A DNA stretch of 55,872 bases, taken from contig DASTZZ010000112.1 in assembly GCA_035764005.1 (NCBI GenBank), forward strand, positions 1 through 55,872, given 5' to 3'. The position numbers and the translations under genes are program-made. A model generated the notes under the pieces. That model saw only the letters and a program-made list of their open reading frames with translations, made no database searches and was not told the origin of the DNA. This DNA comes from Terriglobales bacterium. GTDB lineage: Bacteria > Acidobacteriota > Terriglobia > Terriglobales > Acidobacteriaceae. Below are positions 1 to 55,872 of this stretch, one piece after another. The stretch's first letter is position 1, and every line of letters starts with the position of its first letter.

Positions 1-414
<414 letters not shown>

Positions 415-702
415 ATAAAATTTATTCAGTGCATTGCGGCGCTCCGCGCCGCTTGGCTGCTGGCTGCTTGCTACTGGCTTCTGGCGAAAAACAAGTCGTC
501 CCGAAGTTGGAAATAGTAAGTTGGCCAGTGCTTCCCAATCGATTCAGTTGTGAGGAATCTCAAGCTACTAAGTTCAGTAGCTTTGCGCTGTTAGCTAGTA
601 GCCGGAGGCCAGTAGCCAGCAGCCTTCGACAGTTCTCGCGCGTGTCACAAAGTAAGTGACACCCTGCTCTTAGGGGATGGCATAGAGCAGCCGCGACACG
701 AA
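415..702 (+). repeat. 23S-5S spacer with long imperfect inverted repeat
   Basis: The spacer is about 290 bases, longer than is usual between 23S and 5S. No tRNA is visible in it. It carries two related arms, about 455-484 and 595-624, made of GGCTGCTGGCT and GCTACTGG units on opposite strands, so the precursor RNA could fold back on itself. The wording resembles the GCTACTAGCTACC run at 21598-21638, so this may be a genome-wide repeat that landed in the operon. No coding gene is credible here. Confidence 0.6.
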
Positions 703-819
<117 letters not shown>

Positions 820-825
820 TAAATA

Positions 826-863
826 AAGGCTCAGTTGAGAAATCAACTGAGCCTTTTCCTTTT
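826..863 (+). terminator. Rho-independent terminator of the rRNA operon
   Basis: A perfect 13-base-pair stem (AAGGCTCAGTTGA with its complement) closes on a GAAA tetraloop and is followed by a T-rich tail, TTTCCTTTT. It lies seven bases after the 5S gene and should end the rRNA transcript. Confidence 0.93.
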
Positions 864-933
864 CGGGAAAAACGCAAAATCAACAGCAAAAACCGCCGCG
901 GATCACGCGGATAAATGCACGGATTGCCGCGGA

Positions 934-985
934 AACAGAACCGCCGGCGGTAGCCGGTGGGGCAGCCGCGATTTCGGCAGCTGCA
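934..985. repeat. Repeat family C, partial copy 1
   Basis: Begins with the family end sequence AACAGAACCG, followed by the GCCGGCGGTAGCCGGTGGGGC block also seen in other copies. The second end and the central palindrome are missing, so this is a decayed or half copy. The rest of 864-1042 holds nothing recognisable. Confidence 0.5.
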
Positions 986-1042
986 ATTCATCTGGATGTC
1001 AACAAACTGCGAGAACCTAAGCCAAGTGTAAAATGCGATGGC

Positions 1043-1460
1043 ATGTCCAGATCGCCACTAAGGCTTTTCAAGCGGGCTCTCATTCATCGTGAGCGAGATG
1101 CACAAGATGGCTGGCGCCTTCCCGCCGGTACTCGTGGCATCTATATTCTTTACAACCAACGTGCTCGCTCTAAGGACATTTTCGAAGTGGTGTATATAGG
1201 AGTCGGTGGAACCAAGCTTAAGAGAGGTATTGGGGAGCGAATCTGGAACCACCGGCGCGATGGCAAAAAATCAAAATGGACGCATTATTCCATCTTTGAA
1301 GTACACGACAACATCTCGGGTGAAGAAATTTTGGAACTGAGAGTTTTCTGTTTCAAATATTTAAGCTGGACCCGCGGGTGTAGATAACGTCAAATTTGGT
1401 TCTAAGGCATTTAAAGAGATTTCAAGAGATGGTTTGTGGAAGGAGCAGCTTACTTCTTGA
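1043..1460 (+). pseudogene. GIY-YIG nuclease-domain gene, frameshifted at the 3' end
   Basis: The first 100 codons encode a GIY-YIG-like domain: GIYILYN at about residues 32-38 and VYIGVGG at about 49-55, then KRGIGERIWNHR with the arginine expected of the fold. The open frame stops at 1387. Around 1337 the family-like sequence continues one frame over (LFQIFKLDPRV), then meets a stop. It resumes in the third frame (VDNVKFGSKAFKEISRDGLW) to a stop at 1458-1460. Two frameshifts within about 50 bases suggest a decayed gene rather than a sequencing slip, though the latter is possible. Its original role (repair, restriction or mobile-element nuclease) cannot be told. Confidence 0.6.
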
Positions 1461-1493
1461 TCGAAGTTCACCGACTAGCTCCCGTTCCACGCT

Positions 1494-1937
1494 TTAGAGC
1501 GATGCATTGTCTCGACCATAAACACAGATGTGTACATTGTCGGCATGCAATCGAAAATACTCTCCGACTCTTTCGATAGTCGGGTACTTCCCGCTAAACT
1601 CTTCCCAAACATTTCGGCTTTTGTGGGTGGCGGAATACACGCTCGAACCGCTCCGAAGATATTTAAGTACAAACTTATCATCGCTTACCCAAAGCTGCTT
1701 GTATCGATCCGTCGCGAATTCCGCAAGACGAAAGAAATCCTTAAAGACCTTCTGCAAGCGCGCATTGTCGTTGCCCTGCCATTCGGTGAAAGTGAACTCA
1801 GCAATCCGACGATTCGTCTCTAAGTCGAATCGTCGTGTCTCCGAGCTGCCTGCGCCGAGCGAGAGGGATTCAACGACTTCGCCGCCCGTGAGGATCGTTG
1901 GCAGCATCAAAAGAACGCCTAAAGCATGCATCACCAC
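1494..1937 (-). CDS. Hypothetical protein, 147 aa
   Basis: I do not recognise this protein with confidence. It is composed like a real soluble protein, with aromatic-rich segments such as EFTFTEWQG and ERVGEYFRLHADNV. A D...ExT arrangement (FDLETNRRIAEFTF) is faintly like the core of PD-(D/E)xK enzymes, but the usual lysine is absent, so no nuclease call is made. The start overlaps the stop of the 71-residue gene upstream by 7 bases, which suggests co-translation. The two could also be pieces of one frameshifted gene. It sits in the toxin-antitoxin-rich stretch beside the rRNA operon. Confidence 0.55.
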   Translation of the reverse strand: MVMHALGVLLMLPTILTGGEVVESLSLGAGSSETRRFDLETNRRIAEFTFTEWQGNDNARLQKVFKDFFRLAEFATDRYKQLWVSDDKFVLKYLRSGSSVYSATHKSRNVWEEFSGKYPTIERVGEYFRLHADNVHICVYGRDNASL

Positions 1938-2146
1938 ATCAATTGTGCAGCCGCACGTTTGATGGTCTTTGCGGCATCAAGCAATTCTGCGCTGATCAGG
2001 TTCTGATCCAGTCGTTCTGCAATCGCCTGTCCCGTTCGATGAGCGAATTGCCACTCAAGCTCAGCGATTTTCGAGGCCAAATCATCGCCCGTGAACTTCG
2101 CGACCTGATCAACGCACGACGCGAGTTTTGCAGCCGATGAGCTCAT
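1931..2146 (-). CDS. Small helical protein, 71 aa, paired with the 147-aa gene
   Basis: A short Ala/Leu/Glu-rich, probably all-helical protein with no recognised domain. It overlaps the downstream 147-residue gene by 7 bases and points away from the DUF433/PIN pair. Small helical protein followed by a larger partner is the layout of many toxin-antitoxin units, but this is inferred from layout only. A weak CAGG ribosome-binding site precedes the ATG. Confidence 0.45.
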   Translation of the reverse strand: MSSSAAKLASCVDQVAKFTGDDLASKIAELEWQFAHRTGQAIAERLDQNLISAELLDAAKTIKRAAAQLMW

Positions 2147-2288
2147 AGCCTGTTCAATATACTCTCGCGCAGGCGTGAGGCGCGGAATTCTTGTAGCCTA
2201 TCGCGCGGAGGCACAGTAGAGCCTTGGGTTTCGTCGAACCAGCGATCCCAACTTGAGTCCATCGATGAAAGAAGCTACAGTCTAGGCT

Positions 2289-2513
2289 ATGAAATACGCG
2301 GACCGTATCACCTTCGATCCCGAGCAGTGTGGCGGGCGGCCGTGCATCCGCCACTACCGCTTGCGCGTCAAGGATGTGCTCGAAATGCTGGCCGCCGGCG
2401 TCTCTGAAGCAGAAATCCTCAAAGACTATTCTTTCCTTGAGCCCGAAGACATTCGTGCATGCCTGGAATTCGCGGCCGAGCAAGTAAATTATCCGGTTCT
2501 CACGAACTCCTGA
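2289..2513 (+). CDS. DUF433 family antitoxin
   Basis: This 74-residue protein matches the DUF433 pattern: ITFDPEQCGGRPCIRHYRL near the start, then VLEMLAAGVSEAEIL and a DYSFLEPEDIRACL helix. DUF433 proteins are small winged-helix-like antitoxins usually paired with PIN-like toxins. The toxin gene follows after only 3 bases, so the two are surely one transcript. By analogy, it would bind the toxin and repress its own promoter. Confidence 0.88.
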   Translation: MKYADRITFDPEQCGGRPCIRHYRLRVKDVLEMLAAGVSEAEILKDYSFLEPEDIRACLEFAAEQVNYPVLTNS

Positions 2514-2516
2514 CCC

Positions 2517-2846
2517 GTGCGCTTTCTTCTCGACACGCAGTTGCCTGCTGCAATGGCGCAGTGGCTGAGGGAACATAGCCTCGAAGTAGAGCACGTTCTA
2601 GAAATCAATCTTGCCCAAGCCACCGACGCTTCGATTTGGCGGCATGCCGCGAGCGTGGGCGCAGTGATCATGAGCAAGGATGAAGACTTTGCCGAGTGGG
2701 TCCGTCGCGGCAGACCAGGTCCCGCCGTAGCGTGGCTTAGAATTGGCAACTGCTCGAATCGAGCTCTAAAGTCGTGGCTTGAGCCTCTGCTGCCGACGAT
2801 CGTTGCCAAGCTTGCGGATGGAGAACGCTTGATCGAAGTTCGTTAG
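2517..2846 (+). CDS. PIN-like (DUF5615) toxin
   Basis: A 109-residue PIN-like protein of the DUF5615/Mut7-C type. The acidic pocket residues are visible as MRFLLDTQLP at the N terminus (Asp6) and SKDEDFAEW at about residues 53-61, followed by a strand RPGPAVAWLRIGN typical of the family. It would act as a ribonuclease toxin held in check by the DUF433 partner. The start is a GTG 3 bases after the antitoxin stop. No damage is seen, so the pair looks intact. Confidence 0.85.
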   Translation: MRFLLDTQLPAAMAQWLREHSLEVEHVLEINLAQATDASIWRHAASVGAVIMSKDEDFAEWVRRGRPGPAVAWLRIGNCSNRALKSWLEPLLPTIVAKLADGERLIEVR

Positions 2847-2928
2847 TGGCATTGTCACTTCTTAACAAAATGGGAATGCGAAGGAGGAATTCTTATATTT
2901 GATGGACGATAAATGAACTCTCGGCAAG

Positions 2929-3411
2929 CTACTTGATTTTTAGATGTCGATAACCAGCTTTCTTGAATTTCGTGTTCAGGTAAGTTCCCATCGAATTGGC
3001 GGTAAGCAGATTTCTAAATTCCTCTTCTGGCACTGCGAGGTATCGGTAGACCTCACCAGAGTCTTTGAATTCAAGCTCCAGTATCGCTGTGTCCTTGTTG
3101 TAACCAAGCGAAGCAACTGCATCGGAATCGACTCGCTGCCGACGAATAGGAGTCGTGTTCTTAGCTGCCGGAACGCCCAGCAGAAGACTCTCGGTACTCA
3201 GATCCTCGTCAACGTCAGGCCAGTGAATTTCGTAACCGTCGGGACCAATTTCCCAATTTTCGCGTTCCTGCTTACTAGCTTGCTGAAGCCGGGGATACCA
3301 CGACAGCGGGACACTGATGATGCGACCATCTCGCAATTGAACACTGAGTAGATCATCAGTGACCGCAACTTTCGAAACGCGCTCATCTGCCGCAGGAGCC
3401 AAAATACCCAT
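2929..3411 (-). CDS. DUF2442-KTSC two-domain protein
   Basis: The N-terminal part (about residues 8-85) is DUF2442: VSKVAVTDDLLSVQLRDGR, SVPLSWYPRL and GYEIHWPDVDEDLS are family signatures. The C-terminal part (about 95-160) is a KTSC domain, ending GTYLNTKFKKAGYRHLKIK. DUF2442 proteins are often found beside DUF4160 proteins and are suspected toxin-antitoxin partners. The ATG at 3411 was chosen because GGAG lies 7 bases before it; the longer open frame adds 15 residues with no such support. It overlaps the DUF4160 gene by 29 bases. Fusion of DUF2442 to KTSC, a domain seen in nucleic-acid contexts, is notable. Confidence 0.8.
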   Translation of the reverse strand: MGILAPAADERVSKVAVTDDLLSVQLRDGRIISVPLSWYPRLQQASKQERENWEIGPDGYEIHWPDVDEDLSTESLLLGVPAAKNTTPIRRQRVDSDAVASLGYNKDTAILELEFKDSGEVYRYLAVPEEEFRNLLTANSMGTYLNTKFKKAGYRHLKIK

Positions 3412-3628
3412 TCCAAGTCTCCAATAGTGCTTCTCGATTATCCTCCACAATCTCACGAATACGTCGCAATTCGTGCATGGGGAATCCCCAGTTGCGAGCT
3501 AATTCGATTGGATCCAACCAAAATTTCGCCCGCAGGTTCTCGCGCCTGACATGAAGGTGAGGTGGCTCGTTCGGTTCAGAACTGAAAAAATAAAAGCGAT
3601 ACGGACCGGATAGGAGAACTGTCGGCAT
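3383..3628 (-). CDS. DUF4160 domain protein
   Basis: An 81-residue protein with the DUF4160 hallmarks: YRFYFFSSEPNEPPHLHV, then AKFWLDPIELARNWGF and a helix with LLETWNGYFG. It lies directly upstream of, and overlaps, the DUF2442-KTSC gene, the standard order for this pair. The pair is probably a toxin-antitoxin-like module; which member is toxic is not established. It starts 34 bases after the HIT gene ends, so it may share that transcript. Confidence 0.85.
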   Translation of the reverse strand: MPTVLLSGPYRFYFFSSEPNEPPHLHVRRENLRAKFWLDPIELARNWGFPMHELRRIREIVEDNREALLETWNGYFGSCGR

Positions 3629-3662
3629 TCTCGAACCTTGTGCCTTTGATCCAGAATCGAGC

Positions 3663-4001
3663 CTACCCCGGCGGCCACCCCAGCAGGCGGCCCCCCAGCA
3701 AATGAAGATGCAGATGAAACACTGACTGTCCCGCTCCGGGACCGACGTTGAACACGGTTCTGTAGCCGTTTTCGATTTTTCGATCGCGCGCGATTTTCGC
3801 GGCTACCAGGTGCAGCTTTCCGATGATTTCGGCGTCTTCCACTTTGGCTTCTTTCACACCCACGATGTGCTTTTTGGGAATGATGAGCACATGCGTTGGA
3901 GCTTGCGGTTTGATGTCCTCGAAGACGAAGGTCTCCGCGTCTTCATAGACTTTCTTGGCGGGAATCTCGCCTTGGATGATGCGGCAGAAAAGACAGTCCA
4001 T
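3663..4001 (-). CDS. HIT family nucleotide hydrolase/transferase
   Basis: A 112-residue histidine-triad protein. The N-terminal CLFCRIIQGEIPAKKVYED, the middle PTHVLIIPKKH and the catalytic triad HLHLHLLGGR near the C terminus are all present. Such proteins hydrolyse nucleoside phosphoramidates or AMP-linked esters in the cytoplasm. The start at 4001 (MDCLFC) is the family start; the upstream in-frame extension is repeat-derived sequence. The C terminus is a short GWPPG, as in many bacterial HinT proteins. Confidence 0.93.
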   Translation of the reverse strand: MDCLFCRIIQGEIPAKKVYEDAETFVFEDIKPQAPTHVLIIPKKHIVGVKEAKVEDAEIIGKLHLVAAKIARDRKIENGYRTVFNVGPGAGQSVFHLHLHLLGGRLLGWPPG

Positions 4002-4063
4002 CGTTTTTTCACCTGATGAGACTCTGGGGTTGTCGGCTGCTTCGATAGTGGCGACGGCTTGGT

Positions 4064-4160
4064 TATTTCGTGATTTCCTGATTTCGTGATTTCGCGATTG
4101 AAAATCAAAAGCGTGACCGGAATCCCAAATCACCAAATCGCGAAATCACCCAATCGCCAA
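4064..4160. repeat. Repeat family D, copy 1
   Basis: A palindromic stretch built from TGATTTCGTGATTTCGCGATTG on one side and AATCACCAAATCGCGAAATCAC on the other. The same words recur at 20811-20884 and 48707-48752, always between genes. It could form a long hairpin. It fills most of the gap between rlpA and the HIT gene. Confidence 0.75.
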
Positions 4161-4198
4161 ATACTCCATGTCCTTGACGCCTCCAGCAACGTTGACCT

Positions 4199-4987
4199 CT
4201 AGTCTAATCGCACGAGAAATACTCCGCCTTCCGGAGTGCTCAGGTTCTGCGAGATCTCTTCTGCGAGCTGGCGATCGTCGTTTTGTACGCGTACTCTCAC
4301 CCATTCGCCGGTCGGTCCGGTGAACTCGATCACGCGCGCTGGGCGATAGCGGCTGACAATCTCCTGCTTGAGCTGCTCGGCAGCTTCAGTGCTGTCGAAA
4401 GCTCCGATTTGAACTTCCCATTTTCCGCCGCGATCGATTGGTGCCGGTGTCGCGAGGACGTCCATTTTGATCCACGCCGTTCCGGGCTCCCACACGTCGA
4501 CTGCTTTGGCGGCGGCGAGCGAGAGATCGAGCATGCGCTCGCCGATGAATGGTCCGCGATCGGTGATGCGAACAATTGCGGACGCTCCAGTCTTTACGTT
4601 CGTCACGCGCACGATGCTGTTCAGCGGCAGTGTGCGATGCGCGGCGGTCATCTGGTTCATGTCGTAGACTTCGCCGTTCGCGCTGCGGCGATTGTGATAT
4701 GGAGGGCCATACCAGCTTGCCAGTCCCGTTTCGGTGTAGATGGGCTTCTCTGAAGAGGGGAGCGGCGCAACTACTTCTGTATTTGCACGTTCGGTGGGTT
4801 TGGCCTGAGTGGGTACTGTCGGTGCCGGAGTGATTTCTGCGCTCTGCTGCTCCGCCGCCGGAGGTGCCGGTTCCGTTTTGGGAATCTCCGGAGGCGCGGG
4901 AACTTTGGCTTCGGTCGGACGATGTTCTCCACAGCCGGAGAGCGAAACCATGCAGATGAGCCCGAGTACAACGCGAATCCATTTCAT
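4199..4987 (-). CDS. rlpA: RlpA-like septal lytic transglycosylase lipoprotein
   Basis: The 262-residue precursor starts with a lipoprotein signal ending LSGCG, so Cys19 is probably lipidated. A Pro/Glu/Thr-rich linker follows to about residue 85. The double-psi beta-barrel domain (about 88-180) includes GLASWYGPPYHNRRSANGE, LPLNSIVRVTN and ITDRGPF, with the histidine and aspartate used for catalysis in RlpA. The C-terminal SPOR domain (about 188-262) begins GKWEVQIGAF and would bind denuded glycan at the septum. The protein should act in daughter-cell separation. Its start overlaps the stop of a 69-residue gene by 4 bases (ATGA). Confidence 0.92.
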   Translation of the reverse strand: MKWIRVVLGLICMVSLSGCGEHRPTEAKVPAPPEIPKTEPAPPAAEQQSAEITPAPTVPTQAKPTERANTEVVAPLPSSEKPIYTETGLASWYGPPYHNRRSANGEVYDMNQMTAAHRTLPLNSIVRVTNVKTGASAIVRITDRGPFIGERMLDLSLAAAKAVDVWEPGTAWIKMDVLATPAPIDRGGKWEVQIGAFDSTEAAEQLKQEIVSRYRPARVIEFTGPTGEWVRVRVQNDDRQLAEEISQNLSTPEGGVFLVRLD

Positions 4988-5193
4988 TTCTGGGGATTCT
5001 GTCCTTTGGTGTCGTCCATGCGATCGGCAAGTTTGCGCAGTTGCTCGGCGGCAGTGCGCAGCGCCTGCGTACCCTCACTGCGGACCTTCGGCACAACGTG
5101 CTCGTTCAAGTGCTGGATCACTCCTTTAATCTCCTGCTCGATCTTTGAAGCTGCTTCGTCGAGCTTGCGCTTGGTCTGCGAGAAATCAGCCAT
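4984..5193 (-). CDS. Small coiled-coil protein, 69 aa
   Basis: A highly charged, probably helical coiled-coil protein (KLDEAASKIEQEIKGVIQHL near the start) with no recognised domain. It ends in the ATGA overlap with rlpA, so the two are translationally coupled. A role connected with the cell envelope is suggested by this coupling only. The composition is like that of short acidobacterial conserved proteins. Confidence 0.6.
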   Translation of the reverse strand: MADFSQTKRKLDEAASKIEQEIKGVIQHLNEHVVPKVRSEGTQALRTAAEQLRKLADRMDDTKGQNPQK

Positions 5194-5256
5194 CAGAGCA
5201 CCTCATTGCGATTATGTACGGCGGGCAGTGTGGTGGCAACCAGTTTGGAATCTGGA

Positions 5257-5380
5257 AGGGAACAGGGGACGGAAAGGTTACAGGTTACAGGGAACAGGGT
5301 ACAGGCAAAACCGAGACTCTCAATTGAAGCCGGCTTTAGGATTTCCCCTGTAACCTGTCCCCTGTAACCTGTCCCCTCCC
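5257..5380. repeat. Intergenic inverted repeat (ACAGGTTACAGGG type)
   Basis: The left part repeats GGAACAGGG and GGTTACAGGTTACAGGG, and the right part repeats CCCCTGTAACCTGTCC twice. The arms are complementary over several tens of bases and could form a long stem. It lies between the divergent 69-residue gene and fabI and may mask the promoter region there. No second copy was noticed in the window. Confidence 0.65.
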
Positions 5381-5414
5381 GTGCTGCTATCCTGTGTGTT
5401 TCTCGGAGCGACCG

Positions 5415-6182
5415 ATGATCAATATGCAAGCACGCGTGGCCGTTGTTTTCGGCATTGCCAACAAGCGCAGCATCGCCTGGGCGATCGCACAGAAGCTTCA
5501 GGCGGCCGGAGCCACGCTCGCCATTACGTATCAGAATGAGCGCCTCGCGCTGGAAGCGAACGAGTTGGTCGAAGCTTTGCCAGGCGCGCAGGCGTACCAA
5601 TGCGATGTCTCCAATGATGCCGAGATCAATCAATTATTCGAGCAGCTCAAGTCCCGATATGGGAAGCTGCATACGTTGGTGCACAGCGTAGCATTTGCTC
5701 CGCCGGATGAATTGAAGAACGATTTCATCTTCACTACGCGTGAAGGTTTTCGCATTGCCCACGATGTAAGTGTTTATTCGCTCATCGCACTCTGTCGCGC
5801 AGCGGCTCCGCTAATGACAGAAGGCGGAAGCGTGATCACGCTCAGCTACTACGGCGCGGAGAAAGTTGTGCCGCGATATAACGTGATGGGCGTGGCGAAG
5901 GCTGCGCTGGAAGCCTCTGTACGCTATCTAGCTTCCGATTTGGGACCGCAAAAAATTCGCGTGAACGCCATCTCTGCCGGGCCGATCAAAACTCTCGCCG
6001 CTCGTGGAATTTCGGGACTGGGCGACATGCTCAAGGCTCATGCCGAACGCGCGCCGCTCAAGCGCAATATTGAAGCTGCGGAAGTCGGCGACGCCGCGCT
6101 GTATCTCGCTTCAGACCTGAGTACGGGCATTACTGGCGAGACGATCTACGTGGATTGCGGGTACAACATTATGGGGTTCTAG
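5415..6182 (+). CDS. fabI: Enoyl-ACP reductase FabI
   Basis: This 255-residue short-chain dehydrogenase performs the last reduction in fatty-acid elongation, trans-2-enoyl-ACP to acyl-ACP with NAD(P)H. The divergent FabI nucleotide-binding motif GIANKRSIAWAIAQ is at residues 13-26. The FabI catalytic pattern is intact: Tyr145 in LSYYGAE, then Tyr155 and Lys162 in RYNVMGVAK. The ATG at 5415 was chosen because it matches the family N terminus and follows GGAGCGACCG; an earlier in-frame ATG adds seven residues. It stands alone, flanked by repeats. Confidence 0.95.
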   Translation: MINMQARVAVVFGIANKRSIAWAIAQKLQAAGATLAITYQNERLALEANELVEALPGAQAYQCDVSNDAEINQLFEQLKSRYGKLHTLVHSVAFAPPDELKNDFIFTTREGFRIAHDVSVYSLIALCRAAAPLMTEGGSVITLSYYGAEKVVPRYNVMGVAKAALEASVRYLASDLGPQKIRVNAISAGPIKTLAARGISGLGDMLKAHAERAPLKRNIEAAEVGDAALYLASDLSTGITGETIYVDCGYNIMGF

Positions 6183-6197
6183 CTCTTTTTGTTGTCT

Positions 6198-6282
6198 TGT
6201 CATTCCGAACGAAGTGAGGAATCCCTACTGACACGAAAATGTTTCGGCGTGGTAGGGATTCCTCGCTGCGCTCGGAATGACA
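6198..6282. repeat. Repeat family B, copy 1
   Basis: A palindromic element opening TGTCATTCCGA and closing TCGGAATGACA, with AGGAATCCCTAC and GTAGGGATTCCT as inner arms. Four more close copies are at 19746, 43626, 52569 and 53949. The closing end carries GGAATGACA, which adds a false upstream ATG to the following gene. Confidence 0.9.
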
Positions 6283-6303
6283 GCTCCGCATCGTGAAGCA
6301 CTC

Positions 6304-7413
6304 ATGACCAAGCACTGTTTAGTCGTTCTCCTGCTCGCAACCGCCGTCCTCGCCCAGCTTCCCAGCTTTCCCGATCTGACACACCCGCAGGACTACGCCC
6401 TGCATCGCACCTCGAGCTACGATCGCAGCGGCGGCAACGCCGACTTCCGCGAAGTTCCGGCGGGCGGCACTCTAACGCTGCTCGATGAAAACGGCCCGGG
6501 AGAGATCACGCACATCTGGATGACGATCGCCACTCGCGACCGCGATCACCTGAAAGCCATTGTGCTGCGCATGTACTGGGATGGCGAGCAGACTCCGTCA
6601 GTCGAAGCGCCCGTCGGCGACTTCTTCGGACTCGGCCTCGGCACCTATCACGAATATCAATCGGCACCGCTAGCTGTAGGCTCAATCAAAGCTCTGAACT
6701 GTTTCTTCCCTATGCCGTTCCAGAAGCACGCTCGCATTACCGCCACCAACGAAGGCTCGATTCCGGTCGGAGCCTTCTACTTCAACATCGACTGGCGTGG
6801 GTACAGCAAACCTCTGCCGCCGGACACGCTGTACTTCCACGCGCAGTTCCGCCAGACTGCTCCCAATATGGGATGGACGAATCAGTGGACCTCGAACGGC
6901 GATCCTAAGGTAAATGACCGCAAGAATCTCGATGGCGCAGGCAACTACACGTTTCTCGAAGCGCAAGGCCGCGGACAGTTCGTCGGCGTCACTCTGTCCG
7001 TGCTGCAGAACCAGGACGGCTGGTGGGGCGAAGGCGACGATATGTTCTTCATCGACGGCGAGCAACGTCCGTCGATTAACGGCACTGGATCGGAAGACTA
7101 TTTTCTAGGAGCATGGGACTTCGGCGACCGCCCATTCTCATACTTACTGTTCGGCGCACCGGTGAAAGGTGAGGAGAAAGCGGGCAGCGAGTCATCCGTC
7201 TATCGTTTTCATCTCGACTCGCCGATTCCATTCACAAAGTCGCTGCGCGCAACCATCGAGCACGGACACGCGAATCACCGTTCAGACAACTACTACTCAG
7301 TCGCGTACTGGTACCAAAATGAACCTCACGCGCCGTTTCCGCCGATGCCGCCGCTTTCGGACCGTCTGCTGAAGCTGTTTCCCGTCGGCGGCCCCGGAAA
7401 TGCGGGGAAGTAG
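6304..7413 (+). CDS. Secreted GH172-type (DUF2961) glycoside hydrolase
   Basis: A 369-residue protein with an N-terminal signal peptide (MTKHCLVVLLLATAVLAQ). The body is a DUF2961 domain: GPGEITHIWMTI, VEAPVGDFFGLGLG, GWWGEGDDMFFIDGE and NGTGSEDYFLGAWDFG are typical. DUF2961 proteins form family GH172; characterised members act on fructofuranose or D-arabinofuranose linkages, so a furanoside substrate is likely but unproven. The start was placed at 6304 because the upstream ATG lies within repeat B. A small membrane-protein gene follows after 3 bases. Confidence 0.9.
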   Translation: MTKHCLVVLLLATAVLAQLPSFPDLTHPQDYALHRTSSYDRSGGNADFREVPAGGTLTLLDENGPGEITHIWMTIATRDRDHLKAIVLRMYWDGEQTPSVEAPVGDFFGLGLGTYHEYQSAPLAVGSIKALNCFFPMPFQKHARITATNEGSIPVGAFYFNIDWRGYSKPLPPDTLYFHAQFRQTAPNMGWTNQWTSNGDPKVNDRKNLDGAGNYTFLEAQGRGQFVGVTLSVLQNQDGWWGEGDDMFFIDGEQRPSINGTGSEDYFLGAWDFGDRPFSYLLFGAPVKGEEKAGSESSVYRFHLDSPIPFTKSLRATIEHGHANHRSDNYYSVAYWYQNEPHAPFPPMPPLSDRLLKLFPVGGPGNAGK

Positions 7414-7416
7414 CCG

Positions 7417-7596
7417 ATGCCGAAGAAGCAGATTGCCATCTTCGTCGTAATCGACGTCATTCTCGTAGTGGCTGTGCTTGTCGCAGCCTTTCATCACATG
7501 AAGATTCTTTATGTCCTGCTGGCCTTTACGCTGCTTTCGGTACTCAATGGGGTCGTTCTTATCGTGACAGTGGTGAAGAACACGAAACAGCCGTGA
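7417..7596 (+). CDS. Small two-helix membrane protein, 59 aa
   Basis: An ATG 3 bases after the GH172 stop opens a 59-codon frame with two hydrophobic helices (about residues 6-22 and 27-50) joined by HHMKI, with lysines at both ends. It is probably an inner-membrane protein translated with the gene before it. No family was recognised. The tight spacing and clean hydrophobic pattern are the main support. Confidence 0.6.
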   Translation: MPKKQIAIFVVIDVILVVAVLVAAFHHMKILYVLLAFTLLSVLNGVVLIVTVVKNTKQP

Positions 7597-7611
7597 ATCG
7601 TTGGCCGCGCT

Positions 7612-8028
7612 TCAGCCAACAAGCCAGGAAGCCCAACCAATGCAGATTGCCGCGAGTCCGGAGAGCACCACCGGTGGTGGAAGAAAATACTTCCAGCAAA
7701 GGATCAATGACACAATCTGCACGGCGAAGAACATCCAGCCCAGAGTCCCAATCGCTTGCGGATTGCTGCGCGCTAATCCCCCGAGATACCACGCCAGATA
7801 GGCTGCAAAGAGAAGATACAGTGTTGCGAAAAGGCCGAAGCCAACGTAGAACTCGGCATAACTTCGGCTGTTCCCGCTAAGCGGGAAATGGACGCTGCGC
7901 ATCGAGTCCCAAACTCCCTGGCCTTCCACAGAAGGCGCTTTGAACCGCAGGAAACCAACCGTATGACCAGCGGCAAAAAGGATGAGTATTACTGAGCCAA
8001 TGCGGTAGAGAACGGTAGCCTTTGACAT
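7612..8028 (-). CDS. Four-helix membrane protein (LIC_13387-like)
   Basis: A 138-residue membrane protein with about four hydrophobic helices. An N-terminal AAGHTVGFL motif and an RSYAEFYVGFGLF segment are reminiscent of the LIC_13387-type family, whose function is unknown. The start at 8028 is supported by an AGGAGG ribosome-binding site about 10 bases upstream; a longer frame reading further upstream lacks one. It converges on the small membrane gene 7417-7596, leaving 15 bases between the stops. Confidence 0.75.
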   Translation of the reverse strand: MSKATVLYRIGSVILILFAAGHTVGFLRFKAPSVEGQGVWDSMRSVHFPLSGNSRSYAEFYVGFGLFATLYLLFAAYLAWYLGGLARSNPQAIGTLGWMFFAVQIVSLILCWKYFLPPPVVLSGLAAICIGWASWLVG

Positions 8029-8246
8029 GCAGAGGGTTTCCTCCTGAGTTTTGTCCTGCAAAAGTACGACCTTCAATTTTGGGAGAATGGACAAACATAG
8101 TAACAGGACAGGAGATGTTGGCGCGACGCGGGAGTTTCATTGCGTTAAGAATCTCCCCTGTGGAGAGAGGCTGCAGAACACCCCCAAATAGTCCGTATGG
8201 TGGCTATCTATAATCGCACGAACGAGGGCGCTTCTAAACTACTGAA

Positions 8247-8930
8247 ATGAACCTGCAGGCAGCTGTAAGCAAGAATGGCATCGCTCTCGTTCCGGATGTG
8301 GTGCCTCGAGACGAAGCTTCGATTCTGATGGTTAAATTCGATGAGAAATCGCCTCGCCGCAGCCGCGCTGGAATTCGACATCTGATGTCGAATGAAGTTG
8401 TTCTAGAGGTTGCCAAGAGTTCGCGCATGCTGGCGATTGCTCGAAGCATTCTTGGCAATGGCGCATTCCCATTTCGGGCTACACTCTTCGACAAATCGTT
8501 CGACGCAAACTGGCTGGTCGTGTGGCATCAGGATACCGCCTTGCCTCTCCGGGTACGAACCGATATGCCTGGCTGGGGACCCTGGTCTGTAAAAGAAGGC
8601 ATCAATTACGCCCATGCTCCAACGCGAGCGCTTGATCAGATCGTGGCGCTCCGTCTTCATCTCGACGATTCCACTGAGAAGAATGGTCCCTTGCGAGTTC
8701 TTCCAGGAACACATAAGCTCGGAGTTCTTTCGGACGAGGAGGTTGAGAGGCTGAGCAGGGAATTGAAAGCCGAAGATTGCCTTGCGAGCAAAGGCTCGGT
8801 CCTTGCGATGCGACCGCTGTTGATTCACTCCTCGTCCAAGTCCCAAAATGATTCTCCTCGAAGAGTGCTGCATATCGAATATGCAGCTTCTCCATCCGTA
8901 GGAGATGGACTGGAACTCGCAATAGCGTAG
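8247..8930 (+). CDS. Phytanoyl-CoA dioxygenase (PhyH) family oxygenase
   Basis: A 227-residue Fe(II)/2-oxoglutarate oxygenase of the PhyH type. The metal triad can be read as His94 and Asp96 in WHQDTALPL and His194 in RPLLIHSSSKS; the arginine that would hold 2-oxoglutarate is in SPRRVLHIEY. PLRVLPGTHKLGVL at about 148-161 is also a family hallmark. The substrate is unknown. The GH42 gene begins 31 bases later on the same strand, so the two may be co-transcribed. Confidence 0.88.
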   Translation: MNLQAAVSKNGIALVPDVVPRDEASILMVKFDEKSPRRSRAGIRHLMSNEVVLEVAKSSRMLAIARSILGNGAFPFRATLFDKSFDANWLVVWHQDTALPLRVRTDMPGWGPWSVKEGINYAHAPTRALDQIVALRLHLDDSTEKNGPLRVLPGTHKLGVLSDEEVERLSRELKAEDCLASKGSVLAMRPLLIHSSSKSQNDSPRRVLHIEYAASPSVGDGLELAIA

Positions 8931-8961
8931 TGAAAATCTGGTACAGGCGGAGAAACGATAG

Positions 8962-11127
8962 ATGAAGCCGAAGATGCTTTTGTCGTGCTCTGTAGTGAGT
9001 GTGTTTGTCTCGGTCTTGTCCAGCGTGGGTTACGCTCAGGGCCAGACTCCCCGGCAGCCAGCTTCCTTCGCTCCCGACAAAATGGATAACGTCCTTTATG
9101 GCGTCGCCTACTACCCCGAGTACATGCCGTACGACCGGCTCGATACGGATGTCGAGCTCATGCGCAAGGCTGGCATCTCCATCGTCCGCGTTGGCGAATC
9201 CACCTGGAGCAGTTGGGAGCCGCGCGACGGCGATTTTCAGTTTGCGTGGATGCAGCGCGTTCTCGATCGTCTGCACCAGGCCGGCATTAAGGCCATTTTG
9301 GGAACGCCGACTTATTCGATTCCTACCTGGCTCTACAAAGAGCATCCTGAGATCGCGGTAACGCACGAGACTGGATCTGCTCCGCCGCTGCGCGATCCTT
9401 ACTATCCGACGTATCCACCTTCTGGGCCTCCGGGATGGTATGGGCCGCGCCAGAATTATGATTTTCTCAATCCCTACTTCCGCGAGAAAGCGGAGAGAGT
9501 CATCCGGCAGATTGTCAGCCACTTCAAAGATCATCCGGCGGTGATTGGATATCAGATCGACAACGAGACCTTCCCCACCGGCATTCCAACGCCGTACATG
9601 AATGCCGCATTCCTCGATCGGCTGAAGCGCAAGTACAAAACGCCGGAGACGATCAACAAAATCTGGGGCCTGGTGTACTGGGGACAGCTCGTCGACTCGT
9701 GGGAAGATCTTCCGCCCCGAAACGGGATTCTCAATCCGGGATACAAGCTCGAGTGGGAGGACTTCCAGCACGACGTTGTCACCGACTATCTCGCCTGGCA
9801 GGCGAAGATCGTGAACGAGTACAAGCGTTCCGATCAGTTCATCACGCAGGACTTCAGCGGTGGAGTGCACACGAACCTCGATCAGTGGGCGATCGCGCGC
9901 AATCTCGACATTGTCGCGGAGAATCCGTACTTCGAAACGCAGGCGCGCCTCAATGGCCGTGCAATCTGGATGGCCGGCGATCTCGGTCGCTCGCTGAAGC
10001 ACACAAATTATCTCGTCACTGAAACCAACGCGCAGACCATCGGATGGGATTCGCGCGCGCAATATCCGCAGTATCCAGGACAGCTACGCCTGGTTGTGTA
10101 CACGCACCTGGCTGCCGGAGCGAACATGGTCGAGTACTGGCACTGGCACTCGCTTCATTACGGGCAGGAGACTTACTGGAAGGGCGTGCTCTCGCACGAT
10201 CTTGAGCCAAACCGAACGTATCGCGAGGTAAGCGAGGTTGCCGGCGAACTCAAGCGGGTCGGCCCGCAACTCGTCGATCTGAAGAAAGACAACAAAGTCG
10301 GAATCTTCCTCAGCGTCGATTCGGCGAATGCGCTCAGCTACATGCCTGTGGGCGATCACGTCGATTACATGACCGTGCTGCGCCAGATGTACAACGCGCT
10401 CTACGATCTGAATATCGAGCCCGACTTTGTACAGGCAGGCGATCCCAATCTGGGACGTTACAGAGTACTGCTTGTTCCACCGCTATACAGCGCGTCCGAC
10501 GAAATTCTTCAGCAGCTTGTGAAGTACGTCCAAGACGGCGGACAGGTCATTATGTCCTTCAAAAGCGGTTTCACGAATCAGTATTCCACCGTGCGCGACG
10601 TAATGGCTCCCGGTCCGCTGCGCGCCGCCGCCGGTTTTCACTATCAGGAGTTCACGAATTTGGCTGAGCCTGAGCAACTCGAACCCGATCCTTACGGCGT
10701 GGGCGATCAGAGCAAAGGCGCAGTCTGGGAGGAGTTCATCATTCCCGACACAGCGCAGGTGATTGCTTCATTCAAAGATCCGTACTGGCATTTCCCAGCG
10801 ATCACTCGCAATAAATATGGAAACGGCACTTTGACGTATGAAGGTACATACCTCACCGATGCATTGCAGCGTGAGATCATCCGCGATGTTGCAAAAACGG
10901 CCGGATTAACGGGCCCAGATCAGAATCTTCCCTCGTCTGTGAAGGTGAGACACGGACGCAATGCTCAAGGCAGGCTGCTGCATTATTACCTCAACTTCTC
11001 AGGCGAGAAGCAGCAATTCCCATATGCGTACAACAGTGGAGAAGACATCCTGAGTAATCGCCACGTTGCTCCGAAGGAGGCCATTACTCTCAAACCTTGG
11101 GATCTGGCAATCATTAGCGAGCAATGA
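8962..11127 (+). CDS. Secreted GH42 beta-galactosidase
   Basis: A 721-residue precursor with a signal peptide of about 25 residues. The N-terminal TIM barrel (about 40-420) has the GH42 acid/base pair Asn201-Glu202 in QIDNETF and the nucleophile Glu354 in VTETNAQTIGW. A trimerisation-like domain follows, with KVGIFLSVDSANAL. The C-terminal domain is short. Most GH42 enzymes are cytoplasmic, so export is notable and suggests attack on galactosides in the periplasm or outside. It may form a glycan-use cluster with the GH172 gene. Confidence 0.92.
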   Translation: MKPKMLLSCSVVSVFVSVLSSVGYAQGQTPRQPASFAPDKMDNVLYGVAYYPEYMPYDRLDTDVELMRKAGISIVRVGESTWSSWEPRDGDFQFAWMQRVLDRLHQAGIKAILGTPTYSIPTWLYKEHPEIAVTHETGSAPPLRDPYYPTYPPSGPPGWYGPRQNYDFLNPYFREKAERVIRQIVSHFKDHPAVIGYQIDNETFPTGIPTPYMNAAFLDRLKRKYKTPETINKIWGLVYWGQLVDSWEDLPPRNGILNPGYKLEWEDFQHDVVTDYLAWQAKIVNEYKRSDQFITQDFSGGVHTNLDQWAIARNLDIVAENPYFETQARLNGRAIWMAGDLGRSLKHTNYLVTETNAQTIGWDSRAQYPQYPGQLRLVVYTHLAAGANMVEYWHWHSLHYGQETYWKGVLSHDLEPNRTYREVSEVAGELKRVGPQLVDLKKDNKVGIFLSVDSANALSYMPVGDHVDYMTVLRQMYNALYDLNIEPDFVQAGDPNLGRYRVLLVPPLYSASDEILQQLVKYVQDGGQVIMSFKSGFTNQYSTVRDVMAPGPLRAAAGFHYQEFTNLAEPEQLEPDPYGVGDQSKGAVWEEFIIPDTAQVIASFKDPYWHFPAITRNKYGNGTLTYEGTYLTDALQREIIRDVAKTAGLTGPDQNLPSSVKVRHGRNAQGRLLHYYLNFSGEKQQFPYAYNSGEDILSNRHVAPKEAITLKPWDLAIISEQ

Positions 11128-11324
11128 ACGGACGGCAATAGGACATGCACTTTCTGTCGTAGCTTGCTACTGCAACCGCGACAACTTGAGTCGAAGCATG
11201 TAGCGCGACAACTGCAGCGCTGCGCCTGCAATCACACCAGATAACGAACAGGTCCTTCCCCTCTGAGCATGCGGCGACGCGCTTCGCCCAGCCTGGTGTC
11301 CTGTCGAAAAAAGAGAGGCATTCC

Positions 11325-11897
11325 ATGAGGCGTCCACTTCTCGTCGTCATTGCGGTACTTACTTTCAGCTCTGCGTGTTTGTTTGCACAATCGAGCGAGG
11401 TACCGCCGATCGATATTTATGGTGCTTATTCGCACAGCAGCAACTTCGGAGTCGGACAAAGCGGCTGGCTCGCGTCGGCTAACTACAACATAGTTCCCAA
11501 TTTAGGAGTCGAAGCCGACCTGAGCGGCGGATACGGCTCGAAAGACCTTGGCACTATCGCGGTTATTCTGCCCGGAGTTCCGAACACCTTGCACAGCCGC
11601 ATGCACAGCTTCAATCTTGGCCCGAGGTTTACCTTCCGTCCGTCATCGAACAACAACGCCGATGCCTTCGGCCACCTTCTGTTCGGCTTTAGCCACACCA
11701 ATGTGAGCGCAACCGGCACTGCCGATTCCGACACATCGTATTCATGGATTCTGGGTGGCGGCGGAGATTACTTCTTCACCGACCATTTCGGCGGACGCGC
11801 GCAGATCGATCTGCTGCGCACCAACTTCTTCAATCATGGAGACAATCACGCGCGTGTGGCGCTTGGCGTGGTTTACCGGTTTGGAACGAGTCGGTAG
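11325..11897 (+). CDS. Outer-membrane beta-barrel protein
   Basis: A 190-residue secreted protein with a cleavable signal (MRRPLLVVIAVLTFSSACLFAQ). The body shows alternating hydrophobic strands and ends in VYRFGTSR, close to the terminal aromatic signature of outer-membrane barrels. It resembles the OmpA-like/OmpW-like 8-strand porin fold. The ligand or role is unknown. The 197 bases before it hold nothing recognisable. Confidence 0.8.
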   Translation: MRRPLLVVIAVLTFSSACLFAQSSEVPPIDIYGAYSHSSNFGVGQSGWLASANYNIVPNLGVEADLSGGYGSKDLGTIAVILPGVPNTLHSRMHSFNLGPRFTFRPSSNNNADAFGHLLFGFSHTNVSATGTADSDTSYSWILGGGGDYFFTDHFGGRAQIDLLRTNFFNHGDNHARVALGVVYRFGTSR

Positions 11898-11943
11898 GGA
11901 GCACACGAGGGCATTTTTTGCCTCGTCGTCCGAGAAGCAACTG

Positions 11944-12105
11944 TGATCCCTCGCACAGCCGCGAAGGCGTAATTCGATTCTGAAGGCTTGGTTTTGCTGT
12001 GCGGGGGACCTGCTTTCGGCTGAGTAGTCGAACAGCGGGTCCCCCGCACCGCAACTACAAACTCTGAAATTAGCGAGTGCATAGCTGCGGTGCGAGGGAT
12101 GACAG
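11944..12105. repeat. Repeat family G, copy 1
   Basis: A nested palindrome. The outer ends read GATCCCTCGCA and TGCGAGGGATGACAG, and the inner stem is GCGGGGGACC paired with GGTCCCCCGC at 12001-12047. A related copy is at 31372-31457. It fills most of the space between the barrel gene and the TolC-like gene, whose 3' ends face each other, and could work as a bidirectional terminator. Confidence 0.7.
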
Positions 12106-12170
12106 TTCGTTTACTACTCTGCTGTTTAACTCATTCAGCAGGCCCTTCGAAGCATTCGAAATTCAGCAGC

Positions 12171-12263
12171 CGCACAAACCGCAGCTGCCCCATCGCGTAG
12201 CACCCCAGCAATCGTAAAATCGGCGATCGCCGGGGACCCTGCCTACCGGCGCCGGTTCCGTTA
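12171..12263. repeat. Repeat family C, copy 2
   Basis: One clear end is present, reading TAACGGAACCGGCGCC on the minus strand. Its TAA is the stop codon of the TolC-like gene. The opposite end is degenerate (CAGCAGCCGCACAAACCGC). Inner words CACCCCAGCAATCG and CGGGGACC are shared with copy 4. Confidence 0.7.
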
Positions 12264-14387
12264 TTTCGGGTTCTCCTGCGCCATCGGCGATGCTGTCGGA
12301 TTCTGCGCAGCTCCTTGCGGAGTCTGTTGCTGCTGTGTCGGCGTGGTATCAGTGCGGGGTGTCACGTAGGGCACGATCGGCTGCTTGGTGACAACACCGT
12401 TGAACGCGTCCTCGAGCACAATGCCATTGCGCGTCAGCGTGTAGCCGGTCACGCGATCCAGCTCCACGCGCGATTTCTCGTAAGCTGTGCGTGCCGCCAC
12501 GAGATTGCTGTCGGCCGTAGCCAGATCGGTCTCGGTCTGCAGCACGTTGATGTTGGTCGAGGCCCCGAGAGCATACTTCTTCTGCTCGGCGTCGAGACTC
12601 TGCTGGGCAAGCTCGAGCGCCTTTTCGGCAGCTTCGACCTGAGCGCGATCCTGCTGCACGGTGAACTGCGCCTGGCGGACTTGAATCGCAACCTGATTCT
12701 GCAATTGCTGTAACTGCATCTGTGCCTGGCGAAGCTCGAGTTCCGACCGCATCTGGTCAGCCTGGGCTGAGCGGTTCCGAATCGGGATGTTGATCGAGAG
12801 TCCCAGGCCTTTATCGGGAGCGCTGCTGTTGAACAAGTTGCCGACTGTACTACCGTATCCATTGGATGGCAGTGTTCCCGCCGGCGTACAGAAAAGTGGG
12901 TTCACGCCTGGAGATCCACAAGTAGCCAAGGGATTCTGCTCTCCACCGAGCGCTGTGGCGCCGTAAAAAGCCACAAGGTCGACTGAGGGAAGCAGGCCAT
13001 TGGCCGCGGCTTTGCGGTTGATTTCCGAGTTCGTCAGATTGATGCGGGCGCTGGCCAGGTCAGGACGATGAGATAGCGCATCGTTAATCAGATCCTGGAT
13101 GGGAGTGACTGGTTCTTCTGCCGGCATTGCAACTGTGTCGGTAGGAATCACCGGAGCCGCCGCCAAAATTGGGTCCGACAAAGTGCGTGAGAGCGCGTTC
13201 TTCATGAGAAGCTGCTCCAGTTGCAGGTTGGTTTGCGCGACAATCAAAGCCTGCTGATTCGTAGCCACCTGGCTCTGAGCGCGGACTACTTCGATCGGCG
13301 CCAGGGTTCCGATTTCTACCTGCTTCTGATTATCAGCCAGTGTCTTTTGCGCCAACCCCACAGAACGCTCTTTGGCCTTTACATTTTCGTACGCGTTCAC
13401 CAGATCCCAATAGATGTTCTCGATTTGGGAAATCGTTTGGATCACCTGGTTCCGATAGGCAACGTCGGAGATCTCACGATTATTGCGGGCGATACGAATG
13501 AAGCGAGTGTTCAAGCCTATTCCGAAGCCCTGCAGCAGGTGCTGCGTGATAGTCGCGCGAAAACTGGAGTTCAAAGAGGGATTCAGGCTGGTAAACAGGC
13601 TGTTCGTAGTCTGCCGGTTGTTCTGGAACCCGACCGACAAATTCGTGCCGGGCGAAAATCCCTGGTTATAAGAAAAGTTGCCGACAGTAGTGTTCGATCT
13701 CAATTCGGGAACACCGCTGAAAGGATTCGCTTGCGGGCTGATTGTGCGCTCTCCGGTAAACGTGCCGTTCAGGGAAGGATCGAATTGCGGTACCGCTGCG
13801 CCTGCGCCCAGCGTTGAAACCACAATGCCTCCTGATCCCGCTCCGGCTCCCCCGGCTCCCGTGGTAGTGCCTCCGGCTCCAGAGCCTGATGCTCCGGAGG
13901 TGCCCGTTGGATTCTGTCCGCCAGGCGTCCCCTGAACCAAGCCCGTGTTAACGCCGCGCAACGCTTGTCCCGCTTTAGCGCGAAGCACATCAGTATCAGC
14001 AATGGGCAGCGTGTAGCGCGCAATCGCCAAATCGAGATTGTTCTCGAGCGCCAGGGCAATCGCGTCCGACATGGAGAGATAGATCTTTCCGTCGCGTACC
14101 AGTTGATTTAACCGCGGCGAATTTGAAAGATTCGGCGGAGCAACGTTCCTCGTCTTGTACGGCGCAATCGGACCTTTCAGAAAACTGTAGCCGTTCGCAT
14201 AATTGAGGCCGCCAAAGGTTTCGCCGCGACTCGGCTGCACCGTGCTGGCCGGCTGCTGCGGTGTGGGCGCGTTCGGCGTCTCCTGCGCGTTCATCGATGT
14301 GGTAAATAAGAGTGCGCAGCCCAAAGCTGCACTGAGCGGAAGCGTCCGCCTGATCGTTTTACATCCTGACAAACACAACTCACGCAT
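12261..14387 (-). CDS. TolC-family outer-membrane efflux protein
   Basis: A 708-residue precursor with a signal peptide ending near Asn-Ala-Gln. Two outer-membrane-efflux-protein repeats are visible, with long coiled-coil helices such as QIENIYWDLVNAYENVKAKE and TDLATADSNLVAARTAYEKS. It is much longer than typical TolC (about 450-490). The extra length includes a Gly/Thr/Ala-rich low-complexity insert at about residues 150-200 and a Gln/Thr/Pro-rich tail. It would form the outer-membrane duct of a tripartite exporter; no inner-membrane pump or adaptor is adjacent. The stop codon coincides with the end of a family C repeat. Confidence 0.9.
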   Translation of the reverse strand: MRELCLSGCKTIRRTLPLSAALGCALLFTTSMNAQETPNAPTPQQPASTVQPSRGETFGGLNYANGYSFLKGPIAPYKTRNVAPPNLSNSPRLNQLVRDGKIYLSMSDAIALALENNLDLAIARYTLPIADTDVLRAKAGQALRGVNTGLVQGTPGGQNPTGTSGASGSGAGGTTTGAGGAGAGSGGIVVSTLGAGAAVPQFDPSLNGTFTGERTISPQANPFSGVPELRSNTTVGNFSYNQGFSPGTNLSVGFQNNRQTTNSLFTSLNPSLNSSFRATITQHLLQGFGIGLNTRFIRIARNNREISDVAYRNQVIQTISQIENIYWDLVNAYENVKAKERSVGLAQKTLADNQKQVEIGTLAPIEVVRAQSQVATNQQALIVAQTNLQLEQLLMKNALSRTLSDPILAAAPVIPTDTVAMPAEEPVTPIQDLINDALSHRPDLASARINLTNSEINRKAAANGLLPSVDLVAFYGATALGGEQNPLATCGSPGVNPLFCTPAGTLPSNGYGSTVGNLFNSSAPDKGLGLSINIPIRNRSAQADQMRSELELRQAQMQLQQLQNQVAIQVRQAQFTVQQDRAQVEAAEKALELAQQSLDAEQKKYALGASTNINVLQTETDLATADSNLVAARTAYEKSRVELDRVTGYTLTRNGIVLEDAFNGVVTKQPIVPYVTPRTDTTPTQQQQTPQGAAQNPTASPMAQENPK

Positions 14388-14622
14388 GCGCGTTCTCCAA
14401 AATTGCTTTCAGTGAGTGAATAGATTGAGACTACTGCCGTCCGGATTCGTCAACACACAAGAATTTTTCGTCCGAAACAACGATGGATACGATCCACCGG
14501 GCAGATTAGTTCCATCACCGGACAAGGCGCTGCCCGTCCTGTGAGCTATTGTGGGAACGCCTAGTATAAATGATTGTCACTGAAACAGGACTGATTCCGG
14601 TCATAGGAATTAACGGGGAGAG

Positions 14623-14719
14623 GCGAACACGAAGGTCACGAAGGCGAAAGAAGAGGTCACGAAATTTGGTTTCGCCTTTGTGACCTCTTGTGTTTTTGCC
14701 TCGTGACCTTCGTGTTCGC
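14623..14719. repeat. Repeat family A, copy 1
   Basis: Opens GCGAACACGAAGGTCACGAAG and closes with the inverse, CTTCGTGTTCGC, with inner arms AGAGGTCACGAA and TTTGTGACCTCTTG. Six copies of this family occur in the window. It ends 16 bases before the truA start, so upstream in-frame ATGs inside it should not be used as starts. The rest of 14388-14622 shows no gene. Confidence 0.92.
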
Positions 14720-14735
14720 TCTTGGTTTTGATGAA

Positions 14736-15491
14736 ATGTCCCGCAATTTCAAAGTGACCCTGGCCTACGACGGCGCCGATTTCTTCGGTTGGCAGGTTCA
14801 GCCGGATCGCCGCACGATTCAGGGCGAGCTTGCGGATGCGATTCGTCGCGTCACGGGAGAACAGGTTCTGCCGCACGGCTCCGGGCGCACGGATGCCGGC
14901 GTTCACGCGCTTGGTCAAGTCGCGAGCTTCGCGCTGGCAAGTCCCATTCCGGCACCGAATCTGCTTATTGCTCTGAATCACACGTTGCCGCCGTCGATCC
15001 GCGTGCTTGGAGTCGAGGAAGTTGCGCATGATTTTCATGCGCGGCACTCAGCGAAGGCGAAGACCTACGAATACCGCATCTATCGCGGCGACATCTGCCC
15101 GCCGTTTCTGGCTCGCTACGTTCATCATCATCCGTATCCGCTGAACGAGGAGGCGATGGGCCGGGCGGCGGAGTTTGTGATCGGCGAGTATGACTTCACC
15201 AGCTTCGCCGCCGTTGATCCCGAACGTGGGAAAGACGACGAACAGATCGATAACGTGCGTACCATCTTCTCTTCATCTTGGCAGCGTGAGGAAGAGATAT
15301 TCACCTATCGAGTTCGCGGCGATGGATTCCTGCACCACATGGTCCGTAATCTGGTGGGGACGTTTCTATTAGTCGGGAAGGGGAGTCTCGGCGCTGAAGC
15401 GATTCCGAAGATTATCGCCGCGAAGAGCCGTTCCCAAGCTGGGCCTACAGCACCAGCCGAAGGATTGTTCCTGGTTAACGTTGAGTATTAA
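14736..15491 (+). CDS. truA: tRNA pseudouridine(38-40) synthase TruA
   Basis: A 251-residue enzyme that makes pseudouridine at positions 38-40 of the tRNA anticodon arm. It has the N-terminal KVTLAYDGADFFGWQ, the catalytic motif GSGRTDAGVHALGQ with Asp53, and the C-terminal FLHHMVRNLVGT block. The start at 14736 (MSRNFK) fits the family; the longer frame reads into repeat A. The stop TAA is also the first three bases of a family C repeat end. Confidence 0.96.
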   Translation: MSRNFKVTLAYDGADFFGWQVQPDRRTIQGELADAIRRVTGEQVLPHGSGRTDAGVHALGQVASFALASPIPAPNLLIALNHTLPPSIRVLGVEEVAHDFHARHSAKAKTYEYRIYRGDICPPFLARYVHHHPYPLNEEAMGRAAEFVIGEYDFTSFAAVDPERGKDDEQIDNVRTIFSSSWQREEEIFTYRVRGDGFLHHMVRNLVGTFLLVGKGSLGAEAIPKIIAAKSRSQAGPTAPAEGLFLVNVEY

Positions 15492-15691
15492 CGGAACCGG
15501 CGGCTGTAGCCGCTGGGGCAGCCGCTTGTGTTGCGGCTGCTCATAAAGTGCACTACGCGATTGCGATGCTCGCGTTATCACGGAGCTCGGAGTTGGCCAT
15601 TCGGCCAACTCCGACCTACCGCCTACCAGCACCCCAACAGCCGCAAAACCGGCGTCAGTTGGCGACCCCGGTACCGGCGGCGGTTCCGTTA
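15489..15691. repeat. Repeat family C, copy 3 (full length)
   Basis: This 203-base copy has both ends. The left end reads TAACGGAACCGGCGGC; the right end is its inverse, GCGGCGGTTCCGTTA. The left TAA is the stop of truA and the right TTA is the stop of the convergent VOC gene, so the element exactly fills the gap. In the centre, at 15588-15613, an 11-base-pair stem (CGGAGTTGGCC with its complement) closes on a four-base loop. It could act as a two-way terminator. Confidence 0.88.
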
Positions 15692-16069
15692 GTGTCGCAC
15701 TTCGCTCATGATGCTCAGCAGATTGCCTTCGCTGTCGCGGAAGAATGTCATCCACAGATCGTGATCGGGCAGTCTGGCGATCAGATGCGGCGAGTCGACG
15801 AACTGTACGCCACGCGATTTCATCTGCTCGTAGGCTCCATTGATTTCGGTCACCTTGAAATAAATGATTGAGGTTCCGGCTTCGGCCTTCTCCGGCTTGT
15901 CGAGCATCAGGCGAACTCCGCCGCAATCGAAGAACGACAGATTCCCGGCAGAAAAGAGATGCTTCATTCCCAGCTTGTCGCGATAAAACTCCGTCGCCCG
16001 CGCAACGTCCTTCACCAGAACGGCGATTTGGCCGATGCTATTGAGTGCAACTTGGATCCCAGTCGACAT
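15689..16069 (-). CDS. VOC family (glyoxalase-like) protein
   Basis: A 126-residue single VOC domain: IAVLVKDVARATEFYRDKLG, then FFDCGGVRLML and a final DSEGNLLSIMSEV. Such proteins bind a divalent metal and act as lyases, dioxygenases or resistance proteins; the substrate is not clear here. The ATG at 16069 follows AGGAGG by about 6 bases; the upstream GTG lies within that site. It is divergent from a MarR gene, with a perfect palindrome between them, so it is probably the MarR target. Confidence 0.88.
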   Translation of the reverse strand: MSTGIQVALNSIGQIAVLVKDVARATEFYRDKLGMKHLFSAGNLSFFDCGGVRLMLDKPEKAEAGTSIIYFKVTEINGAYEQMKSRGVQFVDSPHLIARLPDHDLWMTFFRDSEGNLLSIMSEVRH

Positions 16070-16100
16070 AGCCACCTCCTAACGGTTGTGCTACGATGCG

Positions 16101-16123
16101 AATAGTTAGCAATGCTAACTATT
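16101..16123. promoter_or_regulatory. Perfect palindrome, probable MarR operator
   Basis: AATAGTTAGC and its exact complement are separated by AAT, giving 10-base-pair arms. It lies in the 70-base gap between the divergent VOC and MarR genes. TAGTTAGC-type palindromes are common binding sites of MarR-family proteins, so autoregulation and control of the VOC gene are likely. Confidence 0.82.
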
Positions 16124-16139
16124 TGAACAGAGCCTGTCA

Positions 16140-16577
16140 ATGCCCAAGAGCCCAAAGCCGTTTGAAGTAGCCGACGCCCTGCATTCCGCGGCCATTCACC
16201 TGCTCCGGCGATTGCGGGTCCAGGATCTGGCCAGTGGCATCGGCCCGGCGAAGCTTTCGGCCTTGTCGGTACTCGTGTTTTCCCGGCGTGCTCTCAGCCT
16301 GGCCGAACTCGCCGGCGCCGAGCAGGTGAAGAATCCCACGATGAGTCGTTTGGTGGCAGCCATGGAGCGCGATGGACTGGTAAGCGTTATGGCCTCCAAA
16401 GAAGATGCCCGTGCGATGCAGATCCGGCCTACAAGGAAAGGCGAGCGTCTGTTGCTGGCGGGAAAAGAACGGCGGGTGAATTCTTTGGCGAAGGTGCTGC
16501 AGGATTTGAACGAGTCAGAGCTGAGTCAATTGGAACAGAGCATAGGCTTATTGCGAAACGTGATTCGGCATCTTTAA
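16140..16577 (+). CDS. MarR family transcriptional regulator
   Basis: A 145-residue winged-helix regulator: SVLVFSRRALSLAELAGAEQ leads into the recognition helix NPTMSRLVAAMERDGLV, followed by the wing with ASKEDARAMQIRPTRKGERL. It most likely binds the palindrome at 16101-16123, 17 bases before its start. The ligand is unknown. It ends 15 bases before the stop of the convergent GNAT gene. Confidence 0.9.
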   Translation: MPKSPKPFEVADALHSAAIHLLRRLRVQDLASGIGPAKLSALSVLVFSRRALSLAELAGAEQVKNPTMSRLVAAMERDGLVSVMASKEDARAMQIRPTRKGERLLLAGKERRVNSLAKVLQDLNESELSQLEQSIGLLRNVIRHL

Positions 16578-16592
16578 AGCACCGGCCAGTGC

Positions 16593-17114
16593 TCAGAGGT
16601 CTTTCGCGTATTCAATCAACGTCATTCCAAAGAAATCCGTCGTACGTCCAGATCGCTCGTAGCCGTTCTTTTCATAGAACTTCATCGCGCGCGCGAGCGG
16701 GAGAGTGGTGTCGAGCGTAGCCCGGTTGCAGCCACTTTCCTGGAGCCACTGCTCGATCGCTCTGAGCAGATTCTTCGCTACTCCGCTGCTCTGATATTCC
16801 GGCAGAACAGCCATGCCGCGGAGATATCCTTCGTGCTCGTCGCAAAGTGACGCTGATACGGTTCCGATGACTTGATTGCCGACAGTTGCCACCAGCATGT
16901 GCATCCGTTGCATCCTGGTTTTGACGGCTAGTGAGTCGAGCACAGTGTCAGCAAATGCAGCCGCAGTGTACAGATGTTTATACGGCGCGAACGCCGCCTG
17001 CAGGCATGCAAGAATCTGATCAGAATCCTGCAGAACGGCTTGCCGTATCTGGAATGCGTGGTCTCTCATTGCCAGGGCGTTCCCATCGCGCCAAGGCCGA
17101 CAAGAGCGATTCAT
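16593..17114 (-). CDS. GNAT family N-acetyltransferase
   Basis: A 173-residue GNAT protein: IRQAVLQDSDQILACLQAAF at the start of the fold, the acetyl-CoA loop LPEYQSSGVAKNLLRAIEQW and the late KFYEKNGYERSGRT. The substrate cannot be told. The ATG at 17114 lies in a 4-base ATGA overlap with the lipB stop, which favours this start over the internal MRDHAFQ at 17069. It is the last gene of the hicB-hicA-lipB-GNAT unit. Confidence 0.87.
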   Translation of the reverse strand: MNRSCRPWRDGNALAMRDHAFQIRQAVLQDSDQILACLQAAFAPYKHLYTAAAFADTVLDSLAVKTRMQRMHMLVATVGNQVIGTVSASLCDEHEGYLRGMAVLPEYQSSGVAKNLLRAIEQWLQESGCNRATLDTTLPLARAMKFYEKNGYERSGRTTDFFGMTLIEYAKDL

Positions 17115-17938
17115 CGCGAGGCTCCTTGGGCGGCCGGCGACGTTTCAGGCGCGAGCGCCTCTTCATTAGTCGCGCCGCCGTGAAGCAGCGCCTCGAGCGA
17201 CTCCAACCAAAGCATCTGGCGAGCGAAGACGCGTCCGAAGTTGAGCGATACCGAGTATGCGACCTGTTCCAGAGTGGGAATCGGCCGTTTGCCCTCAAGC
17301 TCTTGCGCAATCGAAGTGACCGGGCGATCCGAGATGCCGCAGGGGACGATCAGCTTGAAGCAATCAAGATTCGTCGTGACATTCAGGGCAAAGCCGTGGC
17401 TGGTGATGCCGCGCGAAATATGAACGCCGATGGCGGCAATTTTTTTCTGATCCTGATTCGCGGATGCCTCCGACCACGGAGGATCAGTTTGGGAATCGAT
17501 TTGTTCTTTCTGTCCAGAAGTAGTTCCTTGGGTCCAAACTCCAGTCAGTCCGCAAATGCGCCCGCAAGGAATGCTTAAGTCGCCGCAGGTGCGAATCAGC
17601 GCTTCTTCCATGCGACGCACAAATTCGACAGCTCCTAGGCGTGGTGAGAATCCGCGAAGATCAAGAATGGGATAACCGACGAGCTGTCCTGGTCCGTGGA
17701 AGGTGACATCTCCGCCGCGGTTGCTCTCGAAGAGCTCGACCCCGCGGCGTTTCAGAAGCTCATTCGAAGCGAGCAGGTTCTTCTGGCTCGCATTGCGTCC
17801 GAAGGTGATGACTGGAGGATGTTCCAGGAGAAGCAAGACATCTGGAATGCGCTGTTGTTTACGCAGCTCGACTAGCGACTGCTGGAGGTTCAGCGCCGTT
17901 CCGTAGTCGATTGTGCCGAGATGGAGAACGGTGATCAC
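17111..17938 (-). CDS. lipB: Octanoyltransferase LipB
   Basis: A 275-residue enzyme that moves octanoyl groups from acyl carrier protein to lipoyl domains. The motifs RGGDVTFHGPGQLVGYPILD, KIAAIGVHISRGITSHGFALN (with the catalytic Lys) and VPCGI (with the catalytic Cys) are intact. It is longer than usual because of a polar insert (GTTSGQKEQIDSQTDPPW) before the lysine motif and a C-terminal extension. The start is a GTG overlapping the hicA stop by 4 bases (GTGA). Its stop overlaps the GNAT start by 4 bases. Confidence 0.94.
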   Translation of the reverse strand: MITVLHLGTIDYGTALNLQQSLVELRKQQRIPDVLLLLEHPPVITFGRNASQKNLLASNELLKRRGVELFESNRGGDVTFHGPGQLVGYPILDLRGFSPRLGAVEFVRRMEEALIRTCGDLSIPCGRICGLTGVWTQGTTSGQKEQIDSQTDPPWSEASANQDQKKIAAIGVHISRGITSHGFALNVTTNLDCFKLIVPCGISDRPVTSIAQELEGKRPIPTLEQVAYSVSLNFGRVFARQMLWLESLEALLHGGATNEEALAPETSPAAQGASR

Positions 17939-18132
17939 TGATTTTTGCCGATCTCAGGGATGGAGAGATTCTGACAGATTTTGCGGGCTAGCAGATTCGA
18001 GATTTCCGTGTGTCTCGGTACAGCTTCCATCTGCCCGGTTTGTGGGTTCATCCAGAGCTAATGCGATCCTCCGTCCCGTTCTAGAACGCATCCGCAATGA
18101 CGAAGATGTCGCAACAAGGACTCGCGCTTCAT
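17935..18132 (-). pseudogene. hicA: hicA toxin gene with an in-frame amber codon
   Basis: Reading 66 codons from the ATG at 18132 gives a HicA-like protein: MKRESLLRHLRHCGCVLERD, GGSH with the catalytic His24, then LWMNPQTGQMEAVPRHTEI and an ARKICQNLSIPEIGKNQ end. Codon 25 is TAG (18058-18060), where relatives usually have Ser, one base change from TCG. The rest of the frame is intact and ends in GTGA, overlapping lipB. The start overlaps hicB by 4 bases. Translation would stop after 24 residues, so the toxin is probably dead unless the codon is read through or translation restarts at the ATG shortly after. Confidence 0.82.
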
Positions 18133-18344
18133 CGAATGACGACGGTCTCACGCATGGCATCCGGGGGACTGCCTTTTAGCGCGTCCTCGCGTCGGTCTTC
18201 GAGAATTAGCGCAATCGCTTCTGCCAGATTTTGGCGGCACTCCGCAAGGGTTGTGCCCTGACCGTTTGCTCCGGGGATCTCGGGACAATACGCGATGTAC
18301 CAGTCTCCATCGCGCTCGATAATCGCAGTGAATTCATTGTGCAC
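18129..18344 (-). CDS. hicB: HicB family antitoxin
   Basis: A 71-residue HicB-type protein: FTAIIERDGDWYIAYCPEIP, then GQGTTLAECRQNLAEAI and a C-terminal ILEDRREDAL stretch. It has the partial RNase-H-like fold of antitoxins that neutralise HicA. It is upstream of hicA, the reverse of the classic order, and overlaps it by 4 bases. No separate DNA-binding domain is visible. Confidence 0.88.
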   Translation of the reverse strand: MHNEFTAIIERDGDWYIAYCPEIPGANGQGTTLAECRQNLAEAIALILEDRREDALKGSPPDAMRETVVIR

Positions 18345-18386
18345 AGCCGACCTCGTGCCGAACGCTATGAGTAGCTCCAGCTTTTT

Positions 18387-19664
18387 CTAATGATCACTCG
18401 CCCTCGCCGCTCGCGCAATGTCTTTGCGATACTGCATGCCTTCGAAGCGAATCTTCTCTACCGCTTCATATGCGCGTGCGGTTGCCGCCGCGAGATTTGG
18501 ACCGTGAGCGGTCACGCCGAGCACGCGTCCTCCGGCGGTGACGACCTGATCGCCGGAATGAGCCGTGCCGGCGTGGAAAACCTTCACGTTTGGAACCCTG
18601 TCCGCTTCATCGAGTCCGTAGATCACTTTGCCGGTTGTAAACGAGCCGGGATATCCACCTGAAGCCATGACGATGCAAACCGCGGGCTCGGGCGACCATT
18701 GCAGCATGTCCGTCGTCAGCGCACCTTTGGCGACGGCTTCGCATGCGGTGACCAGGTCGCTCTCCAATCGGAAAAGTACGGCCTGCGTCTCGGGATCGCC
18801 AAAGCGGCAGTTGAACTCCAACACCATTGGACCACGCGCGGTCATCATCAACCCTATATAAAGGACGCCTTTGTAAACCACGCCCTCGGCCCGCATTCCG
18901 TTCACCACCGGACGCGCGATGTGATGAATGATCCACTCGCGCATGGTGGCGTCCAGCAGCGCATCGGTGGAATACGCGCCCATGCCGCCGGTGTTCGGAC
19001 CAGTGTCCCCATCGCCCACGCGCTTGTGATCCCGCGAAGGAACCAACGGCACAATGGTTTCGCCATCGGTCATAACAAGGAACGAGAGCTCTTCTCCCTG
19101 CAGACACTCCTCGATCACCACTTGTGCGCCGGCGTCGCCGACCAGCTTGCGGGCGAGCATATCGCTCGCGATGCGCGCCGCTTCTTCTTTGGTCTTTGCG
19201 ATCACGACGCCTTTGCCGGCGGCCAAGCCATCGGCTTTGACTACGACCGGCGTTCCAAAAAGGGAAAGCGCCTGCTGCACTTCGGCCGTATTGCGGCAGA
19301 TCGCGTAGTGCGCGCTGGGCACGTTCACGCGCTGCATGAACTCCTTGGCGAACGCTTTGCTCGCTTCCAGGTGCGCGGCCTTTTGCGATGGGCCAAAGAT
19401 GGCGAGACCGCGTCGCTCGAACTCATCGACCACGCCTAGCGTGAGCGGAAGCTCAGGACCTACAACGGTCAGATCCGGTTCGAGGCGATGTGCCAGTTGG
19501 ACCAGTTCGTCGACGCTGTGCAGGTCGGCAGGAATGCAGGAGGCGTCGTGAGCGATGCCGGCATTGCCCGGCGCGCAGAAAATCTCGGTCACTCGCGGTG
19601 ACTGCCGCAGCTTCCACACTAAGGCATGTTCGCGGCCGCCGCCGCCCAAAACCAGAATCCGCAT
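18387..19664 (-). CDS. purD: Phosphoribosylamine-glycine ligase PurD
   Basis: A 425-residue ATP-grasp enzyme of purine synthesis; it joins glycine to phosphoribosylamine. It begins MRILVLGGGGREHALVWKL, has the ATP-grasp pieces PVVVKADGLAAGKGV and VIEECLQGEELSF, the DGDTGPNTGGMGAYS loop and the late EFNCRFGDPETQ. Length matches the family. It is followed 43 bases later by the hicB unit on the same strand. Upstream lies a family B repeat. Confidence 0.97.
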   Translation of the reverse strand: MRILVLGGGGREHALVWKLRQSPRVTEIFCAPGNAGIAHDASCIPADLHSVDELVQLAHRLEPDLTVVGPELPLTLGVVDEFERRGLAIFGPSQKAAHLEASKAFAKEFMQRVNVPSAHYAICRNTAEVQQALSLFGTPVVVKADGLAAGKGVVIAKTKEEAARIASDMLARKLVGDAGAQVVIEECLQGEELSFLVMTDGETIVPLVPSRDHKRVGDGDTGPNTGGMGAYSTDALLDATMREWIIHHIARPVVNGMRAEGVVYKGVLYIGLMMTARGPMVLEFNCRFGDPETQAVLFRLESDLVTACEAVAKGALTTDMLQWSPEPAVCIVMASGGYPGSFTTGKVIYGLDEADRVPNVKVFHAGTAHSGDQVVTAGGRVLGVTAHGPNLAAATARAYEAVEKIRFEGMQYRKDIARAARASDH

Positions 19665-19745
19665 CTTGCTCCGAAGTGAAAACGCGAGGGAACAGGCAAG
19701 GGTAGGGGGAAGGAAATGGTGGTGTCAACGGGCACTTCTTTTGCT

Positions 19746-19888
19746 TGTCATTCCGAAGCGCCTGGTGTTGGCGCTGAGGAATCCCTACGGATTTCGAGAA
19801 TCTCCGGATTAAGATCCTCGCAGTCGATAGGGATTTCTCACTCCGGCTCACGCGAACTGCACGCGTGAGCCTCCGTTTCGGAATGACA
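19746..19888. repeat. Repeat family B, copy 2 (long form)
   Basis: The same TGTCATTCCGA...TCGGAATGACA ends as copy 1. The middle is longer, with an added stem CTCACGCG...CGCGTGAG. That extra stem also occurs in copy 3 at 43626-43763, defining a long subtype. Confidence 0.88.
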
Positions 19889-19893
19889 AAAAA

Positions 19894-20697
19894 CTACGCA
19901 GTCATCGACGTGACGTTGGACTTGCGCGCGCTCTGGAATACTGAGAACACCGCGCCCTGCGGATCGGCGATGATGGCGAAGCGTCCTACGCCTTCCATTG
20001 TCGTTGGACCGTGGAACACTTGCGCTCCGTTGCGTTTGGCCGTGTCAACGCTCGCATCGCAGTTGGAGCTCTCGAAGTAAAGCAGCCAGTGCGGTGGAGC
20101 ATTGGGATTTTGAAATTCGACAGGCGGAACGCCGCCGATGTACTCGTCGCCGTTCTTGATATGGAGATAGCCGGAGGAATCATTCTCGCTCTGCTCCAGC
20201 TTCCAGCCGAAGAGCTGGGTGTAGAACTCGCTGGCACGAGCGATGTCGGGCGTGTTGAGGTCGGCCCAGCAGAAAGCTCCGTCAACGTTCTTCGCGCTAA
20301 TTCCCGAGTTTTTCTTCGCCTCCCACGGGCAGAAGTGCGCGCCGGTTGGGTCCTGTACGACCGCCATGCGGCCGACGTCCATCACATCGAACGGCTGAGC
20401 GAGAACCGTTCCACCGAGTTCCGTCACCCGCCGTGCGGAGTCATCCGCATTGTCGGTCGCGATGTACAACATCCAGTGCGGAGGCACTCCCTGCGCCTGC
20501 TGATCTTTGCGTAGCGTGTAGCCCGCGGCGGCATCTTTGCCGTCGAGTTTGAACATCGAGTAGTACTCGTCTGGACCCATCGGCATATCGTCAACGGTCC
20601 AGCCAAACAGGTCGGTATAGAACTTTTTAGCCGCGCCCTGGTCGGTCGTAGCCAGTTCCATCCAACAGAAGGACCCGGGTTTGAGTGTGCTTGTCAT
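19894..20697 (-). CDS. Double VOC-domain protein (CFP30B-like)
   Basis: A 267-residue protein with two tandem VOC domains. The first starts FCWMELATTDQGAAKKFYTD and the second FCWADLNTPDIARASEFYTQ, each ending in a PQG/PTGA-type strand (DPTGAHFCPWE and DPQGAVFSVFQ). It resembles the CFP30B/hydroxylase-like two-domain VOC proteins. The ligand is unknown. It has its own promoter region, with a family D repeat upstream. Confidence 0.88.
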   Translation of the reverse strand: MTSTLKPGSFCWMELATTDQGAAKKFYTDLFGWTVDDMPMGPDEYYSMFKLDGKDAAAGYTLRKDQQAQGVPPHWMLYIATDNADDSARRVTELGGTVLAQPFDVMDVGRMAVVQDPTGAHFCPWEAKKNSGISAKNVDGAFCWADLNTPDIARASEFYTQLFGWKLEQSENDSSGYLHIKNGDEYIGGVPPVEFQNPNAPPHWLLYFESSNCDASVDTAKRNGAQVFHGPTTMEGVGRFAIIADPQGAVFSVFQSARKSNVTSMTA

Positions 20698-20810
20698 GGC
20701 GCGTGAGTATAACGCCGGCGGCGGTCACAGGATTGTGAAATCTCGCCTTAATTCCGGAGTCGTAGGGATGAGCGGCGGTTAACGGATGATCGAACGAACC
20801 TGAGCCGGAT

Positions 20811-20884
20811 CATTTCGTGATTTCGCGATTTCGCGATTGGCTTTCAGCGATTTGAAATCACGAAATCGCGAAATCACGAAATCA
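20811..20884. repeat. Repeat family D, copy 2
   Basis: The clearest copy: CATTTCGTGATTTCGCGATT and then its inverse, AATCGCGAAATCACGAAATC, around a short middle. The arms could pair over about 25 bases. It lies between the divergent double-VOC and lexA genes. Confidence 0.85.
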
Positions 20885-20937
20885 GCAATCAAGCTAATGG
20901 CTTAGATTCTCCAGATACTCGCTTTGCACAAATTCCG

Positions 20938-20968
20938 TTGACAAATTCGCCTTTTATTCGGAGAATAT
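20938..20968 (+). promoter_or_regulatory. lexA promoter with candidate SOS box
   Basis: TTGACA at 20938-20943 is a good -35 box. A -10 box is weaker: GAATAT at 20963-20968 with a 19-base gap. Between them is a direct repeat ATTC-N7-ATTC (ATTCGCC TTTT ATTC, 20945-20959) that is also in the recA promoter at the same place relative to the -35 box. An inverted repeat TATTC-GGA-GAATA overlaps its right half. Confidence 0.55.
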
Positions 20969-20975
20969 AACGCGT

Positions 20976-21596
20976 ATGGCTCTCACCAAACGTCAGCGAC
21001 AGATCTACGATTTCCTTGCCAACTTTGTAGCCACTAAAGGCTACTCGCCTTCCTTCGAGGAGATCGGTTCGGGCATGGGCCTGCGCTCGCTTGCGACCGT
21101 GCACAAGCACATCACCAATCTCGAGCGTAAAGGCCTGCTCAAGCGCGACTACAACCGCAGCCGCTCGATCGATCTGCTGCCGGTGAAAGGGATTCCGCGC
21201 GCGCGTCCGAAGCCGGCCGAGATGCTGCGCCTGCCTCTGGTGGGACGCATCGCCGCCGGTCGTCCGGTAGAAACCTACGAGAATCCGGAGACGATTGCTC
21301 TCGAAGACATCACGCGATCGAAGGAAGTTTTCGTGCTCGAAGTCCGTGGCGACTCGATGCAGGACGAGCACATCGTTGACGGCGATTACGTGATGGTCGA
21401 GAAAGCCAAGAACGCGCGCGATGGCGAGATCGTTGTCGCTCTTGTTGATGGCAGCGAGACAACGCTGAAGCGCTTTTATCGCGAAGGCCCGAAAGTGCGC
21501 CTGCAGCCGGCGAATGCGACGATGGCGCCGATCATGGTCGCAGCAAACGCGGTGCAGATTCAGGGAAGAGTGATTGGAGTGTTGAGGAAGTATTAG
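20976..21596 (+). CDS. lexA: SOS repressor LexA
   Basis: A 206-residue LexA. The N-terminal winged helix (about 1-70) has QRQIYDFLANFVATKGYSPS and a recognition helix SLATVHKHITNLERKG. The cleavage site is Ala94-Gly95 in GRIAAGRP. The catalytic pair is Ser127 in GDSMQDEH and Lys165 in TTLKRF, all intact. It should repress SOS genes until RecA filaments trigger self-cleavage. The ATG at 20976 is very close to the likely transcription start, so the leader is short. Confidence 0.96.
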   Translation: MALTKRQRQIYDFLANFVATKGYSPSFEEIGSGMGLRSLATVHKHITNLERKGLLKRDYNRSRSIDLLPVKGIPRARPKPAEMLRLPLVGRIAAGRPVETYENPETIALEDITRSKEVFVLEVRGDSMQDEHIVDGDYVMVEKAKNARDGEIVVALVDGSETTLKRFYREGPKVRLQPANATMAPIMVAANAVQIQGRVIGVLRKY

Positions 21597-21597
21597 A

Positions 21598-21690
21598 AGC
21601 AGCTACTAGCTACCAGCTACTAGCTGCTAGCTACTACTCAGCCCCGGAGGGGCGACATGTGAGAGCCCAGCACAAGGTGCTGGGTATGCG
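21598..21690. repeat. Short AGCTACTAGCTACC repeats and a GCCCAGCAC hairpin
   Basis: 21598-21638 is a run of GCTAC/GCTGC words (AGCTACTAGCTACCAGCTAC and so on) similar to the 23S-5S spacer. It is followed by GCCCCGGAGGGGC at about 21642-21654 and by a stem AGCCCAGCAC...GTGCTGGGT at about 21664-21687. These may be stacked short repeats and could end the lexA transcript. Confidence 0.6.
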
Positions 21691-21776
21691 AGAAGTGCTG
21701 AAAAGCGGCTTCGGCTTTGGCGCATTAAGGCGGAATGCTGGTGTGATTTCGGACCCTCTTAAGGCCTGTCATCCTG

Positions 21777-21946
21777 AAGCGCTTCTGTTGCGCGAAGGAT
21801 CTCCGGCGATGCTTCGGACTGAAGTGCACTTTCTCGGCTCTCAACCCGAAACGGCAGAGTGCATCGTGAAGGAGCCTTCCAGACGCCGATTAAGTCCGAA
21901 ATGTCGCCGGAGATCCTTCGCGCAACAGAAGCGCTTGAGGATGACA
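21777..21946. repeat. Long palindrome (family B-like, 170 bases)
   Basis: The left arm starts TGTCATCCTGAAGCGCTTCT and the right arm is its near-perfect inverse, ending GAGGATGACA; the arms match over about 50 bases with a few differences. The middle holds a second, weaker pairing (GAAGTGCACTT and GCAGAGTGCATC). The outer ends resemble family B, but the inner sequence differs. It occupies most of the 494-base gap between lexA and dnaB; no gene is credible there. Confidence 0.85.
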
Positions 21947-22090
21947 ACTCTTAAAGAGCATCGAGTCGTAAAACATGGCGAAGCTGGATACGCACATGAT
22001 TGCGTGCACATCCTCTGACGCTGTCCAACAATTCCCACAAAAAACTTTTTTATTCACAAGGTACTCACAGGAGTACCTCGGCAGCGAGAG

Positions 22091-23515
22091 ATGAAACTGG
22101 AATTTCTCCGCTTACAATCCGCTGCTGGGACCTTGGCTACTGCAGACCTAAATCTCGAACGCGGCATGCCGGCGAGCATTGAGGCGGAACGCTCGATTCT
22201 CGGCGCCATTCTTCTCGACAACCTGGCATACAACGAAGCGGCGGAGACGCTCAAATCCGACGACTTCTATCTCGATTCTCATCGCCGTCTCTTCCAGCGC
22301 GTGATGGATCTGATGGAAACCGGGCGCCCGGTGGACATCATCACGCTCACCGAAGAGCTTTCGAAGAAGAAAGAAGTCGAGTCAGTCGGCGGCGTTGCGT
22401 ACATCTCTTCGCTCACCGATGGACTGCCGCGACGACCAAGCATCGCGCAGTACGTTCGCATCGTTCGCGACAAGGCTCTGCTGCGCGCGCTCATCAGCGC
22501 GTGCAGCGCAGCGATGTCGCGCGCTGCCGATCAGGCCGACCCGGCGGAAGAGATCATCGACGCGGCGGAGTCGGCGATCTTTCAGATCTCCGAAAATCGC
22601 ATCGGCCAGGGCTTTCTTGGAATTCCCGAGATCGTCAAGCAATCATTCGGCAGCGTCGACGCGCTGTACGAGCGCGGCCAGCGCATTACCGGCCTCGAGA
22701 CCTACTACGAAAAACTGGACGAGATGACCAGCGGCCTGCAGCCTTCCGACTTGATCATCATCGCCGCGCGTCCCTCAATGGGAAAAACAGCATTCGCGAT
22801 CAACATCGCCGAGAATGCTGCCGTGCGCGGCGGAAAAGTTGTCGGCGTCTTCTCGCTGGAAATGTCGCGCGAAGCTCTCGTGCTGCGCATGCTCTCGTCG
22901 CAGGCACACGTCGATTCACACAAGCTGCGCACCGGATTTCTGAGCCGCGAGGATCGACAGAAGCTCGTCTCGGCGCTCAACTCGCTCGCCGAAGCCAAAA
23001 TTTTTATCGACGACACGCCGGGAATCTCGCTCACCGAAATGCGCGCCAAATCGAGAAGGCTCATGCAGCAGAACGGCAAACTCGATCTGATCGTTGTCGA
23101 TTATCTCCAGCTCATGAGCGGAGGAGGAGGCAAGCGCTACGAGAATCGCACGCAGGAGGTCTCGGCGGTGTCGCGCGGTCTAAAGGCGCTCGCAAAAGAA
23201 TTGCGAGTGCCGGTAATCGCGCTCTCCCAGCTGAGCCGCGCTCCTGAGAGCAGAGGAAAAGGAGAGCAGCGTCCGCAACTCTCCGACCTGCGCGAATCAG
23301 GATCGATCGAGCAGGACGCCGACGTGGTCGCCTTCATCTTCCGCGAGGAGTACTACATGCGCAAAGACGAAGTCCCGCCTGAGGTCGAGGGAGTAGCCGA
23401 GATCATCATTGCCAAACAGCGCAATGGGCCGACGGGAAGCGTCAAGCTGGCATTCCTCAAGAACTCGACCAGGTTCGAGAACATGATGGAGGGAGCACCA
23501 CCGCCGGAGTACTAG
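22091..23515 (+). CDS. dnaB: Replicative DNA helicase DnaB
   Basis: A 474-residue hexameric helicase that unwinds the fork and carries primase. The N-terminal helical domain begins MPASIEAERSILGAILLDN. The RecA-like domain has Walker A ARPSMGKTAF near residue 230, Walker B LIVVDYLQLMSG and the arginine-finger region SDLRESGSIEQDADVV. There is no intein. The ATG at 22091 gives a 25-residue leader; an internal start nearer MPASIEAE is possible. Confidence 0.96.
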   Translation: MKLEFLRLQSAAGTLATADLNLERGMPASIEAERSILGAILLDNLAYNEAAETLKSDDFYLDSHRRLFQRVMDLMETGRPVDIITLTEELSKKKEVESVGGVAYISSLTDGLPRRPSIAQYVRIVRDKALLRALISACSAAMSRAADQADPAEEIIDAAESAIFQISENRIGQGFLGIPEIVKQSFGSVDALYERGQRITGLETYYEKLDEMTSGLQPSDLIIIAARPSMGKTAFAINIAENAAVRGGKVVGVFSLEMSREALVLRMLSSQAHVDSHKLRTGFLSREDRQKLVSALNSLAEAKIFIDDTPGISLTEMRAKSRRLMQQNGKLDLIVVDYLQLMSGGGGKRYENRTQEVSAVSRGLKALAKELRVPVIALSQLSRAPESRGKGEQRPQLSDLRESGSIEQDADVVAFIFREEYYMRKDEVPPEVEGVAEIIIAKQRNGPTGSVKLAFLKNSTRFENMMEGAPPPEY

Positions 23516-23519
23516 GCTG

Positions 23520-23670
23520 GCGGCTTAGCATTCAGCAGTCAGCAATCAGCACTCAGTACCCAGCACACCCCAACGAAGTCCAAACTTGTCTTGCCATCGT
23601 ATGAGCGGACTGGTGCAACGGGAGGAACATGGGTTGCTGAATGCTGAATGCCGAGTGCCGAGTAGCGAGT
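23520..23670. repeat. Short CAGCAATCAGCACTCAG-type repeats
   Basis: Near 23528-23567 are words such as CAGCAGTCAGCAATCAGCAC. Near 23633-23670 their inverse occurs, GTTGCTGAATGCTGAATGCC. The two halves could pair across the gap. The stretch 23516-23777 contains no gene that I would support. Confidence 0.6.
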
Positions 23671-23777
23671 GATGACTGCCTCAACGACGCCCAAACTGTT
23701 GCAGCTACAAAATTTCCACATCGAGCAGCTCTCGATTTTTCCCAACACTACTCTCGGTTTTGGCATTCTAAGTATGC

Positions 23778-24203
23778 ATGCGGTTTCGAGGACGCTCCAA
23801 TCGATTGCTCCGGCTCCTCGACACCGCTATAGGTACCCTGCTCTGCGCGTCTGTCGCTCTGGTTTTGGCGTTGGTCTTTAATCAGACGCGCCTTGAATTC
23901 GCGCTTCCCCTTATTTGTCTTGCAGTTGTACTCGCCGTAGCAGCACGCTTCGGAGTAGCTACCGGAGTTCTCGGCAGCATCGTTTCAGCTTTTCTGTTTG
24001 CGTATTTCGTCTACTCGCCGGAAGGATCGTTCCACATCGCGAGCCCCGATGCGCGGGCGAACGTTTCGTGGTTGCTGCTGGGTGGGATTTCGCTGAGCTT
24101 CCTGTTCACTCCTCGCCACCAACAGGCTGAACCGCGGCAGGAACAGCCGCCAGGAGCAAATCCGCTAACCAATCCGCTCCGGCGCGAAGATGTAGACCTC
24201 TAG
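23778..24203 (+). CDS. DUF4118 membrane protein
   Basis: A 141-residue protein with about four hydrophobic helices, laid out like the DUF4118 membrane module of KdpD-type kinases: a helix ending LEFALPLICLAVVLAVAARFG, then GVLGSIVSAFLFAYFVYSPEGSF with the usual F..P pattern. The C-terminal tail is polar and Gln/Pro-rich. No kinase domain is attached, so it is a stand-alone module of unknown role. The last 39 bases overlap the 3' end of the DUF2071 gene on the other strand. Confidence 0.75.
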   Translation: MRFRGRSNRLLRLLDTAIGTLLCASVALVLALVFNQTRLEFALPLICLAVVLAVAARFGVATGVLGSIVSAFLFAYFVYSPEGSFHIASPDARANVSWLLLGGISLSFLFTPRHQQAEPRQEQPPGANPLTNPLRREDVDL

Positions 24204-24926
24204 AAATTTTGAGAACTGCAGGATCGGCTTCGCTGGCGGTAGTTGGATTCCGTGCGCCGCAGCCATGGTGTTCTTCTCGAACTCCGCCTCGGCCGGCTGC
24301 AGCGGCCAGGGTAGATGATGAATTTGAATGCGGTGCACTACTCCTGAGCGGACTACATAGAGGCAATATCGCTCGGTCACGAAGTTTTCCACAGCAGTCT
24401 TCGTTGTGCACGCCGGGCCGGTCGGACGGTAGCGCGCCAGCAGATCGGCGCCGCGAGGACTCTGGCGGCGAATGCTGCGGTATCTGATTTCATCGCCAGC
24501 AGACTCGGCTTTCATCTCTGCCCAGAAATATGGGAGTCCAGCTCCCGCTCTCGCTCCCAGCACGGCCAGCACGCTCGCGGCGTCGAGGCTGAAGAAGTAA
24601 ACGCCTGGTTTGTTCGGTTGCTGCGGTGCGCACACGTAGGTGCGGACATTCAGCTCCGGAAACGTGGACGCGGTCGGGATCGATGGAATTCCACGAAACC
24701 GGACACCGCTCATCCAGAAGGGAATCACTCCCACCCAGGCTTTGTCTTCGAAGGTGTCCAACTCAAGCTCACGCGGAACCAAGGGACGAATTTTTTCTGG
24801 CGGCACCGGCCAGTGTGCAAAGAGCAAATCGTGCCAGCGTTGGACCATCACCCACGGAAGATTCGGCAACGGCCAGGGGCGATGCGCGGTTTGCGAGAGG
24901 ACCTCCACCGAATGAGTAAAGCACAA
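24165..24926 (-). CDS. DUF2071 (YqjF-like) protein
   Basis: A 253-residue protein of the DUF2071 family, related in fold to acetoacetate decarboxylase. Signatures include VMVQRWHDLLFAHWPVPPEK, DTFEDKAWVGVIPFWMSGVR and FPELNVRTYV, then YFFSLDAAS. The biochemical role of the family is not settled. It is convergent with, and overlaps, the DUF4118 gene by 39 bases. Confidence 0.87.
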   Translation of the reverse strand: MCFTHSVEVLSQTAHRPWPLPNLPWVMVQRWHDLLFAHWPVPPEKIRPLVPRELELDTFEDKAWVGVIPFWMSGVRFRGIPSIPTASTFPELNVRTYVCAPQQPNKPGVYFFSLDAASVLAVLGARAGAGLPYFWAEMKAESAGDEIRYRSIRRQSPRGADLLARYRPTGPACTTKTAVENFVTERYCLYVVRSGVVHRIQIHHLPWPLQPAEAEFEKNTMAAAHGIQLPPAKPILQFSKFLEVYIFAPERIG

Positions 24927-24938
24927 GCCAGAGCAAGG

Positions 24939-25024
24939 TGAACACGAAGGTCACAAAGGCAACAACAAGGTCACGGAGAAATCTTTGTGACCTCTTCCGT
25001 TTCCTTAGTGACCTTCGTGTTCGC
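24939..25024. repeat. Repeat family A, copy 2
   Basis: GTGAACACGAAGGTCACAAAG on the left and GTGACCTTCGTGTTCGC on the right, with the inner pair AAGGTCACGGAG and TTTGTGACCTCTT. It lies between the divergent DUF2071 and ThyX-like genes. Confidence 0.9.
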
Positions 25025-25072
25025 TTTTCCCCGGTTGCCGTTCGCTCAGAACAAAGTTATGCTGACCTTCCG

Positions 25073-26659
25073 ATGTCAGAGTCCAACGGAAGCAAGCCCT
25101 CCCTTACAGCAGATTCGAAGCAATCGACCGAAGTTTTTGCCGTGCATGGCGTCGAACCCGAAGTACAGGCCTACGCCATGGCCAAGTACTCGCGGTCGGC
25201 GCTGTCGATGAAGGAGTCGCTGAAGGAGATCAGCGAGCAAAAAGCCGAGCAGTTCCTGAACACTTTTTATTTCCAGTACGGCCATCGCTCAATCGCCGAT
25301 CTCGCACATATTCCTCTCGCCATCGAGCGGCTTTCGATTCTGGCGGCGATCGCGCTTGTCGATGAGCAGCGATGGGACGGGCAAGAGCGTTCGACTCGCT
25401 ATCAGAACTTCAAGAAGAGCGGCTTCTACGTTCCCGAATTCGCCAGCGACGACGACCGCAAGCTCTGCGTCGAAACTCTGCAGTTCCTGTTTTCCGAGTA
25501 CGAGTATTTCTCCGACGAGATGTCGCGCTATCTAGCGACTCAAGTGGCGAAGCCGGCTGACATGATGCAAGAAGCGTATCAGCGCACGCTCCGCGCTCGC
25601 GCCTTCGACATCTCGCGCTATCTGCTTCCGCTTGCGACGAACACCTCGCTCGGACAGATCGTGAACGCGCGCACGCTGGAGACGCAGATCTCGCGGTTGC
25701 TCTCGCACACCCACGGCGAAGTCCGTCAATTGGGCGAAGCTTTACGCCAGGCAGCACGATCGGCGGCATGGAACATAAACGAGCCTACGTATCGCAAGCT
25801 GATCGACGAGATTGCCGCAGTAAATCCCGACCTTGCTACTCGTGCACGTGACGTGCTGCTGAAGGAGGTAAAGACCGCTCCAACGCTGGTGAAGTACGCC
25901 GAGGCGAATCGCTACGACATGGAAACTCGTTGCGAGCTGAAGCAGGCGCTCGATGAGTTGATGGGGCCGAACACCGCCATTCGTGAAAAGCGGACGGAAG
26001 ATCATTTCGTCGTTGATCTCCTCGAAGACGAACCGCTAGAAATCGAGCTTGCGACGACGCTTCTGTACGGCGCTGGTCACTACAGCTATCGCCAGATTCG
26101 CGAGCGTGTGGAGTCGCTTTCTGCGGCGCGTCGCGATGAGATTATCGACATAGGGCTACGCCATCGCGGCAAGCACGACGAGCTGCTGCGTCCATTCGCA
26201 GCCGGCCAGGCGTTTCGTTTCGACATCCTGATGGACATCGGCGGATTCCGCGACATGCACCGCCACCGCCGCTGTATCCAGATCGAGCAGGAATTCACGA
26301 ACCTTCACGGATATGACACTCCAGAAGAGCTTGCTGCAGCTGGACTTCGGGATCGTTACGACAAGACGATGCTCTTCGCTTCCGACCGCCATGATCAGTT
26401 CGCGGTGTCTCACGATGCGAATGCGGAACAGAACGCGCAGTACGTCCTGCCGCTCGCATACAAGAAACGCACGCTGTTCAAAATGGATTTTGCTGAGGTG
26501 CTATACATCGCCGAATTGCGCACTACGCCAGCGGGACATCGCTCATACCGTGAAGTGGCTTTCGCCATGTATGAAGCGGCGGCGCGAAAACATCCATCGT
26601 TGGCGAAGCACTTCCGCGTGCACGATGTTCGCGAGCCGGTGGACCTGTTGAAGCGTTGA
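25073..26659 (+). CDS. Tandem ThyX-like (FAD-dependent thymidylate synthase family) protein
   Basis: A 528-residue protein with two ThyX-like halves; true ThyX is about 220-250 residues. The first half has GHRSIADLAHIPLAIERLS at about 70-88 and ERSTRYQNF at about 105-113, but the RHR part of the ThyX motif is replaced (VDEQRW). It also has SLGQIVNARTLETQISRLL. The second half has GAGHYSYRQIRERVESLS at about 333-350 and MHRHRRCIQIEQEF at about 395-408, with RHR kept but the serine-rich part altered, then AELRTTPAGHRSYR. So the motif appears split over the two halves. It may still make dTMP or may have a new role. The ATG at 25073 is the first after repeat A. Confidence 0.85.
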   Translation: MSESNGSKPSLTADSKQSTEVFAVHGVEPEVQAYAMAKYSRSALSMKESLKEISEQKAEQFLNTFYFQYGHRSIADLAHIPLAIERLSILAAIALVDEQRWDGQERSTRYQNFKKSGFYVPEFASDDDRKLCVETLQFLFSEYEYFSDEMSRYLATQVAKPADMMQEAYQRTLRARAFDISRYLLPLATNTSLGQIVNARTLETQISRLLSHTHGEVRQLGEALRQAARSAAWNINEPTYRKLIDEIAAVNPDLATRARDVLLKEVKTAPTLVKYAEANRYDMETRCELKQALDELMGPNTAIREKRTEDHFVVDLLEDEPLEIELATTLLYGAGHYSYRQIRERVESLSAARRDEIIDIGLRHRGKHDELLRPFAAGQAFRFDILMDIGGFRDMHRHRRCIQIEQEFTNLHGYDTPEELAAAGLRDRYDKTMLFASDRHDQFAVSHDANAEQNAQYVLPLAYKKRTLFKMDFAEVLYIAELRTTPAGHRSYREVAFAMYEAAARKHPSLAKHFRVHDVREPVDLLKR

Positions 26660-26672
26660 AAACGGGGGAAGG

Positions 26673-26761
26673 GCGAACACTGAGGTCACGATGGCAAAGA
26701 GAAGGTCACGGAGAGATCTTCGTGACCTCATGGAGTTTACCTCCGTGGCCTTCGTGTTCGC
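26673..26761. repeat. Repeat family A, copy 3
   Basis: GCGAACACTGAGGTCACGATG on the left and GTGGCCTTCGTGTTCGC on the right. It shows more substitutions than the other copies. It lies just upstream of the recA promoter. Confidence 0.88.
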
Positions 26762-26781
26762 CTTTCCTCGGCAGATTTCCA

Positions 26782-26810
26782 TTGACGATTCGCTTTTTAT
26801 TCTCTACAAT
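26782..26810 (+). promoter_or_regulatory. recA promoter P1 with candidate SOS box
   Basis: TTGACG (26782-26787) and TACAAT (26805-26810) are separated by 17 bases, a strong sigma-70-type promoter. The spacer contains ATTC-N7-ATTC (26788-26802), the same direct repeat as in the lexA promoter, in the same position. Its place between -35 and -10 suits a repressor site. Confidence 0.7.
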
Positions 26811-26817
26811 CAGCGCA

Positions 26818-26849
26818 TTGATTCTCAGAGAACACGCTCGGCTTATAAT
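26818..26849 (+). promoter_or_regulatory. Possible second recA promoter
   Basis: TATAAT at 26844-26849 is a perfect -10 box about 40 bases before the recA start. The best -35 box is TTGATT at 26818-26823, with a long 20-base gap. The gap holds a small palindrome, TTCTC-A-GAGAA, at 26822-26832. It could be a second start site or a fortuitous match. Confidence 0.4.
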
Positions 26850-26889
26850 GGCGCTCTCGTAATCAATCCACACAACTCAGGAGAAGCAC

Positions 26890-27993
26890 ATGGCAGACGA
26901 GAAGGCACGCGCGATCGATCTGGCGCTATCACAAATTGAAAAGCAGTTTGGCAAGGGATCGATCATGCGGCTGGGATCGAAGGAAGCCATTGTGCCGATT
27001 TCGGTCATCTCCACCGGCGCCATTTCCTTCGACGCGGCACTCGGTGTCGGCGGCTTTCCCCGTGGACGCGTTATCGAAGTTTTCGGTCCTGAGTCGTCCG
27101 GCAAGACCACGATCACACTGCAGGTAATCGCGGAGGCGCAGAAGGCCGGGGGCATGGCGGCGTTCGTCGATGCCGAGCACGCGCTCGATCCGGTGTACGC
27201 GAAGAAGCTGGGCGTCGACGTCGATAACCTGCTGGTCTCGCAGCCTGACTACGGCGAGCAGGCGCTCGAAATCACCGAGGCGCTGGTTCGCTCCGGCGCC
27301 ATCGACGTGCTCGTCGTTGACTCGGTCGCCGCGCTCGTTCCCAAGGCGGAACTCGATGGCGAGATGGGCGACAGCCATGTCGGTCTGCAGGCGCGACTCA
27401 TGTCGCAGGCCTTGCGTAAACTGACCGGAACGGTCTCGAAGTCGCGCACCTGCCTCATCTTCATCAACCAGATTCGCGAAAAAATCGGCGTGATGTTCGG
27501 CAATCCTGAAACGACCACCGGCGGACGAGCCTTGAAGTTCTACTCTTCGGTCCGCGTCGATATCCGCCGCATCGCCGCCATCAAGGAAGGCGACATGGTC
27601 ATGGGTTCGCGCACCAAGGTCAAAGTGGTAAAGAACAAAGTTGCCGCGCCGTTCCGTGAGGCTGAGTTCGACATCATGTACGGCGAAGGCATCTCGCGCG
27701 AAGGTGACATGCTCGACCTGGCGGCGAACCACAATATCGTCGAGAAATCAGGTTCGTGGTTCAGCTATAAGAATGAGCGGATCGGCCAGGGTCGCGAGAA
27801 CGCGAAGGCCTTCCTGAAAGAAAACAAGGACATTGCCGTCAAGATCGAAGCTGAGGTTCGCAAGGCAGTTGGCCTGACCAGCGCGAACGAAAAAGCTGCT
27901 GCAGCCGCTGCCGGCCCGAACGGCTCCGGCGGCGAGCACGCGCATCCGCATCCAACGCCGATTTCGCGGCCGATTCCGATGCAGCGGAAGTAA
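26890..27993 (+). CDS. recA: Recombinase RecA
   Basis: A 367-residue RecA, which forms filaments on single-stranded DNA for strand exchange and triggers LexA cleavage. The N terminus has [18 protein letters not shown], Walker A is GPESSGKTT near residue 67, and [10 protein letters not shown]-like ([11 protein letters not shown]), [11 protein letters not shown] and the L2 region [17 protein letters not shown] follow. The C-terminal tail is Ala/His-rich rather than acidic. AGGAG lies 7 bases before the ATG. No intein is present. Confidence 0.98.
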
Positions 27994-28036
27994 GCGTTTT
28001 TGCGTGAGCAATCGCCTACGAACTTCGATGCCCCAG

Positions 28037-28075
28037 TGGACAGAGTGGACTTCATGGACAAGTCCACTCTGTCCA
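28037..28075. terminator. Perfect 16-bp hairpin after recA
   Basis: TGGACAGAGTGGACTT pairs with its exact complement at 28060-28075 across a seven-base loop. A third, half copy of the word follows (CATGAAGTCCACTTCGTCC). There is no T-run, so it is not a classic terminator, but it stands between the convergent recA and 28133-28597 genes and could end either transcript. Confidence 0.55.
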
Positions 28076-28132
28076 TGAAGTCCACTTCGTCCATAAAGGC
28101 ACTAAACCGAATAGGTAATGTGCCGGATAGCT

Positions 28133-28597
28133 CTACGGCTCGATTCTGATATTGAGCGTCGGTGGCAGGAACGAGATGCTCTGGTCCTTCTTCTCCACCC
28201 AGAGCGCCAGCGGTTCTCTACGATCGTTGATCACGGAAACGACAACCACTCCGCTGGAATTCTTCGGCGTGATGGCTTGGCGAATGCGGTGCGTGCGAAT
28301 TTCGCCATACTCGCCTGTGGGACCCCAATCGAGCTCAAACGTCCCAAAGTTGTACCCGGAATATTTCTGCGGATGCTGTTTCCAGTTCGGATCAGCGTTC
28401 CAGATTGCGTAGGCTTTTTCGAAGTCCTTGTGCTCGACAGCGGTGAGGAACTTGTTGATGGTATGCTCCTCGCGCCAATCCCAGAAGTGATAAACGAGGA
28501 GCGCGACGATAATCGCAGCAATCAGCCCTGCAATCCAATAAAGCCGTCGGCGCTTATCGACCGACGGATCATATTCCTTCGCCTGGAAGATAGTCAT
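28133..28597 (-). CDS. Hypothetical membrane-anchored protein, 154 aa
   Basis: Lysine/arginine-rich residues (SVDKRRRLYW) precede one hydrophobic helix of about 20 residues, WIAGLIAAIIVALLVYHFW, and then a soluble domain with INKFLTAVEHKDFEKAYAIW and a final strand-rich part. No family was recognised. The topology suggests an inner-membrane protein with its domain outside the cytoplasm. The ATG at 28597 was preferred as the more natural N terminus, but an in-frame ATG at 28621 is equally open. Confidence 0.7.
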   Translation of the reverse strand: MTIFQAKEYDPSVDKRRRLYWIAGLIAAIIVALLVYHFWDWREEHTINKFLTAVEHKDFEKAYAIWNADPNWKQHPQKYSGYNFGTFELDWGPTGEYGEIRTHRIRQAITPKNSSGVVVVSVINDRREPLALWVEKKDQSISFLPPTLNIRIEP

Positions 28598-28662
28598 TCT
28601 GTCGGAATAGACACCTGCCATCCAAGATACGACTCGGGAGCGACTCTCGGCAATCGGACCCT

Positions 28663-28762
28663 GGAACGGCGAACACGAAGGTCACGAAGACAACAAAAGA
28701 GGTCGCAGAGATTTCTTTGTGACCTCTTGTGTTCCCGTCGTGACCTTCGTGTTCGCCGTTCC
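28663..28762. repeat. Repeat family A, copy 4
   Basis: The most symmetrical copy, with ends GGAACGGCGAACACGAAG and CTTCGTGTTCGCCGTTCC. It shows that the family can extend beyond GAACACG to GGAACGGCGAACACG. Copy 6 shares this long end. It lies between the TetR stop and the start of the gene at 28133-28597; both genes are on the minus strand. Confidence 0.92.
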
Positions 28763-28767
28763 TGCGT

Positions 28768-29475
28768 TTACTGGACCAATACTTTATCGGCCAGCTTCAG
28801 GTAATACCGAATCCAATCATCCTCTGAACCAGGAGCAGCTTCGCCGAGAGCAGCAGGAAGCGCCTCTGACGACGGACGTTGCACGTCACATGCAGCCTCA
28901 ATCAGGAACGACACTGTCGCGCGTACCTGCTCGACGGAGTAGCGCGCGGGAAACTCGAAAGCTGCAAGCATCTGATCGCGCATCATTCCCTCGATCGATC
29001 CCATCAAGGCTGAGCGCAGCGCCTGAGGATCGACGCCATCCTTCATTTCGCCGACTGTCTTCATCTCGACGATGATGTCGTCGAGCACAGCGATAAATTC
29101 CAGAAATTGGTTGCTGATAACAACTTTGCCGTTCTCGTGAACGGCGGTCTGCTCCAACAGCAGAATGGCGCGGAACTCGGGATCCTGGTCGAGAAAGTTG
29201 ACCAGCATGTTGAGCGCAAGCCGGAGTTTGCCGGAGGCTGACGGCAGGCTGGTCATGGCGAGGACCACGGCTCTCGTCAATTCCGCCCATTGTTCCTCGA
29301 CGATCTCGCGCCGAAGCTCCTCTTTCCCGGAATAGTACTTGAGGAATTGCGAGTGGCTGGTGCCGGCGGCGCGAATGATATCGGAGATCGAGGTCGCTTC
29401 GTAGCCGCGCTGAGCAAACAACCTCCGGGCAGCGGCGCGCAGACGGGCCTGGCTGGACCGCGCATCCTGCCGCAT
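28768..29475 (-). CDS. TetR family transcriptional regulator
   Basis: A 235-residue regulator. The N-terminal helix-turn-helix is AARRLFAQRGYEATSISDII followed by RAAGTSHSQFLKYYSGKEEL. The ligand-binding C-terminal part is helical and unspecific. The ATG at 29475 has AGGAGG 7 bases upstream. Palindromes 63-98 bases upstream of the start are likely binding sites. A neighbouring target is not obvious; the PilZ gene is divergent. Confidence 0.9.
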   Translation of the reverse strand: MRQDARSSQARLRAAARRLFAQRGYEATSISDIIRAAGTSHSQFLKYYSGKEELRREIVEEQWAELTRAVVLAMTSLPSASGKLRLALNMLVNFLDQDPEFRAILLLEQTAVHENGKVVISNQFLEFIAVLDDIIVEMKTVGEMKDGVDPQALRSALMGSIEGMMRDQMLAAFEFPARYSVEQVRATVSFLIEAACDVQRPSSEALPAALGEAAPGSEDDWIRYYLKLADKVLVQ

Positions 29476-29537
29476 GGGTCGTTCCTCCTGGGACTCGTAC
29501 TGATTGTAGTCGAAAAGAGAGCTACTCGATTATCAGT

Positions 29538-29573
29538 TTACTGCATCTAGTAACTCATCTATCATAGATAGAT
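29538..29573. promoter_or_regulatory. Two palindromes, probable TetR operator
   Basis: ATCTATC-ATA-GATAGAT at 29557-29573 is a perfect inverted repeat. Next to it TTACT-GCATCT-AGTAA at 29538-29553 is a second, shorter one. Both are in the region between the divergent TetR and PilZ genes. This is the usual place for a self-regulating TetR site. Confidence 0.65.
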
Positions 29574-29658
29574 AAATTCCTATCCAAGGTACAATGATGT
29601 GCGGTTCGTCCCTCCGTCTTATTTCCATGTTTCCTTCTTCCCAACCACGGGGCCGGGC

Positions 29659-29979
29659 ATGACGCCGGAAACCGGAACCGAAGCTCGCCGTTACTCGCGC
29701 GTTCAGCTTCCCGTCACGGCCGAGGTCTCGTGCCTGCCTCTGGGATTTTTTCGCCATCCCGCAAGCCTGCGCGACGTCAGCGCAGGAGGCGCGTATTTCT
29801 ACGCGGATATCAGCCCTCAACTCGGAACTGTGATGAAGCTGGATTTCAGTGTGCCCGTCGTCGGCAGCGAGGTTCAGATCTCATGTGAGGGGCCGGTGGT
29901 GAGAGTGGAGAAAAAGGCTCTGGGAGAAGAGAGCGGAATCGCGATCGAGATTTCGAATCTGAATCTCGGATCGTGGTAA
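29659..29979 (+). CDS. PilZ domain protein
   Basis: A 106-residue single PilZ domain, a cyclic-di-GMP receptor fold. The first binding motif RxxxR is in EARRYSRVQLP (Arg10 and Arg14), and the second, D/NxSxxG, is in LRDVSAGGAYF. Both are intact, so c-di-GMP binding is likely. The start at 29659 was preferred because the upstream 20 codons look non-coding. There is no output domain, so it probably acts by binding a partner. Confidence 0.85.
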   Translation: MTPETGTEARRYSRVQLPVTAEVSCLPLGFFRHPASLRDVSAGGAYFYADISPQLGTVMKLDFSVPVVGSEVQISCEGPVVRVEKKALGEESGIAIEISNLNLGSW

Positions 29980-30042
29980 GCGCACTTCTTGTTTCACCAC
30001 GGAGGCACGGAGTACACACAGAAGGCAGTGGTTGGAAGGGGC

Positions 30043-31053
30043 TCAGCTTGTTGAGGAATGTGCGGCCTGGTCAAACTGATCCAGCAACCTGACTTTCTCC
30101 TCTGCTGAGAGGAACGAGGCTTCGAGCGAGTTGCGCGCCAGTTCGCGCACGTGCTCATCGGTGAAGCCGAATACATCTTGCGCGATTTCGTATTCGCGAA
30201 CCAGCGACGTGTGGAACATGGCTGGATCATCACTATTCAGGGTCACGAGCAGACCATCCTCGAACAAGCGCCGGATCGGATGTTGACGAAGCTCAGGCAG
30301 GCATCCCGTAAGTACGTTGCTGGTCATGCAAATCTCGACGGGGACTTGTCGATGCGAGAGTTCTTCGATCAGCTCGGCATCCGCCGAAGCACTCAACACG
30401 TGTCCGAGCCGCTCGGCTCCGATGTTGAGCGCTGCCCAAATCGACTCCGGTCCGGTGGTTTCGCCGGCATGCGCGGTGCGTCTTAAGCCGTTCTCGTCCG
30501 CATACTGGTAGAGCGCTTTAAAGGGTTCCGCCGGACCCTTACGTTCATCGCCGCCGATCCCAACTCCCACGACGTTTCGGTCCTTGTACCGCACTGCGAG
30601 TTCAAAAACGGGCTTCGCCGCTTCTACTCCGAAGTGGCGGACGGCGTCGAAGATCCAGAGCACCGACACCCCGAAGTTACGCCCTCCGCGTTCCCGTGCG
30701 CGCTCGATTCCTTCAAATAAGGGCTCGAACTCCTGCTTTCGCCATTGCACGACGCCCACCGAAAGATACACCTCGGCATGCACCACGCCTTGAGCTTTGA
30801 GTCGCTCGATCATTCGATACGTGATCAGCTCGAAGTCATCGGCGGTGAGTAGACGCTGGGTGACGGCCTTAAAAGCCATCATGAATCCATGAAAATCCGC
30901 GTACTCGTATAAACGATAGGCCTGCTCCGTCGTCAAAGGATCAGCATCATGCCGCCGGCTCAGTTCGACGAGCGTTTCCGGCTCGACTGTACCTTCGAGA
31001 TGAAGATGAAGCTCCGCCTTGGGCAGCGAACGGATTAATTCGGAGTTGGCCAT
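30043..31053 (-). CDS. add: Adenosine deaminase
   Basis: A 336-residue metal-dependent deaminase converting adenosine to inosine. The zinc ligands and catalytic residues are all visible: His16 and His18 in ELHLHLEG, the HAGE motif (TAHAGETTGPES) with the catalytic Glu, the RLGHVLSAS His and the late NSDDPAMF. It would act in purine salvage. Relatives include adenine deaminases, so the exact base is not certain. Confidence 0.93.
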   Translation of the reverse strand: MANSELIRSLPKAELHLHLEGTVEPETLVELSRRHDADPLTTEQAYRLYEYADFHGFMMAFKAVTQRLLTADDFELITYRMIERLKAQGVVHAEVYLSVGVVQWRKQEFEPLFEGIERARERGGRNFGVSVLWIFDAVRHFGVEAAKPVFELAVRYKDRNVVGVGIGGDERKGPAEPFKALYQYADENGLRRTAHAGETTGPESIWAALNIGAERLGHVLSASADAELIEELSHRQVPVEICMTSNVLTGCLPELRQHPIRRLFEDGLLVTLNSDDPAMFHTSLVREYEIAQDVFGFTDEHVRELARNSLEASFLSAEEKVRLLDQFDQAAHSSTS

Positions 31054-31163
31054 CGCCGACGATTACTTTAAATGATGGCTGGAATTACTTTTGTGCGCGT
31101 GCAACTTCTCAGCCTTGGTGTTAATCAGATGTGGTGCCGATGTACTTCTCCGGGAGCAGTACT

Positions 31164-31280
31164 ATGAAACTCGCCGCTTCGCAATCCGATACAAACGCTT
31201 CCTCCTGGAACGAACGCGTGCTCATCGCCGCGGTTGTGGTCACGATGGTGCTGTCGTTGCTTGGGTACATGCATGCGTAG
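31164..31280 (+). CDS. Possible small membrane protein, 38 aa
   Basis: A 39-codon frame starts ATGAAACTCGC, with GGGAG 8 bases upstream. It has a polar front (SDTNASSWNERV) and one hydrophobic helix (LIAAVVVTMVLSLLGYMHA). It is shorter than most annotation limits. The ribosome-binding site and the clean helix argue that it is real; there is no homology support. It lies alone between add and a repeat. Confidence 0.45.
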   Translation: MKLAASQSDTNASSWNERVLIAAVVVTMVLSLLGYMHA

Positions 31281-31371
31281 GAGCTGCTAAGCTCCTAAGC
31301 TGCTGAGCTTCTCGGCTTCACGAAAGGCTCAACTAGCGTGACTCCTCATTGCTGTCATTTTCTTTAATTCA

Positions 31372-31457
31372 CTGTCATCCCTCGCGCCGCCGCGAAAACC
31401 TTTCATTCGATCACTTAGTATTTGCGGCGCGGGGGATCTGCTTTTGCTTGATCCCCG
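31372..31457. repeat. Repeat family G, copy 2
   Basis: Starts CTGTCATCCCTCGCGCCGC and contains GCGGCGCGGGGGATCTGCTT, matching the inverse of copy 1 at 11944-12105. It is only about half as long. It lies just past the 3' end of the DppB-type permease gene. Confidence 0.65.
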
Positions 31458-31470
31458 AGATCACGAACTT

Positions 31471-32388
31471 CTATTGCCGAATGCGCGGATTCACCACCGC
31501 ATATAACACGTCGGTGAATAGGTTCACGACGATGTAGGTAAGCCCGATTGCCAGAATGCATCCCTGCACGAGGAAGTAGTCGCGAGTGCTGATCGCAGTG
31601 AGCGTCAGCCTCCCAATACCTGGCCAGGAGAAGATCGTTTCCGTCACGATCGCGCCGGCGAGCAGTGCGCCGAACTGCAGTCCGACAACCGTTAGCACGG
31701 GGATCATCGCGTTACGCAAAGCGTGCTTATACACAACCGTGCGTTCGCTCAAGCCTTTGGCGCGGGCAGTACGGATATAGTCCTGACCTAGTTCTTCGAG
31801 CATTGCCGTCCGCACCATTCTTGTGAGGATCGCGGCCATGGCTCCGCCCATGGTGATGGCGGGCAGCATAAGATGCTCCCACCTGCCCGCGCCGGAAACC
31901 GGAAGTAGACCCAGCTTGATAGCAAAAAATAGAATAAGAATCGGTCCGAGTGCGAAATTGGGAAAGGACAAGCCGAAGAGACTTACTACGCTCAACGCGC
32001 GATCATCCCAGCGGTCGCGCCGTCGGGCCGAGCGCACTCCCGCGGGAATTGATAACCCAAGCGCAACGATGAGCGCTGCAATGGTCAGCCGCAATGTGTA
32101 CGGATACCGCTCCCAGATCACGCGGCCAACATCCTGATTCAAACGAATTGACTGCCCCAGTCGACCATGCAGCACGCCGTTCCAATAATGAACATATTGC
32201 TCGCCGATAGGCAGATCGAGTCCATAAGCATGTCGCGCCGCCTGCAAGTCCGCGCTCGCAGCGCCTTCGCCGAGCATCGCCTGGATGGGATCGCCGGGCA
32301 CAAGGTGAATCATCAGGAAGACCACCGAAACCACCAGCCAGAGGACTGGCAGGGTGTACAGCAGGCGAGATGTAAGAAGGCGAACCAT
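31471..32388 (-). CDS. DppB-type ABC transporter permease (orphan)
   Basis: A 305-residue inner-membrane permease of peptide/nickel importers. It has the N-terminal VVSVVFLMIHLVPGDPIQAML, a periplasmic loop, and the cytoplasmic EAA-type loop (YIRTARAKGLSERTVVYKHAL) that touches the ATPase. It ends LFTDVLYAVVNPRIRQ. No binding protein, DppC, or ATPase gene is adjacent, so it works with partners elsewhere or is a leftover. The start ATG at 32388 abuts the end of a family C repeat, so its own promoter must lie within or beyond the repeat. Confidence 0.92.
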   Translation of the reverse strand: MVRLLTSRLLYTLPVLWLVVSVVFLMIHLVPGDPIQAMLGEGAASADLQAARHAYGLDLPIGEQYVHYWNGVLHGRLGQSIRLNQDVGRVIWERYPYTLRLTIAALIVALGLSIPAGVRSARRRDRWDDRALSVVSLFGLSFPNFALGPILILFFAIKLGLLPVSGAGRWEHLMLPAITMGGAMAAILTRMVRTAMLEELGQDYIRTARAKGLSERTVVYKHALRNAMIPVLTVVGLQFGALLAGAIVTETIFSWPGIGRLTLTAISTRDYFLVQGCILAIGLTYIVVNLFTDVLYAVVNPRIRQ

Positions 32389-32623
32389 AAACGGAACCGG
32401 CGGCGGTAACGCGGGGTCCCCAGCAATCGCCGCCGTTGCGGTTGCTGGGGTGCTGGCCGGTGGGTCGGAGGTGGCCGCATGGCCAGCTCCGAGCAATACG
32501 ACACTGTTCAGGACCTCGTGAATCGCAGCCGAAAACGACACGGCTGCCCCACCGCCTAGCACCCGAGCAATCGCAAAAGCGGCGCTTACTGGGGACCCCG
32601 CTCTACCGTCGCTGGTTCTGTTA
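32389..32623. repeat. Repeat family C, copy 4
   Basis: A 235-base copy. The left end AAACGGAACCGGCGGCGG adjoins the DppB-type start. The right end on the minus strand is TAACAGAACCAGC, whose TAA is the stop of the CBS/CorC gene. The inner stem TCGGAGGTGGCC...TGGCCAGCTCCGAG is present. It also contains CACCCCAGCAA-type words (GTCCCCAGCAATCG). Confidence 0.85.
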
Positions 32624-34003
32624 CGTCTCGCGAAACAGCGACGGCTGTTCTTCCTGTGCTGCCACATTCGCGGGAGCGAGCGCCTCGACTTTCACTTGCA
32701 GCACGCGACGGTCCTGCATCTGCATCACCGTGTACCGGCGGGCCTCAAACTCCAGTGAATCTCCCACGCGCGGCAGACGTCCGAGACGCCACATGATGAA
32801 TCCTCCGAGTGTCTCAAAGCCTTCATCTCGCGGCAGGCGGATGTGAAGGTGCGATTCCAGGTCGCGAATGTTCGCACCACCTTCAAGGATCAGCTCTCCG
32901 GTTTCGAGCAGACGAGGTTGTACGGCGATGTCGAACTCGTCTTCGATTTCGCCGACGATCTGCTCCAGCGCGTCTTCCACGGTTACCAGCCCCACTGTGG
33001 AACCGTATTCATCGACCACAATCGCCAAATGCCGTTTGCGCTGGCGAAACTCATCCAGCAAGTCGAGCACAGGTTTAGTCTCAGGCACAACCAGCACATC
33101 GCGCATCACGTGACGGACACGCAGAGTCATTTCGCTCGTAATACCGCGCTCGCGAGTGGACATGCGCAGGTGCATGAATCGCGCCAGATCCTTCGAATAC
33201 AGCACACCGACGATGTGCTCTTTTCCCAATTTAGGATCGTAGACGGGAATGCGCGAATGCTGGTCCTCGACCACTCGCGCCATCGCGTCTTCCAGCGTCA
33301 TGTCGGCGGGAAGGGAAAACATGTTCTGCCGCGGCACCAGGATCTCGCGCACCGTCATGTTCTCGAGATCAAGGGTGCGATGCATGATCTCTTCCTGAAA
33401 TGGAGGGAGCAGTCCCAGGCGTCGGCTGGAGGTGAGAATGAGCTTCAACTCTTCGGGCGAGTGCATGCCGCCTTCGCGCATCAGACGCGATCCGAAGAGT
33501 TTCAAAACGGCGTTCGCCGAATTGGTCATCAGGTGCAGCAGCGGACGCGAGATGGTAATGAAGACGTCCATCGGTCCAGCTACTGATAAGGCGACCCGCT
33601 CCACCCGCTGCAGGGCGAGCGATTTCGGCACCAGCTCGCCCAGGATCACGTGGAAGTAGGTGATCAGTACAAATGCGATTACGACCGCCGCAGTGTGGGC
33701 GTAAACCATCGCATGAGGCAGTCCCTGAATGGGACGGAGGAGCAGTTGCGCGATCGCAGGCTCGCCGATCCAGCCGAGAGCCAGGCTGGCGAGCGTGACT
33801 CCAAATTGGACCGCAGGCAGGAAGTCGTCCAGATGCTGCTGCAAGCGCTGGACGGTGCGCGCGCCGGTGCGTCGGGCGTCGATCAATTGCTGGATGCGCG
33901 TGTCACGAACGCTGACGATCGCAAACTCGGCCGCCACAAAAAACGCATTCAGGGCCACCAGCAACACGACCACCAGAATGCGGAGGAGCACCAGGGTCGC
34001 CAT
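32621..34003 (-). CDS. CNNM/CorC-type transporter or hemolysin-like protein
   Basis: A 460-residue protein of the HlyC/CorC (CNNM) group. The N-terminal DUF21 domain has about four membrane helices (to about residue 190), including LNAFFVAAEFAIVSVR and FHVILGELVPKSLAL. Two CBS domains follow (about 215-340; VREILVPRQNMFSL and VDEYGSTVGLVTVEDALEQI), then the CorC-type C-terminal domain. Members take part in Mg/Co efflux. The stop TAA coincides with the end of repeat C copy 4. Confidence 0.93.
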   Translation of the reverse strand: MATLVLLRILVVVLLVALNAFFVAAEFAIVSVRDTRIQQLIDARRTGARTVQRLQQHLDDFLPAVQFGVTLASLALGWIGEPAIAQLLLRPIQGLPHAMVYAHTAAVVIAFVLITYFHVILGELVPKSLALQRVERVALSVAGPMDVFITISRPLLHLMTNSANAVLKLFGSRLMREGGMHSPEELKLILTSSRRLGLLPPFQEEIMHRTLDLENMTVREILVPRQNMFSLPADMTLEDAMARVVEDQHSRIPVYDPKLGKEHIVGVLYSKDLARFMHLRMSTRERGITSEMTLRVRHVMRDVLVVPETKPVLDLLDEFRQRKRHLAIVVDEYGSTVGLVTVEDALEQIVGEIEDEFDIAVQPRLLETGELILEGGANIRDLESHLHIRLPRDEGFETLGGFIMWRLGRLPRVGDSLEFEARRYTVMQMQDRRVLQVKVEALAPANVAAQEEQPSLFRET

Positions 34004-34021
34004 TGGTGGTTAGTCTAGCAG

Positions 34022-34219
34022 GCCACGGCAAAAGAACCGCTGCCGGTAGGTGTGGGTCGGAGATGGCCGAATGGCCGGCTCGGAGCGATGTGAGAATCTT
34101 CGGAAACTGAGAAGCGTAGCCGCAACACAAGCGGCAGCCCGCGGGATTAGATGAAGCGCAACCGGAATCACACCACCGGCGCTTGCTTGCTACCACGCCT
34201 ATCGCCGCCGGTTCTGTTA
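34022..34219. repeat. Repeat family C, copy 5
   Basis: The right end, TAACAGAACCGGCGGCGAT on the minus strand, includes the stop of the gene at 34217-34603. The left end is weaker, GCAAAAGAACCGCTGCCGG. The inner stem TCGGAGATGGCCGAATGGCCGG...GGAG is present. The copy lies between the start of the CBS/CorC gene and the stop of the next minus-strand gene. Confidence 0.8.
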
Positions 34220-34603
34220 CTGCGCTTTCGGAAGGCGCTCGCGTCCGAGCCGTCGATATGCCTCGTCGAGCGTGCGCACCACAATGAAGTGCGGACGCTG
34301 CTCGCTGCCGAAGGTTTGAAACATTCGCCCGAGTCCAAAGATCAGATCCTGCGGTGCTACAAGGACCCGCCTGGCACGCGCGTGAAAGGGACTGTCGTGG
34401 GAAGCCAGTTCGCGCACGTCGTAGGAGGGAACCTCGAATGACGTAACTCCACTGGCGTCAATCAATTCGTCGAAATCGGGATTGAAATCAGGATGCTTGC
34501 GGATGCGCGCAATGTGCTGCACCAGGTCAGTAGTAGTCATTTCGCCGTAGTACGACGAAAAGACCATTCTCGACTTAGGCTCAATAGTAAGTTTGGTAGG
34601 CAT
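34217..34603 (-). CDS. Hypothetical protein, possibly STAS/SpoIIAA-like, 128 aa
   Basis: A 128-residue soluble protein with the order strand-strand-helix (RMVFSSYYGEMTTTDLVQHI), then FDELIDASGVTSFEV and a late HFIVVRTLDEAYRRLG helix. This arrangement resembles small SpoIIAA/STAS-like proteins common in this phylum, but a firm family call is not made. The start ATG at 34603 was chosen for its fit; the longer frame begins in unlikely sequence. Its stop lies in repeat C copy 5. Confidence 0.65.
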   Translation of the reverse strand: MPTKLTIEPKSRMVFSSYYGEMTTTDLVQHIARIRKHPDFNPDFDELIDASGVTSFEVPSYDVRELASHDSPFHARARRVLVAPQDLIFGLGRMFQTFGSEQRPHFIVVRTLDEAYRRLGRERLPKAQ

Positions 34604-34818
34604 CCGCGCGTTTTTCGTTAGATGCGTCGTCTGTAAACACCGCAATGTCCGGGTCCGCTTACTTTTACCTCTTTTTCAGGTCTAAGGTGCATTGCGTTTT
34701 CTGTTGTCATGGGACAGGCTGGACTGCGGAACCTTGGGAACCTTTGGCGGGTTGCTGGCGTATGAAGCTCTAGCAAACGCGAGGCGGTCGGCGGCAGCGG
34801 AGAGATTTGGAGGATTTA

Positions 34819-36030
34819 GTGGCGAACGGCAATCATAAGAATAAGAAGAAGCGGCGCATTTGGTGGATTGGCTCGACAGTGTTTGTAGTACTGATGGTGG
34901 CCATCGTTGCGACCAAGGCGACGAGCAGCAGCACCAAAATCGATCCCACCAAGATCGCAACCATCGAGCAGGGCGATCTGGCCCAAAGCGTTGTCGCCAC
35001 TGGCAAGATCCAGCCGATTACGAAAGTCGAAGTGAAGTCCAAGGCGAGCGGTATCGTGAAGAAGGAATTGGTCGATGCCGGCGATCGCGTGAAAGCCGGC
35101 CAGGTTCTCGCCGAACTCGATAAAGAAGAGCTGCAGGCGCAGGTTCGCGGTGATGAGGCGCAGCTTACTGCGGCCGAGGCGAATCTGCGGGCCTCTGAAG
35201 CTGATGTCGAGCGCTCGAAGGTCGATGCCGAAGGTGTCGATGTTCCCACTCTCCAGCGCGCTTATCAACGAGCGCAGACCATGGCTTCGCAGGGAGTGGT
35301 TTCCGCTTCCGCTCTGGACGACGCGCAGCGTAACTACGAGATGGCGGTCAACAAACGCGATCTTGCTCGCGCTCAGCTCACCATCAATGAAGCAAAAGTA
35401 AAACAGGCACAAGCGCAAGTTACGCAGTACAAAGCATCTCTGGCGCGTTCGGAAGAGCAGCTTAACTACGCGACGATAGTTGCTCCCATAGATGGCGAGG
35501 TGCTCTCCCGCGATGTGGAAGTCGGCGATGCCGTCAGTTCCATTCTGGTACTCGGCTCGTCGGCAACTTTGGTGATGACGCTCGGCAACATGAAGCAGGT
35601 CTATGTCGATGGCAAGGTGGACGAGAGCGATATCGGCAAGGTCTACCTCGGGCAGCCGGCGCGGATCAAAGTCGAGTCATTCAAAGATAAGACCTTCAAC
35701 GGGAAAGTGACGAAGATCGCGCCCATGGGCGTGGAGAAAGACAACGTGACCACCTTCCAGGTTCGCGTCTCCATCGATAACTCCGGCGGCGAACTCAAAG
35801 CGTTAATGACAGCGAATGCCGAGATCATCCTCAAGGAAGATCACAACGTGCTCATCGTTCCCGAGAACGCGATCATCTACGACAAAGATAAGAAGGCGCA
35901 GGTCGAAGTCCCTGATCCGAAGGGTAAGGACGGCAAGCGCAAAGTCGCGGTCACCGTGGGAATTTCCAATGGCGCCAAAACGGAACTGCTCAGCGGCTTG
36001 CGTAAGGGCGACAAGGTTGTGCTGCAGTAG
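34819..36030 (+). CDS. Periplasmic adaptor (membrane-fusion protein) of an efflux pump
   Basis: A 403-residue HlyD/MacA-type adaptor. One N-terminal membrane helix (IWWIGSTVFVVLMVAIVAT) is followed by a beta-barrel/lipoyl half-motif (GIVKKELVDAGDRVKAGQVLAELDK), a coiled-coil hairpin (about 95-200), the second lipoyl half (ATIVAPIDGEVLSRDVEVGD) and a C-terminal barrel. The start is a GTG at 34819, 5 bases after GGAGG; the upstream TTG is inside that site. No ATPase or RND pump is adjacent. The DUF4097 and ADOP genes follow on the same strand, so the group could be an ADOP-linked export system. Confidence 0.9.
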   Translation: MANGNHKNKKKRRIWWIGSTVFVVLMVAIVATKATSSSTKIDPTKIATIEQGDLAQSVVATGKIQPITKVEVKSKASGIVKKELVDAGDRVKAGQVLAELDKEELQAQVRGDEAQLTAAEANLRASEADVERSKVDAEGVDVPTLQRAYQRAQTMASQGVVSASALDDAQRNYEMAVNKRDLARAQLTINEAKVKQAQAQVTQYKASLARSEEQLNYATIVAPIDGEVLSRDVEVGDAVSSILVLGSSATLVMTLGNMKQVYVDGKVDESDIGKVYLGQPARIKVESFKDKTFNGKVTKIAPMGVEKDNVTTFQVRVSIDNSGGELKALMTANAEIILKEDHNVLIVPENAIIYDKDKKAQVEVPDPKGKDGKRKVAVTVGISNGAKTELLSGLRKGDKVVLQ

Positions 36031-36202
36031 TGTGGTGCAGTCATGCGGGGAACACCGAAAATTCCGCAAATGACGCGCTCCGATTTCGCTTGACTTTCGC
36101 CCGATTTCGCGATAGCACGGAAGTATGGGCGTTGCACCAATTCGGGAATGCCGCCAGGCGATGGAGTGCGTCGTAAGTTTCGTTTTGGCACAAGCGTCGT
36201 TT

Positions 36203-36299
36203 GCAACCCATCCGAGGTCGTCGGCAACCCATCCGCGGCAGGGTAGCCCTGAGGATTTCTCAGCGTAACCCTGTGGAAATCTCAGGGTAACCCTGAAGG
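36203..36299. repeat. Tandem repeats downstream of the adaptor gene
   Basis: GCAACCCATCCG occurs twice (36203 and 36224). Then a 22-base unit GTAACCCTGTGGAAATCTCAGG occurs about 2.6 times (36243-36264, 36265-36286, 36287-36299), with some differences. The units also contain CCTGAGG/CCCTGAAGG inverse words. The rest of 36031-36474 holds no credible gene. Confidence 0.75.
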
Positions 36300-36474
36300 A
36301 AGATGGGTTGGAGCTGCGTGGAAGTCGAGCAGGAGTTTTCCGCCAAGTTGCTTATACCAAAGCAGATGACGGGGAAAGAAGCTCCCAGGATTTCCGCTTC
36401 CGCAGTTAATCGAAAAGTGCTGCGGCCGTCTTACTCGCATGGTTTAGGTCTGAATCGGGTGTGTTTCGGAGGCG

Positions 36475-36611
36475 AACAGAACCGCCGGCGGTGGCCGGTG
36501 GGGCAGGCGCGTGTTTCGCGGCTGCGGTCCGCGAGAATGCGCGGCATCGTGTTGCTCGGAGCTGGCCATTCGGCCATCTCCGACCCACCGCCTACAGGCG
36601 GCGGTTCCGTA
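36475..36611. repeat. Repeat family C, copy 6
   Basis: A 137-base copy with both ends: AACAGAACCGCCGGCGG on the left and GGCGGCGGTTCCGT on the right. The inner stem TCGGAGCTGGCCATTCGGCCATCTCCGA is near perfect. Neither end touches a stop codon; the copy lies free in the gap before the DUF4097 gene. Confidence 0.85.
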
Positions 36612-36676
36612 CGTGAATCGGCTCACCAAATTTGATCCCATTAGTCCAATGTCTGGCAGTCATCGTGAGGGCAAGC

Positions 36677-37663
36677 ATGAACAAGCGAGTACAAATTACA
36701 GTCATTACGCTGCTGTTGCTGCTGAGCTCCGCTGCATTCGCTGCAGTGGAAGGCAACTTCGATCGCACGCTGAAGGTTTCCGGTCACGTCGATCTCGATG
36801 TCACCAGCGGGTCGGGCAACATCTACGTGCATCAGGGCGACTCCAGCTCTGTCGTGGTGAAAGGTCACATCAGAGTCAGTGAGGGAATCAGCTCCTGGTT
36901 CAGCGGCAGCTCGCTTTCTGCCGACGAGAAAGTGAAGCGACTCGAACAGAATCCGCCGATCGAGCAGAACGGCAACAGCATTCGCATCGGACGCATTCAG
37001 GACGAAGCGCTGCGCAACAACATCTCGATCAGCTACGACGTTACCGTTCCCAAAGACACGTCGGTGCAGGCTCACAATGGTTCGGGCGACGACCGGATTA
37101 CCGACGTCACCGGTCCGGTGCGCGCGAATTCCGGATCGGGAAACGTGATCGTCAGCAACATTGGTGCTGAAGTTCGCGTCGAAGCAGGCTCGGGCGACCT
37201 CGACGTCAGCAACGTTCAGGGGCGCGCCTACACACAGACGGGCAGCGGAAATATCAAGGCGATCGGCATCGCCGGTGGATTCGACGCTCGTGCCGGCTCG
37301 GGCGACATCACCTTCGAGCAGAACGGATCAGGTTCCGTTCGCGCTGAGACCGGATCGGGAAATGTTCGTCTGCGCAATGTGTCGGGCGGTGTCGAGGCGG
37401 GCGCCGGCAGCGGTGATATTGAAGTGGATGGAAAAATGGCTTCTGACTGGCGCATCCACACTGGTTCCGGAACGGTGGATGTAAGGCTTCCTTCCGATGC
37501 TCGCTTCAACATCAATGCTCAGAGCAACTCCGGCGACGTGGAGGTCCATCATCCGGTCACCATGCAAGGCGCAATGAAGCGCAACCACATTGAAGGCACG
37601 GTAAACGGCGGCGGAACGCTGCTCGAAATTAATTCCGGATCGGGAAGTATCCGGGTGAATTAA
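36677..37663 (+). CDS. DUF4097 secreted beta-repeat protein
   Basis: A 328-residue secreted protein. A signal peptide (MNKRVQITVITLLLLLSSAAFA) is followed by repeated GSGN or GSGD turns roughly every 20 residues (for example SGSGNVIVSNIGAEVRVEA and GSGDLDV), typical of DUF4097 beta-solenoids. The protein should lie in the periplasm or on the surface; no partner is known. The start at 36677 was chosen because it gives a clean signal peptide. The ADOP gene follows after a family A repeat. Confidence 0.87.
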   Translation: MNKRVQITVITLLLLLSSAAFAAVEGNFDRTLKVSGHVDLDVTSGSGNIYVHQGDSSSVVVKGHIRVSEGISSWFSGSSLSADEKVKRLEQNPPIEQNGNSIRIGRIQDEALRNNISISYDVTVPKDTSVQAHNGSGDDRITDVTGPVRANSGSGNVIVSNIGAEVRVEAGSGDLDVSNVQGRAYTQTGSGNIKAIGIAGGFDARAGSGDITFEQNGSGSVRAETGSGNVRLRNVSGGVEAGAGSGDIEVDGKMASDWRIHTGSGTVDVRLPSDARFNINAQSNSGDVEVHHPVTMQGAMKRNHIEGTVNGGGTLLEINSGSGSIRVN

Positions 37664-37670
37664 CGACGCC

Positions 37671-37774
37671 GGGAAGAGCGAACACGAAGGTCACGAAGGC
37701 AACTACAAGGTCACGGCGATTGTTCATTGTGACCTCTTGTGTTTACCTTTGCGACCTTCGTGTTCGCCTCTCCC
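37671..37774. repeat. Repeat family A, copy 5
   Basis: Ends GGGAAGAGCGAACACGAAGG and CCTTCGTGTTCGCCTCTCCC; the outermost bases vary between copies (GGGAAGAG here, GGAACGG in copies 4 and 6). It lies between the DUF4097 and first ADOP genes. Confidence 0.9.
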
Positions 37775-37824
37775 GCTTCCGTAACCTTTCGCACGCCAGC
37801 CAGTACTCACTCCAGAGGTCTTGA

Positions 37825-40386
37825 ATGCAAAACCTGCTAGGCGATCTTCGCTACACAGTGCGGCAGTTCCGCATGTCGCCGGTTTTCACCACAGCGGCGG
37901 TACTCACGCTAGCTCTCGGCATCGGTGGCACGACTGCAATCTTCACGCTCATTCATGCCGTGATGCTGCGCTCGCTGCCGGTCTCCGATCCGGCGCGGCT
38001 CTATCGCATTGGCGATGGCGACGATTGCTGCGTGGAAGGTGGACCGCAGGATCGCTGGGGCATGTTTTCTTATCCGCTTTACGAGCGGTTGAAAACCGAG
38101 GTGCCCGAATTTGACGCGATTACCGCGTTCCAGGCCGGGGGCTCGCGTTTTGGAGTGCATCGCCAGGGAGCGGAGACCGCCGCTCGACCGCTACGCTCGG
38201 AGTACGTGACTGGAAGTTATTTTTCAACATTGGGAATTGGAGCGCTCGGCGGGCGCGTCTTCACCGAGGATGACGACCGCCCTGGAGCCGCTCCCGTGCT
38301 CGTCATCAGCCATCATCTCTGGGAATCAATCTATGGCAGCGATCCAGCCATCGTTGGTTCAACCTTCATCGTTGAAGGTCATCCGTTCACCGTGATCGGT
38401 GTAGCTCCGCCGGGATTCTTCGGGGAGACTCTGCGCAGCGATCCGCCCGATATGTGGGTACCTCTACAGCAGGAACCCTTACTTTCAGGGGATGGCTCAA
38501 TCCTGAAGCAGCCCATCAGCGCATGGCTGCGCGTGATCGGAAGATTGCGCCCGGGCGCGACTATCAACGGCGTGGCTCCCCGGCTCACAGGCGTACTGCG
38601 CCAATGGATGCAGCACGATTCCGGCTATCCCGCCAACTGGATGCCGGACATCATCCGCATGCTACCGCGCCAGACCATTGCTGTAGTACCGGCCGGTGCA
38701 GGAGTAGCAGTGATGAAAGAAGAATATGGTCGCAGCCTGAACATTCTCCTGGCGGTCTGCGGGCTGGTGCTGCTGATAGCCTGCGCCAATGTCGCCAATC
38801 TGCTTCTGGCTCGCGCGGTTGCTCGGCGCTCCCAAACCGCTGTACGCCTTGCGGTCGGCGCGACCCGCAGGCAGATGATTACGCAAGCGTTGATCGAAAG
38901 CGTCTTACTAGCGCTCATTGGAGGAGTCGCAGGTCTCGTGGTAGCGATGGGAGCTGCGCGGCTGTTGCTGAGATTGGCATTCAGCGATGCGACTTTTCTT
39001 CCGATCAGCACACGGCCTTCACTGATCGTGCTGGCGTTTACGTTCATTGTCGCTCTCATTACGGGAATCATCTTCGGCGCAGCGCCGGCATGGTTTGCTA
39101 CGAGGACCGCTCCCGCGGAGGCCCTACGCGGCTCCAGTCGCAGCACCAGCGATCATTCTTCTCTCGCACGCAAGGCTCTGCTGATCGTGCAAGCCACGCT
39201 TTCCGTTGTCCTTGTAGCCGGCGCCACGATGCTGGGACGTAGTTTGAACAAACTCGAACATCAAGATTTCGGGTTCCAGATTGCGAACCGAGTCGAGGTG
39301 TCGCTCAATCGTCCACCCGCAACCTACACGCTGCCCAAGCTGCAGGCGCTGTATCGCGACCTTGAAACTCGCCTGAATCGTTTGCCGGGAGTGCAAGGCT
39401 CCGGGCTGGCGCTCTACAACCCGCTCACCGACAACTGGGGCGAGTTAGTGCTGGTGGAAGGACATCCGGCTCCCAAGTTGAATGAAGAAGCGGGCGCTTC
39501 CTGGGACCGTTTGAGCGCCGATTATATGCAGAACCTCGGCATGACACTGGTTCGCGGTCGAATGTTTACCGCCGCAGATAACGAGACCACTGCTCCGGTT
39601 GCGGTTGTGAACGAGGCTTTTGTAAAGCGCTTTTTCAAAGACAAGAACGAAGATCCAATCGACCATCACTTCGGTCTCGATATGCCGGAAAATGTTGGAA
39701 CGTTCCGCATCGTTGGCATCGTTCATGACGCTCGCTTTGCTGGTTGGGGATTTCATCAGCCACCGCGGCCTATGTTCTACGTTCCCCTGGCGCAGAATGT
39801 CGATTACAAAGATCCGCTGATGAAGCGCCTTGAACTGCAGTCGCACTTCCTCGGCGGGATTCTCTTGAAGACGAATCAGGCTCCCGGCGCGCTCGAGCCG
39901 CTGCTTACGCGGATTCTGGCCGACGTGGACCCCAACTTGACGATCAACAGCGTGCGCACCATGCAGCAGGAAGTAGACCTCACGTTCGATCAGGAACGCG
40001 CAACCGCCAGCCTCGCAGGGCTGTTTGGAATCGTTGCTCTCCTGCTGGCTGCAGTTGGACTTTATGGCGTAACTGCATACACGGTCGCGCAGCGCACCAA
40101 CGAAATCGGAGTGCGCATGGCGCTCGGCGCAGATCGCGCCAAGGTGGTCGAGCTGGTTTTGCGCGGAGCTTTTAAGCGCGTGCTGGTGGGACTGATTATC
40201 GGACTGCCGCTGGCGATTGGAGCAGGAAAGCTGATTTCTTCACAGTTGTACGGAGTTTCATTTTGGGACCCGTTCGCCCTGGGAGTCGCAGCGAGCGCGC
40301 TGGCGGTCTGCGCGTTCTTCGCAGCCATCATACCCGCGGGACGCGCGGCTTCGATTTCGCCTATGAAGGCGCTCAGGACGGAGTAG
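37825..40386 (+). CDS. ADOP-type (duplicated orphan) permease, copy 1
   Basis: An 853-residue MacB/FtsX-type permease lacking an ATPase domain. It starts with a helix after FRMSPVFTTAAVLTLALGIG, followed by a MacB-type periplasmic domain, an FtsX domain near 300-425 (LLIACANVANLLLARAVARR), a second periplasmic domain, and a second FtsX domain near 726-850 (LYGVTAYTVAQRTNEIGVRM). This duplicated layout is the acidobacterial orphan-permease family. It lacks the N-terminal cytosolic extension of copy 2. Its function is unknown; an ATPase elsewhere is presumed. It ends 3 bases before the stop of the convergent Hyi-type gene. Confidence 0.93.
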   Translation: MQNLLGDLRYTVRQFRMSPVFTTAAVLTLALGIGGTTAIFTLIHAVMLRSLPVSDPARLYRIGDGDDCCVEGGPQDRWGMFSYPLYERLKTEVPEFDAITAFQAGGSRFGVHRQGAETAARPLRSEYVTGSYFSTLGIGALGGRVFTEDDDRPGAAPVLVISHHLWESIYGSDPAIVGSTFIVEGHPFTVIGVAPPGFFGETLRSDPPDMWVPLQQEPLLSGDGSILKQPISAWLRVIGRLRPGATINGVAPRLTGVLRQWMQHDSGYPANWMPDIIRMLPRQTIAVVPAGAGVAVMKEEYGRSLNILLAVCGLVLLIACANVANLLLARAVARRSQTAVRLAVGATRRQMITQALIESVLLALIGGVAGLVVAMGAARLLLRLAFSDATFLPISTRPSLIVLAFTFIVALITGIIFGAAPAWFATRTAPAEALRGSSRSTSDHSSLARKALLIVQATLSVVLVAGATMLGRSLNKLEHQDFGFQIANRVEVSLNRPPATYTLPKLQALYRDLETRLNRLPGVQGSGLALYNPLTDNWGELVLVEGHPAPKLNEEAGASWDRLSADYMQNLGMTLVRGRMFTAADNETTAPVAVVNEAFVKRFFKDKNEDPIDHHFGLDMPENVGTFRIVGIVHDARFAGWGFHQPPRPMFYVPLAQNVDYKDPLMKRLELQSHFLGGILLKTNQAPGALEPLLTRILADVDPNLTINSVRTMQQEVDLTFDQERATASLAGLFGIVALLLAAVGLYGVTAYTVAQRTNEIGVRMALGADRAKVVELVLRGAFKRVLVGLIIGLPLAIGAGKLISSQLYGVSFWDPFALGVAASALAVCAFFAAIIPAGRAASISPMKALRTE

Positions 40387-40389
40387 CCG

Positions 40390-41184
40390 TCAGGCGGGAA
40401 TTGCTTCGGCCCGATATGGGACCATCCAATCCAAACTCTGTTGTGTGCTCAGCAGCGGAGTGTATTGGCACCCGATCCAGCCTTCAAACCCGAGCGCATC
40501 GAGTTGGCGGAAGAGATGGCCAAAATTGATCTCGCCTGTGCCGGGCTCATGGCGGCCTGGAACATCTCCGATCTGTACGTGCGAAATCTGAGAGATGTTT
40601 TTCGCGATCGTGTGAGTGAGATTCCCCTCCATGATTTGCATGTGATAGACGTCGTACAAAAGAAAGAGATTGGGATGTGCGACTTCATCCAGAATAGCGA
40701 GCGCGTGAGCTGAACGATTCAAGAAGTAATCGGGATAATCGTAGGCATTGATGGGCTCGATGACCAGCCTGATCTTGTGATCGCTCAAAACACTCGCGGC
40801 GTAGCGCAGGTTGTTGACCAGCGTCTCGCGTACCGACAGCGGGCAGCTATCAAGCGGCATGATGCCGGGAATGCAGTTTAGCTGCCGGCAATCGAGCGCC
40901 AGTGCGTATTCGAGACCGAGGGCTACACCTTCCTCGAACTCGGATACACGACGCGGGTCACATGCGATTCCACGCTCGCCTGCCTCCCAATTGCCGGATG
41001 GAAGGTTGAACAGCACTTGCCGCAGGTCGTGCTCGCACAACCGTTCGGCAAGCTGTTCTTTGGGATAGTCGTATGGAAACAGATACTCTACAGCGGCAAA
41101 TCCATTTCTCCGGGCAAGACCGAAGCGCTCGAGGAACGCGGCTTCAGTAAACAGGCTGGAGAGGTTCGCGGCGAATTTAGGCAT
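40390..41184 (-). CDS. Hydroxypyruvate isomerase-type TIM-barrel protein
   Basis: A 264-residue sugar-isomerase-like barrel of the Hyi/OtnI group. Metal-site residues are visible in RLVIEPINAYDYPDYFLN, LLYDVYHMQIMEGN and HVQIGDVPGRHEPGTGEINF. The reaction may be hydroxypyruvate or 2-oxo-tetronate isomerisation. The start at 41184 has AAGGA about 9 bases upstream. It follows glnB on the same strand after 78 bases and may be part of the amt operon, which is unusual. Confidence 0.88.
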   Translation of the reverse strand: MPKFAANLSSLFTEAAFLERFGLARRNGFAAVEYLFPYDYPKEQLAERLCEHDLRQVLFNLPSGNWEAGERGIACDPRRVSEFEEGVALGLEYALALDCRQLNCIPGIMPLDSCPLSVRETLVNNLRYAASVLSDHKIRLVIEPINAYDYPDYFLNRSAHALAILDEVAHPNLFLLYDVYHMQIMEGNLTHTIAKNISQISHVQIGDVPGRHEPGTGEINFGHLFRQLDALGFEGWIGCQYTPLLSTQQSLDWMVPYRAEAIPA

Positions 41185-41262
41185 TCGTCGTAATCCTTCC
41201 AAGGGGCCCAAGCTTGGTTGCGGCCAGTCGCTTGAGCACCAGTAATTGTTGTTGCGTGGACG

Positions 41263-41601
41263 CTAGAGGGCGCCGACTCCCTGCTCCCGGTTCCGTATGC
41301 GCACCGCTCCGTCGATTTTATAGAAAAATATCTTTCCGTCACCAATTCTTCCTGTCGCGGCAGCGCCGATGATAGTATCCGTCGCTCGATCAAGGAGTTC
41401 GTCCTCTACCACGACTTCGAGTTTGATCTTTGGCAGGAGATCTACCTCGTACTCGTGTCCTCGATAAATCTCGGTATGACCTTTCTGTCGTCCATGGCCT
41501 CGGACTTCCGATGCGGTCATGCCGTCAATACCGATTTCGAGCAGCGCATCTTTGACTGCATCAAACTTCGACGGCTGAATGATGGCTTCAATCTTCGTCA
41601 T
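41263..41601 (-). CDS. glnB: P-II nitrogen regulatory protein
   Basis: A 112-residue P-II protein that reports nitrogen and energy state. Its N terminus is MTKIEAIIQPSKFDAVKDAL, the T-loop RGHEYEVDLLPK carries Tyr51 for uridylylation, and the C-terminal signature IGDGKIFFYKIDGAVRIRN is intact. It follows amt by 82 bases on the same strand, the classic amtB-glnK pair, so it most likely plugs the transporter when nitrogen is ample. GlnK is an equally valid name. Confidence 0.96.
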   Translation of the reverse strand: MTKIEAIIQPSKFDAVKDALLEIGIDGMTASEVRGHGRQKGHTEIYRGHEYEVDLLPKIKLEVVVEDELLDRATDTIIGAAATGRIGDGKIFFYKIDGAVRIRNREQGVGAL

Positions 41602-41683
41602 TGTCTTGTCCTCTTTCCCGTTTCGGGTTTAGGGTTCGAACTGGGGAGCATTGCTCCCCAGTTCCGGCAGGTCAGGACGAAGC

Positions 41684-43324
41684 TCACGAGCCTACTTTCT
41701 GGAATGCGTGTCCTGCAGTGACCTTGGCAGCGATGAGCGCCGGCTCTTCCACAAGCTGGGTTTCCGCCGGCATTCCAGCTGGTCTGCCCAGACCGGAGAT
41801 CACATATTCCGGATAAGCCGAAATGCCGTGTTCGTGCAGATCCAAGCCATACAGCTCGCCTTCCCTGGAGACGCGCAGCGTTCCGGTCAGATTGACCAGG
41901 TACATGACTGCCATTGCCACAGCGAACGTCGAAAGTGTGACGATCACGCTGCCAATGGCCTGAGCAGCCAGCAGCGTAGTACCGCCGCCATAGAAGAGAC
42001 CTTTGAGTGCGGCAGAGTTATCCGGAGTAATCGGTCCAGTGGCTCCGTATTTACCGCAGGCAAACAGTCCGAGTGAGAGCGTGCCCCAAATGCCGCAGAT
42101 GCCATGTACGGGAACGGCGCCGATGGGATCGTCGATGCGTAGCCATTCGAGAAACTCCACACCGAGCACAACGATCACGCCGGCGACGCCGCCAAGCAGG
42201 ATCGCACCGGTTGGACTCACCCAATAGCATGGGCACGTGATCGCCACGAGACCAGCGAGAAATCCATTGACGGTGAAGCTCACATCCCATTTTTTGCTGC
42301 CAATGTACGCGTAGAGCATAGCCGTCAGGCCAGCAGCGCAAGCAGCCAGCGTAGTGTTGGCCGCTACTCGACCGATGCCTTCAAAGTCCATCGCGGAAAG
42401 GGTGCTTCCCGGATTGAAACCGTACCAGCCGAACCAGAGCAACAGGCCGCCGCTGGCAGCAATGGTGAGGTCGTGCGGCATCATGGGACCGCCGCCATCG
42501 CGCTTGAACTTGCGTCCTAGCCGCGGTCCGAGAATGATCGATCCAGCCAGGGCGACGAATCCGCCAATGGTGTGAACGACGGTCGATCCGGCGAAGTCGT
42601 GGAAGCCTTGTCCCAATCCGGGAAGGAAGTTGCCTGCCGAGCCCATGGTGGCAAGGAATCCATCCGGACCCCATGCCCAGTGGCCGATGATCGGGTAAAT
42701 AAATCCAGAAACAGCGACGCTATAGAGAAGGTCGCCCACGAATCCGGTGCGGCCAATCATCGCTCCCGATGTGATTGTTGAGCACGTGTCGGCGAAGGCG
42801 AATTGGAAAAGCCAGAATGCAAGAAACGCCACGCCGGTGGTCTCATAGGTTACCGGAGCATCTTTCAAGAAAAACCAGTGATAGCCGATGAATCCGTTGC
42901 CGTGGCTGAACATGAATGCGAAGCCGAATGCATAAAACAGCAACCCGCAAAGGCAGGTATCGACAATGCATTCCATCAACACGTTCACGGTCTCGCGCGA
43001 ACGGCAGAAACCCGCTTCGAGCATGGTGAACCCAACCTGCATTCCGAACACAAGAAACGCAGCAATGAGCGTCCACATGGTGTTGATGGGGTTGATCACG
43101 TCAGAGACTTTGACCTCTGGAATCGCTTCGGCGGCGAAGGCATGAGCGAAACAGAAGCTCGACACCAGGTAAATTACCGCCAGCACCGCCATTAGGCCGA
43201 CGGCTTTGCCCGCGATCAGCAATCCTCCGTAGCGGCGCCATTCTTTGTCGCGCAGTCGCCTGGCAAGACGCGAAAATTTAGCACTCAACGACAGCTTTGT
43301 TTGCTGTGTCGTATTGGGACGCAT
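41684..43324 (-). CDS. amt: Ammonium transporter (Amt)
   Basis: A 546-residue Amt/MEP/Rh transporter. It is longer than E. coli AmtB (about 430) because of an N-terminal extension of about 80 residues that includes an extra hydrophobic segment. The pore signatures are present: DTCSTITSGAMIGRTGF, DFAGSTVVHTIGGFVALAG, IGHWAWGPDGF and VHGICGIWGTLSLG. A strong GGAGGAGGAG site precedes the ATG at 43324. It is followed by glnB and preceded by a GAF-ANTAR gene. The 453-base leader has tandem hairpins. Confidence 0.95.
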   Translation of the reverse strand: MRPNTTQQTKLSLSAKFSRLARRLRDKEWRRYGGLLIAGKAVGLMAVLAVIYLVSSFCFAHAFAAEAIPEVKVSDVINPINTMWTLIAAFLVFGMQVGFTMLEAGFCRSRETVNVLMECIVDTCLCGLLFYAFGFAFMFSHGNGFIGYHWFFLKDAPVTYETTGVAFLAFWLFQFAFADTCSTITSGAMIGRTGFVGDLLYSVAVSGFIYPIIGHWAWGPDGFLATMGSAGNFLPGLGQGFHDFAGSTVVHTIGGFVALAGSIILGPRLGRKFKRDGGGPMMPHDLTIAASGGLLLWFGWYGFNPGSTLSAMDFEGIGRVAANTTLAACAAGLTAMLYAYIGSKKWDVSFTVNGFLAGLVAITCPCYWVSPTGAILLGGVAGVIVVLGVEFLEWLRIDDPIGAVPVHGICGIWGTLSLGLFACGKYGATGPITPDNSAALKGLFYGGGTTLLAAQAIGSVIVTLSTFAVAMAVMYLVNLTGTLRVSREGELYGLDLHEHGISAYPEYVISGLGRPAGMPAETQLVEEPALIAAKVTAGHAFQKVGS

Positions 43325-43459
43325 TCAAACTCCTCCTCCAACAATTTGTTCTGCAGTCTTCGAGCAAGGCCGTAATTCGCGATGCCTGATTCGAACGGAG
43401 AACACACGTAGAACGTCGTTCAGAATGCAAGCAATTCGACTGATATGGATTACGGGAGC

Positions 43460-43508
43460 GGCACGGCGTCGTGCCCGAGAGACTCGCCTCTTTCGGCATC
43501 GAAAGAGG
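43460..43508 (-). promoter_or_regulatory. Tandem hairpins in the amt leader
   Basis: In the direction of transcription the first hairpin is a 9-base-pair stem (CCTCTTTCG, loop ATGC) at 43508-43487. The second is a 6-base-pair stem (GGCACG, loop ACGC) at 43475-43460, 11 bases on. If each top base pair opens, both give six-base loops (GATGCC and GACGCC). The two look alike and lie between an ANTAR gene and amt. They do not exactly fit the published ANTAR-RNA rule (A and G at loop positions 1 and 4), so the call is tentative. No intrinsic terminator is evident nearby. Confidence 0.35.
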
Positions 43509-43625
43509 GAAAACCTTGTGCTGACAGTTTGGATTCTGCGGTCAGGTATTTAGTAAGTCAAATTCAAAGTTCTTATCGCGAAGATTGGAGATGTTTCTCA
43601 AGAGCAGGCGCATGCCGTTCAATTC

Positions 43626-43763
43626 TGTCATTCCGAACGCCTGATGTTGGCGGAGGAATCCCTATGGATCCGAGTATCGTGAGTGGAAACATATGGATGT
43701 CAGTAGGGATTCCTCACTCCTGCTCACGCGAAAAGCGCGCGTGAGCATCCGTTCGGAATGACA
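43626..43763. repeat. Repeat family B, copy 3 (long form)
   Basis: Ends TGTCATTCCGAACG and CGTTCGGAATGACA, with the extra CTCACGCG...CGCGTGAG stem also seen in copy 2. It lies within the leader between the GAF-ANTAR gene and amt, upstream of the tandem hairpins. Confidence 0.9.
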
Positions 43764-43777
43764 ACACGTCGAGAACC

Positions 43778-44530
43778 TTAAGGCCGTGGCTTGGCTCGGA
43801 GACTCTGGCTGAGAATCACGGCATTTGCCACATCGCGCAGCGGAATGCGGCTTTCCTGGCTCTGGCGCTGCAGTCGCACGTAGGCGTCCTGCTCGCTGAT
43901 CTTGAGATCCTGCTGCAGGATGCCTTTAGCGCGCTCCACAAGTTTGCGGGTCTCGAGTTGGTATGAGAGCTGTGAGTTTTCGCTCTCGAGACGCGCCATC
44001 TCGACATGAGCGCCGACTAACAGGCCAATGCTGGAAACCATCTTGATCTCGTAGTCGGTGTAGGAATAAGGCGCGCGGTTCTGCAGGTTGATCGCTCCCA
44101 CCACTCGGTCTCGATTCAGAATGGGAACGGAGAGGAACGCTTCGAAACGATCTTCAGGGAGTTCGTTGAAGGCGCGAAAGCGCTGATCTCCATAGGCGTT
44201 GCTTGCGATCGCCACCGGCTGCCGGTGCTCGGCCACCCATCCGGTAATACCTTGTCCGAGCTTCAGTTTGAGATGGTCGATCAAGTCGGGATGGGCGTTG
44301 TGCGAAGCGCGCAGAATCAGTTCATCGCCTTCGAGCACATAAATAAAGCAAGAATCGCACTGCGCTGCTGAAACCGCGAACTCCACGACGTGCGTCAGCA
44401 GGTCCGGCAGTGGCACAGCCGAGGCGATGCCTCTGGCAATATGGTGCAGGAAGCTGGCGTCAAATTTCTTGAGATCGGCGCCGGCAGTTGCCTGATGCCG
44501 AACCATCGATGTGTGACGAGTCTGCTCCAC
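43778..44530 (-). CDS. GAF-ANTAR transcription antitermination regulator
   Basis: A 250-residue protein with a GAF sensor domain (about 40-180; CDSCFIYVLEGDELILRASH and VPILNRDRVVGAINLQN) and a C-terminal ANTAR RNA-binding domain (about 190-245; LVERAKGILQQDLKISEQDA and RIPLRDVANAVI). ANTAR proteins bind paired hairpins in leader RNA and stop termination; several control nitrogen genes. It is the first gene upstream of amt-glnB on the same strand, so it probably regulates them, though this is inference. The GAF ligand is unknown. Confidence 0.9.
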   Translation of the reverse strand: MEQTRHTSMVRHQATAGADLKKFDASFLHHIARGIASAVPLPDLLTHVVEFAVSAAQCDSCFIYVLEGDELILRASHNAHPDLIDHLKLKLGQGITGWVAEHRQPVAIASNAYGDQRFRAFNELPEDRFEAFLSVPILNRDRVVGAINLQNRAPYSYTDYEIKMVSSIGLLVGAHVEMARLESENSQLSYQLETRKLVERAKGILQQDLKISEQDAYVRLQRQSQESRIPLRDVANAVILSQSLRAKPRP

Positions 44531-44625
44531 AGCACATACAGAGTAGCGGTTTGGCTGCTTCGAGCCAATTCTTCTCTGTCCGACTTAGATTCAAAGTAAT
44601 TATGAGAGCTATAAAGACACGCTGG

Positions 44626-45861
44626 CTATGGCGCGTTCTTTCCCTTAGCGACGATGAGCGTAATGTCATCGAGCTGCTCATCGGCGCCGAACTGGCGAAC
44701 TTCATCGATGATAGTTTCGATGATTTGTTGTGATTGCAGCCTACGGTGGCGCTGGAGAGCGGCGGCAAGCCGGTCCTCTCCGTATTCTTCCCCGGTTTTA
44801 CTTAAAGCATCGAGGATGCCGTCGGTGTAAAGCGCGAGAGTGTCGCCGGGAGCGAGTTCGCAATCGGCTATCGAGCAGTTCCATTCTGGAAATAAACCCA
44901 ACACCGTGCTGGTCGAATCCAGCCGTTCGAGTTTGCCGCTCGATCTGAGCAGCAGGCCGGAGTAGTGGCCACAGTTCGCATAGCGCAGGCGACGCGTGCT
45001 GTCGTTATATTCGCCAAAGAACAATGTCGCATACGCGCTCTCGACGGAGTTGGCAAAGAAGAGCTGATTGACGGATTGCAGAAACCGTTCGGGCTCATCC
45101 GCGGCAACGGCGCTCTGGCTACGGAGGTTTGCCTGGAAGTTGGCCATCAGCAGTGCTGCAGCAATTCCTTTTCCGGAAATGTCGCAGATCACAATGCCAA
45201 CGCGATCGCGTCCGAAGTTCAGAAAATCGTAGTAATCGCCTCCGACCGCGCGTGCCTGCAGGCACATTCCCGCATAGTCCAGTGTCCGTAGCGGAGGCGC
45301 AGTTTGGGGAAAGAGTCGAGCCTGAACCTGCTTGGCGATGTCGAGTTCCTGCGCGATGCGGCGTTCAGCCTCAAGCTTCTCAGCGGCAGCGCGACGCTGC
45401 GCCTCGATCTCGCGGACGAAGTCATCGCCGCCTACAAGCGAAAACGTATTGCCGTCGGGATCGTCAAAGCGGGTTGAAATACCGCCCCAGAGCGTCGCTT
45501 GCGGTGGATGATGAAAGCGAACGCCCTGATTGCGCCACTCGTGAAATTTGGCGACTACATCTTCAGTGACGAACGAGATGTCCTTCGATTGTCCGATGCG
45601 CTTAGAGTCCCTGGAATTGGGTGCAGGTGAGATAAGCGCCAGCACGGTACTACCATCCGGAGGCGCAACCGCAATCCATCGGTCTCCCGATTCATAGCTC
45701 ATGTCGATCACGAGAGTGAACCCAAGTTGCTCGACGAAGAAGCGCAGGCTTCGATCCTGGTCGCGCACGAACACGGTTGCAGAAAGGATCCGCAAATAGG
45801 GATCCTGACGATCCAACCGCAGAACGCTTTGCTCCGCTACAGCTCGAGAACGGGAGGGCAT
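44626..45861 (-). CDS. VOC-SpoIIE (PP2C) phosphatase fusion
   Basis: A 411-residue protein joining two domains rarely seen together outside this phylum. A VOC domain (about 22-145; ATVFVRDQDRSLRFFVEQLG and DDPDGNTFSLVGG) comes first, then a short coiled coil (about 145-170). A SpoIIE-type PP2C phosphatase domain follows (about 190-410) with AVGGDYYDFLNF, VICDISGKGIAAAL, LYTDGILDAL and the last DDITLIVAKG; the metal-binding Asp residues are present. It would dephosphorylate anti-sigma-type partners, perhaps gated by a small molecule bound to the VOC domain. It lies 95 bases upstream of the GAF-ANTAR gene. Confidence 0.92.
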   Translation of the reverse strand: MPSRSRAVAEQSVLRLDRQDPYLRILSATVFVRDQDRSLRFFVEQLGFTLVIDMSYESGDRWIAVAPPDGSTVLALISPAPNSRDSKRIGQSKDISFVTEDVVAKFHEWRNQGVRFHHPPQATLWGGISTRFDDPDGNTFSLVGGDDFVREIEAQRRAAAEKLEAERRIAQELDIAKQVQARLFPQTAPPLRTLDYAGMCLQARAVGGDYYDFLNFGRDRVGIVICDISGKGIAAALLMANFQANLRSQSAVAADEPERFLQSVNQLFFANSVESAYATLFFGEYNDSTRRLRYANCGHYSGLLLRSSGKLERLDSTSTVLGLFPEWNCSIADCELAPGDTLALYTDGILDALSKTGEEYGEDRLAAALQRHRRLQSQQIIETIIDEVRQFGADEQLDDITLIVAKGKNAP

Positions 45862-45906
45862 TGCCCGCGATTATATGCGGCAATCGCTGCGCAATCCGAA
45901 GCGGGG

Positions 45907-48645
45907 TTACTCGTAGCGCAGCGCGATCATGGGATCGAGTTTGACCGCGCGCCGGGTGGGGATCAGAGATGCGAGCACAGCCACAATGGCCAACACCAGC
46001 GCACTTAGAACAAACGTGCGCACATCATGCGGAGTAAGGCCGTACAACATGCTCTTGATCAATCGAGCGCTTGCCCATGCCAGGCCAAGGCCCACCCCAA
46101 TTCCAACGATCAACACTTGCGCCGTGTCGCCGAGGATCAATCGAGTGATGCTGGCGCGGTCGGCGCCGAGCGCCATCCGAATTCCGATCTCGCCAGTTCG
46201 TTTGCTGACGCCGTATGCCAGCACGCCATAAAGACCGATAGCGGAAAGGAGCAGTGCGAGCAGCCCGAAAAAGCTGGAGAGCACCGCCAGGAGTCGTGGC
46301 TGTCCCAGCGAGTTATCCAGATGCGCTCGCATTGTGGTGACGTTGAAGAGAGATAAGCTTGGATCGATTCTGTGGACGACCGCCCGCACATCATCGAGCA
46401 GGCGCGTTGGATCTCCCGTGCCTCGCACCATCACCGTCTGCGCTGAGCCAAACTGCGAGGGCTGTACCTGGAAAAGGTCGGTGAAGATCGCCATCTGCTG
46501 CTCATCTTTCACATCGAAGTAGTGAGCATTGTGGACTACGCCTACGATCTCGGCCATCTTTTCTTGTCCCGATTTGAAAATTGAGCCAAGTTCGATTTTT
46601 TGCCCGATCGGATTTTTGTCGCCGTAAAAGTGCTTGACGAGTGCTTCGTTCACCACCACCACTGGCGGCGCATGTTCATTATCGGAGTCGGTAAAGTCGC
46701 GTCCTGAAACGAGCGGCATTTGAAAGGTTCCGAAAAAGCGTGGGCCTACCCCGTAACTCAAGATCCAGGAATTCAAGAGGTCTTCTCCCGGCTGCGGGCT
46801 ATACCCGGGAAAAGTTGCATGCGAGAGATGCGCACGGGCCGTCAAAAACGGATTGTTCATGAGCGTCGCCGATTTTACCGATGGCATTCGATCGAGGTCT
46901 TCAAGCAGTCTCACGTAAATGGCGTGCGTGTGAGCATCGTCGTAGCCACTGAGGCGTGGGTCGAGTGTCATCATTAGGAGATGCTCGATGTTGAATCCCA
47001 ATTGGGTCTGGTAAAGATTGTGCAGCGTGACCAGCAGCAAGCCAGATCCAGCGACCAGCACGAGAGAGATCGCCAGTTGCGCGCTGACCAGGATTCGTCC
47101 AAACGGCAGACGACCCGAGGACTGCGTTGTAGTCGAAGCCTTTAGAGCGTCATTAGGAGCGATTCGAGTTTGTCGGAGCGCCGGCACGACTCCGAATAGC
47201 AGGGCAGTGATGATGCCGATCAGGACTACGAAACCGAGCAGGCGGTAGTCCCAATTGATTCCGATTGCGGACGCAGATTGTCCGCCGAGCCTGACGATCA
47301 GGCTTCGCACAGCCAGGGCGAGAGGAATGCCGACCGCGCATCCAAGCATCGACAACATCAAACTCTCTGTGAGCCACTGGCGCGCGATGCGCTTTCGGCT
47401 ACAGCCCAGGCTAAGGCGAATAGCAGTTTCTTTCTGGCGCGCGTTTGCTCTCGCCAGCAGAAGCCCGGCGATATTCGCACATGCGATGAGCATGATCAGC
47501 GCGACAATCACCATCAGTACCTGAAGCGGCTCGGCAAAACTGCGGCGCAGCGAACTTATTCCTTGCGCGGCGGGATAGAGTTCGATGTCGCGCTTCTTCA
47601 TGGCTTCCCGTTGTGGGGCTGGAAGACTGTCGTCGGCCAACTCCGTGCTGCGGAAGATGACAGTCAATTCTGCCACTGCCTTCTTGATGGAAGCTCCAGG
47701 CTTGAGCAACGCAAAGATCTGACCGGGGGACTGTTCTGGTTTGGGAAAGCCGGCGGAAGCAGATCCGCCCGCTACCTGAAGCTGTGTAATGGCCGGCATC
47801 AGCACGTCCGCAGGTTGATCCAAGCTCAGGCCGGAAAAAATCGGCGGCAGCACTCCTACGATGACGAATGGGATTGTATTAATCGTGATGTGCTGCCCAA
47901 GGATGTTCGGATCTGCGGCAAAACGGCGATGCCAGTAGTTGTCGCTGATGACAGCCGACCATCCGCCGGATGCTCCGCTACTCTCGAGATTGTCGTCCGG
48001 AAGGAGTGGCCTCCCAATTTGGGGCTGAATTCCGAGCAACTGAAAATATGTTCCCGAAACGAAATCACCCGGACCCACTTCTGCACGACCGTTGACCGCG
48101 ATGTTCAATCTGGCTGTTCGATCGCTCGAGCCGAAGCCCGCAATTTGAGTGGATCGCTTTTCCATTTGCTCCAAATCACGATAGAGAAGCCTCGTCGAGA
48201 CGTTGAACATTCCGACCTTTACGGAAGTGGTATCCATAAAGAAGAGTCGCTCGGGATGTCGTATCGGCAAGGAACTCAGCAGGATGGAATCGATCAAGCT
48301 GAAGATCGCGATGTTTGCTCCGATCCCGAGCGCCAGGGTGAGAACTGCAACTGCGGTGAAGACCGGGCTCTTACGTAAAGACCGCAGCGAGTAGCGGATA
48401 TCCTGCAGAGTGGTTTCGAGCAAATGCAGTCCGCGCTGATCCCGGCACCTCTCCTGGATTTGCTCAACACCTCCGACCCGGCGCAGCGCCGCTTCGCGCG
48501 CTGCAGTGGGTGACATGCCGGCAGCCAGGTTCTCCACGATCTGCTGGTCGAGATGGAATTGGAGTTCGCGTTGGAGTTCGTCTTCAACGCGAGCACGCCG
48601 AAACAGCGTGCGGAGTCGGAGTCGTAGTTGATCGAACCAACGCAT
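45907..48645 (-). CDS. ADOP-type (duplicated orphan) permease, copy 2
   Basis: A 912-residue permease of the same family as copy 1. It has an additional cytosolic N-terminal segment (about residues 1-95; RVEDELQRELQFHLDQQIVE) found in many members. The first membrane helix is in SPVFTAVAVLTLALGIGANI, then a MacB-type periplasmic domain, an FtsX domain near 375-500 (LIACANIAGLLLARANARQK), a second periplasmic domain and the last FtsX domain near 785-905. No ATPase domain is present. A PadR gene lies upstream on the same strand. Confidence 0.93.
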   Translation of the reverse strand: MRWFDQLRLRLRTLFRRARVEDELQRELQFHLDQQIVENLAAGMSPTAAREAALRRVGGVEQIQERCRDQRGLHLLETTLQDIRYSLRSLRKSPVFTAVAVLTLALGIGANIAIFSLIDSILLSSLPIRHPERLFFMDTTSVKVGMFNVSTRLLYRDLEQMEKRSTQIAGFGSSDRTARLNIAVNGRAEVGPGDFVSGTYFQLLGIQPQIGRPLLPDDNLESSGASGGWSAVISDNYWHRRFAADPNILGQHITINTIPFVIVGVLPPIFSGLSLDQPADVLMPAITQLQVAGGSASAGFPKPEQSPGQIFALLKPGASIKKAVAELTVIFRSTELADDSLPAPQREAMKKRDIELYPAAQGISSLRRSFAEPLQVLMVIVALIMLIACANIAGLLLARANARQKETAIRLSLGCSRKRIARQWLTESLMLSMLGCAVGIPLALAVRSLIVRLGGQSASAIGINWDYRLLGFVVLIGIITALLFGVVPALRQTRIAPNDALKASTTTQSSGRLPFGRILVSAQLAISLVLVAGSGLLLVTLHNLYQTQLGFNIEHLLMMTLDPRLSGYDDAHTHAIYVRLLEDLDRMPSVKSATLMNNPFLTARAHLSHATFPGYSPQPGEDLLNSWILSYGVGPRFFGTFQMPLVSGRDFTDSDNEHAPPVVVVNEALVKHFYGDKNPIGQKIELGSIFKSGQEKMAEIVGVVHNAHYFDVKDEQQMAIFTDLFQVQPSQFGSAQTVMVRGTGDPTRLLDDVRAVVHRIDPSLSLFNVTTMRAHLDNSLGQPRLLAVLSSFFGLLALLLSAIGLYGVLAYGVSKRTGEIGIRMALGADRASITRLILGDTAQVLIVGIGVGLGLAWASARLIKSMLYGLTPHDVRTFVLSALVLAIVAVLASLIPTRRAVKLDPMIALRYE

Positions 48646-48706
48646 AATACCTCCATTAGGACCAGAGGACCGACGATTGGCATCCGCGCCCGTCCGCGTT
48701 CTGTCC

Positions 48707-48752
48707 TTCGTGATTTCGTGATTGGGAGGTTTTTAAATCGCGAAGTCACGAA
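48707..48752. repeat. Repeat family D, copy 3
   Basis: CTTCGTGATTTCGTGATTGGG on the left and AAATCGCGAAGTCACGAATG on the right. It is the shortest copy, with one arm interrupted. It separates the PadR and ADOP genes. Confidence 0.7.
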
Positions 48753-48800
48753 TGCCAGAACCCGCGCGAGGGCGCGCGTCGGTCCTTGGACCTGTGTTCC

Positions 48801-49130
48801 TCAAGCCTTTCGCAACACCACGTTGATGGCGCCGGATAACCGGCTCCAATTCGCCTTCTCGGTTTCGAGTTGTTCTTGCCCGGCCTTCGTCAGCGAATAG
48901 AATTTGGCTTCGCGGCCGTTTTCCGTCCGTGCCCACTCGGCTTTGATCCAGCCCTGCTGCTCTAAGCGATGCAGTGCCGGATACAGCGAGCCTTGTTGCA
49001 CTTGCAGCACCTCATCGGAAATCTGTTCGATCCGTTTAGCGATGGCCCAACCGTGCTTCGGCTCGGGCGCAATCGTCCGCATGACCAATAGATCGAGGGT
49101 GCCTTGGACCAAATCGCTCGGTTTGCCCAT
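48801..49130 (-). CDS. PadR family transcriptional regulator
   Basis: A 109-residue PadR winged-helix regulator: VQGTLDLLVMRTIAPEPKHG, then the recognition helix VQQGSLYPALHRLEQQGWIK and the wing with REAKFYSLTKAGQEQLETE. PadR genes commonly sit just before ADOP genes. The ATG at 49130 was chosen because the frame extending further upstream runs through the perfect palindrome at 49140-49160, which looks like its operator. No clear ribosome-binding site is seen. Confidence 0.9.
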   Translation of the reverse strand: MGKPSDLVQGTLDLLVMRTIAPEPKHGWAIAKRIEQISDEVLQVQQGSLYPALHRLEQQGWIKAEWARTENGREAKFYSLTKAGQEQLETEKANWSRLSGAINVVLRKA

Positions 49131-49139
49131 TTGAAGATA

Positions 49140-49160
49140 ATCTACAAAGCGATTGTAGAT
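49140..49160. promoter_or_regulatory. Perfect palindrome, probable PadR operator
   Basis: ATCTACAA-AGCGA-TTGTAGAT: 8-base-pair arms around five bases. It lies 10 bases upstream of the PadR start, the usual place for an autoregulatory site. The region 49161-49703 has a few weak promoter-like words only. Confidence 0.75.
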
Positions 49161-49509
49161 AGTCAAGGGTAGTTTTGTTCGCGGGCGTCTTGTTGGGGGA
49201 GCCGGCCCTTCATTGCCAGCTGCGGTTTGACTTTCCCAGGTACCTTTACGAGAATCTCAAACATCGTTGTTACAGTCAGGGTTCCCAATCCACGTCGCAA
49301 ACAGGCACAGTTTGGCGTCCACAGACCGCTATTTTTGCTGAGGAAATTTCTGCCTTTAAATGAATTTTTTCCGGAGCAACTCTGTTCCGCAGTTCTGCAT
49401 CGAACTGTGCGTTATATTAGAAATCTGTACAGTTTAATGCGGTATTCACGGATGCTTCCCCCCGCACCCGTCCGGGCACGTTTTCCGTTAGACTCTTCGG
49501 GAAGTAAAG

Positions 49510-49535
49510 CGCAGCCGTGTATGAATTGGGCTGCG
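49510..49535 (+). terminator. Weak hairpin before the gas-vesicle genes
   Basis: CGCAGCC and its complement GGCTGCG are separated by 12 bases, followed by TTTGT. It could be a weak terminator for a leftward or rightward transcript, or a leader structure of the gas-vesicle operon. The 540-base stretch around it (49161-49703) shows no gene and no convincing promoter. Confidence 0.35.
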
Positions 49536-49703
49536 TTTGTGCGGTAGTTTGCTGCAAGCGCAAGCTAACCTGAAGCTTAGGAGTGGCGTGGCATCAGGAG
49601 CGTTTTGCCGCGTGCCGTCACTTGTAGCGAGTGGCCATAAGCAATGCGGTTCTTGCTGTGGCGAGCAGCTTAGGAGCTGAAAGCGAGGTCAACGTCTTAC
49701 AGG

Positions 49704-50045
49704 ATGGAACGCTTCCCGACGGTATCCGGCAACACCAATCTGGTCGATATTCTGGACCGCATTCTCGATAAAGGACTCGTCATCGCCGGCGACATCCGCA
49801 TCTCCCTCGCGAATGTCGAGCTGCTGACGGTCCGCATTCGTCTGCTGGTCTGCTCGGTCGACAAAGCAGAGCAGATCGGAATGAACTGGTGGAAATTTGA
49901 TCCCAATTTGACCCATCGCTTGCCGACAGCGCCAGAGAGGCCTTTGCCCGCTCAGGCGCAAACGCGAGCAGCAGGCACTCGCGGACAGAGGCGTTCGGCG
50001 ACTGCTAGTTCGACTCGTCCGAAGCCGAGAGGAACGAATAAGTAA
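49704..50045 (+). CDS. Gas vesicle protein, GvpJ/GvpM-like
   Basis: A 113-residue GvpA-family protein. The core (about 10-72) reads LVDILDRILDKGLVIAGDIR and SLANVELLTVRIRLLVCSVD. That places it with the minor GvpJ/GvpM group rather than GvpA, which has [10 protein letters not shown] there. A Pro/Arg-rich tail follows from about residue 75. These minor proteins help nucleate or shape the vesicle. GvpA follows after 38 bases. Confidence 0.87.
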   Translation: MERFPTVSGNTNLVDILDRILDKGLVIAGDIRISLANVELLTVRIRLLVCSVDKAEQIGMNWWKFDPNLTHRLPTAPERPLPAQAQTRAAGTRGQRRSATASSTRPKPRGTNK

Positions 50046-50083
50046 GTAGCAAGCAGGTTTTAATCGATTCAGGAGGGCCTTAA

Positions 50084-50389
50084 ATGGCTGTTGAAAGAGT
50101 ATCTGGCGGATCAAGTCTAATTGACGTTCTTGATCGGGTACTGGACAAAGGCATTGTCATTGACGCGTGGGTGCGCATTTCGCTGGTGGGCATTGATCTG
50201 ATCACGGTGGAAGCGCGCGTCGTCGTCGCCTCGATCGACACGTACCTCAAGTACGCAGACGCAGTCGGACTCATGCCGACCGTCAGCCGTCCGCAGATCG
50301 CCGGTGTGCCGGAAGAAACGTTCGGCACAGAAGAGGAAGAAGTTCCGGGTACACGACCCACACGTGTACGTCGTGGAGGCAGGCGGTAA
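50084..50389 (+). CDS. gvpA: Major gas vesicle structural protein GvpA
   Basis: A 101-residue protein whose first 66 residues are a near-standard Gvp[40 protein letters not shown]. GvpA packs into the ribs of the gas-filled vesicle wall. The tail (about 67-101) is extended, acidic and then arginine-rich, unlike most GvpA (about 70 residues). A strong AGGAGGG site precedes the ATG, which fits high expression. The histidine-kinase gene starts 20 bases after its stop. Confidence 0.95.
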
Positions 50390-50409
50390 GCCTCGCCGTT
50401 TAGGGGCCC

Positions 50410-52560
50410 ATGATGGCAACGCCCGAACTTCGCCTGCAGAAGCCGGAGACAGCCAAGCGAAATGGCTCGCCTCGTCGCGCTCCGGCTGCGCTCCGCCTGC
50501 TCCAGGCTGAGCGCTCGGAAGAGGTTTATCCGATCCTGCTTGAGGAGATCGTTGGCCTGGGCTTCGATCGAACTTTCATCGTGGCTGTCGATTTCGAAAC
50601 CGGCGAAGTTTTGCCTTCAGCCTCGCTGAACTGCTCGAAGAATTACCTCGATCGCTTCCGCAGCTCGCTCTTCGCTGCCGAGAACCCCGTCGTCGACGTG
50701 CTGCATTCTCAGCGCCCTAGCGTGGTGAAGGACTCATCGCTTCATCATCGTTCCCTCTACTGCCATCCGATTCTGTACAGCAACACAACCCCCTGCTGGG
50801 AAGCCGAGCGCGAGCGTCGCAGCGAGTGTTTGGCCGTCGATAACTGCATGCGTCGCCGCAAGATGAGCCTGGAGAGTCAGGTATGCGGTACCTGCAACAT
50901 GCGGGCGTATGCTGCGCTGGTGGCCGTTGAACTGCCGACAAAAGCCGCTCCGGACATCATCCTCCTTAACAACCTGATTGAGATGGCCAATCGCTATCTC
51001 TCGCGGCTCTTCAAAGTTGAGCACTACTACAACCGCATGACGGACATGGACGTGACCATCGCCCAACTGCAAACCGTCATGCAGTCGATGAGTGATCCTG
51101 TCATCCTCACCGACAATCACTACCGCGTCATCGTGCAGAACCGCGCTGCTGAGCGCTTCTTCAAAGTTCCGGATTCCACAATTGCCGAAGGGCTCACGGA
51201 AGGTTTGGCGCGCGCAGTAGAGATGAACAATCTTCTCTTTTCTGCGGCGTTGTCGTCAGTGGCGGTCTCTGGCGTGGAAGCCTCACGTGACCTCACCCTC
51301 ATCGATGCTATCGAAGGCGAAGAGATGCTGTTTGAGGCCGTCTGCACACCCACGTTTGGACGCGATGGCATGCCGCTTGGCATGGTCACGGTCATGCGCG
51401 ACGTAACCGATCTGCGACGCGCCGATCAGGAATTACGCACCAATTACGAGAAGCTGCGCGCTGCGGAAGAGTTAGTTCGCCAGGACCGCGACCGGTTGAA
51501 CGTCATTATTGAAAGCGTGGGCGATCCCATTGTTGTGTGCGACGGCTCCGCGAAAGCTGTCCTGCTCGATCCGCTTGCGCAGAACCTGTTTGGCGTTGGC
51601 GAAAAAGAGCCCGTCGGCCCCACGCGAGTGCCTGACACGATTCGTGTCAAAAATCAGGCCCAACTTGACGCATACGTTACCGCCTTTACTTTTGGTTTTG
51701 CCGACAAAGAAAGCGGGTCCATCAAGCTTAGCGATCCCAACAGCCGGCAGGAGATCGAATATGACACGCGCTCGGGAAAAATCTATGACGAGCGCGGACA
51801 GGTGGCGTTCACTGTCACCGTACTTCGCGATTTAACCGCGCTGCGGCGTGTTGAGCAATTGAGAGTCGAGCGGCGCATGCTCGAAATCGAAAAGTTCGCT
51901 GCCGCAGGACGCCTTGCCGCAACCATTGCTCACGAAGTTAACAATCCGATGGAGGCGATCAAGAACGCCATCTACCTGCTGTCGGATTCGGTACGTCCGG
52001 ACGCGCAGCCAGTCTATGACATTCTGAAATCTGAGACCGAGCGCGTCGCGCGCATCGTGCGGCAAATGTTGGGTCTCTACCGCAACAATGAGCAGGTGAA
52101 GCCGGTCAATATCAATGTGCTGATCGAAGACACGCTGCTGCTGCTCAATCGCCAGCTGCAGCGTAGCAACATCGAAGTCACGACCAAGCTCAGCGAGTTG
52201 CCAGATGCAGTTGTTGCCGCCGATCAGCTACGTCAAGTGCTTTCCAACCTGGTTATCAATGCCAAGGACGCAATGCCCGATGGTGGGCGCCTCCAGTTGC
52301 GAACGCGTCATGTGCGCACTAGTAAAGAGTTCCCGCTTGGCAGTATTCGCATTCTCGTAGCAGATACCGGTTCGGGGATTCCCAGAGAATTGCAGAAGAG
52401 CATCTTCGAACCGTTTGTCACGACCAAGGGAGAGAAGGGCACCGGCCTTGGACTCTGGATCGTTCGCGGCATCATCGGCAACCACGGCGGAAAGATCTCG
52501 GTGCGGAGTAAGGTAGGGAAGGGAACAATTTTCAAGATCGAGTTGCCGGCGGTACGGTAG
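50410..52560 (+). CDS. Cysteine-rich GAF/PAS sensor histidine kinase in the gas-vesicle cluster
   Basis: A 716-residue soluble kinase with no membrane helices. The N-terminal sensor (about 35-175) has six cysteines at 118, 129, 140, 146, 159 and 162, the last pair as CGTC, which could bind a metal or iron-sulfur group. Two PAS-like domains follow (about 215-335 and 360-475). The HisKA domain has His508 in TIAHEVNNPMEAIKN, and the ATPase domain has NLVINAKDAMPDGG, DTGSGIPREL and GLGLWIVRGI. All catalytic motifs are intact. Position suggests it controls the gvp genes together with the receiver that follows. Confidence 0.9.
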   Translation: MMATPELRLQKPETAKRNGSPRRAPAALRLLQAERSEEVYPILLEEIVGLGFDRTFIVAVDFETGEVLPSASLNCSKNYLDRFRSSLFAAENPVVDVLHSQRPSVVKDSSLHHRSLYCHPILYSNTTPCWEAERERRSECLAVDNCMRRRKMSLESQVCGTCNMRAYAALVAVELPTKAAPDIILLNNLIEMANRYLSRLFKVEHYYNRMTDMDVTIAQLQTVMQSMSDPVILTDNHYRVIVQNRAAERFFKVPDSTIAEGLTEGLARAVEMNNLLFSAALSSVAVSGVEASRDLTLIDAIEGEEMLFEAVCTPTFGRDGMPLGMVTVMRDVTDLRRADQELRTNYEKLRAAEELVRQDRDRLNVIIESVGDPIVVCDGSAKAVLLDPLAQNLFGVGEKEPVGPTRVPDTIRVKNQAQLDAYVTAFTFGFADKESGSIKLSDPNSRQEIEYDTRSGKIYDERGQVAFTVTVLRDLTALRRVEQLRVERRMLEIEKFAAAGRLAATIAHEVNNPMEAIKNAIYLLSDSVRPDAQPVYDILKSETERVARIVRQMLGLYRNNEQVKPVNINVLIEDTLLLLNRQLQRSNIEVTTKLSELPDAVVAADQLRQVLSNLVINAKDAMPDGGRLQLRTRHVRTSKEFPLGSIRILVADTGSGIPRELQKSIFEPFVTTKGEKGTGLGLWIVRGIIGNHGGKISVRSKVGKGTIFKIELPAVR

Positions 52561-52568
52561 CAGTTTGT

Positions 52569-52652
52569 TGTCATTCCGAGCGCAGCGAGGAATCCCTACC
52601 ACGCCCAAGCGGTTTCGTAGTAGTAGGGATTCCTCGCTACGCTCGGAATGAT
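52569..52652. repeat. Repeat family B, copy 4
   Basis: A short-form copy: TTGTCATTCCGAGCGCAGCG and its inverse ending GCTCGGAATGATA, with inner AGGAATCCCTACC and GTAGGGATTCCT. It separates the kinase from the response regulator. The closing ATG (52648) is in frame with the response-regulator gene and may lead to a false start. Confidence 0.9.
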
Positions 52653-52665
52653 ATTCAGAAAAGGA

Positions 52666-53154
52666 ATGGCAGCAGATAAGAAATTCTCGATTCTCGTAGT
52701 CGACGATGAGCGCGCCGTGCTCACCACCTACGGGCTGATTCTGTCCAAAAAAGGCTACGACGTCGAGACTGCACTTTCGTCCGTCGATGCGCTTGCCGCG
52801 CTCAAACGGCGCGATTTCGATCTGCTGCTCTGCGATTATTCCCTGGAGCAGGAGCACACTGGCTTTGAGGTCATTGAGCAGGGAAGGCGCAAGAATCCGA
52901 AGGTGCGTGCGGCTATCTTGACCGGATATGCAAGCAAGGAAACCGCCGAGCAGGCGCGCAAAGACAATATCGCGATTCTGTACAAGCCGATTGATATAGA
53001 AGAGTTCTTCAGCACGATCGACAAACTTTTGAAGGAAGAGTATGAGCCCAAGCAAAGCGAAGAAGAAGGCGAGTCCCACGCCGATTCGAAGCAAAAAGGA
53101 AGCGCGAAAGGAAGTTCACAGCCTGGAGCCGGTCGAAAGTCCCGCGCAATCTAG
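52666..53154 (+). CDS. Single-domain response regulator
   Basis: A 162-residue protein with one receiver domain (about 5-125). The acidic pair is in ILVVDDERAV (Asp13-Asp14), the phosphoacceptor is Asp57 in LLLCDYSL, and Thr86 and Lys107 (YKPID) are present. No DNA-binding domain follows; instead a polar, charged tail of about 40 residues. Phosphotransfer from the adjacent kinase is likely, but the output must be through a partner. The start at 52666 was preferred over 52648, which lies in repeat B. Its last 113 bases overlap the start of the GvpL/F gene. Confidence 0.87.
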   Translation: MAADKKFSILVVDDERAVLTTYGLILSKKGYDVETALSSVDALAALKRRDFDLLLCDYSLEQEHTGFEVIEQGRRKNPKVRAAILTGYASKETAEQARKDNIAILYKPIDIEEFFSTIDKLLKEEYEPKQSEEEGESHADSKQKGSAKGSSQPGAGRKSRAI

Positions 53155-53938
53155 CGCACGCCTGCAGCAACAGCAGCAGGAAGGCCGATATGTGTATGGC
53201 GTGATCGAAGCACGCGATCCTTTCAGCTTCGGTAAAATCGGAATCGGTGGCGCCGGTGAAAACGTGTACACCGTTCATCATGGCGACGTCGCTGCCGTCG
53301 TGAGCAAGACGCCGGTCTTCATCTTCGATCCCACACGCGAGAACGCTCTCGCCCACGAGCACGTGATCGAAACCGTGATGAAGAACAACACGATCATCCC
53401 TATGAGCTTCGGTACTGTTTTTCGCACCGACGATGACATTCGCGAAGTCCTCAAGAGCATCTATCCATCGCTGAAAGATGTGCTTAAGCAGATGGCGAAC
53501 AAGCTCGAATTCGGACTTAAGGTCACCTGGGATCGTGATCGCATCGTCGAAGAGCTCAAGCGCGAGAACGAGGAGATCCACCGCTTCCAGCACGAGCTTA
53601 CACGCAAGCATTTGCAGTCCACCTACTTCGCCCGCATGCAGCTCGGCCGCATGATCGATAAGGCGCTGGCGGAGCGAGCGGCAGAAGTCGTGCGCGAAAT
53701 CTATGACGGCCTGCGCGCCGTCTGCGTGGCTTCTCGCGACAATAAAGTCATCGGCGACAAGATGATCATGAACGCCGCTTTCCTCATCCAAAAGGATAAG
53801 GAGCCGGAGTTCGACGCCGCCGTGAATGCGGTGGCGCAGAAGTTTGGCGACCGATTGAATTTCAAGTACACCGGACCTTGGCCGCCTTATAACTTTGTGA
53901 ATATCAGGCTGAAATTGGAGAGAGGGACGGCGAGTTAG
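53042..53938 (+). CDS. Gas vesicle protein GvpL/GvpF
   Basis: A 298-residue GvpL/F-family protein: GRYVYGVIEARDPFSFGKIG begins the fold at about residue 48, then HEHVIETVMKNNTIIPMSFG and a middle coiled coil, ending LNFKYTGPWPPYNFVNIRL, a hallmark of the family. GvpF/L proteins bind GvpA before assembly. The first 47 residues are Lys/Gln-rich and overlap the response-regulator tail by 113 bases; the true start could lie closer to GRYVYG. No clear ribosome-binding site decides this. Confidence 0.9.
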   Translation: MSPSKAKKKASPTPIRSKKEARKEVHSLEPVESPAQSSARLQQQQQEGRYVYGVIEARDPFSFGKIGIGGAGENVYTVHHGDVAAVVSKTPVFIFDPTRENALAHEHVIETVMKNNTIIPMSFGTVFRTDDDIREVLKSIYPSLKDVLKQMANKLEFGLKVTWDRDRIVEELKRENEEIHRFQHELTRKHLQSTYFARMQLGRMIDKALAERAAEVVREIYDGLRAVCVASRDNKVIGDKMIMNAAFLIQKDKEPEFDAAVNAVAQKFGDRLNFKYTGPWPPYNFVNIRLKLERGTAS

Positions 53939-53948
53939 GGTTTTGGCG

Positions 53949-54065
53949 TGTCATTCCGAACCGCCTGTTTTTGGCGGTGAGGAATCCCTACCTTGCCAAA
54001 AAGCGTGTCCTTCTGAATGCACGGTATGGTCTTTATAGGAATTCCTCGCTGCGCTCGGAATGACA
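53949..54065. repeat. Repeat family B, copy 5
   Basis: TGTCATTCCGAACCGCC and CTCGGAATGACA ends, with a middle different from the other copies (TTGCCAAAAAGCGTGTCC). It lies between the GvpL/F and GvpG genes. Its closing ATG (54060) is in frame with gvpG and would add seven residues. Confidence 0.88.
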
Positions 54066-54080
54066 AAACTAAGTGAACAT

Positions 54081-54428
54081 ATGCTCTTCGTTGACGACCT
54101 TCTCATGCTTCCCTTCACCGGCTTCAAGTCCATCCTGCGGACTTTGGCCAAGGTGGCTGAGGAGCAATACACCGACGATGCTCCCCTGAAAGAGCAACTG
54201 CTGCATCTCCAAATCGAACTCGAAGAGGGTTCGATCACCGATGATCAATATGTGCAACGCGAAGCCCAGATCCTGCGCGATCTGCGCGAAATCCAAAACC
54301 GAAAGCGCGAACTAGCCGGCCTTCCACCTGAAGAAGGCACCGGACTCTCCGGAAAAGTAAAGGAAGGTTCCGGAGTGGAACTCACCTGGGATCCCAATTC
54401 CAGCGACAACGTCGGTCCGGGCCGATAG
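54081..54428 (+). CDS. gvpG: Gas vesicle protein GvpG
   Basis: A 115-residue GvpG: MLFVDDLLMLPFTGFKSILR at the N terminus, then a long helix with LLHLQIELEEGSITDDQY and LRDLREIQNRKREL, as in other GvpG proteins. These help initiate vesicle assembly. The tail from about residue 85 is Gly/Ser-rich and variable. The start was placed at 54081 because the earlier in-frame ATG is part of repeat B. It is the last clear gas-vesicle gene in the window. Confidence 0.88.
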   Translation: MLFVDDLLMLPFTGFKSILRTLAKVAEEQYTDDAPLKEQLLHLQIELEEGSITDDQYVQREAQILRDLREIQNRKRELAGLPPEEGTGLSGKVKEGSGVELTWDPNSSDNVGPGR

Positions 54429-54433
54429 CCACA

Positions 54434-54536
54434 GGAACGGCGGACACGAAGGTCACGAAGGCAACACATAGAGGTCACACAAATGATTCCTTGTGACCTC
54501 TTTTGTTGTCTTCGTGACCTTCGTGTTCGCCGTTCC
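54434..54536. repeat. Repeat family A, copy 6
   Basis: Ends GGAACGGCGGACACGAAGG and CCTTCGTGTTCGCCGTTCC, the long-end subtype also seen in copy 4. It lies between gvpG and the next gene, closing off the gas-vesicle cluster. Confidence 0.92.
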
Positions 54537-54610
54537 CGGTCGTTACCAAAGTCCACTACCCCAGACGCATCTACTTTCGTTTCGGGAATGCAGGTACGCT
54601 TGCGCAACTT

Positions 54611-55240
54611 ATGTCTTGGTTCATTCAGCACAGCGGGGTGGTTACTTCGGTCATCAACTACATTCCTGTAGTTGCGACCGTGGTCACCAGCATTCTCAGC
54701 TTGGTGCTGGCTCGCGCCACGCTGCGCCAAGTCGAGGCTTCGGACAAAGGACTCGCGCTCGCGCGCGCCGAGTTCGAGCGTGAGTGGTCGCCTGAACTGC
54801 ACATCAAGCTGCGCCGGCTCTCGGCCACGGATGTAGAGATCGTAGTCACCAACTTGGCCAAAGTTTCTGTGCTGCTCCAGGTAGTTCAATTTCGGAACTT
54901 ATCGACTTCGGTTCCATTTGACCGCTGGGTGCTCAACGATCCACTCATTGGAGGCTCGTCATGGACAGACAACGTGAGCAAACGGCTGCTCACCATGACC
55001 GGGCATGAGTTCGAAGGCGTGGTCGACGCCTCGGCGACATTTTTTGCCGCCGGTCGCATGTATCGCACCGACTGGTTCCGGTTCAACACTTTGGTCCACA
55101 ACGGACACTTCCTTCGCATGGATTCGGCGAATGTAATCGCGCGCCGCGTTCGTGTCGATCATGTGCACGAAGAGACGAGCACGGACAGCGAGCTTGGACG
55201 TGATGTGGTCGGCGCAGAAAGCAAACCCACTCAGGAATGA
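54611..55240 (+). CDS. Hypothetical protein with one membrane helix, 209 aa
   Basis: The N terminus has a hydrophobic segment (YIPVVATVVTSILSLVLAR) and then a helix (TLRQVEASDKGLALARAEFE), followed by a beta-rich soluble domain with DVEIVVTNLAKVSVLLQVVQF. I do not recognise the domain; the layout suits an inner-membrane protein with its domain in the cytoplasm. It is on the same strand as the gas-vesicle genes but separated by a repeat, so a link is not shown. Confidence 0.75.
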   Translation: MSWFIQHSGVVTSVINYIPVVATVVTSILSLVLARATLRQVEASDKGLALARAEFEREWSPELHIKLRRLSATDVEIVVTNLAKVSVLLQVVQFRNLSTSVPFDRWVLNDPLIGGSSWTDNVSKRLLTMTGHEFEGVVDASATFFAAGRMYRTDWFRFNTLVHNGHFLRMDSANVIARRVRVDHVHEETSTDSELGRDVVGAESKPTQE

Positions 55241-55266
55241 AGAGCGCTAAGTAGGAGTTCTCCCCA

Positions 55267-55713
55267 ATGCCTCTCAAGAGTTTGACGTGCACCTGCGGCA
55301 ACACCCAACTGGAGAAGATTCCAGTGCGTCTGCAGATGCCTCCGAATGGGAATGGCAGCAAGGCTCTGCAACTTGTGGCATTGATGTGTCGGGGCGATGG
55401 CTGCGGCCGAGTTACGTTTCGACCGGATGAATCCGCGCAAGAGGCTCCGGAAGAGACTCCGATTCCTCCAAAACCGGCACTCACGGCAAACCAGCGCATA
55501 GCGGCTCTATTCGAGCGCGTATACACCGAACGCCTCGTGTACAAGGCCATCGCCGAGCGCGATCCTGCCTGCGCTCAATTGTTCGATGCTCTGAAAACAA
55601 ATCCTGAAATCCGCGCCAGTATTACGGAGACTTTTGCCAAGGTGGATGAACGCCTTGCCGCTGGCGAAGAACTGGTAATAATCCTCGAAGGTTTACCATC
55701 GATCAAGACATAA
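55267..55713 (+). CDS. Hypothetical protein with a zinc-ribbon-like front, 148 aa
   Basis: The first 50 residues contain TCTCGNTQLEKI and LMCRGDGCGRVTF, four or five cysteines spaced like a zinc ribbon. A Pro-rich linker follows (about 55-72), then a helical C-terminal domain. The family is not recognised. AGGAG lies 8 bases before the ATG. It follows the 209-residue gene by 26 bases and is probably co-transcribed with it. Confidence 0.75.
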   Translation: MPLKSLTCTCGNTQLEKIPVRLQMPPNGNGSKALQLVALMCRGDGCGRVTFRPDESAQEAPEETPIPPKPALTANQRIAALFERVYTERLVYKAIAERDPACAQLFDALKTNPEIRASITETFAKVDERLAAGEELVIILEGLPSIKT

Positions 55714-55738
55714 CGCTTTCTGCTTATGTCGAAAGTCG

Positions 55739-55872
55739 ATGGATCTCGATCGCTACAACCTGCAGCGCTTCGTTGAAGCGCAGAACCCTGTGTACCAGCG
55801 AGTTCTCTCAGAGTTGCGCGAAGGCCGCAAGCGCACGCACTGGATGTGGTTTATCTTCCCCCAGATTCGCGG
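55739..55872 (+). CDS. DUF1810 protein, 5' part only
   Basis: The window ends 44 codons into this gene. The visible part, starting DLDRYNLQRFVEAQNPVYQR and reaching THWMWFIFPQIR, matches the start of DUF1810 proteins, which are uncharacterised. The distal part is outside the window. It probably marks the end of the gas-vesicle neighbourhood. Confidence 0.85.
   Translation, partial: MDLDRYNLQRFVEAQNPVYQRVLSELREGRKRTHWMWFIFPQIR

Follow-up and report, generated by a model that had tools for sequence, protein, structure and literature searches.

Ends of a REP-like repeat share nucleotides with gene stop codons in a Terriglobales genome

Six repeat copies in the window

The window analysed here, a stretch of 55,872 nucleotides, carries six copies of a repeat. 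The initial annotation had placed them correctly, and their ends read AAC(G/A)GAACC as it had claimed. Copy 1 (934..984, plus strand) is a half element of the D8 family with one end only; it scored 33.2 bits with model R1 and lies away from any stop codon. Copy 2 (12171..12262, minus strand; R1, 26.6 bits) has one intact end, with its outermost base at 12262 and TAACGGAACCG at 12263-12253; its second end was not found. This end meets the TAA (12261..12263, minus strand) that terminates an outer membrane efflux protein gene, with the T at 12263 outside and the AA inside the copy, and the congener match of the gene (82%) terminates at the same codon, TAA.

Copy 3 (15490..15690, plus strand) is a complete long form. 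As had been noticed, it occupies the whole gap between truA and a glyoxalase/VOC-family gene, and both stops lie at its edges: the TAA of truA (15489..15491, plus strand) and that of the glyoxalase/VOC-family gene (15689..15691, minus strand) each consist of a T followed by the AA of the copy. The gene truA ends at the same codon in three congeners (TAA, TAG and TAG), and three congener versions of the glyoxalase/VOC-family protein are 3 residues longer. Copy 4 (32390..32622, minus strand), also a long form, shares its AA with the TAA stop of a CNNM/CBS/CorC_HlyC-domain gene (32621..32623, minus strand). In two congeners a spacer of about 24 nt precedes the next gene at that place; among five congeners the CNNM/CBS/CorC_HlyC-domain gene ends at the same codon in three (TAG, TAA and TAA), one residue later in one (TGA) and two residues earlier in one (TGA).

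Copy 5 (34030..34218, minus strand) has one decayed end (AAAAGAACCGC), and its AA completes a TAA stop (34217..34219, minus strand) that belongs to a short gene with no Pfam match. Copy 6 (36475..36611, plus strand) is a short form with neither end at a gene stop and an RNA folding z of -6.3. Model R1 also detected decayed ends at 34033 and 32622. The five stops singled out by the initial annotation are thus all TAA, with the AA within the repeat and the T just beyond its edge. The central stem GGAG..TGGCC/GGCCA..CTCC that it described was present in four of the six copies (15490, 32390, 34030 and 36475; D11, D13, I11 and I18), but none was seen in those at 934 and 12171. At the gathering score, Rfam gave 3 matches in the window, none of them at a repeat copy.

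Architecture of the repeat and the neighbouring Y1 transposase

The repeat is a REP-like doublet, in which two inverted end units enclose at least one inner hairpin. Each end unit comprises a tip and foot, AAC(R)GAACC, followed by a small hairpin, NCGSC-GGTA-GSCGN; the tip runs N-AA-CRG-AAC-CGN-CGS-CGG-TAG when read from the gene side. Pair 14-21 of the end hairpin was standard in 138 of 149 ends, compared with a mean of 75 and a maximum of 91 in shuffles, and GGTA is the loop of a covarying stem and not an unpaired foot. The foot CRGA had C at position 3, G at position 5 and A at position 6 in 149, 154 and 152 of the 154 ends tabulated, the other 13 of 167 ends lying outside those tables. Among ends lying away from genes, most retained the AA (A at position 1 in 56/80 and at position 2 in 73/80), and this held at both ends of copies; where no gene 3' end was near, the first letter was A or G in a ratio of 56:15. 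Long-range pairing of the two ends was rejected as a conserved structure, since position 14 agreed in 21 of 64 copies against 31 expected. In the 64 paired copies, target duplications of 2-6, 8 or 9 nt did not rise above shuffles under any of four choices of boundary, and the repeat was accordingly not taken for a MITE of a DDE transposase.

The suggestion that the element is mobile gained indirect support. This genome holds 128 repeat ends, whereas five congeners hold 0 to 10 and 35 other relatives 0, and no repeat start was found just 3' of the matching stops in the congener sequence examined. Furthermore, at one locus (L109) two copies directly flank an IS200-like (Y1) transposase gene. Its protein carries the motifs TNHVHV, YVWTE and YVVNGQ, and scored 24.2 bits with Pfam Y1_Tnp (cut-off 23) and 25.1 bits with the NCBIfam RAYT model REP_Tyr_transpos (cut-off 80). 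The motif YVVNGQ fits the class 3 Y motif, YV[VI][AENY]EQ, at 5 of 6 positions. In the DNA fetched around other related Y1 places, a CAGWACC-like hairpin end was present in 5 of 6; a PDB sequence search gave no relevant match.

In the available parts of PMC6006769, class 3 TnpA-Y1 repeat systems are described as acidobacterial, with an HUH-Y1 enzyme bearing NHVH, W[TA] and Y----Q, an enzyme gene flanked by structures with the foot CnGA (here CRGA), and a high copy number of repeats, about 600 in Solibacter usitatus. The present set differs in copy number (about 103), in that many copies are inverted doublets enclosing inner hairpins, and in the tip AAC; its Y motif ends in GQ, in contrast to EQ in the table of that paper. 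The term "stop codon" does not occur in the main text of PMC6006769, and overlap with stops goes unmentioned in the parts available. The CRGA foot and the enzyme motifs largely fit the acidobacterial class 3 TnpA-Y1 systems, and the repeat was most likely spread by a genome-encoded IS200-like Y1 transposase of class 3 type.

The GTAG REPs, REPINs and BIMEs associated with RAYT, according to the portions of PMC3733652 available, are likewise palindromic and extragenic, often doublets, near gene 3' ends and linked to a Y1 enzyme, and their termini "often provide" a TAG stop to flanking ORFs. REPs can also directly follow the stop codon of rayt, according to the accessible text of PMC2817692. Here, in contrast, GGTA lies in the hairpin loop, the main stop is T plus the AA of the tip, and the enzyme is far under the RAYT model cut-off; an assignment to class 2 GTAG REPs with RAYT was rejected, there being no unpaired GTAG foot 5' of the hairpin and an enzyme score below the NCBIfam cut-off. 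A Y1 gene flanked by inverted repeats that recur genome-wide is also the hallmark of the TIRYT/TIR families that PMC3733652 describes from Koribacter and other Acidobacteria. Within our literature search, in which few subscription papers were covered and sources were partly available, only PMC3733652 stated that repeat ends provide stop codons.

Register of the repeat at stop codons across the genome

To follow these coincidences beyond the window, 167 repeat ends from about 103 copies were compiled as an incomplete genome set (150 candidates scored), with gene calls made in this analysis. A gene 3' end was faced by 95 of the 167 ends, and in 41 of these 95 the stop codon ended exactly at repeat nucleotide 2 (offset 2), as TAA in 34 and TGA in 7; the five cases from the window are included. 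Since the repeat almost always has A at nucleotide 2, TAG is nearly excluded there. Offset 2 accounted for 41 of the 77 facing ends within -60..+5 (p ~1e-53 versus uniform), whereas nucleotide 1 held 3 stops, nucleotide 0 held none and each position from -1 to -12 held 0 to 5. For the set examined, a chance meeting of repeat ends with TAA is therefore ruled out. The chance reading has nothing in its favour beyond the small number of cases first noticed in the window. No single-offset spike was seen in three further repeat families of these stretches, for which facing ends were few (7, 2 and 4).

The link between repeat ends and stop codons thus held genome-wide as a spike far above uniform, but it concerns a minority of copies: at least one end with a stop at nucleotide 2 was found in 40 of 103 copies (25/64 pairs and 15/39 single ends). 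Seven further genes stop at repeat nucleotide 20, in the same frame as nucleotide 2. In one of them (L136), the gene is short of its last 16 residues and bears a 6-residue tail ending QNRRR. Short left-over stubs, TAACRGAACC, were tried as a further class and rejected, with 50 genome matches against 21 in the reversed control; of 30 that were read, 14 had a coding frame into the TAA, and 1 of these 14 (L378) was new to the set.

We considered whether the host selects the copies as a 3'-end control module, that is, as an mRNA stabiliser, a terminator or a REP-like translation brake near the stop. REPs of E. coli are reported to stall ribosomes when they lie no more than 15 nt from a stop codon (available part of PMC12306157); the end hairpin here begins 8 bases past the stop, inside that distance, and like those REPs it lies directly downstream of the stop codon. 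In contrast, the E. coli REPs lie downstream of the stop, whereas the present repeat overlaps it, as judged from sequence. Three copies gave folding z values of -6.3, -12.7 and -2.2. Nevertheless, such a function requires no one-base register, divergent sites showed no significant depletion (4 of the 55 paired copies flanked by two neighbours lie at such sites, which make up 24 of the 190 gaps of the same stretches), and ten genes checked in Pfam were of mixed kinds. The idea of a terminator found no support either, as 6 terminator-like matches were present in 32300-36700 versus 4.1 +/- 1.7 in shuffles. Of these six, one lies inside copy 4 and another inside copy 6, where it corresponds to the end hairpin and its weakly T-rich tail, GGTTCTGTT. 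Taken together, we regard a host module as very improbable.

Origin of the shared stop letters and persistence of stop-linked copies

The stops at offset 2 were compared with those of congener genes, defined as the best tblastn hits of at least 60% (three, at 70, 71 and 73%, could be paralogs). Of 13 offset-2 genes with a match, nine end at the same codon (controls, 35/46), and the stops are therefore mostly native in position. Their TAA:TGA ratio of 34:7 departed from the 96:106 of genome stops (p=2.6e-5) and was indistinguishable from the repeat's own A:G ratio of 56:15 (p=0.8). The shared stop letters thus look element-derived, their ratio tracking the repeat and not the genome. Where the gene's own stop is TAA, the congener has TAG in 7/10 cases versus 3/13 controls (p=0.04); p was 0.17 once TGA genes were included and 0.11 when the controls were enlarged by genes near other offsets, and the test is conditioned on the own stop, with offset-2 genes unable to be TAG by construction. 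The congener stops thus agree weakly (p=0.04 to 0.17) with a replacement in which the repeat's AA may have taken the place of the old last two stop letters. The claim that the element supplies stop codons stood in so far as the stop shares the conserved AA, mostly sits at a native codon and has a TAA:TGA ratio that follows the repeat; letter replacement is weakly indicated.

An unlikely reading, in our judgement, is that the element starts at C (CRGAACC) and inserts after RA, the TAA and TGA being intact old stops and the A/G-A pair coming from the target. Related repeats in congener G001 mostly begin CAGWACC without AA, a G001 copy with an AAC tip lies at a TAA stop (L146, L318), TAA and TGA are used but not TAG, and the TAA excess fits an AA-preferring target as well as an AA-supplying element. 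Nevertheless, the AA kept at both ends of copies away from genes argues against this reading, as does TAG, of no use to the model, being the commonest congener state (7/13). Moreover, RA is common in any 3' flank, so the model alone would yield no spike.

The transposition machinery might instead prefer the stop codon, or a signal tied to it, cutting after the T. The one-base precision (41 versus 3 at the next offset), the 8 of 25 at offset 2 even among canonical ends, and congener stops of TAG or TAA in 12/13 versus 29/46 controls (p=0.049) are consistent with such targeting. However, T precedes the element at 13 of 80 ends away from gene 3' ends, which shows no preference and also excludes a general T target, and at 4 of 33 other ends near a gene 3' end; furthermore, a DNA transposase is blind to frame, and a TAG/TAA preference would therefore be expected in intergenic DNA too. 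We consider this preference rather doubtful. The fuller form, with insertion aimed at stop codons and a tip shaped for them that enters behind the T, swaps the last two letters for AA and keeps a second in-frame stop in its loop, is a tentative proposal that we consider less likely than not; if true, the element would be a transposable "stop-codon cap", with gene ends as a safe, lasting home. Of the claim that the element lands at stop codons, the spike at offset 2 is real, but a target preference is unproven, with no excess of T before ends elsewhere.

The best explanation, to which we assign a probability of roughly one half, is silent insertion at stop codons followed by retention, the copies being spread by a Y1 transposase of class 3 type. 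A copy landing behind the T of a stop codon would rebuild the stop with its own AA (or GA), and the insertion would therefore be silent; if a different base preceded a copy in that frame, translation would run on to the hairpin-loop TAG six codons later. A stop-linked copy would be hard to lose because imprecise deletion would extend the gene past its end, and such copies would therefore accumulate while others vanish. The share of stop-linked ends rose with decay, from 8/25 in canonical ends through 15/27 to 18/25 in degenerate ends (extremes, p=0.01), and stop-linked short copies were more diverged (identity 0.748 versus 0.824, p=0.011); sequence decay serves here as a proxy for age, and a decayed end is visible only while it still matches. 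Retention alone does not account for the spike, because the canonical third already has 8/25 at offset 2 versus 2 at offset 1. We infer that retention is its main cause, possibly atop some insertion preference.

At a stop signal, the element's presence may thus be harmless and hard to lose. A selfish element could then sit harmlessly in a compact bacterial genome as part of the stop signal, with one-base precision and in many copies, and joining a stop codon is suggested to protect it from loss. Silent insertion with retention would explain, in concrete and testable terms, the clustering of REP-like repeats at gene 3' ends, and the copies form a natural data set on whether the little-studied class 3 Y1 transposases choose targets.

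Other observations count against this scheme. Offset 1 (TA|A or TG|A) would be about equally silent, yet it holds 3 stops versus 41. Simple insertion behind the T should leave the remainder of the old stop to open the far flank, and AA, AG or GA was found there in 5 of 25; keeping of the old stop's last two bases on the far side was therefore rejected as a general rule. The truA copy fits that rule, with AG in the far flank and TAG in two of the three congeners.

Stop codons at the repeat ends

The six copies of family C, a REP-like palindromic repeat, were present in the window where the initial annotation had placed them, and the five gene ends that it had named (12261-12263 minus, 15489-15491 plus, 15689-15691 minus, 32621-32623 minus and 34217-34219 minus) carried TAA in 5/5 cases, with T outside the repeat and AA inside. 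Pfam named four of the five genes (outer membrane efflux protein; tRNA pseudouridine synthase, called truA; glyoxalase family; CNNM/CBS/CorC_HlyC), and a Pfam search with the gene stopping at 34217 gave no match. The closest named relatives for truA were metagenome genomes assigned to Terriglobia and Korobacter. At the CNNM-family gene, the element occupies the place of an approximately 24-nt spacer in the congeners G003 and G001, and its far edge adjoins the ATG of the next gene.

The profile search of the genome and its relatives that the initial annotation had proposed was performed with R1, a sequence-only end model built from 34 ends. At E<=1e-3 with stricter filters, R1 found 128 ends in the own genome; three congeners had 10, 2 and 4, two congeners had 0, and 35 more distant genomes likewise had none. 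At E<=1, there were at least 151 matches in the 5.1-Mb draft genome, and 150 candidates were scored. In 85 stretches around R1 and BLAST matches, 64 paired copies and 45 single ends were located by a position weight matrix, and six single ends scoring <15 and one duplicate row (window 32621) were dropped from the end set. With genes called by our own codon model in a draft genome, and with an incomplete set of ends, 95 of the 167 ends examined faced a gene 3' end. Among these 95, the stop codon's last base fell at repeat nucleotide 2 in 41, at 20 in seven, at 1 in three and at 0 in none. Within -60..+5, offset 2 accounted for 41/77 (p=1.7e-53 vs uniform), and a model-free pattern search gave 50 matches for TAACRGAACC vs 21 for the reversed control.

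Counting of the stop types, likewise proposed earlier, gave 34 TAA and 7 TGA at nucleotide 2, where TAG is all but impossible because the repeat's own letters bar it. This TAA:TGA ratio was unlike that of the called genes (96:106, p=2.6e-5; a further 89 called genes used TAG) and agreed with the A:G ratio of 56:15 that the repeat's first letter shows where an end lies away from gene 3' ends (p=0.8). The CGGA foot variant was commoner at stop-linked ends (18/41), compared with those lying away from gene 3' ends (20/80; p=0.04). Of the 41 stops at nucleotide 2, 33 were at the 105 A-type and C-type ends, in which an inner GGAG/GGTG or GGGGTCCCC hairpin comes next, and 8 at the 62 B-type ends (p=0.009).

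A monomer, CAGAACCACCTGCGGTAGCGGGTGGCGC, was also observed in the fetched stretch L378 near 1500 (contig C68, 35467-35476 minus), where a coding frame meets it as T|AA. It lies shortly upstream of a frame starting MAHKK, which resembles ribosomal protein L27, perhaps in an essential operon.

Hairpin ends and the frame through the tip

The end stem reads NCGSC-GGTA-GSCGN. Pair 14-21 (GC 83, CG 53) was standard in 138/149 ends, against a mean of 75 and a maximum of 91 in shuffles; for pair 11-24, the figures were 107/149, 75 and 90. The remaining three stem pairs varied little and did not exceed the best shuffle. The two ends of one copy matched each other no more than shuffled ends did, and therefore each end is a separate hairpin. 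RNA folding of three whole copies gave z of -6.3, -12.7 and -2.2.

In the T-AA frame, the tip reads N-AA-CRG-AAC-CGN-CGS-CGG-TAG, so that T at N gives an immediate stop and any other base leads to a stop at the loop TAG. Genes stopping at this TAG (nucleotide 20) acquire tails such as QNRRR. A congener match was obtained for 3/7 of them: compared with its 88% identical congener, the L136 amino-acid permease has lost the final 16 residues and acquired a new tail of 6; the congener frame matching the L066 gene is much longer; and the comparison for L080 was equivocal.

Decay of the copies and congener gene ends

A general T target was ruled out, since T precedes 13/80 ends. With age judged from sequence decay, the stop-linked share of facing ends was 8/25 in the canonical third, 15/27 in the middle and 18/25 in the degenerate third (canonical vs most degenerate, p=0.01). 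Moreover, among short paired copies, median identity to consensus was 0.748 for stop-linked copies (n=14) vs 0.824 for others (n=31; p=0.011), and single half-lost copies contributed 15/39 stop-linked ends vs 26/128 others (p=0.03). Because the stop-linked share grows with decay, divergence and half-loss, we read it as silent insertion at stop codons, after which stop-linked copies would have been retained. Against this reading, 8 ends of the canonical third were at offset 2 and only 2 at offset 1, although an insertion at offset 1 would be expected to do hardly more harm. Therefore, a degree of preference at insertion, or a retention rule of another kind, is probably also at work.

The initial annotation had suggested an element that lands at, supplies or uses stop codons and had proposed a comparison of orthologous gene ends. 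The congener DNA used came to 1.75 Mb (1.57 Mb from G001), and a match (best tblastn hit, >=60%) was obtained in it for 13/41 genes stopping at nucleotide 2. The end codon of the closest congener protein was the same in 9/13 (controls 35/46; p=0.7). In the other four, the own protein was shorter for the glyoxalase-family gene (by 3 residues), L061 (by 4) and L120 (by 2), and longer for L080 (by 2). The own/congener stop pairs were TAA/TAG in seven, TAA/TAA in three, TGA/TAA in two and TGA/TGA in one. For own TAA, the congener had TAG in 7/10 vs 3/13 controls (p=0.04); p was 0.11 when the controls were enlarged by genes near other offsets, and pooling TAA and TGA genes gave 7/13 vs 8/28 (p=0.17). 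These tests thus weakly favor replacement of the old stop letters by the element's own. In G001, 20 of 47 repeat ends faced a gene 3' end, with one stop at nucleotide 2, two at 1 and four at 20; the related repeats there mostly lack the AA tip, and the spike therefore accompanies this tip.

According to PMC3733652, GTAG REP termini often give flanking ORFs a TAG stop, and repeats lie close to the 3' ends of genes. In the literature searched, we met no account of the T+AA register, observed here at 41 ends, of such a comparison with congeners or of the trend with age.

Y1 enzymes and neighboring repeats

No target-site duplications were found at family C copies, which would agree with a single-strand Y1 mechanism. 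Family C also agrees with class 3 TnpA-Y1 as described in PMC6006769 (foot CnGA, Acidobacteria, high copy number). PMC8266576 reports that class 2 enzymes cleave at CT or CA dinucleotides selected via the foot, a rule from which we did not succeed in deriving the T|AA register of family C.

The own genome had 12 Y1_Tnp matches. The L109 gene (motifs NHVH, WT, YVVNGQ) lies directly between two family C copies. Among the other eleven, one (contig C25) lies between inverted GTCAGTACC repeats, a second has a single family C end >1 kb off, and for nine no family C end was found in the fetched DNA. At E<=1e-15, relatives of the L109 enzyme occurred in 2/150 genomes of the order (the own genome and G001), and a more distant one in G002 (L179). 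Counting L353 and L354 as one place and leaving out L109, a CAGWACC-like hairpin end was present in the fetched DNA at 5/6 places of these relatives, that on contig C62 being a poor match; none was found in the fetched DNA of L352. On contig C25 near 75 kb, the Y1 transposase gene (L246, 1387-2127) lies between inverted GTCAGTACCG..GGTAGCGGATGGGTGAGTC repeats, which makes it part of a second repeat-enzyme pair of the own genome, related to, and distinct from, the family C pair. At L109 1781-1786, the TGA stop of the transposase gene falls within a decayed end (GACTGAACT) of the adjoining copy.

A second palindromic family in the window (GGCGAACACGAAGGTCACGAAGGC and complement; 14617-14725, 24932-25035, 26667-26767, 28658-28767, 37669-37775, 54434-54540) has several copies a few bases past gene stops, and no single-offset spike was found among its 7 facing ends. 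A third family (GTCATTCCGA..GAGGAATCCCTAC) was located at 6197-6282, 52568-52651, 54022-54066, 19739-19788 and 53942-53991, and tandem 8-base units AAATCACG/ATTTCGTG in both orientations at 4057-4176, 20804-20904 and 48697-48732. An Acido-Lenti-1 RNA matched at 21640-21684 on the minus strand (41.4 bits). A further inverted repeat, formed by AGGCTGCGGAAAAATGC with its complement, has family C copies near or within it in L085, L126, L063, L092 and L124 (about 1560-1760).
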